In this document: positions 1-64,000 of the stretch, piece after piece
Layout: each line of letters begins with the position of its first letter
How positions within the stretch are numbered: the first letter of the stretch is position 1
Source: Haliclona indistincta
Taxonomy: Eukaryota > Porifera > Demospongiae > Haplosclerida > Chalinidae
Direction: 5' to 3'
NCBI GenBank assembly: GCA_964017065.1
Contig: OZ024788.1
Location: 7,845,202 to 7,909,201, forward strand
DNA: 64,000 nt
Notes under the pieces: generated by a model
The model's database searches: none
Told to the model about the DNA's origin: nothing
Seen by the model: only the letters and a program-made list of their open reading frames with translations
Translations under genes and position numbers: made by a program

Positions 1-3000
1 TGTTATTACTAGAGGAATAGGTGAAACAGTGTCAATCGGAGCAGAAACTGTTGCTGTGATGTCTCCTGGTTGTGTGACGGTAGCTGTTACTACAGGTGAA
101 ACAGTGTCAATCGGAGCAGAAACTGTTGCCGTGATGTCTCCTGGTTGTGTGACGGTAGCTGTTACTACAGGTGAAACAGTGTCAATCGGAGCAAAAACTG
201 TTGCTGTGATGTCTCCAGGTTGTGTGACGGTAGCAGTTACTACAGGAGAAACAGTGTCAATTGGAGCAGAAACTGTTGCCGTGATGTCTCCTGGTTGTGT
301 GACGGTAGCTGTTACTACACGTGAAACAGTGTCAATTAGAGCAGAAACTGTTGCTGTGATATCTGCAGGTTGTGTGACTACTGTTGTTACTACGGGAGGA
401 ATAGGTGAAACAGTATCAATCGGAGCAGAAACTGTTGCTGTGATGTCTCCAGGTTGTGTGACGGTAGCAGTTACTACAGGGGAAACAGTGTCAATCAGAG
501 CAGAAACTGTTGCCGTGATGTCTCCTGGTTGTGTGACAGTAGCTGTTACTACAGGAGAAACAGTGTCAATTGGAGCAGAAATTGTTGCGGTGATTTCTCC
601 TGGTTGTGTGATGGTAGCTGTTATTACTGGAGGAATAGGTGAAACAGTGTCAATTGGAGCAGAAACTGCTGCTGTGATGTCTCCAGGTTGTGTGACGGTA
701 GCGGTTACTACAGGTAAAACAGAGTCAATCGGAGCAGAAACTGTTGCCGTAATGTCTCCAGGTTGTGTGACGGTAGCTGTTACTACAGGTGAAACAGTGT
801 CAATCGGAGCAGAAACTGTTGCTGTGATATCTGCAGGTTGTGTGACTACTGTTGTTACTACTGGAGGAATAGGTGAAACAGTGTCAATTGGAGCAGAAAC
901 TGTTGCTGTGATATCTGCAGGTTGTGTGACTACTGTTGTTACTACTGGACGAATAGGTGAAACAGTGTCAATCGGAGCAGAAACTGTTGCTGTGATGTCT
1001 CCAGGTTGTGTGACGGTAGCAGTTACTACAGGAGAAACAGTGTCAATTGGAGCAGAAACTGTTGCTGTGATGTCTCCAGGTTGTGTGACGGTAGCAGTTA
1101 CTACAGGAGAAACAGTGTCAATTGGAGCAGAAACTGTTGCCGTGATGTCTCCTGGTTGTGTGACGGTAGCTGTTACTACAGGTGAAACAGTGTCAATTGG
1201 AGCAGAAACTGTTGCCGTGATGTCTCCTGGTTGTGTGACGGTAGCTGTTACTACAGGTGAAACAGTGTCAATTGGAGCAGAAACTCTTGCCGTGATGTCT
1301 CGTGGTTGTGTGACGGTAGCTGTTACTACAGGTGAAACAGTGTCAATTGGAGCAGAAATCGTTGCCGTGATGTCTCCTGGTTGTGTGACGGTAGCTGTTA
1401 CTACAGGTGAAACAGTGTCAATTGGAGCAGAAACCGTTGCCGTGATGTCTCCTGGTTGTGTGACGGTAGCTGTTACTACAGGTGAAACAGTGTCAATTGG
1501 AGCAGAAACTGTTGCTGTGATATCTGCAGGTTGTGTGACTGCTGTTGTTACTACGGGAGGAATAGGTGAAACAGTGTCAATTGGAGCAGAAACTGTTGCT
1601 GTGATGTCTCCAGGTTGTGTGACGGTAGCAGTTACTACAGGAGAAACAGTATCAATTGGAGCAGAAACTGTTGCAGTGATGTCTCCAGGTTGTGTGACGG
1701 TAGCAGTTACTACAGGAGAAACAGTGTCAATAGGACGAGAAACTGTTGCTGTGATGTCTCCTGGTTGTGAGACGGTAGCTGTTACTACAGGTGAAACAGT
1801 TTCAATCGGAGCGGACACAGTTGCTGTGATGTCAGTCACTTGCGTTACAGTAGCTGAAGCTATAGAAACAACAGGTGAAATTGTATCAACAGGTACTGAT
1901 AAAGTTCTTGTAATGTCCTCTGGTCCAGTAACAAGAGAGAACGTTGCTGATGCTGTTTGAGAAATAGGTGAGAGTGTTTGAGATACAGAATCTACTGGTC
2001 TACTAAGTGGTATTGCAGTAGCTGAAGCATCTTGAGAAAATGAAAGGACAGTTTGAATTGGAGGAATTATGGTTGCTGTAACGTCCCTAAGTGTATCAGT
2101 AAGCGAGACGGTAGCTGATCTTAAAGGAGAAACAGGTGACGAAATAGCTTCAATTGGAGTTGACACAGTCGCTGTGAAGTCTACTGGTTGTGTGATGGTA
2201 GCTGTTGCCACTGGAGGAGATGGTGAAACAGTTTGAATCAGAGCAGAAATTGTAGCTGTAATGTCTGTGACGGTAGCTGTTACTAAAGGTGAAATAGTGT
2301 CAATTGGAGCAGAAACTGTTGCCGTGATGTCTCCAGGTTGTGTGACGGTAGCTGTTACTACAGGTGAAACAGTGTCAATTGGAGCAGAAACTGTTGCTGT
2401 GATGTCTCCAGGTTGTGTGACGGTAGCAGTTACTACAGAAGAAACAGTGTCAATTGGAGCAGAAACTGTTGCCGTGATGTCTCCAGGTTGTGTGACGGTA
2501 GCTGTTACTACAGGTGAAACAGTGTCAATTGGAGCAGAAACTGTTGCTGTGATGTCTCCAGGTTGTGTGACGGTAGCAGTTACTACAGGTGAAACAGTGT
2601 CAATCTGAGCAGAAACTGTTGCCGTGATGTCTCCAGGTTGTGTGACGGTAGCTGTTACTACAGGTGAAACAGTGTCAATCTGAGCAGAAACTGTTGCTGT
2701 GATGTCTCCAGGTTGTGTGACGGTAGCAGTTACTACAGGAGAAACAGTGTCAATTGGAGCAGAAACTGTTGCCGTGATGTCTCCTGGTTGTGTGACAGTA
2801 GCTGTTACTACAGGAGAAACAGTGTCAATTGGAGCAGAAACTGTTGCCGTGATGTCTCCAGGTTGTGTGACAGTAGCTGTTACTACTGGAGGAATAGGTG
2901 AAACAGTGTCAATTGGAGCAGAAACTGTTGCAGTAATGTCTCCAGGTTGTGTGACGGTAGCAGTTCCTACAGGAGAAACAGTATCAATTGGAGCAGAAAC

Positions 3001-5552
3001 TGTTGCAGTGATGTCTCCAGGTTGTGTGACTGTAGCAGTTCCTACAGGAGAAACAGTATCAATTGGAGCAGAAACTGTTGCTGTGATGTCTCTAGGTTGT
3101 GTGACGGTAGCTATTACTACTGGTGAAACAGTGTCAATTGGAGCAGAAACTGTTACTGTGATCTCTCCAGGTTGTATGACAGTAGCAGTTACTACAGGAG
3201 AAACAGTGTCAATTGGAGCAGAAACTGTTGCCGTGATGTCTCCTGGTTGTGTGACGGTAGCTGTTACTACAGGTGAAACAGTGTCAATTGGAGCAGAAAC
3301 TGTTGCCGTGATGTCTCCTGGTTGTGTGACGGTAGCTTTTACTACAGGTGAAACAGTGTCAATTGGAGCAGAAACTGTTGCTGTGATATCTGCAGGTTGT
3401 GTGACTGCTGTTGTTACTACTGGAGGAATAGGTGAAACAGTGTCAATTGGAGCAGAAACTGTTGCCGTGATGTCTCCTGGTTGTGTGACAGTAGCTGTTA
3501 CTACAGGTGAAACAGTGTCAATTGGAGCAGAAACTGTTGCTGTGATATCTGCAGGTTGTGTGACTGCTGTTGTTACTACTGGAGGAATAGGTGAAACAGT
3601 GTCAATTGGAGCAGAAACTGTTGCTGTGATGTCTCCAGGTTGTGTGACGGTAGCAGTTACTACAGGAGAAACAGTGTCAATTTGAGCAGAAACTGTTGCC
3701 GTGATGTCTCCTGGTTGTGTGACGGTAGCTGTTACTACAGGTGAAACAGTGTCAATTGGAGCAGAAACTGTTGCTGTGATGTCTCCTGGTTGTGTGACGG
3801 TAGCAGTTACTACAGGAGAAACAGTATCAATTGGAGCAGAAACTGTTGCAGTGATGTCTCCAGGTTGTGTGACGGTAGCAGTTACTACAGGAGAAACAGT
3901 GTCAATAGGACGAGAAATTGTTGCTGTGATGTCTCCTGGTTGTGAGACGGTAGCTGTTACTACATGTGAAACAGTTTCGATCGGAGCGGACACAGTTGCT
4001 GTGATGTCAGTCACTTGCGTTACAGTAGGTGAAGCTATAGAAACAACAGGTGAAATTGTATCAACAGGTACTGATAAAGTTCTTGTAATGTCCTCTGGTC
4101 CAGTAACAAGAGAGAACGTTGCTGATGCTGTTTGAGAAATAGGTGAGAGTGTTTGAGATACAGAATCTACTGGTCTACTAAGTGGTATTGCAGTAGCTGA
4201 AGCATCTTGAGAAAATGAAAGGACAGTTTGAATTGGAGGAATTATGGTTGCTGTAACGTCCCTAAGTGTATCAGTAAGCGAGACGGTAGCTGATCTTAAA
4301 GGAGAAACAGGTGACGAAATAGCTTCAATTGGAGTTGACACAGTCGCTGTGAAGTCTACTGGTTGTGTGATGGTAGCTGTTGCCACTGGAGGAGATGGTG
4401 AAACAGTTTGAATCAGAGCAGAAATTGTAGCTGTAATGTCTGTGACGGTAGCTGTTACTAAAGGTGAAATAGTGTCAATTGGAGCAGAAACTGTTGCTGT
4501 GATGTCTCCAGGTTGTGTGACGGTAGCAATTACTACAGGAGAAACAGTGTCAATTGGAGCAGAAATTGTTGCTGTGATGTCTCCAGGTTGTGTGACGGTA
4601 GCAGTTACTACAGGAGAAACAGTGTCAATTGGAGCAGAAACTGTTGCCGTGATGTCTCCTGGTTGTGTGACGGTAGCTGTTACTACAGGTGAAACAGTGT
4701 CAATTGGAGCAGAAACCGTTGCCGTGATGTCTCCTGGTTGTGTGACGGTAGCTGTTACTACAGGTGAAACAGTGTCAATTGGAGCAGAAACTGTTGCTGT
4801 GATATCTGCAGGTTGTGTGACTGCTGTTGTTACTACTGGAGGAATAGGTGAAACAGTGTCAATTGGAGCAGAAACTGTTGCTGTGACGTCTCCTGGTTGT
4901 GTGATGGTAGCTGCTACTACAGGTGAAACAGTGTCACTTGGAGCAAAAACTGTTGCTGTGATGTCTCCTGGTTGTGTGATGGTAGCAGTTACTACAGGAG
5001 AAACAGTGTCAATTTGAGCAGAAACTGTTGCTGTGATGTCTCCTGGTTGTGTGACGGTAGCAGTTACTACAGGGGAAACAGTGTCAATCTGAGCAGAAAC
5101 TGTTGCTGTGGTGTCTCCAGGTTGTGTGACTGCTGTTGTTACTACTGGAGGAATAGGTGAGACAGTGCCAATCGAAGCAGAAACTGTTGCTGTGATGTCT
5201 CCAGGTTGTGTTATGGTAGCTGTTTCTTCCTGACGAATGGGTGTAACAGTATCAACAGGAGTGAATGCCGTTGTTGCGATGGTATTTGATGCTGCTTGAG
5301 AAACAGGTGAGACTGTTTCAATAGAAACAGAAATGGTAGGTGATCCTTGTGTACGAACTATTGTTGACAACTGTATACGAGATGTTATTGATGGAGAGAT
5401 TGGTAATGGTTCCACTGATGTCACTGTCTGTATTGTATGTGTTGGATTGATCGTTGCTGGCAGTGTTCTTGTAGTCATTGGTATCACATTAATTGTACTG
5501 GATAGCTTTCTCAAACCCAAACATGCCTCACCATTTTGCCTTCTGTTTATGA
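1..5552 (-). CDS. Repeat exon L8 (partial, runs off left edge)
   Basis: Starts at the acceptor TTTTCTCTCAG at 5553-5563 with VINRRQNGEACLGLRKLSS and continues past position 1 in the same frame; the places I checked, including the first 30 bases, have no stop. At least two marker blocks (about 1,800-2,260 and 3,970-4,440) are present. The N-flank is hybrid: GLRK as in L5-L7 but MTTRTLP and VRTQGS as in L2-L4, which suggests gene conversion between modules. Whether further modules or a membrane anchor follow cannot be seen. Confidence 0.75.
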
Positions 5553-8500
5553 CTGAGAGAAAAGACTACATAAATATTTTTGTATATAAATATTGTGGAT
5601 TGACTTACCAAAATCATTTCTACAGCAGCCTAGTAGAATACCTCCACATTCTGAATCATCAGATGCTTCTTTACATCTTGTGATTCCTTGAGGAGTCAGT
5701 AGATTGCCGAATTGGCAACATCGACAGCATTCAATGTAGTTGGTTCGACAAACTCCCACTGGTAACCTACTACCATCACAACTTCCAGTAGATATCAAAT
5801 CTTGTATGGCAGCAGCACAACATTCTCCTCCTAATAAACACACTTTTTAAACAAGCAACATCGTTTAAATAAACTAATCTTACCTAATGCAGGGAACATC
5901 ACATTAGTAGTGCTGGTTGATATACAATCATCTGGTAATAGCGTAGGTGTGACTGTCAAACTTGGAACCAAAGGTGAAATAGTGTCAATCGGAGCAGTAA
6001 CAGTTGATGTGATGTCTCCAGGTTGTGGGACAGTAGCTGATACATCTGGACGAATAGGCGAGACAGTACCAATAGGAGTAGAAACAGTAGCTGTAATGTC
6101 TCCAGGTTGTGTGACTGCTATTGTTAATATAACTGAAGGAATAGGTGAAACAGTGCCAATAGGAGCAGAAACTGTTGCTGTGATGTCTCCAAGTTGTGTG
6201 ACGGTATCTATTGTCACAGGAGAAACAGAAGAAACAGTTTCAATCGGAGCGGACACAGTTGCTGTGATGTCAGTCACTTGCGTTACAGTAGCTGTAGCGA
6301 TAGAAACAACAGGTGAAATTGTATCAACAGGTACTGATAAAGTTCTTGTAAAGTCCTCCGGTCCTGTAACAAGAGAGAACGTTGCTGATGCTGTTTGAGA
6401 AATAGGTGAGGGTGTTTGAGAAACAGAATCCGCCGGTCTACTAAGTGGTATTGCAGTAGCAGAAGCATCTTGAGAAAATGAAAGGACAGTTTGAATTGGA
6501 GGAATTATGGTTGCTGTAACGTCCCTAAGTGTATCAGTAAGCGAGACGGTAGCTGATCTTAAAGGAGAGACAGGTGACGAAATATCTTCAATTGGAGTTG
6601 ACACAGTCGCTGTGAAGTTTACAGGTTGTGTGATGGTAGCTGTTGCCACTGGAGAAGATGGTGAAACCGTTTGAATCAGAGCAGAAACTGTTGCTGAGAC
6701 TTGTCCTGGTTGTGTGATGGTAGCTGTTATTACTGGAGAAATAGGTGAAACAGTGTCAATCGGAGCAGAAACAGTTGCTGTGATGTTTCCAGGTTGTGTG
6801 AGGGTAGCTGTTACTACAGGTGAAACAGTGTCAATTGGAGCAGAAACTGTTGCTGTGATTTCTCCAGGTTGTGTGATGGTAGCTGTTACTACTGGTGAAA
6901 CAGTGTGAGTTGGAGCAGAAACTGTTGCTGTGATTTCTCCAAGTTGTGTGATGGTAGCTGTTATTACAGGAGGAATAGGTGAAACAGTGTCAATAGGAGC
7001 AGAAACCGTTGCTGTCATGTCTCCAGGTTGTGTGATGGTAGCTGCTACTACAGGTGAAACAGTGTCAATTGGAGCAGAAACTGTTGCTGTGATTTCTCCA
7101 GGTTGTGTGATGGTAGCTGTTACTACAGGTGAAACAGTGTCAATCGGAGCAGAAAGTGTTGCTGTGATGTCTCCAGTTTGTGTGACGGTAACTGTTACTA
7201 CAGGTGAAACAGTGTCAATCGGAGCAGAAAGTGTTGCTGTGATGTCTCCAGTTTGTGTGACGGTAGCTGTTACTACAGGTGAAACAGTGTCAATCGGAGC
7301 AGAAAGTGTTGCTGTGATGTCTCCAGTTTGTGTGACGGTAGCTGTTACTACAGGTGAAACAGTGTCAATTGGAGCAGAAACTGTTGCTGTGATTTCTCCA
7401 GGTTGTGAGACTGCTGTTGTTACTACTGGAGGAATAGGTGAAACAGTGTCAATTGGAGCAGAAACTGATGCTGTGATTTCTCCAGGTTGTGTGATGGTAG
7501 CTGTTACTACAGGTGAAACAGTGTCAATTGGAGCAGAAACTGTTGCATTGATTTCTCCAGGTTGTGTGAGGGTAGCTGTTAGTACAGGAGGAATAGGTGA
7601 AACAGTGTCAATAGGAGCAGAAACCGTTGCTGTCATGTCTCCAGGTTGTGTGATGGTAGCTGCTACTACAGGTGAAACAGTGTCAATTGGAGCAGAAACT
7701 GTTGTTGTGATTTCTCCAGGTTGTGTGATGGTAGCTGTTACTACAGGTGAAACAGTGTCAATTGGAGCAGAAACTGTTGTTGTGATTTCTCCAGGTTGTG
7801 TGATGGTAGCTGTTACTACAGGTGAAACAGTGTCAATTGGAGCAGAAACTGTTGCTGTGATATCAGCAGGTTGTGTAACTGCTGTTGTTACTACTGGAGG
7901 AATAGGTGAAACAGTGTCAATAGGAGCAATAACTGTTGCTGTGATGTCTCCAGGTTGTGTGACGGTAGCTGTTACTACAGGTGAAACAGTGTCAATTGGA
8001 GCAGAAACTGTTGCTGTGATGTCTCCAGGTTGTGTGATGGCAGCTGTTACTACAGGTGAAACAGTGTCAATTGGAGCAGAAACTGTTGCTGTGATGTCTC
8101 CAGGTTGTGTGACGGTAGCTGTTACTACAGGTGAAACAGTGTCAATTGGAGCAGAAACTGTTGCTGTGATTTCTCCAGGTTGTGAGACTGCTGTTGTTAC
8201 TACTGGAGGAATAGGTGAAACAGTGTCAATAGGAGCAGAAACTGTTGCTTTGATTTCTCCAGATTCTGTGATGGTAGCTGTTATTACTGGAGGAATAGGT
8301 GAAACAGTGTCAATAGGAGCTGAAACTGTTGCTGTGATGTCTCCAGGTTGTGTGACGGTAGCTGTTACTACAGGTGAAACAGAGTCAATTGGAGCAGAAA
8401 CTGTTGCCGTGATGTCTCCTGGTTGTGTGACGGTAGCTGTTACTACAGGTGAAACAGTGTCAATTGGAGCAGAAACTGTTTCTGTGATATCTCCAGGTTG

Positions 8501-11500
8501 TGTGACAGTAGCAGTTACTACAGGAGAAACAGTATCAATTGGAGCAGAAACTGTTGCAGTGATGTCTCCAGGTTGTGTGACGGTAGCAGTTACTACAGGA
8601 GAAACAGTGTCAATTGGAGCAGAAACTGTTGCCGTGATGTCTCCTGGTTGTGTGACGGTAGCTGTTACTACAGGTGAAACATTATCAATTGGAGCAGAAA
8701 CCGTTGCCGTGATGTCTCCTGGTTGTGTGACGGTAGCTGTTACTACAGGTGAAACAGTGTCAATTGTAGCAGAAACTGTTGCTGTGATATCTGCAGGTTG
8801 TGTGACTGCTGTTGTTACTTCTGGAGGAATAGGTGAAACAGTGTCAATTGGAGCAGAAACTGTTGCTGTAATGTCTCCAGGTTGTGTGACGGTAGCAGTT
8901 ACTACAGGAGAAACATTATCAATTGGAGCAGAAACTGTTGCCGTGATGTCTCCTGGTTGTGTGACAGTAGCTGTTACTACAGGTGAAACAGTGTCAATTG
9001 GAGCAGAAACTGTTGCTGTGATATCTGCAGGTTGTGTGACTGATGTTGTTACTACTGGAGGAATAGGTGAAACAGTGTCAATCGGAGCAGAAACTGTTGC
9101 TGTGATGTCTCCAGGTTGTGTGACGGTAGCAGTTACTACAGGAGAAACAGTGTCAATTGGAGCAGAAACTGTTGCTGTGATGTCTCCAGGTTGTGTGACG
9201 GTAGCAGTTACTACATGAGAAACAGTGTCAATTGGAGCTGAAACTGTTGCCGTGATGTCTCCTGGTTGTGTGACGGTAGCTGTTACTACAGGTGAAACAG
9301 TGTCAATTGGAGCAGAAACTGTTGCCGTGATGTCTCCTGCTTGTGTGACGGTAGCTGTTACTACAGGTGAAACAGTGTCAATTGGAGCAGAAACTGTTGC
9401 AGTGATGTCTCCAGGTTGTGTGACGGTAGCAGTTACTACAGGAGAAACAGTGTCAATAGGACGAGAAACTGTTGCTGTGATGTCTCCTGGTTGTGAGACG
9501 GTAGCTGTTACTACAGGTGAAACAGTTTCAATCGGAGCCGACACAGTTGCTGTGATGTCAGTCACTTGCGTTACAGTAGCTGAAGCTATAGAAACAACAG
9601 GTGAAATTGTATCAACAGGTACTGATAAAGTTCTTGTAATGTCCTCTGGTCCAGTAACAAGAGAGAACGTTGCTGATGCTGTTTGAGAAATAGGTGAGAG
9701 TGTTTGAGATACAGAATCTACTGGTCTACTAAGTGGTATTGCAGTAGCTGAAGCATCTTGAGAAAATGAAAGGACAGTTTGAATTGGAGGAATTATGGTT
9801 GCTGTAACGTCCCTAAGTGTATCAGTAAGCGAGACGGTAGCTGATCTTAAAGGAGAAACAGGTGACGAAATAGCTTCAATTGGAGTTGACACAGTCGCTG
9901 TGAAGTCTACTGGTTGTGTGATGGTAGCTGTTGCCACTGGAGGAGATGGTGAAACAGTTTGAATCAGAGCAGAAATTGTAGCTGTAATGTCTGTGACGGT
10001 AGCTGTTACTAAAGGTGAAATAGTGTCAATTGGAGCAGAAACTGTTGCTGTGATGTCTCCAGGTTGTGTGACGGTAGCTGTTACTACAGGTGAAACAGTG
10101 TCAATTGGAGCAGAAACTGTTGCTGTGATGTCTCCAGGTTGTGTGACGGTAGCAGTTACTACAGGAGAAACAGTGTCAATTGGAGCAGAAACTGTTGCTG
10201 TGATATCTGCAGGTTGTGTGACTGATGTTGTTACTACTGGAGGAATAGGTGAAACAGTGTCAATCGGAGCAGAAACTGTTGCTGTGATGTCTCCAGGTTG
10301 TGTGACGGTAGCAGTTACTACAGGAGAAACAGTGTCAATTGGAGCAGAAACTGTTGCTGTGATGTCTCCAGGTTGTGTGACGGTAGCTGTTACTACAGGT
10401 GAAACAGTGTCAATTGGAGCAGAAACTGTTGCTGTGATGTCTCCTGGTTGTGTGACGGTAGCTGTTACTACAGGAGAAACAGTGTCAATAGGACGAGAAA
10501 CTGTTGCTGTGATGTCTCCAGGTTGTGTGACGGTAGCAGTTACTACAGGAGAAACAGTGTCAATAGGAGGAGAAACCGTTGCTGTGATGTCTCCTGGTTG
10601 TGTGACGGTAGCAGTAACTACAGGTGAAACAGTGTCAATTCGAGCAGAAACTGTTGCTGTGATGTCTCCAGGTTGTGTGACGGTAGCAGTTACTAAAGGA
10701 GAAACAGTGTCAATAGGAGGAGAAACTGTTGCTGTGATGTCTCCTGGTTGTGTGACGGTAGCTGTTACTACGGGTGAAACAGTGTCAATTGGAGCAGAAA
10801 CTGTTGCCGTGATGTCTCCAGGTTGTGTGACGGTAGCTGTTACTACGGGTGAAACAGTGTCAATTGGAGCAGAAACTGTTGCCGTGATGTCTCCTGGTTG
10901 TGTGACGGTAGCTGTTACTACAGGTGAAACAGTGTCAATTGGAGCAGAAACTGTTTCTGTGATATCTGCAGGTTGTGTGACTGATGTTGTTACTACTGGA
11001 GGAATAGGTGAAACAGTGTCAATTGGAGCAGAAACTGTTGCTGTGATGTCTCCTGGTTGTGTGACGGTAGCTTTTACTACAGGTGAAACAGTGTCAATTG
11101 GAGCAGAAACTGTTGGCGTGATGTCTCCTGGTTGTGTGACGGTAGCTGTTACTACAGGTGAAACAGTGTCAATTGGAGCAGAAACTGTTGCCGTGATGTC
11201 TCCTGGTTGTGTGACGGTAGCTGTTACTACAGGAGAAACAGTGTCAATTGGAGCTGAAACTGTTGCCGTGATGTCTCCTGGTTGTTTGACGGTAGCTGTT
11301 ACTACAGGTGAAACAGTGTCAATTGGAGCAGAAACTGTTGCTGTGATATCTGCAGGTTGTGTGACTGCTGTTGTTACTACTGGAGGAATAGGTGAAACAG
11401 TGTCAATTGGAGCAGAAACTGTTGCTGTGATGTCTCCAGGTTGTGTGACGGTAGCAGTTACTACAGGAGAAACATTATCAATTGGAGCAGAAACTGTTGC

Positions 11501-14500
11501 CGTGATGTCTCCTGGTTGTGTGACGGTAGCTGTTACTACAGGTGAAACAGTGTCAATTGGAGCAGAAACTGTTGCTGTGATATCTGCAGGTTGTGTGACT
11601 GATGTTGTTACTACTGGAGGAATAGGTGAAACAGTGTCAATCGGAGCAGAAACTGTTGCTGTGATGTCTCCAGGTTGTGTGACGGTAGCAGTTACTACAG
11701 GAGAAACAGTGTCAATTGGAGCAGAAACTGTTGCTGTGATGTCTCCAGGTTGTGTGACGGTAGCAGTTACTACAGGAGAAACAGTGTCAATTGGAGTTGA
11801 AACTGTTGCCGTGATGTCTCCTGGTTCTGTGACGGTAGCTGTTACTACAGGTGAAACAGTGTCAATTGGAGCAGAAACTGTTGCCGTGATGTCTCCTGGT
11901 TGTGTGACGGTAGCTGTTACTACAGGTGAAACAGTGTCAATTGGAGCAGAAACTGTTGCTGTGATGTCTCCAGGTTGTGTGACGGTAGCTGTTACTACGG
12001 GTGAAACAGTGTCAATTGGAGCAGAAACTGTTGCCGTGATGTCTCCTGGTTGTGTGACGGTAGCTGTTACTACAGGTGAAACAGTGTCAATTGGAGCAGA
12101 AACTGTTGCTGTGATATCTGCAGGTTGTGTGACTGATGTTGTTACTACTGGAGGAATAGGTGAAACAGTGTCAATTGGAGCAGAAACTGTTGCTGTGATG
12201 TCTCCTGGTTGTGTGACGGTAGCTTTTACTACAGGTGAAACAGTGTCAATTGGAGCAGAAACTGTTGGCGTGATGTCTCCTGGTTGTGTGACGGTAGCTG
12301 TTACTACAGGTGAAACAGTGTCAATTGGAGCAGAAACTGTTGCCGTGATGTCTCCTGGTTGTGTGACGGTAGCTGTTACTACAGGAGAAACAGTGTCAAT
12401 TGGAGCTGAAACTGTTGCCGTGATGTCTCCAGGTTGTGTGACGGTAGCTGTTACTACAGGAGAAACAGTGTCAATTGGAGCTGAAACTGTTGCCGTGATG
12501 TCTCCTGGTTGTTTGACGGTAGCTGTTACTACAGGTGAAACAGTGTCAATTGGAGCAGAAACTGTTGCTGTGATATCTGCAGGTTGTGTGACTGCTGTTG
12601 TTACTACTGGAGGAATAGGTGAAACAGTGTCAATTGGAGCAGAAACTGTTGCTGTGATGTCTCCAGGTTGTGTAACGGTAGCAGTTACTACAGGAGAAAC
12701 ATTATCAATTGGAGCAGAAACTGTTGCCGTGATGTCTCCTGGTTGTGTGACGGTAGCTGTTACTACAGGTGAAACAGTGTCAATTGGAGCAGAAACTGTT
12801 GCTGTGATATCTGCAGGTTGTGTGACTGATGTTGTTACTACTGGAGGAATAGGTGAAACAGTGTCAATCGGAGCAGAAACTGTTGCTGTGATGTCTCCAG
12901 GTTGTGTGACGGTAGCAGTTACTACAGGAGAAACAGTGTCAATTGGAGCAGAAACTGTTGCTGTGATGTCTCCAGGTTGTGTGACGGTAGCAGTTACTAC
13001 AGGAGAAACAGTGTCAATTGGAGTTGAAACTGTTGCCGTGATGTCTCCTGGTTGTGTGACTGTAGCAGTTACTACAGGAGAAACAGTGTCAATTGGAGTT
13101 GAAACTGTTGCCGTGATGTCTCCTGGTTGTGTGACGGTAGCAGTTACTACAGGTGAAACAGTGTCAATTGGAGCAGAAACTGTTGCCGTGATGTCTCCTG
13201 GTTGTGTGACGGTAGCTGTTACTACAGGTGAAACAGTGTCAATTGGAGCAGAAACTGTTGCTGTGATATCTGCAGGTTGTGTGACTGCTGTTGTTACTAC
13301 TGGAGGAATAGGTGAAACAGTGTCAATTGGAGCAGAAACTGTTGCCGTGATGTCTCCTGGTTGTGTGACGGTAGCTGTTACTACAGGTGAAACAGTGTCA
13401 ACTGGAGCAGAAACTGTTGCCGTGATGTCTCCAGGTTGTGTGACTGATGTTGTAACTACTGGAGAAACAGTGTCAATCGGAGCAGAAACTGTTGCTGTGA
13501 TGTCTCCAGGTTGTGTGACAGTAGCTGTTACTACAGGTGAAACAGTGTCAATTGGAGCAGAAACTGTTGCTGTGATATCTGCAGGTTGTGGGACTGCTGT
13601 CGTTACTACTGGAGAAATAGGTGAAACAGTGTCAATTGGAGCAGAAACTGTTGCCGTGATGTCTCCTGGTTGTGTGACGGTAGCTGTTACTACAGGTGAA
13701 ACAGTGTCAATAGGAGCAGAAACTGTTGCTGTGATATCTGCAGGTTGTGTGACTGCTGTTGTTACTACTGGAGGAATAGGTGAAACAGTGTCAATTGGAG
13801 CAGAAACTGTTGCTGTGATGTCTCCAGGTTGTGTGACGGTAGCAGTTACTACAGGAGAAACATTATCAATTGGAGCGGAAACTGTTGCCGTGATGTCTCC
13901 TGGTTGTGTGACAGTAGCTGTTACTACAGGTGAAACAGTGTCAATTGGAGCAGAAACCGTTGCCGTGATGTCTCCTGGTTGTGTGACGGTAGCTGTTACT
14001 ACAGGAGAAACAGTGTCAATTGGAGCAGAAACTGTTGCCGTGATGTCTCCTGGTTGTGTGACGGTAGCTGTTACTACAGGTGAAACAGTGTCAATTGGAG
14101 CAGAAACTGTTGCTGTGATATCTGCAGGTTGTGTGACTGCTGTTGTTACTACTGGAGGAATAGGTGAAACAGTGTCAATTGGAGCAGAAACTGTTGCTGT
14201 GACGTCTCCTGGTTGTGTGATGGTAGCTGCTACTACAGGTGAAACAGTGTCACTTGGAGCAGAAACTGTTGCTGTGATGTCTCCTGGTTGTGTGACGGTA
14301 GCAGTTACTACAGGGGAAACAGTGTCAATCTGAGCAGAAACTGTTGCTGTGGTGTCTCCAGGTTGTTTGACTGCTGTTGTTACTACTGCAGGAATAGGTG
14401 AGACTGTGCCAATCGAAGCAGAAACTGTTGCTGTGATGTCTCCAGGTTGTGTTATGGTAGCTGTTCCTTCCTGACGAATGGGTGTAACAGTATCAACCGG

Positions 14501-17500
14501 AGTGAATGCCGTTGTTGCGATGGTATTTGATGCTGCTTGAGAAACAGGTGAGACTGTTTCAATAGAAACAGAAATGGTAGGTGATCCTTGTGGACGAACT
14601 ATTGTTGACAACTGTATACGAGATGTTATTGATGGAGAGATTGGTAATGGTTCCACTGATGTCACTGTCTGTATTGTATGTGTTGGATTGATCGTTGCTG
14701 GCAGTGTTGTTGTAGTCATCGGTATCACATTAATTGTACTGGATAGCTTTCTCAAACCCAAACATGCCTCACCATTTTGCCTTCTGTTTATGACTGAGAG
14801 AAAAGACTACATAAATATTTTTGTATATAAATATTGTGGATTGACTTACCAAAATCATTTCTACAGCAGCCTAGTAGAATACCTCCACATTCTGAATCAT
14901 CAGATGCTTCTTTACATCTTGTGATTCCTTGAGGAGTCAGTAGATTGCCGAATTGGCAACATCGACAGCATTCAATGTAGTTGGTTCGACAAACTCCCAC
15001 CGGTAACCTACTACCATCACAACTTCCAGTAGATATCAAATCTTGTATGGCAGCAGCACAACATTCTCCTCCTAATAAACACACTTTTTAAACAAGCAAC
15101 ATCGTTTAAATAAACTAATCTTACCTAATGCAGGGAACATCACATTAGTAGTGCTGGTTGATATACAATCATCTGGTAATAGCGTAGGTGTGACTGTCAA
15201 ACTTGGAACCAAAGGTGAAATAGTGTCAATTGGAGCAGTAACAGTTGATGTGATGTCTCCAGGTTGTGGGACAGTAGCTGATACATCTGGACGAATAGGC
15301 GAGACAGTACCAATAGGACTAGAAACAGTAGCTGTAATGTCTCCAGGTTGTGTGACTGCTATTGTTAATATAACTGAAGGAATAGGTGAAACAGTGCCAA
15401 TAGGAGCAGAAACTGTTGCTGTGATGTCTCCAAGTTGTGTGACGGTATCTATTGTCACAGGAGAAACAGAAGAAACAGTTTCAATCGGAGCGGACACAGT
15501 TGCTGTTATGTCAGTCACTTGCGTTACAGTAGCTGTAGCGATAGAAACAACAGGTGAAATTGTATCAACAGGTACTGATAAAGTTCTTGTAAAGTCCTCC
15601 GGTCCTGTAACAAGAGAGAACGTTGCTGATGCTGTTTGAGAAATAGGTGAGGGTGTTTGAGACACAGAATCCGCCGGTCTACTAAGTGGTATTGCAGTAG
15701 CAGAAGCATCTTGAGAAAATGAAAGGACAGTTTGAATTGGAGGAATTATGGTTGCTGTAACGTCCCTAAGTGTATCAGTAAGCGAGACGGTAGCTGATCT
15801 TAAAGGAGAGACAGGTGACGACATATCTTCAATTGGAGTTGACACAGTCGCTGTGAAGTTTATAGGTTGTGTGATGGTAGCTGTTGCCACTGGAGAAGAT
15901 GGTGAAACCGTTTGAATCAGAGCAGAAACTGTTGCTGAGACTTGTCCTGGTTGTGTGATGGTAGCTGTTATTACTGGAGAAATAGGTGAAACAGTGTCAA
16001 TCGGAGCAGAAACAGTTGCTGTGATGTTTCCAGGTTGTGTGAGGGTAGCTGTTACTACAGGTGAAACAGTGTCAATTGGAGTAGAAACTGTTGCTGTGAT
16101 TTCTCCAGGTTGTGTGATGGTAGCTGTTACTACAGGTGAAACAGTGTCAATTGGAGCAGAAACTGTTGCTGTGATGTCTCCAGGTTGTGTGAGGGTAGCT
16201 GTTACTACTGGTGAAACAGTGTCAATTGGAGCAGAAACTGTTGCATTGATTTCTCCAGGTTGTGTGAGGGTAGCTGTTATTACAGGAGGAATAGGTGAAA
16301 CAGTGTCAGTTGGAGCAGAAACTGTTGCTGTGATTTCTCCACGTTGTGTGATGGTAGCTGTTATTACAGGAGGAATAGGTGAAACAGTGTCAATAGGAGC
16401 AGAAACCGTTGCTGTCATGTCTCCAGGTTGTGTGATGGTAGCTGCTACTACAGGTGAAACAGTGTCAATCGGAGCAGAAACTGTTGCTGAGATTTCTCCA
16501 GGTTGTGTGACGGTAGCTGTTACTACAGGTGAGACAGTGTCAATTGGAGCAGAAACTGTTGCTGTGATATCTGCAGATTGTGTGACTGCTGTTGTTACTA
16601 CAGGAGGAATAGGTGAAACAGTGTCAATAGGAGCAGAAACCGTTGCTGTCATGTCTCCAGGTTGTGTGACGGTAGCTGCTACTACAGGTGAAACAGTGTC
16701 AATCGGAGCAGAAACTGTTGCTGTGATTTCTCCAGGTTGTGTGACGGTAGCTGTTACTACTGGTGAAACAGTGTCAATTGGAGCAGAAACTGTTGCTGTG
16801 AGTTCTCCAGGTTGTGAGACTGCTGTTGTTACTACTGGAGGAATAGGTGAAACAGTGTCAATAGGAGCAGAAACTGATGCTGTGATTTCTCCAGATTCTG
16901 TGATGGAAGCTGTTATTACTGGAAGAATAGGTGAAACAGTGTCAATAGGAGCAGAAACTGATGCTGTGATTTCTCCAGATTCTGTGATGGAAGCTGTTAT
17001 TACTGGAAGAATAGGTGAAATAGTGTCAATTGGAGCAGAAACTGTTGCTGTGATATCTAAAGGTTGTGTGATGGTAGCTGTTGTCACAGGTGAAACAGTT
17101 TCAATCGGAGCGGACACAGTTGCTGTGATGTCAGTCACTTGCGTTACAGTAGCTGTAGCGATAGAAACAACAGGTGAAATTGTATCAACAGGTACTGATA
17201 AAGTTCTTGTAATGTCCTCTGGTCCAGTAACAAGAGAGAACGTTGCTGATGCTGTTTGAGAAATAGGTGAGGGTGTTTGAGAAACAGAATCCGCCGGTCT
17301 ACTAAGTGGTATTGCAGTAGCAGAAGCATCTTGAGAAAATGAAAGGACAGTTTGAATTGGAGGAATTATGGTTGCTGTAACGTCCCTAAGTGTATCAGTA
17401 AGCGAGACGATAGCTGATCTTAAAGGAGAAACAGGTGACGAAATAGCTTCAATTGGAGTTGACACAGTCGCTGTGAAGTTTACTGGTTGTGTGATGGTAG

Positions 17501-20500
17501 CTGTTGCCACTGGAGAAGATGGTGAAACCGTTTGAATCAGAGCAGAAACTGTTGCTGAGACTTGTCCTGGTTGTGTGATGGTAGCTGTTATTACTGGAGA
17601 AACAGGTGAAACAGTGTCAATCGGAGCAGAAACTGTTGCTGTGATGTCTCCAGGTTGTGTGAGGGTAGCTGTTACTACAGGTGAAACAGTGTCAATTGGA
17701 GCAGAAACTGTTGCTGTGATTTCTCCAGGTTGTGTGATGGTAGCTGTTACTACTGGTGAAACAGTGTCAATTGGAGCAGAAACTGTTGCTGTGATGTCTC
17801 CAGGTTGTGTGAGGGTAGCTGTTACTACTGGTGAAACAGTGTCAATTGGAGCAGAAACAGTTGCATTGATTTCTCCAGGTTGTGTGAGGGTAGCTGTTAT
17901 TACAGGAGGAATAGGTGAAACAGTGTCAGTTGGAGCAGAAACTGTTGCTGTGATTTCTCCAAGTTGTGTGATGGTAGCTGTTATTACAGGAGGAATAGGT
18001 GAAACAGTGTCAATAGGAGCAGAAACCGTTGCTGTCATGTCTCCAGGTTGTGTGATGGTAGCTGCTACTACAGGTGAAACAGTGTCAATTGGAGCAGAAA
18101 CTGTTGCTGTGATGTCTCCAGGTTGTGTGATGGCAGCTGTTACTACAGGTGAAACAGTGTCAATTGGAGCAGAAACTGTTGCTGTGATGTCTCCAGGTTG
18201 TGTGACGGTAGCTGTTACTACAGGTGAAACAGTGTCAATTGGAGCAGAAACTGTTGCTGTGATGTCTCCAGGTTGTGTGATGGCAGCTGTTACTACAGGT
18301 GAAACAGTGTCAATTGGAGCAGAAACTGTTGCTGTGATTTCTCCAGGTTGTGAGACTGCTGTTGTTACTACTGGAGGAATAGGTGAAACAGTGTCAATAG
18401 GAGCAGAAACTGTTGCTTTGATTTCTCCAGATTCTGTGATGGTAGCTGTTATTACTGGAGGAATAGGTGAAACAGTGTCAATAGGAGCTGAAACTGTTGC
18501 TGTGATGTCTCCAGGTTGTGTGACGGTAGCTGTTACTACAGGTGAAACAGTGTCAATTGGAGCAGAAACTGTTGCCGTGATGTCTCCTGGTTGTGTGACG
18601 GTAGCTGTTACTACAGGTGAAACAGTGTCAATTGGAGCAGAAACTGTTTCTGTGATGACTCCAGGTTGTGTGACAGTAGCAGTTACTACAGGAGAAACAG
18701 TATCAATTGGAGCAGAAACTGTTGCAGTGATGTCTCCAGGTTGTGTGACGGTAGCAGTTACTACAGGAGAAACAGTGTCAATTGGAGCAGAAACTGTTGC
18801 CGTGATGTCTCCTGGTTGTGTGACGGTAGCTGTTACTACAGGTGAAACAGTGTCAATTGGAGCAGAAACTGTTGCTGTGATATCTGCAGGTTGTGTGACT
18901 ACTGTTGTTACTACGGGAGGAATAGGTGAAACAGTGTCAATCGGAGCAGAAACTGTTGCTGTGATGTCTCCAGGTTGTGTGACGGTAGCAGTTACTACAG
19001 GAGAAACAGTGTCAATTGGAGCAGAAACTGTTGCCGTGATGTCTCCTGGTTGTGTGACAGTAGCTGTTACTACAGGTGAAACAGTGTCAATTGGAGCAGA
19101 AACTGTTGCTGTGATATCTGCAGGTTGTGTGACTGATGTTGTTACTACTGGAGGAATAGGTGAAACAGTGTCAATCGGAGCAGAAACTGTTGCTGTGATG
19201 TCTCCAGGTTGTGTGACGGTAGCAGTTACTACAGGAGAAACAGTGTCAATTGGAGCAGAAGCTGTTGCTGTGATGTCTCCAGGTTGTGTGACGGTAGCAG
19301 TTACTACAGGAGAAACAGTGTCAATTGAAGCTGAAACTGTTGCCGTGATGTCTCCTGGTTGTGTGACGGTAGCTGTTACTACAGCTGAAACAGTGTCAAT
19401 TGGAGCAGAAACTGTTGCCGTGATGTCTCCTGGTTGTGTGATGGTAGCTGTTACTACAGGTGAAACATTATCAATTGGAGCAGAAACCGTTGCCGTGATG
19501 TCTCCTGGTTGTGTGACGGTAGCTGTTACTACAGGTGAAACAGTGTCAATTGGAGCAGAAACTGTTGCTGTGATATCTGCAGGTTGTGTGACTGCTGTTG
19601 TTACTACTGGAGGAATAGGTGAAACAGTGTCAATTGGAGCAGAAACTGTTGCTGTGATGTCTCCAGGTTGTGTGACGGTAGCAGTTACTACAGGAGAAAC
19701 ATTATCAATTGGAGCAGAAACTGTTGCCGTGATGTCTCCTGGTTGTGTGACAGTAGCTGTTACTACAGGTGAAACAGTGTCAATTGGAGCAGAAGCTGTT
19801 GCTGTGATATCTGCAGGTTGTGTGACTGATGTTGTTACTACTGGAGGAATAGGTGAAACAGTGTCAATCGGAGCAGAAACTGTTGCTGTGATGTCTCCAG
19901 GTTGTGTGACGGTAGCAGTTACTACAGGAGAAACAGTGTCAATTGGAGCTGAAACTGTTGCCGTGATGTCTCCTGGTTGTGTGGCGGTAGCTGTTACTAC
20001 AGGTGAAACAGTGTCAATTGGAGCAGAAACTGTTGCCGTGATGTCTCCTGGTTGTGTGACGGTAGCTGTTACTACAGGTGAAACAGTGTCAATTGGAGCA
20101 GAAACTGTTGCAGTGATGTCTCCAGGTTGTGTGACGGTAGCAGTTACTACAGGAGAAACAGTGTCAATAGGACGAGAAACTGTTGCTGTGATGTCTCCTG
20201 GTTGTGAGACGGTAGCTGTTACTACAGGTGAAACAGTTTCAATCGGAGCCGACACAGTTGCTGTGATGTCAGTCACTAGCGTTACAGTAGCTGAAGCTAT
20301 AGAAACAACAGGTGAAATTGTATCAACAGGTACTGATAAAGTTCTTGTAATGTCCTCTGGTCCAGTAACAAGAGAGAACGTTGCTGATGCTGTTTGAGAA
20401 ATAGGTGAGAGTGTTTGAGATACAGAATCTACTGGTCTACTAAGTGGTATTGCAGTAGCTGAAGCATCTTGAGAAAATGAAAGGACAGTTTGAATTGGAG

Positions 20501-23500
20501 GAATTATGGTTGCTGTAACGTCCCTAAGTGTATCAGTAAGCGAGACGGTAGCTGATCTTAAAGGAGAAACAGGTGACGAAATAGCTTCAATTGGAGTTGA
20601 CACAGTCGCTGTGAAGTCTACTGGTTGTGTGATGGTAGCTGTTGCCACTGGAGGAGATGGTGAAACAGTTTGAATCAGAGCAGAAATTGTAGCTGTAATG
20701 TCTGTGACGGTAGCTGTTACTAAAGGTGAAATAGTGTCAATTGGAGCAGAAACTGTTGCTGTGATGTCTCCAGGTTGTGTGACGGCAGCTGTTACTACAG
20801 GTGAAACAGTGTCAATTGGAGCAGAAACTGTTGCTGTGATGTCTCCAGGTTGTGTGACGGTAGCAGTTACTACAGGAGAAACAGTGTCAATTGGAGCAGA
20901 AACTGTTGCCGTGATGTCTCCAGGTTGTGTGATGGTAGCTGTTACTACAGGTGAAACAGTGTCAATAGGAGCAGAAACTGTTGCTGTGATGTCTCCAGGT
21001 TGTGTGACGGTAGCTGTTACTACAGGTGAAACAGTGTCAATTGGAGCAGAAACTGTTGCTGTGATGTCTCCAGGTTGTGTGAGGGTAGCTGTTACTACTG
21101 GTGAAACAGTGTCAATTGGAGCAGAAACTGTTGCTGTGATGTCTCCAGGTTGTGTGAGGGTAGCTGTTACTACTGGTGAAACAGTGTCAATTGGAGCAGA
21201 AACTGTTGCTGTGATGTCTCCAGGTTGTGTGATGGTAGCTGTTACTACAGGTGAAACAGTGTCAATTGGAGCAGAAACTGTTGCTGTGATGTCTCCAGGT
21301 TGTGTGATGGTAGCTGTTACTACAGGTGAAACAGTGTCAATAGGAGCAGAAACTGTTGCTGTGATGTCTCCAGGTTTTGTGACGGTAGCTGTTATTACTG
21401 GAGGAATAGGTGAAACTGTATCAATCGGGGGAGAAATTGTTGCTGTGATGTCTCCAGGTTGTGTGACTGTAGCTGTTACTACAGGTGAAACAGTGTCAAT
21501 TGGAGCAGAAACTGTTGCTGTGATGTCTCCAGGTTGTGTGGCGGGAGCTGTTACTACAGGTGAAACAGTGTCAATCGGAGCAGAAACTGTTGCTGTGATG
21601 TCTCCAGGTTGTGTGACGGTAGCTGTTACTACAGGTGAAACAGTGTCAATTGGAGCAGAAACTGTTGCTGTGATTTCTCCTGGTTGTGTGATGGTAGCTG
21701 TTATTACTGGAGGAATAGGTGAAACAGTGTCAATTGGAGCGGAAACTGTTGCTGTGATTTCTCCTGGTTGTGTGATGGTAGCTGTTATTACTGGAGGAAT
21801 AGGTGAAACAGTGTCAATAGGAGCAGAAACTGTTGCTGTGATTTCTCCAGGTTGTGTGATGGTAGCTGTTATTACTGGAGGAATAGGTGAAACAGTGCCA
21901 ATCGGAGTAGAAACTGTTGCTGTGATGTCTTCAGGTTGTGTGACGGCTGTGGTTACTACTGGAGGAACAGGTGAAACAGTGCCAATCGGAGCAGAAACTG
22001 TTGCTGTGATGTCTCCAGGTTGTGTGATGGCTGTTGTTACTACTGGAGGAATAGGTGAAACAGTGTCAATTGGAGCAGAAACTGTTGCTGTGATGTCTCC
22101 AGGTTGCGTGACGGTAGCTGTTACAACAGGTGAAACAGTGTCAATTGAAGCAGAAAGTGTTGCCGTGATGTCTCCAGGTTGTGTGACGGCTGTTGTTACT
22201 ACTGGAGGAATAGGTGAAACAGTGTCAATCGGAGCAGAAACTGTTGCTGAGATGTCTCCAGGTTGTGTGACGGCTGTTGTTACTACTGGAGGAATAGGTG
22301 AAACAGTGTTAATCACAGCGGTAACTGTTGCTGTGATGTCTCCAGGGTTTCTGACTACGCTTGTTCGCACAGGAGCAACAGGTGAAACTGTATCAATCAG
22401 AGAAGAAACTGTTGCTGTGATGTCTCCAGGTTGTGTGACGGCTGTTGTTAGTACTGGAGGAATAGGTGAAACAGTGTCAATCGGAGCAGAAACTGTTGCT
22501 GTGATTTGTCCAGGTTGTGTGACGGTAGCTATTACTACAGGTGAGACTGTGCCAATTGGTGAAGAAACTGTTGCTGTGATGTCTCCAGGTTGTGTGACGG
22601 TAGCTGTTACTACAGGTGGAACAGTGTCAATTGGAGCGGAAACTGTTGCTGTGATTTCTCCAGGTTGAGTAACTGCTGTTGTTACTACTTGAGGAATAGG
22701 AGAGACAGTGCCAATCGGAGCAGAAACTGTTGCTGTGATGTCTCCAGGTTGTGTGACGGTAGCTGTTACTACAGGTGAAACAGTGCCAATTGGACCAGAA
22801 ACTGTTGCTGTGATGTCTCCAGGTTGTGTGACGGTAGCTGTTACTACAGGTGAAACAGTGTCAATCGGAGCAGAAACTGTTGCTGTGATGTCTCCAGGTT
22901 GTGTGACGGTAGCTGTTACTACAGGAGAAACAGTGTCAATTGGAGCAGAAACTGTTGCTGTGATGTCTCCTGGTTGTGTGACGGTAGCTGTTACTACAGG
23001 AGAAACAGTGTCAATTGGAGCAGAAACTGTTGCTGTGATGTCTCCTGGTTGTGTGACGGTAGCTGTTACTACAGGTGAAACAGTGTCAATTGGAGCAGAA
23101 ACTGTTGCTGTGATGTCTCCTGGTTGTGTGACGGTAGCTGTTACTACTGGAGGAATAGGTGAAACAGTGTCAATCGGAGTAGAAACTGTTGCTGTGATGT
23201 CTCCAGGTTGTGTGACGGTAGCTGTTCCTTCCTGACGAATGGGTGAAACAGTATCAAGAGGAGTGAATGCCGTTGTTGCGATGGTATTTGATGCTGCTTG
23301 AGAAACAGGTGAGACTGTTTCAATAGAAACAGAAATGGTAGGTGATCCTTGTGGACGAACTATTGTTGACAACTGTATACGAGATGTTATTGATGGAGAG
23401 ATTGGTAATGGTTCCACTGATGTCACTGTCTGTATTGTATGTGTTGGATTGATCGTTGCTGGCAGTGTTGTTGTAGTCATTGGTATCACATTAATTGTAC

Positions 23501-26500
23501 TGGATAGCTTTCTCAAACCCAAACATGCCTCACCATTTTGCCTTCTGTTTATGACTGAGAGAAAAGACTACATAAATATTTTTGTATATAAATATTGTGG
23601 ATTGACTTACCAAAATCATTTCTACAGCAGCCTAGTAGAATACCTCCACATTCTGAATCATCAGATGCTTCTTTACATCTTGTGATTCCTTGAGGAGTCA
23701 GTAGATTGCCGAATTGGCAACATCGACAGCATTCAATGTAGTTGGTTCGACAAACTCCCACCGGTAACCTACTACCATCACAACTTCCAGTAGATATCAA
23801 ATCTTGTATGGCAGCAGCACAACATTCTTCTCCTAATAAACACACTTTTTTAAACAAGGAATAAATTTATAAACTAAACTTACCTAATGCAGGGAACATC
23901 ACATTAGTAGTGCTGGTTGATATACAATCATCTGGTAATAGCGTAGGTATGACTGTCAAACTTGGAACCAAAGGTGAAATAGTGTCAATTGGAGCAGTAA
24001 CAGTTGATGTGATGTCTCCAGGTTGTGGGACAGTAGCTGATACATCTGGACGAATAGGCGAGACAGTACCAATAGGACTAGAAACAGTAGGTGTAGTGTC
24101 TCCAGGTTGTGTGACTGCTGTTGTTAATATAACTGAAGGAATAGGTGAAACAGTGCCAATAGGAGCAGATACAGTTGCGGTAATGTCTCCAGGTTGTGTG
24201 ATGGTAGCTGTTAATACAGGTGAAACAGAAGAAACAGTTTCAATCGGAGCGGACACAGTTGCTGTGATGTCAGTCACTTGCGTTACAGTAGCTGAAGCTA
24301 TAGAAACAACAGGTGAAATTGTATCAACAGGTACTGATATAGTTCTTGTAAAGTCCTCTGGTCCAGGAACAAGAGAGAAAGTTGCTGACGCTGTTTGAGA
24401 AACAGGTGAGAGTGTTTGAGAAACAGAATCTACTGGTCGACTAAGTGGTATGGCAGTAGCTAAAGCATCTTGAGAAAATGAAATGACAGTTTGAATTGGA
24501 GGAATTATGGTTGCTGTAACGTCCCTAAGTGTATCAGTAAGCGAGACGGTAGCTGATGTTAAAAGAGAAACAGAAGATGAAATAGCTTCAATTGGAGTTG
24601 ACACAGTTGCTGTAAAGTCTATTGGTTGTGCGACGGTAGCTGTTGCCACTGGAGAAGATGGTGAAACAGTTTGAATCAGAGCAGATACTGTTGCTGTGAT
24701 GTCCACAGGTTGTGTGACTGCTGTTGTTAGTACTGGAGGAATAGGTGAAACAGTGTCAATCGGAGCAGAAATTGTCGCTGTGAAGTCTCCAGGTTGTGTG
24801 ACTGCTGTTGTTAGTACTGGAAGAATAGGTGAAACAGTGTCAATCGGAGCGGTAACTGTTGCTGTGATGTCTCCAGGTTGTGTGATGGCTGTTGTTACTA
24901 CAGGAGGAACAGGTGAAACAGTGTCAATCGGAGCAGAAACGGTTGCTGTGATGTCTCCAGGTTGTGTGACGGCTGTTGTTACTACTGGAGGAACAGGTGA
25001 AACAGTGTCAATCGGAGCAGAAACTGTTGCTGTGATGTCTCCAGGTTGTGTGACGGCTGTTGTTACTACTGGAGGAACAGGTGAAACAGTGTCAATCGGA
25101 GCAGAAACTGTTGCTGTGATGTCTCCAGGTTGTGTGACGGTAGCTGTTATTACAGGTGAGACTGTGCCAATCGGAGCAGAAACTGTTGCTGTGATGTCTC
25201 CAGGTTGTGTGATGGTAGCTGTTACTACAGGTGAAACAGTGTCAATTGGAGCAGAAAGTGTTGCTGTGATTTGTCCAGGTTGTGTGATGGTAACTGTTAC
25301 TACTGGAGGAATAGGTGAAACAGTGTTAATCGGAGCAGAAACTGTTGCTGTGATATCTGTAGGTTGTGTGACGGCTGTTGTTACTACTGGAGGAACAGGT
25401 GAAACAGTGTCAATCGGAGCAGAAACTGTTGCTGTGATGTCTCCAGGTTGTGTGACGGCTGTTGTTACTACTGGAGGAACAGGTGAAACAGTGTCAGTCG
25501 GAGCAGAAACTGTTGCTGTGATGTCTCCAGGTTGTGTGACGGCTGTTGTTACTACTGGAGGAACAGGTGAAACAGTGTCAATCGGAGCAGAAACTGTTGC
25601 TGTGATGTCTCCAGGTTGTGTGACGGTAGCTGTTATTACAGGTGAGACTGTGCCAATCGGAGCAGAAACTGTTGCTGTGATGTCTCCAGGTTGTGTGATG
25701 GTAGCTGTTACTACAGGTGAAACAGTGTCAATTGGAGCAGAAAGTGTTGCTGTGATTTGTCCAGGTTGTGTGATGGTAACTGTTACTACTGGAGGAATAG
25801 GCGAAACAGTGTCAATCGGAGCAGAAACTGTTGCTGTGATGTCTCCAGGTTGTGTGACAGTAGCTGTTATTACTGGAGGAATAGGTGAAACTGTGTCAAT
25901 CGGTGGAGAAACTGTTGCTGTGATGTCTCCAGGTTGTGAAACGGTAGCGGTTACTACAGGTGAAACAGTGTCAATAGGAGCAGAAACTGTTGCTGTGATG
26001 TCTCCAGGTTGTGTGATAGTAGCTGTTGTCACAGGTGAAACAGTTTCAATCGGAGCGGACACTGATGCTGTGATGTCAGTCACTTGCGTTACAGTAGTTG
26101 AAGCTATAGGAACAACAGGTGAAATTGTATCAACAGGTACTGATAAAGTTCTTGTAAAGTCCTCTGGTCCTGTAACAAGAGAGAACGTTGCTGATGCTGT
26201 TTGAGAAATAGGTGAGGGTGTTTGAGAAACAGAATCCGCCGGTCTACTAAGTGGTATTGCAGTAGCTGAAGCATCTTGAGAAAATGAAAGTACAGTTTGA
26301 ATTGGAGGAATTATGGTTGCTGTAACGTCCCTAAGTGTATCAGTAAGCGAGACGGTAGCTGATCTTAAAGGAGAAACAGGTGACGAAATAGCTTCAATTG
26401 GAGTTGACACAGTCGCTGTGAAGTTTACTGGTTGTGTGATGGTAGCTGTTGCCACTGGAGAAGATGGTGAAACCGTTTGAATCAGAGCAGAAACTGTTGC

Positions 26501-29500
26501 TGTGACTTGTCCTGGTTGTGTGATGGTAGCTGTTATTACTGGAGGAATAGGTGAAACAGTGTCAATCGGAGCAGAAACTGTTGCTGTGATGTCTCCAGGT
26601 TGTGTGAGGGTAGCTGATACTACTGGTGGAACAGTGTCAATTGGAGCGGAAACTGTTGCTGTGATTTCTCCTGGTTGTGTGATGGTAGCTGTTATTACTG
26701 GAGGAATAGGTGAAACAGTGTCAATTGGAGCAGAAACTGTTGCTGTGATTTCTCCAGGTTGTGAGACTGCTGTTGTTACTACTGGAGGAATAGGTGAAAC
26801 AGTGTCAATAGGAGCAGAAACTGTCGCTGTGATTTCTCCAGGTTGTGTGATGGTAGCTGTTATTACTGGAGGAATAGGTGAAACAGTGCCAATCGGAGTA
26901 GAAACTGTTGCTGTGATGTCTTTAGGTTGTGTGACGGCTGTGGTTACTACTGGAGGAACAGGTGAAACAGTGCCAATCGGAGCAGAAACTTTTGCTGTGA
27001 TGTCTCCAGGTTGTGTGATGGTAACTGTTACTACTGGAGGAATAGGTGAAACAGTGTTAATCGGAGCAGAAACTGTTGCTGTGATATCTGCAGGTTGTGT
27101 GACTGCTGTTGTTACTACTGGAGGAATAGGTGAAACAGTGTCAATTGGAGCAGAAACTGTTGCTGTGATGTCTCCAGGTTGTGTGACGGCTGTTGTTACT
27201 ACTGGAAGAATAGGTGAAACAGTGTCAATTGGAGCAGAAACTGTTGCTGTGATGTCTCCTGGTTGTGTGACGGTAGCTGTTACTACAGGAGAAACAGTGT
27301 CAATTGGAGCAGAAACTGTTGCTGTGATGTCTCCTGGTTGTGTGACGGTAGCTGTTACTACAGGTGAAACAGTGTCAATTGGAGCAGAAACTGTTGCTGT
27401 GATGTCTCCTGGTTGTGTGACGGTAGCTGTTACTACTGGAGGAATAGGTGAAACAGTGTCAATCGGAGTAGAAACTGTTGCTGTGATGTCTCCAGGTTGT
27501 GTGACGGTAGCTGTTCCTTCCTGACGAATGGGTGAAACAGTATCAAGAGGAGTGAATGCCGTTGTTGCGATGGTATTTGATGCTGCTTGAGAAACAGGTG
27601 AGACTGTTTCAATAGAAACAGAAATGGTAGGTGATCCTTGTGGACGAACTATTGTTGACAACTGTATACGAGATGTTATTGATGGAGAGATTGGTAATGG
27701 TTCCACTGATGTCACTGTCTGTATTGTATGTGTTGGATTGATCGTTGCTGGCAGTGTTGTTGTAGTCATCGGTATCACATTAATTGTACTGGATAGCTTT
27801 CTCAAACCCAAACATGCCTCACCATTTTGCCTTCTGTTTATGACTGAGAGAAAAGACTACATAAATATTTTTGTATATAAATATTGTGGATTGACTTACC
27901 AAAATCATTTCTACAGCAGCCTAGTAGAATACCTCCACATTCTGAATCATCAGATGCTTCTTTACATCTTGTGATTCCTTGAGGAGTCAGTAGATTGCCG
28001 AATTGGCAACATCGACAGCATTCAATGTAGTTGGTTCGACAAACTCCCACCGGTAACCTACTACCATCACAACTTCCAGTAGATATCAAATCTTGTATGG
28101 CAGCAGCACAACATTCTTCTCCTAATAAACACACTTTTTTAAACAAGGAATAAATTTATAAACTAAACTTACCTAATGCAGGGAACATCACATTAGTAGT
28201 GCTGGTTGATATACAATCATCTGGTAATAGCGTAGGTATGACTGTCAAACTTGGAACCAAAGGTGAAATAGTGTCAATTGGAGCAGTAACAGTTGATGTG
28301 ATGTCTCCAGGTTGTGGGACAGTAGCTGATACATCTGGACGAATAGGCGAGACAGTACCAATAGGACTAGAAACAGTAGGTGTAGTGTCTCCAGGTTGTG
28401 TGACTGCTGTTGTTAATATAACTGAAGGAATAGGTGAAACAGTGCCAATAGGAGCAGATACAGTTGCGGTAATGTCTCCAGGTTGTGTGATGGTAGCTGT
28501 TAATACAGGTGAAACAGAAGAAACAGTTTCAATCGGAGCGGACACAGTTGCTGTGATGTCAGTCACTTGCGTTACAGTAGCTGAAGCTATAGAAACAACA
28601 GGTGAAATTGTATCAACAGGTACTGATATAGTTCTTGTAAAGTCCTCTGGTCCAGGAACAAGAGAGAAAGTTGCTGACGCTGTTTGAGAAACAGGTGAGA
28701 GTGTTTGAGAAACAGAATCTACTGGTCGACTAAGTGGTATGGCAGTAGCTAAAGCATCTTGAGAAAATGAAATGACAGTTTGAATTGGAGGAATTATGGT
28801 TGCTGTAACGTCCCTAAGTGTATCAGTAAGCGAGACGGTAGCTGATGTTAAAAGAGAAACAGAAGATGAAATAGCTTCAATTGGAGTTGACACAGTTGCT
28901 GTAAAGTCTATTGGTTGTGCGACGGTAGCTGTTGCCACTGGAGAAGATGGTGAAACAGTTTGAATCAGAGCAGATACTGTTGCTGTGATGTCCACAGGTT
29001 GTGTGACTGCTGTTGTTAGTACTGGAGGAATAGGTGAAACAGTGTCAATCGGAGCAGAAACGGTTGCTGTGATGTCTCCAGGTTGTGTGACGGCTGTTGT
29101 TACTACTGGAGGAACAGGTGAAACAGTGTCAATCGGAGCAGAAACTGTTGCTGTGATGTCTCCAGGTTGTGTGACGGCTGTTGTTACTACTGGAGGAACA
29201 GGTGAAACAGTGTCAGTCGGAGCAGAAACTGTTGCTGTGATGTCTCCAGGTTGTGTGACGGCTGTTGTTACTACTGGAGGAACAGGTGAAACAGTGTCAA
29301 TCGGAGCAGAAACTGTTGCTGTGATGTCTCCAGGTTGTGTGACGGTAGCTGTTATTACAGGTGAGACTGTGCCAATCGGAGCAGAAACTGTTGCTGTGAT
29401 GTCTCCAGGTTGTGTGATGGTAGCTGTTACTACAGGTGAAACAGTGTCAATTGGAGCAGAAAGTGTTGCTGTGATTTGTCCAGGTTGTGTGATGGTAACT

Positions 29501-32500
29501 GTTACTACTGGAGGAATAGGTGAAACAGTGTTAATCGGAGCAGAAACTGTTGCTGTGATATCTGTAGGTTGTGTGACGGCTGTTGTTACTACTGGAGGAA
29601 CAGGTGAAACAGTGTCAATCGGAGCAGAAAATGTTGCTGTGATGTCTCCAGGTTGTGTGACGGCTGTTGTTACTACTGGAGGAACAGGTGAAACAGTGTC
29701 AGTCGGAGCAGAAACTGTTGCTGTGATGTCTCCAGGTTGTGTGACGGCTGTTGTTACTACTGGAGGAACAGGTGAAACAGTGTCAATCGGAGCAGAAACT
29801 GTTGCTGTGATGTCTCCAGGTTGTGTGACAGTAGCTGTTATTACAGGTGAGACTGTGCCAATCGGAGCAGAAACTGTTGCTGTGATGTCTCCAGGTTGTG
29901 TGATGGTAGCTGTTACTACAGGTGAAACAGTGTCAATTGGAGCAGAAAGTGTTGCTGTGATTTGTCCAGGTTGTGTGATGGTAACTGTTACTACTGGAGG
30001 AATAGGCGAAACAGTGTCAATCGGAGCAGAAACTGTTGCTGTGATGTCTCCAGGTTGTGTGACAGTAGCTGTTATTACTGGAGGAATAGGTGAAACTGTG
30101 TCAATCGGTGGAGAAACTGTTGCTGTGATGTCTCCAGGTTGTGAAACGGTAGCGGTTACTACAGGTGAAACAGTGTCAATAGGAGCAGAAACTGTTGCTG
30201 TGATGTCTCCAGGTTGTGTGATGGTAGCTGTTGTCACAGGTGAAACAGTTTCAATCGGAGCGGACACTGATGCTGTGATGTCAGTCACTTGCGTTACAGT
30301 AGTTGAAGCTATAGGAACAACAGGTGAAATTGTATCAACAGGTACTGATAAAGTTCTTGTAAAGTCCTCTGGTCCTGTAACAAGAGAGAACGTTGCTGAT
30401 GCTGTTTGAGAAATAGGTGAGGGTGTTTGAGAAACAGAATCCGCCGGTCTACTAAGTGGTATTGCAGTAGCTGAAGCATCTTGAGAAAATGAAAGTACAG
30501 TTTGAATTGGAGGAATTATGGTTGCTGTAACGTCCCTAAGTGTATCAGTAAGCGAGACGGTAGCTGATCTTAAAGGAGAAACAGGTGACGAAATAGCTTC
30601 AATTGGAGTTGACACAGTCGCTGTGAAGTTTACTGGTTGTGTGATGGTAGCTGTTGCCACTGGAGAAGATGGTGAAACCGTTTGAATCAGAGCAGAAACT
30701 GTTGCTGTGACTTGTCCTGGTTGTGTGATGGTAGCTGTTATTACTGGAGGAATAGGTGAAACAGTGTCAATCGGAGCAGAAACTGTTGCTGTGATGTCTC
30801 CAGGTTGTGTGACAGTAGCTGTTATTACTGGAGGAATAGGTGAAACTGTGTCAATCGGTGGAGAAACTGTTGCTGTGATGTCTCCAGGTTGTGAAACGGT
30901 AGCGGTTACTACAGGTGAAACAGTGTCAATAGGAGCAGAAACTGTTGCTGTGATGTCTCCAGGTTGTGTGATAGTAGCTGTTGTCACAGGTGAAACAGTT
31001 TCAATCGGAGCGGACACTGATGCTGTGATGTCAGTCACTTGCGTTACAGTAGTTGAAGCTATAGGAACAACAGGTGAAATTGTATCAACAGGTACTGATA
31101 AAGTTCTTGTAAAGTCCTCTGGTCCTGTAACAAGAGAGAACGTTGCTGATGCTGTTTGAGAAATAGGTGAGGGTGTTTGAGAAACAGAATCCGCCGGTCT
31201 ACTAAGTGGTATTGCAGTAGCTGAAGCATCTTGAGAAAATGAAAGTACAGTTTGAATTGGAGGAATTATGGTTGCTGTAACGTCCCTAAGTGTATCAGTA
31301 AGCGAGACGGTAGCTGATCTTAAAGGAGAAACAGGTGACGAAATAGCTTCAATTGGAGTTGACACAGTCGCTGTGAAGTTTACTGGTTGTGTGATGGTAG
31401 CTGTTGCCACTGGAGAAGATGGTGAAACCGTTTGAATCAGAGCAGAAACTGTTGCTGTGACTTGTCCTGGTTGTGTGATGGTAGCTGTTATTACTGGAGG
31501 AATAGGTGAAACAGTGTCAATCGGAGCAGAAACTGTTGCTGTGATGTCTCCAGGTTGTGTGAGGGTAGCTGATACTACTGGTGGAACAGTGTCAATTGGA
31601 GCGGAAACTGTTGCTGTGATTTCTCCTGGTTGTGTGATGGTAGCTGTTATTACTGGAGGAATAGGTGAAACAGTGTCAATTGGAGCAGAAACTGTTGCTG
31701 TGATTTCTCCAGGTTGTGAGACTGCTGTTGTTACTACTGGAGGAATAGGTGAAACAGTGTCAATAGGAGCAGAAACTGTCGCTGTGATTTCTCCAGGTTG
31801 TGTGATGGTAGCTGTTATTACTGGAGGAATAGGTGAAACAGTGCCAATCGGAGTAGAAACTGTTGCTGTGATGTCTTTAGGTTGTGTGACGGCAGTGGTT
31901 ACTACTGGAGGAACAGGTGAAACAGTGCCAATCGGAGCAGAAACTGTTGCTGTGATGTCTCCAGGTTGTGTGATGGTAACTGTTACTACTGGAGGAATAG
32001 GTGAAACAGTGTTAATCGGAGCAGAAACTGTTGCTGTGATATCTGCAGGTTGTGTGACTGCTGTTGTTACTACTGGAGGAATAGGTGAAACAGTGTCAAT
32101 TGGAGCAGAAACTGTTGCTGTGATGTCTCCAGGTTGTGTGACGGCTGTTGTTACTACTGGAAGAATAGGTGAAACAGTGTCAATTGGAGCAGAAACTGTT
32201 GCTGTGATGTCTTCAGGTTGTGTGACGGCTGTTGTTACAACTGGAGGAACAGTTGAAACAGTGCCAATTGGAGCAGAAACTGTTGCTGTGATGTCTGCAG
32301 GTTGCGTGACGGTAGCTGTTACAACAGGTGAAACAGTGTCAATTGAAGCAGAAAGTGTTGCTGTGATGTCTCCAGGTTGTGTGACGGCTGTTGTTACTAC
32401 TGGAGGAATAGGTGAAACAGTGTCAATCGGAGCAGAAACTGTTGCTGAGATGTCTCCAGGTTGTGTGACGGCTGTTGTTACTACTGGAGGAATAGGTGAA

Positions 32501-35500
32501 ACAGTGTTAATCACAGCGGTAACTGTTGCTGTGATGTCTCCAGGGTTTCTGACTACGCTTGTTCGCACAGGAGCAACAGGTGAAACTGTATCAATCAGAG
32601 AAGAAACTGTTGCTGTGATGTCTCCAGGTTGTGTGACGGCTGTTGTTAGTACTGGAGGAATAGGTGAAACAGTGTCAATCGGAGCAGAAACTGTTGCTGT
32701 GATTTGTCCAGGTTGTGTGACGGTAGCTATTACTACAGGTGAGACTGTGCCAATTGGTGAAGAAGCTGTTGCTGTGATGTCTCCAGGTTGTGTGACGGTA
32801 GCAGTTACTACAGGTGGAACAGTGTCAATTGGAGCGGAAACTGTTGCTGTGATTTCTCCAGGTTGAGTAACTGCTGTTGTTACTACTTGAGGAATAGGAG
32901 AGACAGTGCCAATCGGAGCAGAAACTGTTGCTGTGATGTCTCCAGGTTGTGTGACGGTAGCTGTTACTACAGGTGAAACAGTGTCAATTGGAGCAGAAAC
33001 TGTTGCTGTGATGTCTCCAGGTTGTGTGATGGCTGTTGTTACTACTTGAGGAATAGGAGAGACAGTGCCAATCGGAGTAGAAACTGTTGCTGTGATGTCC
33101 CCAGGTTGTGTGATGGCTGTTGTTACTACTTGAGGAATAGGAGAGACAGTGCCAATCGGAGTAGAAACTGTTGCTGTGATGTCTCCAGGTTGTGTGACGG
33201 TAGCTGTTCCTTCCTGACGAATGGGTGAAACAGTATCAACAGGAGTGAATGCCGTTGTTGCGATGGTATTTGATGCTGCTTGAGAAACAGGTGAGACTGT
33301 TTCAATAGAAACAGAAATGGTAGGTGATCCTTGTGTACGAACTATTGTTGACAACTGTATACGAGATGTTATTGATGGAGAGATTGGTAATGGTTCCACT
33401 GATGTCACTGTCTGTATTGTATGTGTTGGATTGATCGTTGCTGGCAGTGTTCTTGTAGTCATCGGTATCACATTAATTGTACTGGATAGTTTTCTGAAAC
33501 CCAAACATGCCTCACCATTTTGCCTTCTGTTTATGACTGAGAGAAAAGACTACATAAATATTTTGATATGTAAATATTGTGGATGGACTTACCAAAATCA
33601 TTTCTACAACAGCCTAGTAGAATACCTCCACATTCTGAATCATCGGATGCTTCATTACATCTCGTGATTCCTTGTGGAGTCAGTAGATTGCCGAATTGGC
33701 AACATCGACAGCATTCAATGTAGTTGGTTCGACAAACTCCCACCGGTAACCTACTACCATCACAACTTCCAGTAGATATCAAATCTTGTATGGCAGTAGC
33801 ACAACATTCTTCTCCTAATAAACACACTTTTTTAAACAAGGAATAAATTTATAAACTAAACTTACCTAATGCAGGGAACATCACATTAGTAGTGCTGGTT
33901 GATATACAATCATCTGGTAATAGCGTAGGTATGACTGTCAAACTTGGAACCAAAGGTGAAATAGTGTCAATTGGAGCAGTAACAGTTGATGTGATGTCTC
34001 CAGGCTGTGGGACAGTAGCTGATACATCTGGACGAATAGGCGAGACAGTACCAATAGGACTAGAAACAGTAGGTGTAGTGTCTCCAGGTTGTGTGACTGC
34101 TGTTGTTAATATAACTGAAGGAATAGGTGAAACAGTGCCAATAGGAGCAGATACAGTTGCGGTAATGTCTCCAGGTTGTGTGATGGTAGCTGTTAATACA
34201 GGTGAAACAGAAGAAACAGTTTCAATCGGAGCGGACACAGTTGCTGTGATGTCAGTCACTTGCGTTACAGTAGCTGAAGCTATAGAAACAACAGGTGAAA
34301 TTGTATCAACAGGTACTGATATAGTTCTTGTAATGTCCTCTGGTCCAGGAACAAGAGAGAAAGTTGCTGACGCTGTTTGAGAAACAGGTGAGAGTGTTTG
34401 AGAAACAGAATCTACTGGTCGACTAAGTGGTATGGCAGTAGCTAAAGCATCTTGAGAAAATGAAATGACAGTTTGAACTGGAGGAATTATGGTTGCTGTA
34501 ACGTCCCTAAGTGTATCAGTAAGCGAGACGGTAGCTGATGTTAAAAGAGAAACAGAAGATGAAATAGCTTCAATTGGAGTTGACACAGTTGCTGTAAAGT
34601 CTATTGGTTGTGCGACGGTAGCTGTTGCCACTGGAGAAGATGGTGAAACAGTTTGAATCAGAGCAGATACTGTTGCTGTGATGTCCACAGGTTGTGTGAC
34701 TGCTGTTGTTAGTACTGGAGGAATAGGTGAAACAGTGTCAATCGGAGCAGAAATTGTCGCTGTGAAGTCTCCAGGTTGTGTGACTGCTGTTGTTACTACT
34801 GGAGGAACAGGAGAAACAGTGTCAATCGGAGCAGAAACTGTTGCTGTGATGTCTCCAGGTTGTGTGACGGCTGTTGTTACTACTGGAGGAACAGGTGAAA
34901 CAGTGTCAGTCGGAGCAGAAACTGTTGCTGTGATGTCTCCAGGTTGTGTGACGGCTGTTGTTACTACTGGAGGAACAGGTGAAACAGTGTCAATCGGAGC
35001 AGAAACTGTTGCTGTGATGTCTCCAGGTTGTGTGACGGTAGCTGTTACTACAGGTGAAACAGTGTCAATTGGAGCAGAAACTGTTGCTGTGATGTCTGCA
35101 GGTTGTGTGACTGTAGCTGATACTACAGGTGAAACAGTGTCAATTGGAGCGGAAACTGTTGCTGCGATTTCTCCAGGTTGAGTGACTGCTGTTGTTACCA
35201 CTTGAGGAATAGAAGAGACAGTGCCAATCGGAGGAGAAACTGTTGCTGTGATGTCTCCAGGTTGTGTGATGGTAGCTGATACTACTGGTGAAACAATGTC
35301 AGTTGGAGCAGAAACTGTTGCTGTGATGTCTCCAGGTTGCGTGACGGTAGCTATTACTACAGGTGAGACAGTGCCAATCGGAGCAGAAACTGTTGCTGTG
35401 ATGTCTCCAGGTTGTGTGACGGTAGCTGTTACTACAGGTGAAACAGTGAATATCGGAGCAGAAACTGTTGCTGTGATGTCTCCAGGTTGTGTGATGGTAG

Positions 35501-38500
35501 CTGTTACTACAGGTGAAACAGTGTCAATTGGAGCAGAAACTGTTGCTGTGATTTGTCCAGGTTGTGTGATGGTAACTGTTACTACTGGAGGAATAGGTGA
35601 AACAGTGTTAATCGGAGCAGAAACTGTTGCTGTGTTATCTGTAGGTTGTGTGACTGCTGTTGTTACTACTGGAAGAATAGGCGAAACAGTGTCAATCGGA
35701 GCAGAAACTGTTGCTGTGATGTCTCCAGGTTGTGTGACTGTAGCTGTTACTACATGTGAGACAGTGTCAATCGGAGCAGAAACTGTTGCTGTGATATCTG
35801 CAGATTGTGTGACTGCTGTTGTTACTACTGGAGGAATAGGTGAAACAGTGTCAATAGGAGCAGAAACTGTTGCTGTGATGTCTCCAGGTTGTGTGACAGT
35901 AGCTGTTATTACTGGAGGAATAGGTGAAACTGTGTCAATCGGTGGAGAAACTGTTGCTGTGATGTCTCCAGGTTGTGAGACGGTAGCGGTTACTACAGGT
36001 AAAACAGTGTCAATAGGAGCAGAAACTGTTGCTGTGATGTCTCCAGGTTGTGTGATGGTAGCTGTTGTCACAGGAGAAACAGGTGAAACAGTTTCAATTG
36101 GAGCGGACACAGTTGCTGTGATGTCAGTCACTTGCGTTACAGTAGTTGAAGCTATAGGAACAACAGGTGAAATTGTATCAACAGGTACTGATAAAGTTCT
36201 TGTAAAGTCCTCTGGTCCTGTAACAAGAGAGAACGTTGCTGATGCTGTTTGAGAAATAGGTGAGGGTGTTTGAGAAACAGAATCCGCCGGTCTACTAAGT
36301 GGTATTGCAGTAGCTGAAGCATCTTGAGAAAATGAAAGTACAGTTTGAATTGGAGGAATTATGGTTGCTGTAACGTCCCTAAGTGTATCAGTAAGCGAGA
36401 CGGTAGCTGATCTTAAAGGAGAAACAGGTGACGAAATAGCTTCAATTGGAGTTGACACAGTCGCTGTGAAGTTTACTGGCTGTGTGATGGTAGCTGTTGC
36501 CACTGGAGAAGATGGTGAAACCGTTTGAATCAGAGCAGAAACTGTTGCTGAGACTTGTCCTGGTTGTGTGATGGTAGCTGTTATTACTGGAGGAATAGGT
36601 GAAACAGTGTCAATCGGAGCAGAAACTGTTGCTGTGATGTCTCCAGGTTGTGTGAGGGTAGCTGATACTACTGGTGGAACAGTGTCAATTGGAGCGGAAA
36701 CTGTTGCTGTGATTTCTCCTGGTTGTGTGATGGTAGCTGTTATTACTGGAGGAATAGGTGAAACAGTGTCAATCGGAGCAGAAACTGTTGCTGTGATGTC
36801 TCCAGGTTGTGTGACGGTAGCTGTTACAACAGGTAAAACAGTGTCAATTGGAGCAGAAACAGTTGCTGTGATTTCTCCAGGTTGTGAGACTGCTGTTGTT
36901 ACTACTGGAGGAATAGGTGAAACAGTGTCAATAGGAGCAGAAACTGTTGCTGTGATTTCTCCAGGTTTGGTGATGGTAGCTGTTATTACTGGAGGAATAG
37001 GTGAAACAGTGCCAATCGGAGTAGAAACTGTTGCTGTGATGTCTTCAGGTTGTGTGACGGCTGTGGTTACTACTGGAGGAACAGGTGAAACAGTGCCAAT
37101 CGGAGCAGAAACTGTTGCTGTGATGTCTCCAGGTTGTGTGATGGTAACTGTTACTACTGGAGGAATAGGTGAAACAGTGTTAATTGGAGCAGAAACTGTT
37201 GCTGTGATATCTGCAGGTTGTGTGACTGCTGTTGTTACTACTGGAGGAATTGGTGAAACAGTGTCAATTGGAGCAGAAACTGTTGCTGTGATGTCTCCAG
37301 GTTGTGTGACGGCTGTTGTTACTACTGGAAGAATAGGTGAAACAGTGTCAATTGGAGCAGAAACTGTTGCTGTGATGTCTTCAGGTTGTGTGACGGCTGT
37401 TGTTACAACTGGAGGAACAGTTGAAACAGTGCCAATTGGAGCAGAAACTGTTGCTGTGATGTCTGCAGGTTGCGTGACGGTAGCTGTTACAACAGGTGAA
37501 ACAGTGTCAATTGAAGCAGAAAGTGTTGCCGTGATGTCTCCAGGTTGTGTGACGGCTGTTGTTACTACTGGAGGAATAGGTGAAACAGTGTCAATCGGAG
37601 CAGAAACTGTTGCTGAGATGTCTCCAGGTTGTGTGACGGCTGTTGTTACTACTGGAGGAATAGGTGAAACAGTGTTAATCACAGCGGTAACTGTTGCTGT
37701 GATGTCTCCAGGGTTTCTGACTACGCTTGTTCGCACAGGAGCAACAGGTGAAACTGTATCAATCAGAGAAGAAACTGTTGCTGTGATGTCTCCAGGTTGT
37801 GTGACGGCTGTTGTTAGTACTGGAGGAATAGGTGAAACAGTGTCAATCGGAGCAGAAACTGTTGCTGTGATTTGTCCAGGTTGTGTGACGGTAGCTATTA
37901 CTACAGGTGAGACTGTGCCAATTGGTGAAGAAGCTGTTGCTGTGATGTCTCCAGGTTGTGTGACGGTAGCAGTTACTACAGGTGGAACAGTGTCAATTGG
38001 AGCGGAAACTGTTGCTGTGATTTCTCCAGGTTGAGTAACTGCTGTTGTTACTACTTGAGGAATAGGAGAGACAGTGCCAATCGGAGCAGAAACTGTTGCT
38101 GTGATGTCTCCAGGTTGTGTGACGGTAGCTGTTACTACAGGTGAAACAGTGTCAATTGGAGCAGAAACTGTTGCTGTGATGTCTCCAGGTTGTGTGATGG
38201 CTGTTGTTACTACTTGAGGAATAGGAGAGACAGTGCCAATCGGAGTAGAAACTGTTGCTGTGATGTCCCCAGGTTGTGTGATGGCTGTTGTTACTACTTG
38301 AGGAATAGGAGAGACAGTGCCAATCGGAGTAGAAACTGTTGCTGTGATGTCTCCAGGTTGTGTGACGGTAGCTGTTCCTTCCTGACGAATGGGTGAAACA
38401 GTATCAACAGGAGTGAATGCCGTTGTTGCGATGGTATTTGATGCTGCTTGAGAAACAGGTGAGACTGTTTCAATAGAAACAGAAATGGTAGGTGATCCTT

Positions 38501-41500
38501 GTGTACGAACTATTGTTGACAACTGTATACGAGATGTTATTGATGGAGAGATTGGTAATGGTTCCACTGATGTCACTGTCTGTATTGTATGTGTTGGATT
38601 GATCGTTGCTGGCAGTGTTCTTGTAGTCATTGGTATCACATTAATTGTACTGGATAGTTTTCTGAAACCCAAACATGCCTCACCATTTTGCCTTCTGTTT
38701 ATGACTGAGAGAAAAGACTACATAAACATTTTGATATGTAAATATTGTGGATGGACTTACCAAAATCATTTCTACAACAGCCTAGTAGAATACCTCCACA
38801 TTCTGAATCATCAGATGCTTCTTTACATCTTGTGATTCCTTGTGGAGTCAGTAGATTGCCGAATTGGCAACATCGACAGCATTCAATGTAGTTGGTTCGA
38901 CAAACTCCCACTGGTAACCTACTACCATCACAACTTCCAGTAGATATCAAATCTTGTATGGCAGTAGCACAACATTCTTCTCCTAATAAACACACTTTTT
39001 TAAACAAGGAATAAATTTATAAACTAAACTTACCTAATGCAGGGAACATCACATTAGTAGTGCTGGTTGATATACAATCATCTGGTAATAGCGTAGGTGT
39101 GACTGTCAAACTTGGAACCAAAGGTGAAATAGTGTCAATCGGAGCAGTAACAGTTGATGTGATGTCTCCAGGTTGTGGGACAGTAGCTGATACATCTGGA
39201 CGAATAGGCGAGACAGTACCAATAGGAGTAGAAACAGTAGCTGTAATGTCTCCAGGTTGTGTGACTGCTGTTGTTACTATAACTGAAGGAATAGGTGAAA
39301 CAGTGCCAATAGGAGCATAAACTGTTGCTGTGATGTCTCCAGGTTGTGTGATGGTAGCTGTTACTATAACTGAAGGAATAGGTGAAACAGTGCCAATAGG
39401 AGCAGAAACTGTTGCTGTGATGTCTCCAGGTTGTGTGATGGTAGCTGTTATCACTGGAGAAACAGGTGAAACAGTTTCAATCGGAGCGGACACAGTTGTT
39501 GTGATGTCAGTCACTTGCGTTACAGTAGCTGAAGCTATAGAAACAACAGGTGAAATTGTATCAACAGGTACTGATAAAGTTCTTGTAAAGTCCTCTGGTC
39601 CTGTAACAAGAGAGAACGTTGCTGATGCTGTTTGATAAATAGGTGAGGGTGTTTGAGAAACAGAATCCGCCGGTCTACTAAGTGGTATTGCAGTAGCTGA
39701 AGCATCTTGAGAAAATGAAAGGACAGTTTGAATTGGAGGAATTATGGTTGCTGTAACATCCCTAAGTGTATCAGTAAGCGAGACGGTAGCTGATCTTAAA
39801 AGAGAAACAGGTGATGAAATAGCTTCAATTGGAGTTGACACAGTCGCTGTGAAGCCTACTGGTTGTGTGTTGGTAGCTGTTGCCACTTGAGAAGATGGTG
39901 AAACAGATTGAATCAGAGCAGAAACTGTTGCTGTGATTTCTCCTGGTTTTATGATGGTAGCTGTTATTACTGGAGGAATAGGTGAAACAGTGTTAGATGG
40001 AGCAGAAACTGTTGCTGTGATGTCTCCAGGTTGTGTGACAGTAGCTGTTACTACAGGTGAGACAGTGTCAATTGGAGCAGAAACTGTTGCTGTGATGTCT
40101 CCAGGTTGTGTGACTGCTGTTGTTGATAATGGAGGAATAGGTGAAACAGTGTCAATTGGAGCAGAAACTGTTGCTGTGATTTCTCCTGGTTGTGTGACAG
40201 TAGCTGTTACTACAGGTGAGACAGTGTCAATTGGAGCAGAAACTGTTGCTGTGATTTCTCCTGGTTGGGTGATGGTAGCTGTTATTACTGGAGGAATAGG
40301 TGAAACAATGCCAATCGAAGCAGAAACTGTTGCTGTGATATCTCCAGGTTGTGTGACGGTAGCTGTTACTACAGGTGAAACATTGTCAATTGGAGCGGAA
40401 ACTGTTGCCGTGATTTCTCCAGGTTGTGTGACGGTAGCTGTTAATACAGGTGAAACAGTGTCAGTTGGAGCAGAAACTGTTGCTGTGATGTCTCCAGGTT
40501 GTGTGACTGCTGTTGTTGCTAATGGAGGAATAGGTGAAATAGTGTCAATTAGAGCGGAAACTGTTGCTGTGATTGCTGTTGTTACCAGTGGAGAAATAGG
40601 TATGAAAATGCCCATCGGAGCAGAAACTGTTGCTGTGATGTCTCCAGGTTGTGTGACGGTAGCTGTTACTACAGGCGAAACAGTGTCAATTGGAGAAGAA
40701 ACTGTTGCTGTGATATCTCTAGGTTGTGTGATGGTAGCTGTTATTACTGGAGGAATAGGTGAAACAGTGTCAATCGGAGCAGAAACTGTTGCTGTGATGT
40801 CTCCAGGTTGTGTGACTGCTGTTGTTGATAATGGAGGAATAGGTGAAACAGTGTCAATTGGAGCAGAAACTGTTGCTGTGATTTCTCCTGGTTGTGTGAC
40901 AGTAGCTGTTAGTACAGGTGAGACAGTGTCAATTGGAGCAGAAACTGTTGCTGTGATTTCTCCTGGTTGGGTGATGGTAGATGTTATTACTGGAGGAATA
41001 GGTGAAACAGTGCCAATCGGAGCAGAAACTGTTGCTGTGATATCTCCAGGTTGTGTGACGGTAGCTGTTACTACAGGTGAAACATTGTCAATTGGAGCGG
41101 AAACTGTTGCTGTGATTTCTCCAGGTTGTGTGACGGTAGCTGTTACTACAGGTGAAACAGTGTCAATTGGAGCAGAAACTGTTGCCGTGATTTCTCCAGG
41201 TTGTGTGACGGTAGCTGTTACTACAGGAGAAACAGTGTCAATTGGAGCAGAAACTGTTGCTGTGATATCTCCAGGTTGTGTGACGGTAGCTGTTACTACA
41301 GGTGAAACATTGTCAATTGGAGCGGAAACTGTTGCCGTGATTTCTCCAGGTTGTGTGACGGTAGCTGTTACTACAGGTGAAACAGTGTCAATTGGAGCAG
41401 AAACTGTTGCCGTGATTTCTCCAGGTTGTGTGACGGTAGCTGTTACTACAGGAGAAACAGTGTCAATTGGAGCAGAAACTGTTGCCGTGATTTCTCCAGG

Positions 41501-44500
41501 TTGTGTGACGGTAGCAGTTACTACAGGAGAAACAGTGTCAATAGGACGAGAAACTGTTGCTGTGATGTCTCCTGGTTGTGAGACGGTAGCTGTTACTACA
41601 GGTGAAACAGTTTCAATCGGAGCCGACACAGTTGCTGTGATGTCAGTCACTTGCGTTACAGTAGCTGAAGCTATAGAAACAACAGGTGAAATTGTATCAA
41701 CAGGTACTGATAAAGTTCTTGTAAAGTCCTCTGGTCCAGTAACAAGAGAGAACGTTGCTGATGCTGCCTGAGAAATAGGTGAGGGTGTTTGAGAAACAGA
41801 ATCCGCCGGTCTACTAAGTGGTATTGCAGTAGCTGAAGCACCTTGAGAAAATGAAAGGACAGTTTGAATTGGAGGAATTATGGTTGCTGTAACGTCCCTA
41901 AGTGTATCAGTAAGCGAGACGGTAGCTGATCTTAAAGGAGAAACAGGTGACGAAATAGCTTCAATTGGAGTTGACACAGTCGCTGTGAAGTTTACTGGTT
42001 GTGTGATGGTAGCTGTTGCCACTGGAGAAGATGGTGAAACCGTTTGAATCAGAGCAGAAACTGTTGCTGAGACTTCTCCTGGTTGTGTGATGGTAGCTGT
42101 TATCACTGCAGGAATAGGTGAAACAGTGTCAATCGGAGCAGAAACTGTTGCTGTGATGTCTCCAGGTTGTGCCATGGTAGCTGTTATTACTGGAGGAATA
42201 GGTGAAACAGTGTCAATCAGAGCAGAAACTGTTGCTGTGATGTCTCCAGATTGTGTGACGGTAGCTGTTACTACAGGTGAGACAGTGTCAATTGGAGCAG
42301 AAACTGTTGCTGTGATATCTGCAGATTGTGTGACTGCTGTTGTTACTACTGGAGGAATAGGTGAAACAGTGTCAATTGGAGCGGAAACTGTTGCTGTGAT
42401 TTCTTCAGGTTGTGTGACTGCTGTTGTTACGACTGGAGGAATAGGTGAGACAGTGCCAATCGGAGCAGATACTGTTGCTGTGATGTGTCCAGGTTGTGTG
42501 ACGGTAGCTGTTACTACAGGTGAAACAGTGTCAATCGGAGCAGAAACTGTTGCTGTGATTTCTCCAGGTTGTGTAATGGTAGCTGTTATTACTGGAGGAA
42601 TAGGTGAAACAGTGTCAATCGGAGCAGAAACTGTTGCTGTGATGTCTCCAGGTTGTGTGAGGGTAGCGGTTACTACAGGTGAAACAGTGTCAATTGGAGC
42701 AGAAACTGTTGCTGTGATGTCTCCAGGTTGTGTGACGGTAGCTGTTACTACAGGTGAAACAGTGTCAATTGGAGCAGAAACTGTTGCTGTGATGTCTCCA
42801 GGTTGTGTGGCTGCTGTTGTTACTACAGGAGGAATAGGTGAAACAGTGTGAATTGGAGCAGAAACTGTTTCTGTGATGTCTCTAGGTTGTGTGAGGGTAG
42901 CTGTTATTTCTGGTGAAACAGTGTCAATTGGAGCAGAAATTGTTGCTGTGATGTCTCCAGGTTGTGTGACTGCTGTTGTGACTACTGGAGGAATAGGTGA
43001 AACAGTGTCAATTGGAGCAGAAACTGTTGCTGTGATGTCTCCAGGTTGTGTGACTGCTGTTGTTACTACAGGAGGAACAGGTGAAACAGTGTCAATTGGA
43101 GCAGAAACTGTTGCTGTGATTTCTCCAGGTTGTGCCATGGTAGCTGTTATTACTGGAGGAATAGGTGAAACAGTGTCAATCAGAGCAGAAACTGTTGCTG
43201 TGATATCTGCAGATTGTGTGACTGCTGTTGTTACTACTGGAGGAATAGGTGAAACAGTGTCAATTGGAGCGGAAACTGTTGCTGTGATTTGTTGAGGTTG
43301 TGTGATGGTAGCTGTTATTACTGGAGGAATAGGTGAAACAGTGTCAATCGGAGTAGAAACTGTTGCTGTGATGTCTCCACGTTGTGTGATGGTAGCTGTT
43401 CCTTCCTGACGAATGGGTGAAACAGTATCAACAGGAGTGAATGCCGTTGTTGCGATGGTATTTGATGCTGCTTGAGAAACAGGTGAGACTGTTTCAATAG
43501 AAACAGAAATGGTAGGTGATCCTTGTGTACGAACTATTGTTGACAACTGTATACGAGATGTTATTGATGGAGAGATTGGTAATGGTTCCACTGATGTCAC
43601 TGTCTGTATTGTATGTGTTGGATTGATCGTTGCTGGCAGTGTTCTTGTAGTCATTGGTATCACATTAATTGTACTGGATAGTTTTCTGAAACCCAAACAT
43701 GCCTCACCATTTTGCCTTCTGTTTATGACTGAGAGAAAAGACTACATAAATATATTGATATGTAAATATTGTGGATGGACTTACCAAAATCATTTCTACA
43801 ACAGCCTAGTAGAATACCTCCACATTCTGAATCATCAGATGCTTCTTTACATCTTGTGATTCCTTGAGGAGTCAGTAGATTGCCGAATTGGCAACATCGA
43901 CAGCATTCAATGTAGTTGGTTCGACAAACTCCCACTGGTAACCTACTACCATCACAACTTCCAGTAGATATCAAATCTTGTATGGCAGCAGCACAACATT
44001 CTTCTCCTAATAAACACACTTTTTTAAACAAGGAATAAAATTATAAACTAAACTTACCTAATGCAGGGAACATCACATTAGTAGTGCTGGTTGATATACA
44101 ATCATCTGGTAATAGCGTAGGTGTGACTGTCAAACTTGGAACCAAAGGTGAAATAGTGTCAATTGGAGCAGTAACAGTTGATGTGATGTCTCCAGGTTGT
44201 GGGACAGTAGCTGATACATCTGGACGAATAGGCGAGACAGTACCAATAGGAGTAGAAACAGTAGCTGTAATGTCTCCAGGTTGTGTGACTGCTGTTGTTA
44301 CTATAACTGAAGGAATAGGTGAAACAGTGCCAATAGGAGCAGAAACTGTTGCTGTGATGTCTCCAGGTTGTGTGACGGTAGCTATTGTCACAGGAGAAAC
44401 AGAAGAAACAGTTTCAATCGGAGCGGACACAGTTGCTGTGATGTCAGTCACTTGCATTACAGTAGCTGAAGCTATTGAAACAACAGGTGAAATTGTATCA

Positions 44501-47500
44501 ACAGGTACTGATATAGTTCTTGTAAAGTCCTCTGGTCCAGTAACAAGAGAGAAAGTTGCTGATGCTGTTTGAGAAACAGGTGAGAGTGTTTGAGAAACAG
44601 AATCTACTGGTCGACTAAGTGGTATTGCAGTAGCTGAAGCATCTTGAGAAAATGAAAGGACAGTTTGAATTGGAGGAATTATGGTTGCTGTAACGTCCCT
44701 AAGTGTATCAGTAAGCGAAACGGTAGCTGATCTTAAAGGAGAAACAGAAGATGAAATAGCTTCAATTGGAGTTGACACAGTCGCTGTAAAGTCTATTGGT
44801 TGTGCGACGGTAGCTGTTGCCACTGGAGAAGATGGTGAAACAGTTTGAATCAGAGCAGAAACTGTTGTTGTGATGTCCCCAGGTTGTGTGACTACTACTG
44901 GAGGAATAGGTGAAACAGTGTCAATCGGAGCAGAAATTGTTGCTGTGAAGTCTCCAGGTTGTGTGACTGCTGTTGTTACTACTGGAAGAATAGGTGAAAC
45001 AGTGTCGATCGGAGCGGTAACTGTTGCTGTGATGTCTCCAGTGTTTCTGACTACGCTTGATCGCACAGGAGCAACAGGTGAAACTTTATCAATCGGAGAA
45101 GAAACTGTTGCCGTGATGTCTCCAGGTTGTGTGACGGCTGTTGTTACTAATGGAGGAATAGGTGAAAAAGTGTCAATCGGAGCAGAAACTGTTGCTGTGA
45201 TGTCTCCAGGTTGTGTGACGGCTGTTGTTACTACTGGAGGAATAGGTGAAACAGTGTCAATCGGAGAAGAAACTGTTGCTGTGATATCTCCAGGTTGTGT
45301 GACGGCTGTTGTTACAACTGGAGGAATAGGTGAAACAGTGTCAATCGGAGCGGTAACTGTTGCTGTGATGTCTCCAGGGTTTCTGACTACGCTTGTTCGC
45401 ACAGGAGCAACAGGTGAAACTGTATCAATCGGAGAAGAAACTGTTGCCGTGATGTCTCCAGGTTGTGTGACGGCTGTTGTTATTACTGGAGGAATTGGTG
45501 AAACAGTGTCAATTGGAGCAGAAACTGTTGCTGTGATGTCTCCAGGTTGTGTGACGGCTGTTGTTACTACTGGAGGAATTGGTGAAACAGTGTCAATCGG
45601 AGAAGAAACTGTTGCTGTGATATCTCCAGGTTGTGTGATGGCTGTTGTTACTACTGGAGGAATTGGTGAAACAGTGTCAATTGGAGCAGAAACTGTTGCT
45701 GTGATGTCTCCAGGTTGTGTGACGGCTGTTGTTACTACTGGAGGAATAGGTGAAACAGTGTCAATCGGAGCGGTAACTGTTGCTGTGATGTCTCCAGGGT
45801 TTCTGACTACGCTTGTTCGCACAGGAGCAACAGGTGAAACTGTATCAATCGGAGAAGAAACTGTTGCCGTGATGTCTCCAGGTTGTGTGACGGCTGTTGT
45901 TATTACTGGAGGAATTGGTGAAACAGTGTCAATTGGAGCAGAAACTGTTGCTGTGATGTCTCCAGGTTGTGTGACGGCTGTTGTTACTACTGGAGGAATA
46001 GGTGAAACAGGAGCAGAAACTGTTGCTGTGATGTCTCCAGGTTGTGTGACGGCTGTTGTTACTACTGGAGGAATAGGTGAAACAGGAGCAGAAACTGTTG
46101 CCGTGATGTCTTGATGTTGTGTGATAGTAGTTGTTTCTAATGGAACGACAGGTGATACAGTGTCAATCGGAATGGGAATAGTTTCCGTTATGCCATCTGC
46201 TTTAGAAATAAATGGGGTGGTAGCTGAAGCAAATTGAACAGATGATGTTGTTTCGATAGTGGTTGATGACACATCCCTTTGTTGCGAGATGGTAGCTGAT
46301 GCTTCTGGAGCAAAAGATGAAGCTGTTCCACTTGATAGAGAAGCAGTTGCTTTGACCTCTTTTAGTTGTGTCACTGTAGCCGATGTCTCTGGAGCAAGAA
46401 GTGAAACAGTGTCAATCGGAGCAGAAACAGTTGCTGTAATGTCTCCAGGTTGTGAAATGGTTACTGATATGACTGGTATAGTAGTAGCTGTATTTTCCTC
46501 GGGTCTAGTGACAAGCGAGGTGGTAGCTGATGTCATCGAAGCAACAGGCGATATGGTTTCAGTGAGAGTAGAAATGGTCTCCATGTTTTCCGTGATTGAT
46601 GTCGGTTGCAGTGGAGCAGGACTTGATGCACTAGATACTGTGGAAGCTAGTTGTGCAATCTTTACGTCCAAGCACTGTTCTGTTCCGGTTCCACTGATTT
46701 CTGAAAAATAACAACAACACTAAGTTAAGAAAGAATATAATAATTACTGCACTAACCAAAATCATTGCTGCAGCAACCCAGTAGAACAGTCCCGCATTGT
46801 GTATCATCAGTTGCTCGTGGACATCGAACCTGTTGTCCAGCACGCTTCAATAGATTTCCAAAATTACAGCACCTACAACATCCAAGAAAGTTAGTTCGAC
46901 ATTGTCCAATTTGTGCGGGTGCTGCTGTGTCACAGAATCTACCAGCTAGTTCTGCCTCTATACCAGCAGCACAACATTCTCCTCCTGTGTAATATTTATA
47001 AACAACACATCATCGTTGGTTTTATTCATATCATTGTTCTGACCTAGTTCAGGATAAGCTCTCAACACGGCTCCTGTGTTTGATGACGGGCACAAACGAT
47101 TGTCAGTACCTTGGAGGAAAAATTAATAATTAATTATTTTGCGGGGTCTCTTGATTTTCTTACTGACCTGATTGACGCCGAACTCTCTTTGATGGTACCG
47201 ACAGCGATACAGTTGCAGAATTATGAGTTAATGTTGCGGACGAAGGTAAGCTGGATACGACCTTCAAACAGTCACCCTGTACGTGCTGAACGCACATACT
47301 GTAGCTAGTTCCAATTTTGAACGAGTGGCAATTGGAGCTGGCATCGTCCAGTTTGATCAACAATTGAGATTTGTTACTAGTCCAGCAGTTATCCTGAGTG
47401 GAGAAAAGGCGCAAATACTCCAGTCCGCGATCAATACCAATAGCGATCCTATCAGAGTGGAGCTTTGAAACGTTAGCAGAGAAGAAGAAGTCGCATTGCG

Positions 47501-47663
47501 ACTCTGTAATCGTCCTGCACGATGTGTCGTAGCTGCTCCATGCTGCAGGCAAGGCTTGCAGCAAGAACAGCAAGACAAGCATCGTTGCTAGCACTACAAT
47601 GCAGCCTCGAGTGAGCTCTGCTGGAATGTAGTGCGCATTTTGTGGCTTCTTTGATAACCACAT
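1..47663 (-). CDS. Giant modular mucin-like secreted/surface protein (18 exons visible, 3' end outside window)
   Basis: Seen: a continuous chain of exons on the minus strand with GT..AG introns and matching phase: 47663-47168, 47109-47044, 46984-46757, 46700-44058, 44006-43785, 43728-39034, 38982-38761, 38704-33866, 33814-33593, 33536-28173, 28121-27900, 27843-23884, 23832-23611, 23554-15125, 15071-14850, 14793-5884, 5830-5609, 5552-1 (continues). After exon 1 all complete exons are multiples of three with phase 1 at both ends. Visible coding length is about 46.7 kb, roughly 15,580 codons. Order: N-terminal hydrophobic segment, small Cys domain, furin-like site, then eight pairs of a 12-Cys exon and a Ser/Thr-rich tandem-repeat exon. 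Known: long Thr/Ser/Pro repeats between Cys-rich domains are typical of mucins and gel-forming or matrix proteins. Inferred: an extracellular, heavily O-glycosylated protein. No enzymatic domain is visible and the C-terminus is unknown. Confidence 0.85.
5609..5830 (-). CDS. Cys exon C8: 12-Cys domain
   Basis: 222 bp, 74 codons, phase 1-1, GGECCAAAI subtype. It has the same protein sequence as C7 as far as I can read. Flanked by 53- and 56-bp introns. Confidence 0.85.
5884..14793 (-). CDS. Repeat exon L7 (2970 codons, longest complete exon)
   Basis: 8910 bp, exactly 2970 codons, phase 1-1. N-flank GLRK/MTTTTLP and C-flank ...MFPALG. Two marker blocks lie near 6,240-6,680 and 9,520-9,970; between and above them are dozens of near-identical 75-bp units. 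It contains a larger ~1.15-kb tandem duplication (about 10.8-13.1 kb). Confidence 0.83.
10800..13150. repeat. ~1.15-kb higher-order tandem duplication inside repeat exon L7
   Basis: A series of distinctive units recurs with an offset of 1152 bp: the rare cttttactac variant is at 11,071 and 12,223. Past one extra inserted 75-bp unit the offset becomes 1227 bp: the gtttgacgg variant is at 11,284 and 12,511. This shows duplication of a block of about fifteen units followed by single-unit expansion. Confidence 0.75.
14850..15071 (-). CDS. Cys exon C7: 12-Cys domain
   Basis: 222 bp, 74 codons, phase 1-1. It begins GGECCAAAI (Gly where C2-C6 have Glu), the same as C8. The upstream intron is 53 bp and of a different sequence type from the 51-bp introns above C2-C6. 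Confidence 0.85.
15125..23554 (-). CDS. Repeat exon L6 (2810 codons)
   Basis: An uninterrupted exon of 8430 bp, phase 1-1, N-flank GLRK/MTTTTLP. Three marker blocks lie near 15,480-15,920, 17,100-17,540 and 20,240-20,690. It is mostly the 25-residue unit DTVSPVVTATVTQPGD plus ITATVSAPI, with interspersed 28-residue units. No in-frame stop is present over the full length. Confidence 0.83.
23611..23832 (-). CDS. Cys exon C6: 12-Cys domain
   Basis: 222 bp, 74 codons, phase 1-1, GEECCAAAI subtype. Acceptor TTTATTAG, donor GTAAGT. All twelve cysteines are kept. Confidence 0.85.
23884..27843 (-). CDS. Repeat exon L5 (1320 codons)
   Basis: 3960 bp, phase 1-1, N-flank type GLRK/MTTTTLP. Two marker blocks lie near 24,240-24,680 and 26,040-26,480. 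The 28-residue subtype (DTVSPVPP...) dominates here, in contrast to L6 and L7 where the 25-residue subtype dominates. It shares its first and last several hundred bases closely with L4. Confidence 0.82.
27900..28121 (-). CDS. Cys exon C5: 12-Cys domain
   Basis: 222 bp, 74 codons, phase 1-1, GEECCAAAI subtype. It appears identical in protein to C6. The upstream intron is 51 bp and the downstream one 56 bp. Confidence 0.85.
28173..33536 (-). CDS. Repeat exon L4 (1788 codons)
   Basis: 5364 bp, phase 1-1, N-flank type GFRK/MTTRTLP. It has three marker blocks (near 28,530-28,970, 30,250-30,690 and 31,000-31,440). Two are adjacent because of a 750-bp tandem duplication (about 30,030-31,530). The low-coordinate part matches L5 and the high-coordinate part matches L3, so the exon is a mosaic. 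Confidence 0.82.
30030..31530. repeat. 750-bp tandem duplication inside repeat exon L4
   Basis: The segments at about 30,030-30,780 and 30,780-31,530 are nearly identical over 750 bp (ten 75-bp equivalents). The shared marker-block ends fall at 30,409 and 31,159, exactly 750 bp apart. At least one base differs (gtgatGgtagctgttgtc near 30,219, gtgatAgtagctgttgtc near 30,968), arguing for a real duplication rather than an assembly stutter. The reading frame is preserved. Confidence 0.8.
33593..33814 (-). CDS. Cys exon C4: 12-Cys domain
   Basis: 222 bp, 74 codons, phase 1-1, GEECCATAI subtype as in C3. It has a private change (CNEASDD where the others have CKEASDD). All twelve cysteines are kept. 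Confidence 0.85.
33866..38704 (-). CDS. Repeat exon L3 (1613 codons)
   Basis: 4839 bp, phase 1-1, N-flank type GFRK/MTTRTLP. Two marker blocks lie near 34,220-34,660 and 36,100-36,540. About 2 kb at the high-coordinate end (36.6-38.7 kb) is nearly identical to 31.45-33.54 kb of L4, including the rare units with the VRTSVVRNPGD motif, so L3 and L4 share a recent ancestor or exchange sequence. Confidence 0.82.
38761..38982 (-). CDS. Cys exon C3: 12-Cys domain
   Basis: 222 bp, 74 codons, phase 1-1. It begins GEECCATAIQDL (Ala to Thr relative to C2), a subtype shared only with C4. All twelve cysteines are kept. Confidence 0.85.
39034..43728 (-). CDS. Repeat exon L2 (1565 codons)
   Basis: 4695 bp, phase 1-1. 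N-flank VINRRQNGEACLGFRKLSS, then mixed 25- and 28-residue Thr/Ser/Val/Pro repeats, then the common C-flank. Two marker blocks lie near 39,480-39,920 and 41,620-42,060. The C-terminal marker sits ~85 bp further from the exon end than in the other exons, because one extra unit is inserted near 39,300. One unit near 40,570 is truncated (ITAVVTSGE in the opposite-strand reading), so the period is locally broken. Confidence 0.82.
43785..44006 (-). CDS. Cys exon C2: 12-Cys domain
   Basis: A 222-bp exon, 74 codons, phase 1-1, flanked by a 51-bp intron upstream and a 56-bp intron downstream. It begins GEECCAAAIQDL and ends GCCRNDFG, with twelve cysteines in the same order as C1. The GEECCAAA subtype is shared with C5 and C6. 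Confidence 0.85.
44058..46700 (-). CDS. Repeat exon L1 (first Ser/Thr tandem-repeat exon, 881 codons)
   Basis: An exon of 2643 bp, acceptor TTTTTCAG, phase 1-1, donor GTAAGT. It starts EISGTGTEQCLDVKIAQLAS, unlike the later long exons, which start VINRRQNGEACLG; both starts carry one Cys near the front. The first ~190 codons are irregular Ser/Thr-rich sequence, probably degenerate repeats. After that come regular 28-residue units of the form DTVSPIPPVVTTAVTQPGD plus ITATVSAPI. A subtype carrying VRTSVVRNPGD recurs at about 45,013, 45,349 and 45,769 (336 and 420 bp apart). One marker block lies at about 44,410-44,850. The exon ends with the shared ...PDDCISTSTTNVMFPALG. Confidence 0.8.
46757..46984 (-). 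CDS. Cys exon C1: 12-Cys fibulin/anaphylatoxin-like domain (most divergent copy)
   Basis: A 228-bp exon, 76 codons, phase 1-1, with acceptor TATTACACAG and donor GTTAGT. The cysteine order is CC-x(13)-C-x(10)-C-x(6)-CC-x-CC-x(14)-C-x(8)-C-x(6)-CC, followed by SNDFG. The central ...GCCRCCNFGNL... followed by spaced C, C, CC resembles the anaphylatoxin-like modules of fibulins (CC-x-CC-x-x-G...G-x-x-C...C...CC). The family assignment rests on this spacing only. This first copy differs at many positions from the other seven, which are nearly identical to each other, so it is probably the oldest or least homogenised. Confidence 0.75.
47044..47109 (-). CDS. Exon 2: 22-codon linker exon
   Basis: A 66-bp exon lies between a TTTTCCTCCAAG acceptor and a GTCAGA donor, phase 1 on both sides. 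It encodes DNRLCPSSNTGAVLRAYPEL plus edge residues, one cysteine, ending in ...PELG joined to GECC of the next exon. The end resembles the last residues of every long repeat exon (C-x-S-T...FPALG), so it looks like the same linker motif standing alone before the first Cys module. Confidence 0.75.
47168..47663 (-). CDS. Exon 1: signal/anchor segment, small Cys domain, furin-like site
   Basis: The ATG at 47663-47661 opens 165 codons plus one base. Residues 21-41 are strongly hydrophobic (CIVVLATMLVLLFLLQALPA), preceded by a 20-residue polar stretch. This suits either a signal peptide with a long n-region, perhaps cleaved near residues 41-44, or a type II anchor; a second Met at residue 28 lies inside the hydrophobic run. 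Residues 45-135 contain six cysteines (49, 57, 93, 112, 124, 132) and N-glycosylation sequons (NVS, NKS), suggesting a small disulfide-bonded domain that I do not recognise. Residues 160-163 are RVRR, a furin-type processing site. The donor chosen is GTCAGT after codon 165 (phase 1), because it matches the phase of exon 2; a GTAAG five bases downstream would break the frame. Confidence 0.8.
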
Positions 47664-48575
47664 AAGATAATGTATTGAGGTGACAATTCAATCTTATCAC
47701 AACAGCCACACACTCTCTTGATAAAAGATGCTTTGCTGTACATGTATATTATGCACATGATTCTTCACCAAGTTTTACAATAGTTGGTCTACTAAGAGAT
47801 TTTTCACTTTATTGAACTGGGAGAAGAATCCTAGTTAGAAGATGCACGCAGTGGCGTGATGTGCCATACATATAATTGGATTACATTCACTTAAGTTGAG
47901 TAACTCAAAATGTAACTTGACCACTCTCATTTTGATTGTATAATTCTAACACTATGCTGTTTGATAGTATCCCAAACCCACAAGTGGTCAAGTAAAGGTT
48001 TCCCATAGTTACCACACAGTTGGGTTGGCACATGCTTTGCACGAGCTGTGCGTAACAAATATAGGTGACACAAAGAACAAAGAGAGGACTCATTCCTGTG
48101 AAAATACAAATGCATGATGTCAATCATTTTAATAATTATTATTTTGACCACAAGTGAGGTGAGAAAGGTGTACTCACTAATAGTTACTCATCCAATAGTA
48201 AAAATCTGGCTTGATCAGCAGAAGGCTTACACAAGCTACTTTGAGCATTATACTGCTGTACTAAAGTTTGACACTGGCACACAAAAATATTATTCTGGTC
48301 TGAGTGCTCTGGTCAACAAGCAACATCAGTTACAACACTGGAACTAGTGTGTAATTATTATCAGTCTGTTGATACTGTTGCATCAGAATAGATAAGTCAG
48401 GTACTCCTAATGGTCTCCTAGCAACTGTGAACACACTCCACCCCCTGAAGAAACCCATGCAAACCCACAGTCTGCCTATTGATGATTTAAAGACAAAAAT
48501 GTTAAGTAAACTGGACCAAATAACTGTTTTCAGTATGACAATAGAAATACAAAGTTATAGAACGACAAACAAATT
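47664..48575. other. Intergenic interval between the giant gene and the zf-C3Hc3H gene
   Basis: The upstream (5') flank of the giant gene lies here. I see no clear TATA box at a fixed distance from its ATG. A short minus-strand open frame at 47905-48123 begins with a hydrophobic stretch but has no support (see rejected items). Otherwise AT-rich and featureless. Confidence 0.4.
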
Positions 48576-51500
48576 TTAGTCACTACTAGATGCATTAGCA
48601 AGAATGTCGCCACGCAGTGTTGGGTCCAAGGGAAGAAGAGAAATGGGCAGGAGAGGAGGAGGAAGGACATCAGTCGATGGGAAGTCAATGAGAGGATCAT
48701 CATCCTGGTCAGCTAGTTGTTTAGGTTCACCTTCTTTATCACTTTCTGCTGAGCTCCACGAGGAAGACGAGAGACTGGGAATAGTGGAATCTCGAGGGTC
48801 GACAGGAGTTAAAAGAGGAAGAGAGAGAGTAGGAGCAGCAATGAGAGGTGGTGTATCAGATCCCTTAGTCTGTAGATAAATAATAATAAATAATTAATAA
48901 TTATGTCCCATAAAATAAGAAATAAATTATTTAAACGGGGTTCAAGTTATCACTAGCTTAAGTGTGTAAAATTTGTATTCCAGTAAGTTAATTTTCATTC
49001 CATAAAATTTTTTTGGATGTCGACTCTTTGTACGAATTTGCTTCAAAATTTGAGAGCAACAATTCTTCAATATGATGGATGGTTAAACAGGATTTAATGT
49101 AGATTGCAACAATACAGGGTTTTGTGGGGTTCTTGCAATAAGTCTGTGCAACCGAAAGTAAACGCTGACCAATCAAATTAGCGGATTGTTCAAACATGTG
49201 GAGCAGGTGTGATTTGATTGGTCAGCATCTACGCACTGGTAAGGCTATGAGCATGATAAGTACGACAATGGGTTGCTCATGGATTTTGCTAAAGTGCTTT
49301 CGTTCTCCAGATATGGCTGGCCACACCTTGACAGCCATCTTGGACCTCTCTGACTACAAAAGCACCCATAGTTGACTACCTAGGTACTTGTAGATTCCAT
49401 CTAAACTGCAGGACAGCTCTGGGGGTGTGTAGACATCTCAAGAAAAAGCCTATCAAAGCCTAGATCAATGGCTACCTACATAGTGTTCATGGTCATGGCC
49501 ACATGACACACCTTGCTCACGTGGCACTTTGCTGTCTTCTGGTTAGCAGTGCAATTTTAATAGCAAGCAGGATGGCTTCAGCTTCGAAGCTCCTTCTGAG
49601 AATCATAACTAAGCAGCTAACTCTACAATGTGCATGACACATCGAGTGTTTTGTGAAATCTGTTCATTAGAATAGGAGAGCTTGTGGAAGGCTTGCAAAC
49701 CAATGTTATAGTCAAGGATCACAATGTACAATTTAAGAAGCAGCTTTCACTTTTGGTTCATAGGATTTAAGCAAATTTAACCTGAGATATTTTGCCGACT
49801 GGCCTGACACTCGAAAAAACATTGAACAATGAAGCACCAAAGGTGCAGATGCCTCGGTGGAATGCAACCATTTCACATACACAGCAACAAACTGCAGTTG
49901 TTATACCTTGCTGTACAGCAATCACAATGCAGTATAATAGTTATGCAATGCAATTCCTGTATGATGAAATTAAAGCTGAAGAGCTCTGCAACAAGCTGCA
50001 ATACAGAACTGTTTGCAGAATAAGCTAGTGGGTTGCAACTATGCAATCAGAAGCCTAGCAGTGCTAACCACATGGAATTCAGTTGGGCGTGCCTATAATC
50101 AACACAGCACGTGAGCGCTGGTTGCTAGCTTTACTGGAGCTGCCGCTGCTTAGCGATAGCATGATTGATTTCTCAGCACTCACTGTACTATCTTGAGTAC
50201 AGAATTATCTTACAAGCTGTGAAGAAGACTATAGTAGACAGCTTTATCTTCAGCAAAGTCCCACAATGCTGAGCGAGTCCAGCAATGCCATTCAAGGTAA
50301 CCAAGCTTTGAAACCAAGAGTCAATCAATTCAATTCTGAGCCAATATCGAGTTGGACATGTATTGCAAGTATCAGCGCTTAGTTTTCTGCCGACGCGGAG
50401 TTCTGCCTGCGGACAGAATGAATGACAAACCAACGAACTACTGTATGCCTCATGGCTCCGCCCACCGAGGCACAAAAATTGTTATGTAACTGATGAACCC
50501 TTTTGGTGTGGCAAGATAGTGTGAAATCATGTGACCTCAGTCAATCATCTCACCCCATCATCACATTACATCACGTAAAGCACACTTTTCTGTGGCATAA
50601 GTTGATAACACACTTGTCTGTGCGTCAGCCTAGCACAAGAACGTGGAAGCCACACTGAGCATTTGGCTCATGCATGATCACGCATTCTCGACCGCTTTTG
50701 GCCACACCCTCATGCTTTAACTGCGCAATTCACCGCTCAGAGTAGGGATGCAGCTAATATGCAGAGACTGCTTCCGGCATAATAGGCATATTTTTCCGAC
50801 TATTATTCGAAGCATAATCAGTAAAAAATGTAACATAATTGATAGGTGTGGTCGTTACACCCACCACGTTCGAATGCATATTCAAGTCCAACAGCAACAC
50901 AAGAACAAGCAAGCACAGCTTGCATTCGAAAATGCGTTGTCATCTTGTCGACAGTAAGCTAGCAGCTGTGAGCTGCCTTAGCCTGCCTATCAATCGGTCA
51001 ATCATTTGTTTCAATGATCACAGGAGCGCATAATGAGAGTGAGCGCGGTAAGAAGGCAGGAGCGGGACACTCCCACGCACTTGATTAAAAATTGCACCTC
51101 CACACATGATGGCCGTGTTTCTAAAGATAGACTTGTGATGGCCGACGGTACGCGTATGTACAGTTTCGTATTGGATAGAACTGGCCTTCTAGAAGGTAAG
51201 AAACAGCTTTCCACTATCCCAGGACTATCATGCTTGTCTGCTAGCTTGAGTAGATACTGTTAAAGCAAGAAACGAGTCGAATACGTGATGGTGGGTCGTC
51301 ATGCTGGTTCTCTACAGCTGGTATACGAGCACGTGGAGATCGTCTGCACGTCATCGTGGGTGTAGAAAGCTTCTACGAGCTGTTGCTTAATACCTCAAGG
51401 AGCCTCTAACTGCCAAGTTCCATCTAATACGAAACTGTACGTACACGTACCGTCGGCCATCACAAGTCTATCTTTAGAAACACGGCCATCGTGTGTGGAG

Positions 51501-54500
51501 GTGCAATTTTTAATCAAGTATGTGGGAGTGTCCCGCTCCTGCCTTCTTACCGCGCTCACTCTCATTATGCGCTCCTGTGATCACGTGAGGCTAAACTAAG
51601 TAGCATAATTGAAAGCATAATAGGAAACTTTGTGAGCATAATCGGTGAAAAATTTGAGCCGTGTGGAATAGAATAATGGGTACATTTTTGAGCATAATAG
51701 CCTCATCCCTAGCCCAGGGTGATTTAAATATTGCAAATGTGGAACAGAACTGCAGCACATGAAAATTATTAGCAGTAACGTCCTTTTTCAACATGCTGAG
51801 CAGAGAAATTTATAACACTTTGGGATATTACTATCAATGTAAAAAGTGTCATTATCAGCTCATTGTGTGTACCTTGTTAATATTCCTGTTCGGAGATAGT
51901 TTGTTAGACATCGGTTTAGTCTTAGTGGCTGATTTACCAGCAGTGGGTCCTTTGACACGTGACTTTGTAGTCAGTAACTTTCGTTTCTACAATAGTAAGA
52001 ATAATCACAAGAATAATCACAGTGCATTGCACTCTAATAAAATCAACACTTTTATTTTTGTAAATATTTTTTGAGATGAGAAATACATTGCAGAGATAGG
52101 AAAATAATTCAAGTGAAAATGTTAACAAGAAATAAGAACAATAGGGGACTTAGGAGCTGCACTGTGTTTCTGATATGACAAGATCCAATGAGGAAGGAGC
52201 CTTGAAAGCATGTGTGAGCGAGTGCCTCGAATGCATTGTATGGCTGAGCGAAGGAGGGAGAATGTCAGTCGGTACGAAGCCAACACAGTGTCGAGGAATA
52301 AGGCTGATCTCATTTGAAACCCAGGCAGGAGGCTAGACGCTTGTAAAAAATTATCATCATTTTGCAAGGCTGCCGGAGGCAGAGAGTACTAATGGAGCGA
52401 ATGAAGAATGTTCAATCTCCCTAGCAACACTGAATGCTCTCTCTCTCTCCCTAGCTACCATAGATATTGTAGACTAACGTACCAGTTAGTTAGTACTAAA
52501 TTAATTCTGTTGCATTTTTATTGAAAATGATTATTGAGAATGACTGCTATAAGTAGGTATGTGACTGTCAATGGTTAGGCACACTATGCACATTGTAAGC
52601 ACATCCAAGAAAATTTGTACAACAACAGAGAGAGAGCATTCAGTATAGGTGCTTAGTGCTTGAAAACAACCTCCTTTTACTTCCCTTGAAATTATTTGCT
52701 AAACTATTATGTATTTTATCTGGCTGCAACAGATGTTATGCAATTAGACACCAAACAGTGCAGATGACTTACATAGTCTATAATACCACTGATGTCGTCA
52801 TCTTTAAAGCTACATTCATTATCAGGAATAAACAACTGAGAAGACTGGTAGCCACGTGACCTCGAGCCAATCAGATTGCTTGAAACGTGTCACCTGCTGG
52901 TGCATTATATCGCGCAATGCACACTTTTCTGTTACTAATATACACTTCACAGCACGCTGGTCAGGCAGAATTCGCGTGGTATGCTATAAATCACATCCGT
53001 ATAGCGGGAAATTTTTGCAGGAGAAAAATTCGCGAAATACAGGCTATTTGCGAAAATATTATCCGCGAATGTCTTGTTTTTTTTTGTTGACAAAGATAGG
53101 GCAATAGTGCTGATTCGCAAAAATATTATTCGCGAAATGCTTTATCTCGCACATTCGCGAAAAATTTCTCCCACGAAAATTTCCTGTATGTCACAGTGGC
53201 AGTGCCTTACGCAGCTATAAAAGCACTCAGGCTGGTCAATAATGGTCTCGAACGTGGATAATACACTGACCACGCCCCCTGTGCTTCTATAGCCGTGTAA
53301 GTCACTGCCAAGTGTAATATAACTAGGTCTAACCTCAGGTTCTACAGCAGCATGTTGTGAGCAGAGTGGTTTCTCTAGCAAAATGTCGTAGACTGGTTCT
53401 CCACATACCAAAGGAGGGTTTGAACCGTTTATCGCTACACACCTTCTATACAGCTTCTGATGCTCATCAAGTGTGATATCTGTAGATAACCAGATTACAA
53501 TACCATCACTCGAAGATTACTTAGTAGGTTGCACATGTAAGTTGTACTATACTAAAGATATTTGATCCTTTGTGATCTGAAAAAAACAACACATTCTTTA
53601 TCATATAATAGGCCATTCCTACTAAGAGCCTAAAGAATTTAATTAGCGATATTGGCTAGCGTAATTGGCTTCCGGGCTAGCTGGGGTGTGAGATGATTAC
53701 GTAAGCGCTAAGATTAATACATGAATTTATATGGGGCTTATGGGAAAGATCGCAATACTTTCGACATCTTTGTAGTGCTCTCCGTAAACTTGACAACCGC
53801 GTGGTCTTGCTGCTTGTGTTCCTCTACCTTCGCTCTGTCGAACGCAAAAGACTACGCGTGTATTGGCAACATCGTTTTGGAGAAACAGGCGCGCAAACAA
53901 GGCCTACTCGCACTATAGATCAAGCTAACAAAGGGCACAGTCTCCACAGTTCAAGTAACCACTGGCAGCAGTACCTGCACGCAGTATACTCTTACAGTAT
54001 CCAGCTTTACAAAATTGTTTCTCTCCAGAAAAATGCCCAACAAGCTTGCCATAGTTAGCGTAACTTGGGCTTGTTTGCGCGCCTGTTTCTCCAAAACGAT
54101 GTTGCCAATGCACGCGTAGTCTTTTGCGTTCGACAGAGCAAAGGAACCCAACCAGCAAGACCACGCGGTTGTCAAGTTTACGGAGAGCACTACAAAGATG
54201 TCGAAAGTATCGCGATCTCTCCCATAAGCCCCATATAAATTCGTGTATTAATGTTAGCGCTTACGTAATCATCTCGCACCCCAGTGCTGTGGGCCAGTAG
54301 AGCGGTGTGCCCACGCATACTTTGCTCTTAGGGGGAATGGCCTATTATTTGCTTTATTATATTTTTGCATTGTATTATTGCTTATTAAATATCAAAAAAT
54401 GCGATCTGAGATATTGCAATAAATGAGCTGTAGAGCAAATGAATTACAGCATCTCAACCAAACTGAACCAATTCCAGTACATGCATAGTTGCATTACACA

Positions 54501-57500
54501 CAAAACAAAGTTTAACCCTTTATAGGCTATTGACGCCTTAAGGCGTCATAATTGACTCCACCTACTCTAGACGTCATAAATAGTGTGAAAAGTGCTCTAG
54601 AAAGGTGAAATCAAGTTTAATTGCAAATTACCTGAAAAAACCCACTGTTTTTCGTTGCGCCCTCCCCACTAAACCATATAGAACGCAGGACGGGGGGATT
54701 TTTAAAGGGGGGTGTCCCCCCTTTAACCCGGGGTTTGAAGGGGCGGAGCCCCTCGCCGCTTTCGGCATTTTTAGGGCTTCAGGATGCCCGGAAATGCATA
54801 CTTTGGCATAGAATATGGTCTAAACTATGCTGTTTGCTCACCTGGACACCACCACGTTTTTGTATTAGTCACCAGGGCTAAATGAAGACCAAAATTAGCT
54901 GAAAAATGGCGAGGCTGCAGCACTTAAGTGGCTTCAGTTCCGAAGTGGGAGTGGCCAACTCAGAGTTTAGTACATGGTCGTAAACTTTGACATGCCAGGT
55001 AAAAACAGTGCTAGTTTGGAATAGCTAGCGTACTGCATGTTGTAGAAAATTGCTAGACAAACTGTCAGTTTAGAGCAAGTCGAATTTTCGTCAAAATAAC
55101 CTAGCAACTAAAGGGTTAATGTCGACAATCTGACATCAGCATTTTTACATAACTAAGTTTATTGTACTTTGACAGTTAAGCCCCTTGGAGCCTCCCTGCC
55201 ACTGCCCCTGTGCTAGCTAAGTTGCACTCACTCAGGCTCATCATGGCTGTGGTGCAGCAGCTATCAGTGTGTGACTATAGCACCTGACCAGAAAGGCAGT
55301 CCTGACATTAATAAAGGAAATCACTACTTGGTTGCAATTTTAGCAGTAAGATAGTGAAAATAACTTACCCACACTGATACCGTGAGCAATAACATGCTTT
55401 GAAACAGCACCTTCTAGTTACCCTGGGCAGATCACATTGCCTGAAGATTAAGTTTTTTGGGTACATCAATATGTACATGTTTATTTGTGTGACCAAAACA
55501 CGGCTGTTTATTGCCTTACTGCTCAAAGATTGGCATGAATAATTTTTCATCACTTAGGAGTCAAAGTGAAGATTATTACATAGTACGTCATCTTTGACCA
55601 ATCGGATTGCTCTATTCGAGGGCATTAATGTAGGTTATTGACCGCGCGTAGCGTCTTCTATAGCAACAGACCGTTGCGTCTTTGCGAGTTTGAAAAATTC
55701 GCGATGTTATTGCGCTCACAGTGATGAACTATGTAATAAATCATTTATTGCCCTACACAACTCGGGCATTAACCGACATTAATGACCTCGGGAAAGTCGG
55801 TTGCCCTCGTACAGTCTCGGGCTGCGCCCTCGACCGTTACTCGGGCGACTGACTTTCCCGCAGTCATTAATGTCGGTTAATGCCCTCGCGTGAGGGCAAT
55901 AACTAATACAAAATTCAAAATATTTGACCAGCACAACCTCATTTTTCTATTCGCAGTACTGATTACGACAATGAGTATGTGGTATCTGTTCATTGTGAAC
56001 AAGAACACTCTGTGCTAATTCATGAAAATACTCACTCTGTGGTATTTTTGTGAATTGAGAGTGTGCCACATAAAAATATAATAATGGCTAAAGCAACACA
56101 CCCAAATTTTTTGTCCGATTTAAATTTCACAAATAGAAGCTAATTTGCGACATTATTTTAACGATTGCAAAAACAATAGGATCTACGGTAACTGTCTTAT
56201 ACATTGGGTTTGTATCAATATTGACGTTACCTATGCCTGCTGTAGGCTTTAACCCTTTTATTACTAAATTATCTTGTTGGACTTTTAACCTACTAGATGC
56301 TGACCAATTTTATTGCAAATAATTATCTCGTGTGGGTTTTGTGCTACTGCTCTCAAATATTTGCATCCTTTTGCCAGTGAGTAGCCAAAATTACCCATAC
56401 TCAAGTCCATCGGGATGCCCCTCCCATTGTGAAGCCAATAAAGTACAGCAACCTTGTCTACTTTGCTTGTTAGTACTTTGGGGGTGGCTATTACAAAATA
56501 CATAGTGGTTTTGGTGAGTGCAAAATGTTGCCCAGATCATAGAGAATGTGTGAAAATGTGTTTTCTGGGTATCCTGAAGCCAGAAAAATATTTACGGTGG
56601 CTATTCTGTTTTCAGAAAGTTGTAGTCAAGCCATAGAAATGCCAAACGCAGTACGGATTCTTGGGGCCTCATTGAAAATCTACCTATTTTTTAGATTCTT
56701 TAGCTTAATTTCGGAATACTTAAGAACTTTTTTGGGTAAAGTTATGCAACAAATGGCATCATTAGGGTTAAAACATTGGCACTCACGTGTAAGACAATAT
56801 TTGGAGAATGGAAGAGCAGGTTGATTACAGGCTGGATTACCAGCTACACAATGCAGTCTTCCTTTCCGCCACCATCTTCTTGATGACATCCCTTCTTTTT
56901 TAGCATGGACCACATCAGCCGCGAGTAAAGGACTTGTCTTGGCTAGTTCAATAATTTTCATAGTTACGTGGCGTTGTTTTAAAAGGTGGCATTCACGACG
57001 TTGTAGGTGTTTCTTTACAGCAGCTATCTGATGAGTGAGTTCCTCTTGCAAACACTTGATGCGTTGTGACCATGACCTGAATTAGTCAAACATAACATTT
57101 TCATTGAGGAATTTAGATTACACATTTTGTATGTGCATGCTTATATAGATGATTCCTTAGGCAATCTGTTCCCATGGGCATTCTTGTTACAATACTATAG
57201 AACACTTGAGCAAGTGTCATCAAGATGGTCACGAGGAGGCTGTTTAAACAATGGTTGTGATGCTTTTGTCTGGCTTTCGATGGCAAGTGGCAAGTGGCTT
57301 TTGCTGCCAACTTCCCCATTCCTGACTGCAGCAAGATGAAACAGTTCTTTTAGAGGCTGTGTCGTGTTAGTGTTGTCACCACTCGTTAATGATATTCAGA
57401 ATGAATAGCATCATCTAAAAATTCTACTTTCCGATGCTTCGTTCTGTTTTGCAAAAATTAAGCTAGAAACAAGACTGCATGTGGTTACATAGTCAGTTCA

Positions 57501-57887
57501 GGGCGCAATTAAGAATTGACGGTAGTGATCAATTATAACGGTAACAATAATCATAACGGTATCGTCATGGAATGGAACATCATGGAATAATTTATACACT
57601 TCATGTTTTCAAATGTCACCTTGATGACGGCACAGATTCACCTAGCAGACTTAAAAATAATCCCGGCTTAGCGTCATAAATTGCTGAAAACGACAAAATT
57701 AACAATAATAAATATTATGTTGATCACGTGATGTTAATTCACCTCCTTTGTCTACTTCTTTTAAACATTGTCCAAACTCGTCATTAACTTTCCTCCAGGC
57801 GTTTTCATCCCTAAGAATAGCTGGAAAGGAGGCATCTAGTCGTCTTGTCTCTGGAAAATGAATCGGAGGAGAGCCCAAAAAATTCAT
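48576..57887 (-). CDS. zf-C3Hc3H domain protein, INO80D/KANSL2-like, split by large introns
   Basis: Recognised exons: 57887-57743 (ATG start MNFLGSPPIHFPETRRL..., phase 1 end), probably 57325-~57206 (uncertain 3' end), 57076-56787, 53479-53334, and 48869-48576 with TAA. The key evidence is the join of the third and fourth exons: ...CNQPALPFSKYCLT + C|AT (His) restores CLTH, followed by ITLDEHQKLYRRC...VCGEPVYDILLEKPLCSQHA. This is the C..C-x-x-x-ALPF-x-x-C-x-x-H...C...C-x-x-H arrangement of INO80D (human ...ALPFTRHCFQHI...PLCEEH) and KANSL2, subunits of nuclear INO80 and NSL chromatin complexes. The last exon (97 aa) is Ser/Pro/Asp-rich, consistent with their low-complexity tails. Only one such domain is visible where human paralogues have two. 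The phase between exons 2 and 3 does not match (1 against 2), so a small exon or a different donor is missing from this model. INO80D and KANSL2 cannot be separated here. Confidence 0.6.
50743..51711. mobile_element. Foldback element with ~170-bp inverted arms
   Basis: Outer ends are tagggatg (50743) and catcccta (51704-51711), with about 20 bp of imperfect inverted match into the element (...atgc / gcat...). Inner arms 51015-51184 and 51413-51583 are ~170-bp inverted copies beginning tgatcacaggagcgcat, separated by about 230 bp. Several gcataat motifs lie between the outer ends and the arms. No transposase is visible and no clear target duplication was found, so it is a non-autonomous foldback or MITE-type element. 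Confidence 0.65.
53001..53189. mobile_element. Short MITE-like foldback (cgcgaa-rich)
   Basis: Ends 53001-53036 and 53154-53189 are imperfect inverted repeats of 36 bp (about 28 matching), reading inward to ttcgcgaa. Secondary inverted motifs (cgaaaatattatccgcgaa / ttcgcaaaaatattattcgcg) lie inside. Non-coding. Confidence 0.5.
53607..54346. mobile_element. Foldback element, 740 bp, with ~230-bp inverted arms
   Basis: Terminal inverted repeats of 21 bp (aataggccattcctactaaga at 53607-53627; complement at 54326-54346; 19 of 21 match). Inside, about 53,680-53,915 and 54,060-54,290 are long inverted copies differing at scattered bases (for example atcgcaatac against tatcgcgatc). The short open frames on each arm are reflections of each other and not genes. 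Confidence 0.7.
54531..54760. other. Cluster of perfect GC-rich hairpins
   Basis: 54531-54548 is an 18-bp perfect palindrome (tgacgccttaaggcgtca). 54704-54724 is a perfect stem aaagggggg / ccccccttt with a 3-nt loop, extendable by two A-T pairs. 54740-54752 is ggggcggagcccc, a stem with a 3-nt loop. The local base composition is much richer in GC than its surroundings. Function unknown. Confidence 0.6.
55745..55902. mobile_element. Palindromic element, 158 bp
   Basis: Inverted ends ttattgccc...gggcattaaccgacattaatgac and their complement (tcattaatgtcggttaatgccc...gggcaataa), about 55 bp per arm with few mismatches around a ctcgggctgcgccctcg core. It looks like a small non-autonomous inverted-repeat transposon and could form a cruciform. 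Confidence 0.6.
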
Positions 57888-57961
57888 TTTGACGTGTAAT
57901 AAGAAAGAACACACTTACGGTGTCGTACGTAAGCAATGCGTTCATGCAACGCGACTCGACG

Positions 57962-58060
57962 TCGGCCAATCAAATTCGCTGAGCTGGTATGAATAAACGC
58001 TGTGTCATGTGCCGCGTGATGGGCGACTATAAAACCAGCTGCTTTGTCAAGCGTTTTCAT
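57962..58060 (+). promoter_or_regulatory. Core promoter of HEXIM in a divergent promoter interval
   Basis: A CCAAT box (ggccaatcaa; CCAAT at 57966-57970) and a TATA box (tataaaa, 58028-58034) lie 62 bp apart, upstream of the HEXIM ATG at 58161. A start near 58,060 would give a 5' UTR of about 100 nt. The opposite-strand gene starts translation at 57887, so both genes share this 273-bp interval. The start site is inferred from the TATA position. Confidence 0.6.
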
Positions 58061-58160
58061 TCAGCCGGCTCACCAAGAAACCATAGGTAGTTTCACACTT
58101 GCACGACGTTGCTTCAAAAACGCTGTGCTTTTATTTTAGCGAGTTCTTTCGCACCCAGGA

Positions 58161-58850
58161 ATGCTAGTAGCCAGTCGTCCGTTCCCGCTAGCCTCAAGGC
58201 CAACCACTATAGACATTACTATGGACCGTTCTACCAGCAGTAGCATTAGCGATGAGGAATATCGATCAACTGACCAAGAGAAAACGGCCGTTTTGCCTAC
58301 TCCAGAAAAGAGAAAGCGCCGTCGGCGAGGCAAGAAGCGAAAATACATGCCGTACTCAAAAATGGCAGCAGAAGAACGGAAGGATTCATGTTTACCAGGA
58401 GCTCCCTCTAACACCACCCAGTTCATTATGGAGGATCGTGGCGAAGCTGCAGTTCAGTATCCCTCGCCGTCTCGACTAGCTCGGAGCGTCTCGTACGAGT
58501 CCTCTCCATCAGGTTGGGCTTTGCCCTCGCCTGATATTCACTACTCACCCTTTCACTTCCTTTTAGGTGACGATGATGCTTGGGATGACAGTTCTGATGA
58601 TCCTCAGGAACCGGACGCCTTCCTCGAAGAGGACTTTAACCAGGTGTACGCACAGTTGCGCATGGACAGGCTAGACCACATGAGTAAAGATGACCTAGTT
58701 CACCAGTGCATGGATCTAGAACAGAAGGTAGTCAGCCTTCAAGAGGACAAGGATCAGCAGACTGTCCTGCAAAGAGAACTATCAGAACTAAAGGAAAGGA
58801 ACTCGGAGCTACTGGAAGAAAATCAAAGACTACGGACTACAGTTTCCTAG
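58161..58850 (+). CDS. HEXIM: HEXIM-family inhibitor of P-TEFb (229 aa)
   Basis: Known role: HEXIM binds 7SK snRNA and then inhibits the CDK9-cyclin T kinase (P-TEFb) in the nucleus. Seen in order: a variable N-terminus; a basic RNA-binding stretch at residues 50-62 (KRKRRRRGKKRKY) followed by PYSKM; the P-TEFb contact motif at 82-90 (PSNTTQFIM against PYNTTQFLM in human HEXIM1); an acidic/Ser region 136-158 (GDDDAWDDSSDD, then FLEEDF); and the dimerising coiled coil 174-226 beginning MSKDDLVHQCMDLE, matching human MSKQELIKEYLELE. It is shorter than human HEXIM1 (359 aa), mostly at the N-terminus. The coding region has no intron. A second Met at codon 21 (58221) is an alternative start; the first was taken because it lies ~100 nt below the TATA-inferred start site. 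Oddity: the conserved Tyr of PYNT is Ser. Confidence 0.9.
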   Translation: MLVASRPFPLASRPTTIDITMDRSTSSSISDEEYRSTDQEKTAVLPTPEKRKRRRRGKKRKYMPYSKMAAEERKDSCLPGAPSNTTQFIMEDRGEAAVQYPSPSRLARSVSYESSPSGWALPSPDIHYSPFHFLLGDDDAWDDSSDDPQEPDAFLEEDFNQVYAQLRMDRLDHMSKDDLVHQCMDLEQKVVSLQEDKDQQTVLQRELSELKERNSELLEENQRLRTTVS

Positions 58851-59591
58851 CTATAGTGTATGTACTGTTTCTCCCCTTCCCTTAGCTTCAAGTGGACTCA
58901 TCTTCCCATCACCTCCCCCGGACAGTTCTCAATGTTTCAGGGAGAGGTATTGCTCTATGTCTTTCTTTGTATTATAGTTAATATTAAACAAAACATTGCT
59001 ATCAAAATAAATAAAATTTCTCCCCATTGCCTAATTTTATTATTTTTATTCTCTGATTTCATCTTTGATGTCAGCACCAGCTCTAAGAGGATCATACTCT
59101 TGACCATCGGAGACTTCTAATCGGCTCTCCTGGACAAAAGGTTCTCCTGCCTGTCTTGTAGCATGTGCCCTAAAGCATGGCGTTCCGACCTAGTATACTG
59201 TGTGGTGTTTAGTGTTTAATTCACACCAGGGCAGCAGCTGTGCAACACAAGATGAACAGAGACTGGAGCCAGCAGTCAGCCCCACAGGATGAGCTAATAG
59301 AATTAGGAGTTTCGAAACTTGTAGCTCTTATTGTTTTGTTGTCTGATACTATAGCCACACCTTACCACAATAATATGATTGTTCATCGTATACATAAGTT
59401 GAACTTGGCACGCCCACAGCCCTGGCAAGACCCCACTGTGCTAGCATGATGTATTCATTACTTTATAATAATCATTATTAGAATGAGTTCACATTGCACT
59501 CACTGAAGAGTGCATGTTCAAACAACAATAATAATACGGAAACAATGCTAAAGGCAGAACACAAACATATTATACTACTGATCAAGTCACT
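58851..59591. other. Convergent 3' interval between HEXIM and ALIX
   Basis: 740 bp between the HEXIM stop and the ALIX stop. It holds the HEXIM 3' UTR and, further on, presumably the ALIX 3' UTR on the other strand. No additional gene was recognised. Confidence 0.5.
59006..59015 (+). terminator. Polyadenylation signal of HEXIM (overlapping AATAAA pair)
   Basis: Two overlapping AATAAA hexamers (59006-59011 and 59010-59015) lie about 155 bp after the HEXIM stop codon. They are the first such signals downstream. Confidence 0.55.
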
Positions 59592-62500
59592 TCATCGACG
59601 TGAGGGAGGAGGGCGGTAGGGTTGACCTGGAGAGATAAATACTACTAGATGAACACGTACACAGGACGTATACTGACAATCAACAAGGGATCATAAGAAG
59701 TGGTTACAAGGAGGCTACAAATCACAAAGAGAAATCAAGGATGTGAGTTACCTGGTTGTTGATAGTAGCCGCCATACGGCTGTTGACCAGGTGGAGGTGC
59801 TCCATAATTATAAGCTGGCTGACCAGGAGGAACTCCATATTGTCCAGGATAGGTACCAGGAGGAGGAGCACCATAACCAGGGGGTGGAGCATTATAACCA
59901 GGATAACCACCTTGATTAGGAGGAGGGGCTCCATATGGGTAATATCCTATGAAAATTTCATGACAAACTTGTTGCTAAATTTTGCTAATTTTTAACACCT
60001 TGAGGAGGTTGTTGCTGGTAATACCCAGCGGGCGGAGGAGGAGCTCCGGGATGAGGCGCATAACTTCCTTGAGGGGGAGGAGCTTGGTTTGTAGCAGGGG
60101 GAGGAGCTTGGTTCGTAGCAGGTGGAGGAGGGCGTGCAGGAGGTTGCTGTTGGTAATGAGGGTTGGAGGGAGGTTGCTCGGCAGGAGCGGCAGCAATGGT
60201 GCGCTGTAGATCCCTGGAGACGGAGAGCAGTGAATGGCATGATGTAGTATATTGCTCAATGACAGTGAGGACACAATATCATAACTACTCTACATTCCTC
60301 CGTATTGAGCAACACTGTTTGCACTATTATCTAGACAATCATCAGCATTTTAGGGATTGCAGCCATAGATGTACACATTGCACAATATAAAGAGTACAGC
60401 AACACAAAAAGGAGAAGAGATCAATGGCGCAAGTGATCGTTTTTTGTATCGCAAATCGGATATCTTTGAGTTGCAAACTTTCTGCTTTGTGAACAGAACA
60501 TCCAGTAATCTATTATTCTCACTTTAGTTGGTCGTCCTTTTCAGTGTTTCGTGCAAAAACAAAATCAGAAACTTTACTCTGCAGCTTGACCAGCAGTGGA
60601 GTGAGGTTGTTGTAAAACTGTAAGTAGACAAGCATACAGAGTAGTGATGAAAATGTAACAAAATGCAGCAAGCGCAGTTGCCTAGCTCACTAAAAATAAT
60701 GAAGTTGACAATACAAAAATGAAAACATAAGTCATTATTATTATGTCAATATTGTCATACTGGTTAACACTGCTTGGAATGTGATGTGATAATCTAGCAA
60801 GAAATAGCTGAGCAAGTCAGAGAAGCTGATGGTAGCCTACTCATTACAGTTGCTATAAGGCTCATTTCATTTCAAATATAATAGTGAGTAGTGTTGTACC
60901 TATACAGTATTTTGCCTATACAGTCCTATACCGATAGTATAGGCACACAATATCGCCGATACAGATACAGATATTATTTTTGCGTATGTGCAAAACCAAA
61001 AATGTGATCAAAATGGCTACAGGAGTCCCATTTTGGAGGCACTTTTGCATTGATTCTGTTAAAGCAGACATCTCTGTTGAAAAGAGAAACAGGGTTGTAG
61101 CTGAAAAAGTGGAAATGCTACAGTTTTGGAAGAAGAACTTGCAGATACTGAATTTTGAGTATTGATTTTAAAAATAAAAATTTGATCTACATTTAAATTG
61201 CCTATAACCGATCCTTGCCTATAGTACAAATATAGGCGCCTATACAGATACAGATACCGGTATAGGTACAACACTAATAGTGAGTGATACTTGTTTGTGC
61301 TATTTTGTTATAATGCACACAGCAACACATACAATACAACGTGTTTTTATAGCTAACATAAGCTATTTGAGGTGCCAACTATTCAGATAGTAATTAGAAC
61401 TTGCACTACTATTGCATTTCTTATGTACACACGCACATCACAGAGGAGGAAGCTACAGGACTGTTGCTGCCAGAATGCTGGGTGTTGCCTAATATTCCAT
61501 TACCTCACAAATCTGAATAAAGCTGTGGCTTGGATTACTACATTAATATTTCTTTACAAGAGGTGTATTCTACATGAACACATGTACATGGCTGTTCCAT
61601 GTGACAGCAACAGCCTCTCTCAAATACAGCAGTTTCACTACTTCTTGCAATCTAAAAGCGTCAACCTTAGAGCGTAAACCGTGTTCAATCTGAATCACGC
61701 AATGTAATAAACCTTCCAAATAAGGCACGGATCACGCTTTACACTTTTGTGGCTGTTGCAAGGAGTAATAAAATCGCTGTACAAGTATAACAGCACACAT
61801 GATGGGTGACAGACCTGTGTTCCCTCCTGCAGGTTGCTTGACAGTTCCTGATAGGTGTCAAATCCCGTGGCTAGCTCCTTCAGCATGTTGTCTCTGGCAC
61901 TGGTACCAACCTGCTGGGTCTCGGCTTCAAACTGAGCGCTGGCTGTCATCAGACGCTGCACCAAACCCTCCTGTCGCTGGAGGCTCTCTGTCACCTAAAG
62001 AGAGACATGAAAATGTGCATATGAGATACAGAATCATTCATGAGAGACTGGGCCTAATGATCCTGAAGACATGTCACGTCAAATAACAAATACATTACTA
62101 AGCATGGAGACTAAAGCTGCTATTGCATTGTACATGCTCAAACTGTTCCACTAGGCGAATTTTGAATCTGTGTAGAGTTTTAAGCACCTGTTGTTGAATC
62201 TTGCCATATTCTCCTCTAAGATGAGTCTCACTAATAGCTTCCTCGTCAACATCACCAAGATCCTTGAGTGCCTGCAAAAACTTGGGAGCTAAAGAGGACA
62301 AAAAAACAGAAAGTAAAAAGGAATATCCACACACACACTTTGCACAGTCATCAATGACATCACTAGTCATGTGTGTATCATGTATTACCCACAGGACACA
62401 AGCACTATGCCTCTTGCTTTGCTACAAAACACCTGAGTATACTACTACAACACTAGAGACCAACACAGCTATGATCTAACTTATATATTATCATTGTAGG

Positions 62501-64000
62501 ACAACATTAGTCATAGCTTACTGATATCTGTGATGGGATCTTTCAGCTGTGTCTCTAGAACTTCCCTCTCAGCCTTCATAGTGCGTACCTCCTCCATAAG
62601 CTGTCGTAGCTCCTGAACACTCTGCATTGATAGAGCAAGTGATGTAATGAGTATTAGTGATAAGACAGTTTGCTCACTTGACTTCCACTGAGTATGGCAG
62701 ACTGAGCACCGGCTTTAGGCAGTGACGCCTCAAGGTCCGGCTCAGCCTTTCCCAGCATTACAAATGCATTACGCTGAGACTCAAACTTCTGCTTGACAGT
62801 AGAGTCCGCTTTTGTTGCAGTTTCGACAATATTATTAAACTTGTTGACCTCCCCGCGTAGACTCTGTGTGAGCTTAGAGGATGATGTGCGCTTCCATTTT
62901 TCCTTGAAACGGTCTCTCATTGTAGTGTCCTCTCTCTCTTCTTCATCCAGCATACGACGAGTCTATGACAAGATGAACAGCATTGAAGTGTTATCAACTA
63001 TGCATCTGATGCAATACAATCCTGTCAATGAGAGTTAATAGAATTCCAGACAGCAGACAAATCATCACTATTATTGACCAAGGAGACACCTAATGCTTCA
63101 GCAAATATCTATGGCTTAGAAAGCTACAGCAAAGGTTTTTACTACACCGGCCTACTACGAACTATACAAAGTGCAAATTAACCTCATCAATGATCTCTTT
63201 GTTGCGCTGCAGTAGTTCAGGCAGACCGTATATCTTCTCTTCCAGGGTTGTTATTCCTCCCTGGCTTCGTATCTGGTCACTCTTCTCTCGTATGGACTCA
63301 GGCAGCTGATCACCACTGACGTCCTCAATAGCTGCTGGAAGGTTCTTGCTGGCTAATAATCTGACAAGAAAACATAAAAGTGAAATGGAAAAGAAAAGTT
63401 CACTTACTCATTGAGTGTGCGTGTTGCTTCACGTAGTTTCTCAAGCTCTTCTCCCACTAGAGACTCCTTCTTGCCGCCATAGGCTTGTAGGGCTTTGCTC
63501 ACAGGCAAGGGCACTAGTATTACAAACAAGTCCACAAAGCTAGGTGAAGGAGAAGTGAACGGCGTTGGTTTTGCAATGGCAGCTTTGCCTGGTGGTTCAA
63601 GAGTATTGAAGCTAGGTACACGATCATTGTAAATGAAATTGTTGTCTTTGTTTACTGCCTCAAAGTCACGTTTAAGAGTGGCTGTGATCTCCTACCAGGA
63701 CAAGAGAGAGTTATGCACAAGTATGCATAGTACAATGATGTCTTACATATGATCTGAAATGACCCTCTCCTCTCTTTTCACTCTCCTGAAGGAGCTCAAC
63801 TGCTTTCTATAAACCAACAAGTAATCATGAATAATACATATACAGCTGAAGTACTATACATACCTGCATTCTAGCTACAGCTTCCCCAAAACTCTTGTTA
63901 GCTTGTGCTACTATTCCCAGTCTATGCTGGGCAACAGCATGGAAGTAGACTCCTTTAGCAACGGCAGTGGGGAGCCAGCTCTTGTCCCATTGCCCCCTAA
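59592..64000 (-). CDS. PDCD6IP: ALIX / programmed cell death 6-interacting protein (C-terminal ~620 aa; 5' part outside window)
   Basis: Known role: ESCRT-associated adaptor acting in endosomal sorting, abscission and membrane repair. Exons on the minus strand: 64000-63864 (partial), 63806-63747, 63691-63408, 63360-63183, 62962-62678, 62621-62522, 62288-62188, 61994-61815, 60617-60523, 60213-59999, 59946-59752, 59626-59592, all with GT..AG introns and agreeing phases; stop TGA at 59594-59592. BRO1 part: [20 protein letters not shown] matches human [21 protein letters not shown] domain: [37 protein letters not shown], then [19 protein letters not shown] and [15 protein letters not shown] near its end (human FARKTERDELLKDLQ). 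The tail is Pro/Gln/Tyr/Gly-rich with PARPPPP, the same as the SH3-partner site in human ALIX, then repeated GAPPPG..Y units, ending [11 protein letters not shown]. No P(S/T)AP motif is seen in the tail. About 240 N-terminal residues should lie to the right. Confidence 0.95.
60618..61814. other. 1.2-kb intron of ALIX
   Basis: Lies between the two exons encoding ...NLQEGTQ and FYNNLTP..., phase 0, and is far longer than the gene's other introns. It contains the MITE at 60890-61275; the remainder shows no gene. Confidence 0.7.
60890..61275. mobile_element. MITE with perfect 15-bp ends and a 10-11 bp target duplication
   Basis: Left end agtgttgtacctata (60890-60904) and right end tataggtacaacact (61261-61275) are perfect inverted repeats. 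They are flanked by the direct repeat aatagtgagt (60880-60889 and 61276-61285), extendable to 11 bp with the preceding t. Further inward the arms stay related (tataggcacac..., gatacagatacagata). At 386 bp with no transposase it is non-autonomous. A 9-11 bp target duplication is characteristic of Mutator-like elements, so that superfamily is the best guess. Confidence 0.8.

Follow-up and report, generated by a model that had tools for sequence, protein, structure and literature searches.

A sponge locus that probably encodes one giant repeat protein with anaphylatoxin-like nodes and a laminin G end

On the minus strand of a sponge contig, eight short cysteine-rich exons alternate with eight very long repeat exons, the last of them cut at the end of the sequence. 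Is such an array a single gene and, if so, what kind of protein would it make? The stretch of DNA that we analysed (the window; 64,000 nucleotides) corresponds to C6:7845202-7909201 in a 144-Mb assembly of 46 contigs; positions given without a contig name are those of the window. We consider it probable that the modules and their flanking exons form a single gene encoding a protein of 22,801-22,828 residues, whose secretion, assembly into a network and matrix role are the conditional parts of this reading.

The chain begins with exon 1 (47168..47663), which encodes a putative signal peptide (read by eye) and a six-cysteine N-terminal domain ending in RVRRQ. Exon 2 (47044..47109) has 66 bp, a single cysteine and phase 1 at both ends. 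Next come the first cysteine exon, Cys1 (46757..46984), the most diverged copy of a 12-cysteine, double anaphylatoxin-like node, and arm exon 1 (44058..46700; 880 residues). Further pairs of a cysteine exon with splice sites and an arm follow: Cys2 (43785..44006) with arm 2 (39034..43728; 1,564 residues), Cys3 (38761..38982) with arm 3 (33866..38704; 1,612 residues), Cys4 (33593..33814) with arm 4 (28173..33536; 1,787 residues), Cys5 (27900..28121) with arm 5 (23884..27843; 1,319 residues), Cys6 (23611..23832) with arm 6 (15125..23554; 2,809 residues), Cys7 (14850..15071) with arm 7 (5884..14793; 2,969 residues) and Cys8 (5609..5830) with arm 8, of which the first 5,552 bp lie in the window (1..5552).

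The cysteine exon preceding the first arm has 228 bp and the other seven in the window 222 bp, each encoding 12 cysteines, and every border between an arm and a cysteine exon shows GT..AG and phase 1. Introns measure 51-53 bp ahead of Cys2-8 and 56 bp behind each cysteine exon. The frames themselves point to the same layout: seven complete stop-free stretches of 892-2,991 codons on the minus strand are separated by gaps of 265 or 299 bp, each containing a 222-bp cysteine exon and its splice sites, and an eighth stretch leaves the window at its left end. A preliminary description had proposed this chain with its consensus splice sites, modules of a 222-228 bp, 12-cysteine exon plus a giant Ser/Thr/Pro/Val repeat exon, arms of 880-2970 residues and more than 15,500 codons; all of this agrees with our analysis, which counts 46,737 coding bases, or 15,579 codons, inside the window. 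Its intron range of 51-56 bp holds for the modules in the window but not for the first two introns, which have 58 and 59 bp.

It had further stated that the gene runs off the window, and by taking in 50 kb of sequence past the window end we located the remainder. Arm exon 8 extends to C6:7824984 and totals 25,770 bp inside a stop-free stretch of 8,610 codons. Beyond it lie Cys9 (C6:7824933-7824712), arm exon 9 (C6:7824655-7823906; 249 residues) and four exons (C6:7823850-7822804) that together encode a laminin G domain and bring the frame to its stop, all on the minus strand, so that the gene ends 22.4 kb outside the window. A genome-wide search agrees with this count: of its 11 candidates 9 were matches, and these nine cysteine exons comprise the eight of the window plus one located 20 kb past its left end. 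The eight modules originally described are thus those in the window, whereas the gene has nine; likewise, the claim that all internal borders are phase 1 stands for the modules but not for the last four exons, which start in phases 1, 2, 0 and 0. In full, the model spans 70,061 bp, with 24 exons and 22,828 residues, or 22,801 if counted from Met28. Both Met1 (47663) and Met28 (47582) are candidate starts; two relatives of exon 1 found in a protein collection (P0005 and P0006) are listed as beginning at Met28.

The laminin G match supports the 3' end of the model well. The four joined exons score 54.9 bits against PF02210 (cut-off 22.9) over residues 37-165, a match that spans all three exon junctions, while taken singly the exons give 18.9 bits, none, 14.1 bits and none. 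The best relative of solved structure is agrin (2.4e-11). The donor ahead of this end (GTATTT) is, judged by eye, the weakest in the chain. Elsewhere in the genome, three laminin G matches in a row with 27-29% identity (C8:2973746-2977455, plus strand) perhaps belong to a laminin- or agrin-like gene.

That the arms are coding is strongly supported. Repeat cores located at the DNA level, blind to frame and over all arms including those outside the window, fell into the predicted frame in 722 of 722 cases, and all 713 of their spacings were divisible by three; one mononucleotide shuffle of the arms yielded two core-like matches. Compared with their consensus, the 25-codon units (n=319) had a nonsynonymous/synonymous ratio of 0.18 (0.23 without the seven anchor codons; 0.28 for the 159 distinct units) and the 28-codon units (n=200) one of 0.62 (0.73 without the anchor), values obtained from units that were chosen by protein motif and that are not independent, having been duplicated from one another. 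Since the antisense frame with facing third positions gives 0.22 and 0.59, the ratio cannot choose the strand by itself; the splice sites and the laminin G domain do so. Open reading frames of up to 1,456 codons also cover the arms on the plus strand (2-1960, 6909-9218, 9963-14333, 17536-20397) and probably result from the composition of the repeats and from third codon positions that face each other.

A coding array need not be translated in full. Each module exon both starts and ends in phase 1, so the frame stays intact when modules are skipped, duplicated or lost. The mature mRNA might thus mostly carry far fewer modules, through exon skipping or alternative ends, with the 22,800-residue protein made rarely or never, and a full message would measure 68 kb, which would be unusual. 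Against this, the frames are open throughout, also across arm exon 8, where 8,610 codons pass without a stop, and no frameshift occurs among the 722 repeat cores. We regard such shortened messages as unlikely, though this is the alternative that survives best.

At the N-terminus, the hydrophobic stretch MLVLLFLLQALPAA, a putative signal peptide, is retained in P0005 and P0006. Exon 1 has one cysteine in this presumed signal peptide and six after it, and we take the RVRRQ at its end to be a furin-like site. A start that looks of the secreted type agrees with the earlier proposal of a secreted product. Weak matches of exon 1 to TUG-UBL1 (E 0.05-0.12, below cut-off) were taken as chance. The whole model has 135 cysteines, 12 in each node and two in laminin G. 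All nine nodes are flanked by one further cysteine per side, giving 14 per node. The one before the node belongs to exon 2 or to the tail of the arm that precedes it, and the one after the node occurs nine or ten residues inside the next arm. The arms hold 17 cysteines in 21,778 residues, every one within 14 residues of an arm end. Cysteines are kept out of the arms and retained at the nodes.

What are these nodes? They had been called Cys knots, but paired CC-x-CC with spacings of x12, x8-10 and x6 fits anaphylatoxin folds better than a cystine knot, and the node is better explained as a pair of anaphylatoxin-like folds of the kind seen in fibulins. The numbers of residues between successive cysteines are 0, 12, 8-10, 6, 0, 1, 0, 13-14, 8, 6, 0 in the node, compared with 0, 12, 12, 6, 0 in module 1 and 12, 7, 7, 0, 1, 0, 12, 9, 6, 0 in modules 2-3 of fibulin-2. 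In all five family members compared, the first half matches CC-x12-C-x8-13-C-x6-CC and the second CC-x13-14-C-x8-C-x6-CC, the first gap of the latter being one or two residues above the rule for anaphylatoxin (ANATO) domains. From the CC-x-CC joint and the cysteine spacing, we consider it probable, but not proven, that the node consists of two fused ANATO-like folds of the fibulin-2 type.

Profile comparisons were less decisive. Fibulin-2 occupied rows 1-8 of ten in a Foldseek search with a weak fold model of the node, and hhalign gave a probability of 86.7 for the one pair of node and fibulin-2; sequence significance is modest. The Pfam family PF01821 (cut-off 21.4 bits) was not reached by Cys1 (9.5 bits), Cys2, P0001 and P0002 were without a match, and the family was listed for one of nine members of set A1; the PROSITE anaphylatoxin pattern fitted two of five first halves and none of five second halves. 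Since the Pfam cut-off was not reached, we call the node ANATO-like and do not file it as a family member. Sequence searches also returned G-beta proteins over 26-27 residues of their beta propeller, an identity that we took as chance; because such rows appear too, sequence searches alone cannot prove the ANATO reading. Searching the sponge's own genome for the ANATO family gave three candidates, none above cut-off, but as that search misses this gene's own cysteine exons, it says nothing about the absence of a fibulin-like gene. Pattern searches matched 15 stretches in viral contigs and 75 in genome contigs, none of which was confirmed.

The nine arms span 249-8,589 residues and are built mainly from units of 25 residues (DITATVSAPIDTVSPVVTATVTQPG) or 28, with 387 spacings of 75 nt and 252 of 84 nt; the two unit lengths are mixed along one array, and a longer interlude marked by LTDTLRD occurs in 25 copies across arms 1-8. 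Of the 662 genomic matches to the repeat unit, those listed all lie inside the gene (C6, 7.825-7.888 Mb). Over their 21,778 residues the arms are 31.6% Ser+Thr, 12.9% Pro and 47.6% Thr+Val+Ile, strongly acidic (1,554 acidic vs 229 basic residues), and contain 1,034 Ser/Thr with Pro at +3. The rule for PTS domains asks for 40% Ser+Thr together with 5% Pro in every 100 residues. Only 54 of 20,887 arm windows reach 40% Ser+Thr; at a threshold of 25%, all 20,887 pass. The earlier label "mucin-like" therefore suits the arms in length, Pro and Thr, but not in Ser+Thr content or in the high share of Thr+Val+Ile: they are not classical mucin.

When arms 1-7 and the in-window part of arm 8 were scanned with Pfam, no domain rose above cut-off in any single stretch. 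The talin-rod family PF21865 (cut-off 27 bits) exceeded it in four of seven arm pieces on the minus strand (1-5550, 5885-14791, 15126-23552 and 39035-43726; scores 30.6, 50.9, 64.2 and 51.6) by summing weak matches to about 46 positions over the repeats; no stretch passes alone and we reject this identity, a case that calls for caution when repeat proteins are annotated automatically. Baculovirus PEP (PF04513; below cut-off in three of seven pieces), D-alanyl-alanine synthetase (arm 2, E 0.14, taken as chance) and weak sub-threshold rows for PQ-loop, P8_CR and WS_DGAT_C were likewise set aside.

Because the arms have little Ser+Thr for a mucin and many beta-branched residues, a second alternative stays alive: they could be beta-rich fibre segments, in which units made of short, beta-prone runs with Pro/Gly turns between them stack up between ANATO-like joints, in a skeletal or adhesive fibre or an elastic thread. 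Val and Ile at such a level are unusual in mucin domains, and the regular 25- and 28-residue units, like the scarcity of windows with 40% Ser+Thr, would suit a fibre. On the other hand, mixed unit lengths, the Pro content and the many Ser/Thr with Pro at +3 suit extended glycosylated chains, and we think a fibre rather improbable. If it were one, it would represent a matrix polymer on fibulin-like joints.

The modules appear to be young. Node exons 2-9 share 95-100% DNA identity and the introns after them 89-100%, whereas Cys1 has 63-66% DNA identity to the other nodes (53-55% protein identity to Cys2), which indicates that modules 2-9 arose by recent duplication or conversion and that Cys1 is a diverged member. 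The introns ahead of Cys3-6 are 100% identical, as are the Cys5 and Cys6 exons, and the longest exact repeat shared by different arms has 1,136 bp, the longest within arm 8 2,563 bp. Such identity would also be expected had the assembly expanded or collapsed near-identical repeats, in which case the true module number or arm lengths would differ. Yet the arms vary in length, carry small variants and keep open frames, and so few contigs for a genome of this size suggest long reads; an assembly artefact is, in our view, slightly less probable still than a fibre. Human mucin repeats differ between individuals, as reported in the available part of PMC13345508, and by analogy individuals may differ in these repeats. 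Finally, that the near-identical tandem duplicates are separate genes is very improbable and we reject it: the gaps of 50-56 bp between adjacent module exons throughout the model are too short for the promoters, untranslated regions and polyadenylation of separate genes, and exon 1 is unique in the genome but for a single match with E 0.75, in agreement with the one gene originally proposed.

The search of the cysteine domain against proteins, suggested in the preliminary description, recovered three relatives of the node (P0001-P0003; 58-71% identity) that keep all 12 cysteines. P0001 and P0002 continue across the exon border as GKLI, which by eye matches the translated start of the intron. 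For exon 1, P0005 (70% identity over 76%) retains six cysteines and RVRRQ, P0006 retains four of the six cysteines before diverging, and P0004 is the window's own exon 1. No others were found in a collection of 5.8 billion proteins whose number of animals is not stated, and the family is therefore narrow or poorly sampled. In a literature search conducted mostly outside subscription journals, none of the listed titles and abstract openings describes this gene, and no paper came up that combines anaphylatoxin-like, mucin-like and laminin G parts.

The remainder of the window contains a HEXIM-type gene (58140-58847, plus strand; PF15313, 1.1e-21) and ALIX/PDCD6IP-like exons (61698-63691, minus strand), where the end of BRO1 and the V-domain matched in four of eight frames scanned; Pro/Gly/Tyr-rich frames lie nearby (59738-60278). 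Two pairs of inverted near-copies with matching translations (51018-51260, plus, and 51398-51580, minus; 53705-54055, plus, and 53928-54260, minus) are perhaps non-autonomous mobile elements. On a different contig, C46:1587-2927 carries mitochondrial cox1 with internal TGA codons, read as Trp, flanked by frames that we read as nad4L and cob; short motifs recur, by eye, in the frames after it. These mitochondrial frames and the HEXIM and ALIX neighbours fit an animal and are compatible with a sponge.

Returning to the single-gene reading, how might its product work? The signal peptide would direct secretion, followed by the six-cysteine domain and the furin-like site. The arms would act as extended, O-glycosylated spacers, the longest perhaps reaching an estimated two micrometres if extended, and the 12 cysteines of each node would pair within its two folds. 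Nodes could join chains non-covalently, perhaps also through their flanking cysteines, into a network that the laminin G domain may tie to glycans or cell-surface receptors, yielding mucus or mesohyl matrix. By analogy, our best reading is a secreted matrix or mucus polymer that would work like one of CysD and PTS domains but with different parts. We further suggest, tentatively and with rather more doubt than confidence, that an animal lineage of early origin evolved, independently of VWD/CysD mucins, a giant slime or matrix polymer of its own that forms networks, with fibulin-like double anaphylatoxin nodes as cross-linking joints, Thr/Val/Pro spacers and a single laminin G anchor; node number may have been free to vary by duplication of phase-1 modules. 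If the gene does make mucus, animals built a mucus layer on more than one occasion, using different joints.

Among known proteins, fibulin-1 and -2 have the tandem anaphylatoxin folds that we propose for the node, joined likewise by CC-x-CC and, as compared with fibulin-2, with near-identical cysteine spacing. They differ in having three folds and 17 cysteines instead of two and 12; in addition, the nodes here are set apart by giant arms, and Pfam found no EGF-like repeats in exons 1-3, arms 1-7, the in-window part of arm 8 or the C-terminus, while arm 9 and the remainder of arm 8 have cysteines only near their ends. According to the available part of PMC11220139, the anaphylatoxin modules of fibulin-2 form dimers whether or not the interchain Cys500 disulfide is present. 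Complement C4 (CC-x12-C-x11-C-x6-CC) resembles the first node half (CC-x12-C-x8-10-C-x6-CC), but no complement domain surrounds the node in the parts scanned. Agrin and other laminin G matrix proteins have a C-terminal laminin G as well; here, one such domain ends a repeat polymer.

The layout had been described as matching no named family, and its parts do differ, but a functional parallel exists in the gel-forming mucins, whose repeat exons encode tandem-repeat and Cys-rich domains, according to the available part of a 2026 preprint (PMC13345508). Like MUC2, MUC5AC and MUC5B as treated there, the predicted protein would be secreted, has large repeat exons and combines Cys-rich with Ser/Thr/Pro repeat domains in one chain. 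It differs in its ANATO-like node in place of CysD, each node on its own exon, in its laminin G end, in its lower Ser+Thr content and in VWD, which matched nowhere in the parts scanned for EGF-like repeats. Elsewhere in the genome VWD has 37 matches, none on C6, so the animal may also have classical mucins; the clusters at C4:3.06-3.17 Mb and 11.5-11.8 Mb, C2:16.26 Mb and C5:2.88-2.92 Mb are candidates for mucin-like or other matrix proteins. Human MUC12, a tethered mucin, is of the same size class, with predicted proteins of up to 23,080 residues and an exon of more than 27,303 bp (PMC13345508, available part), and neither protein nor exon length is thus a record here. The sponge protein would nevertheless be among the longest predicted in animals, and its gene, which has a coding exon of 25.8 kb, would show cleanly how a gene can grow by pairs of phase-1 exons; the novelty lies in how the parts are combined, not in the size.
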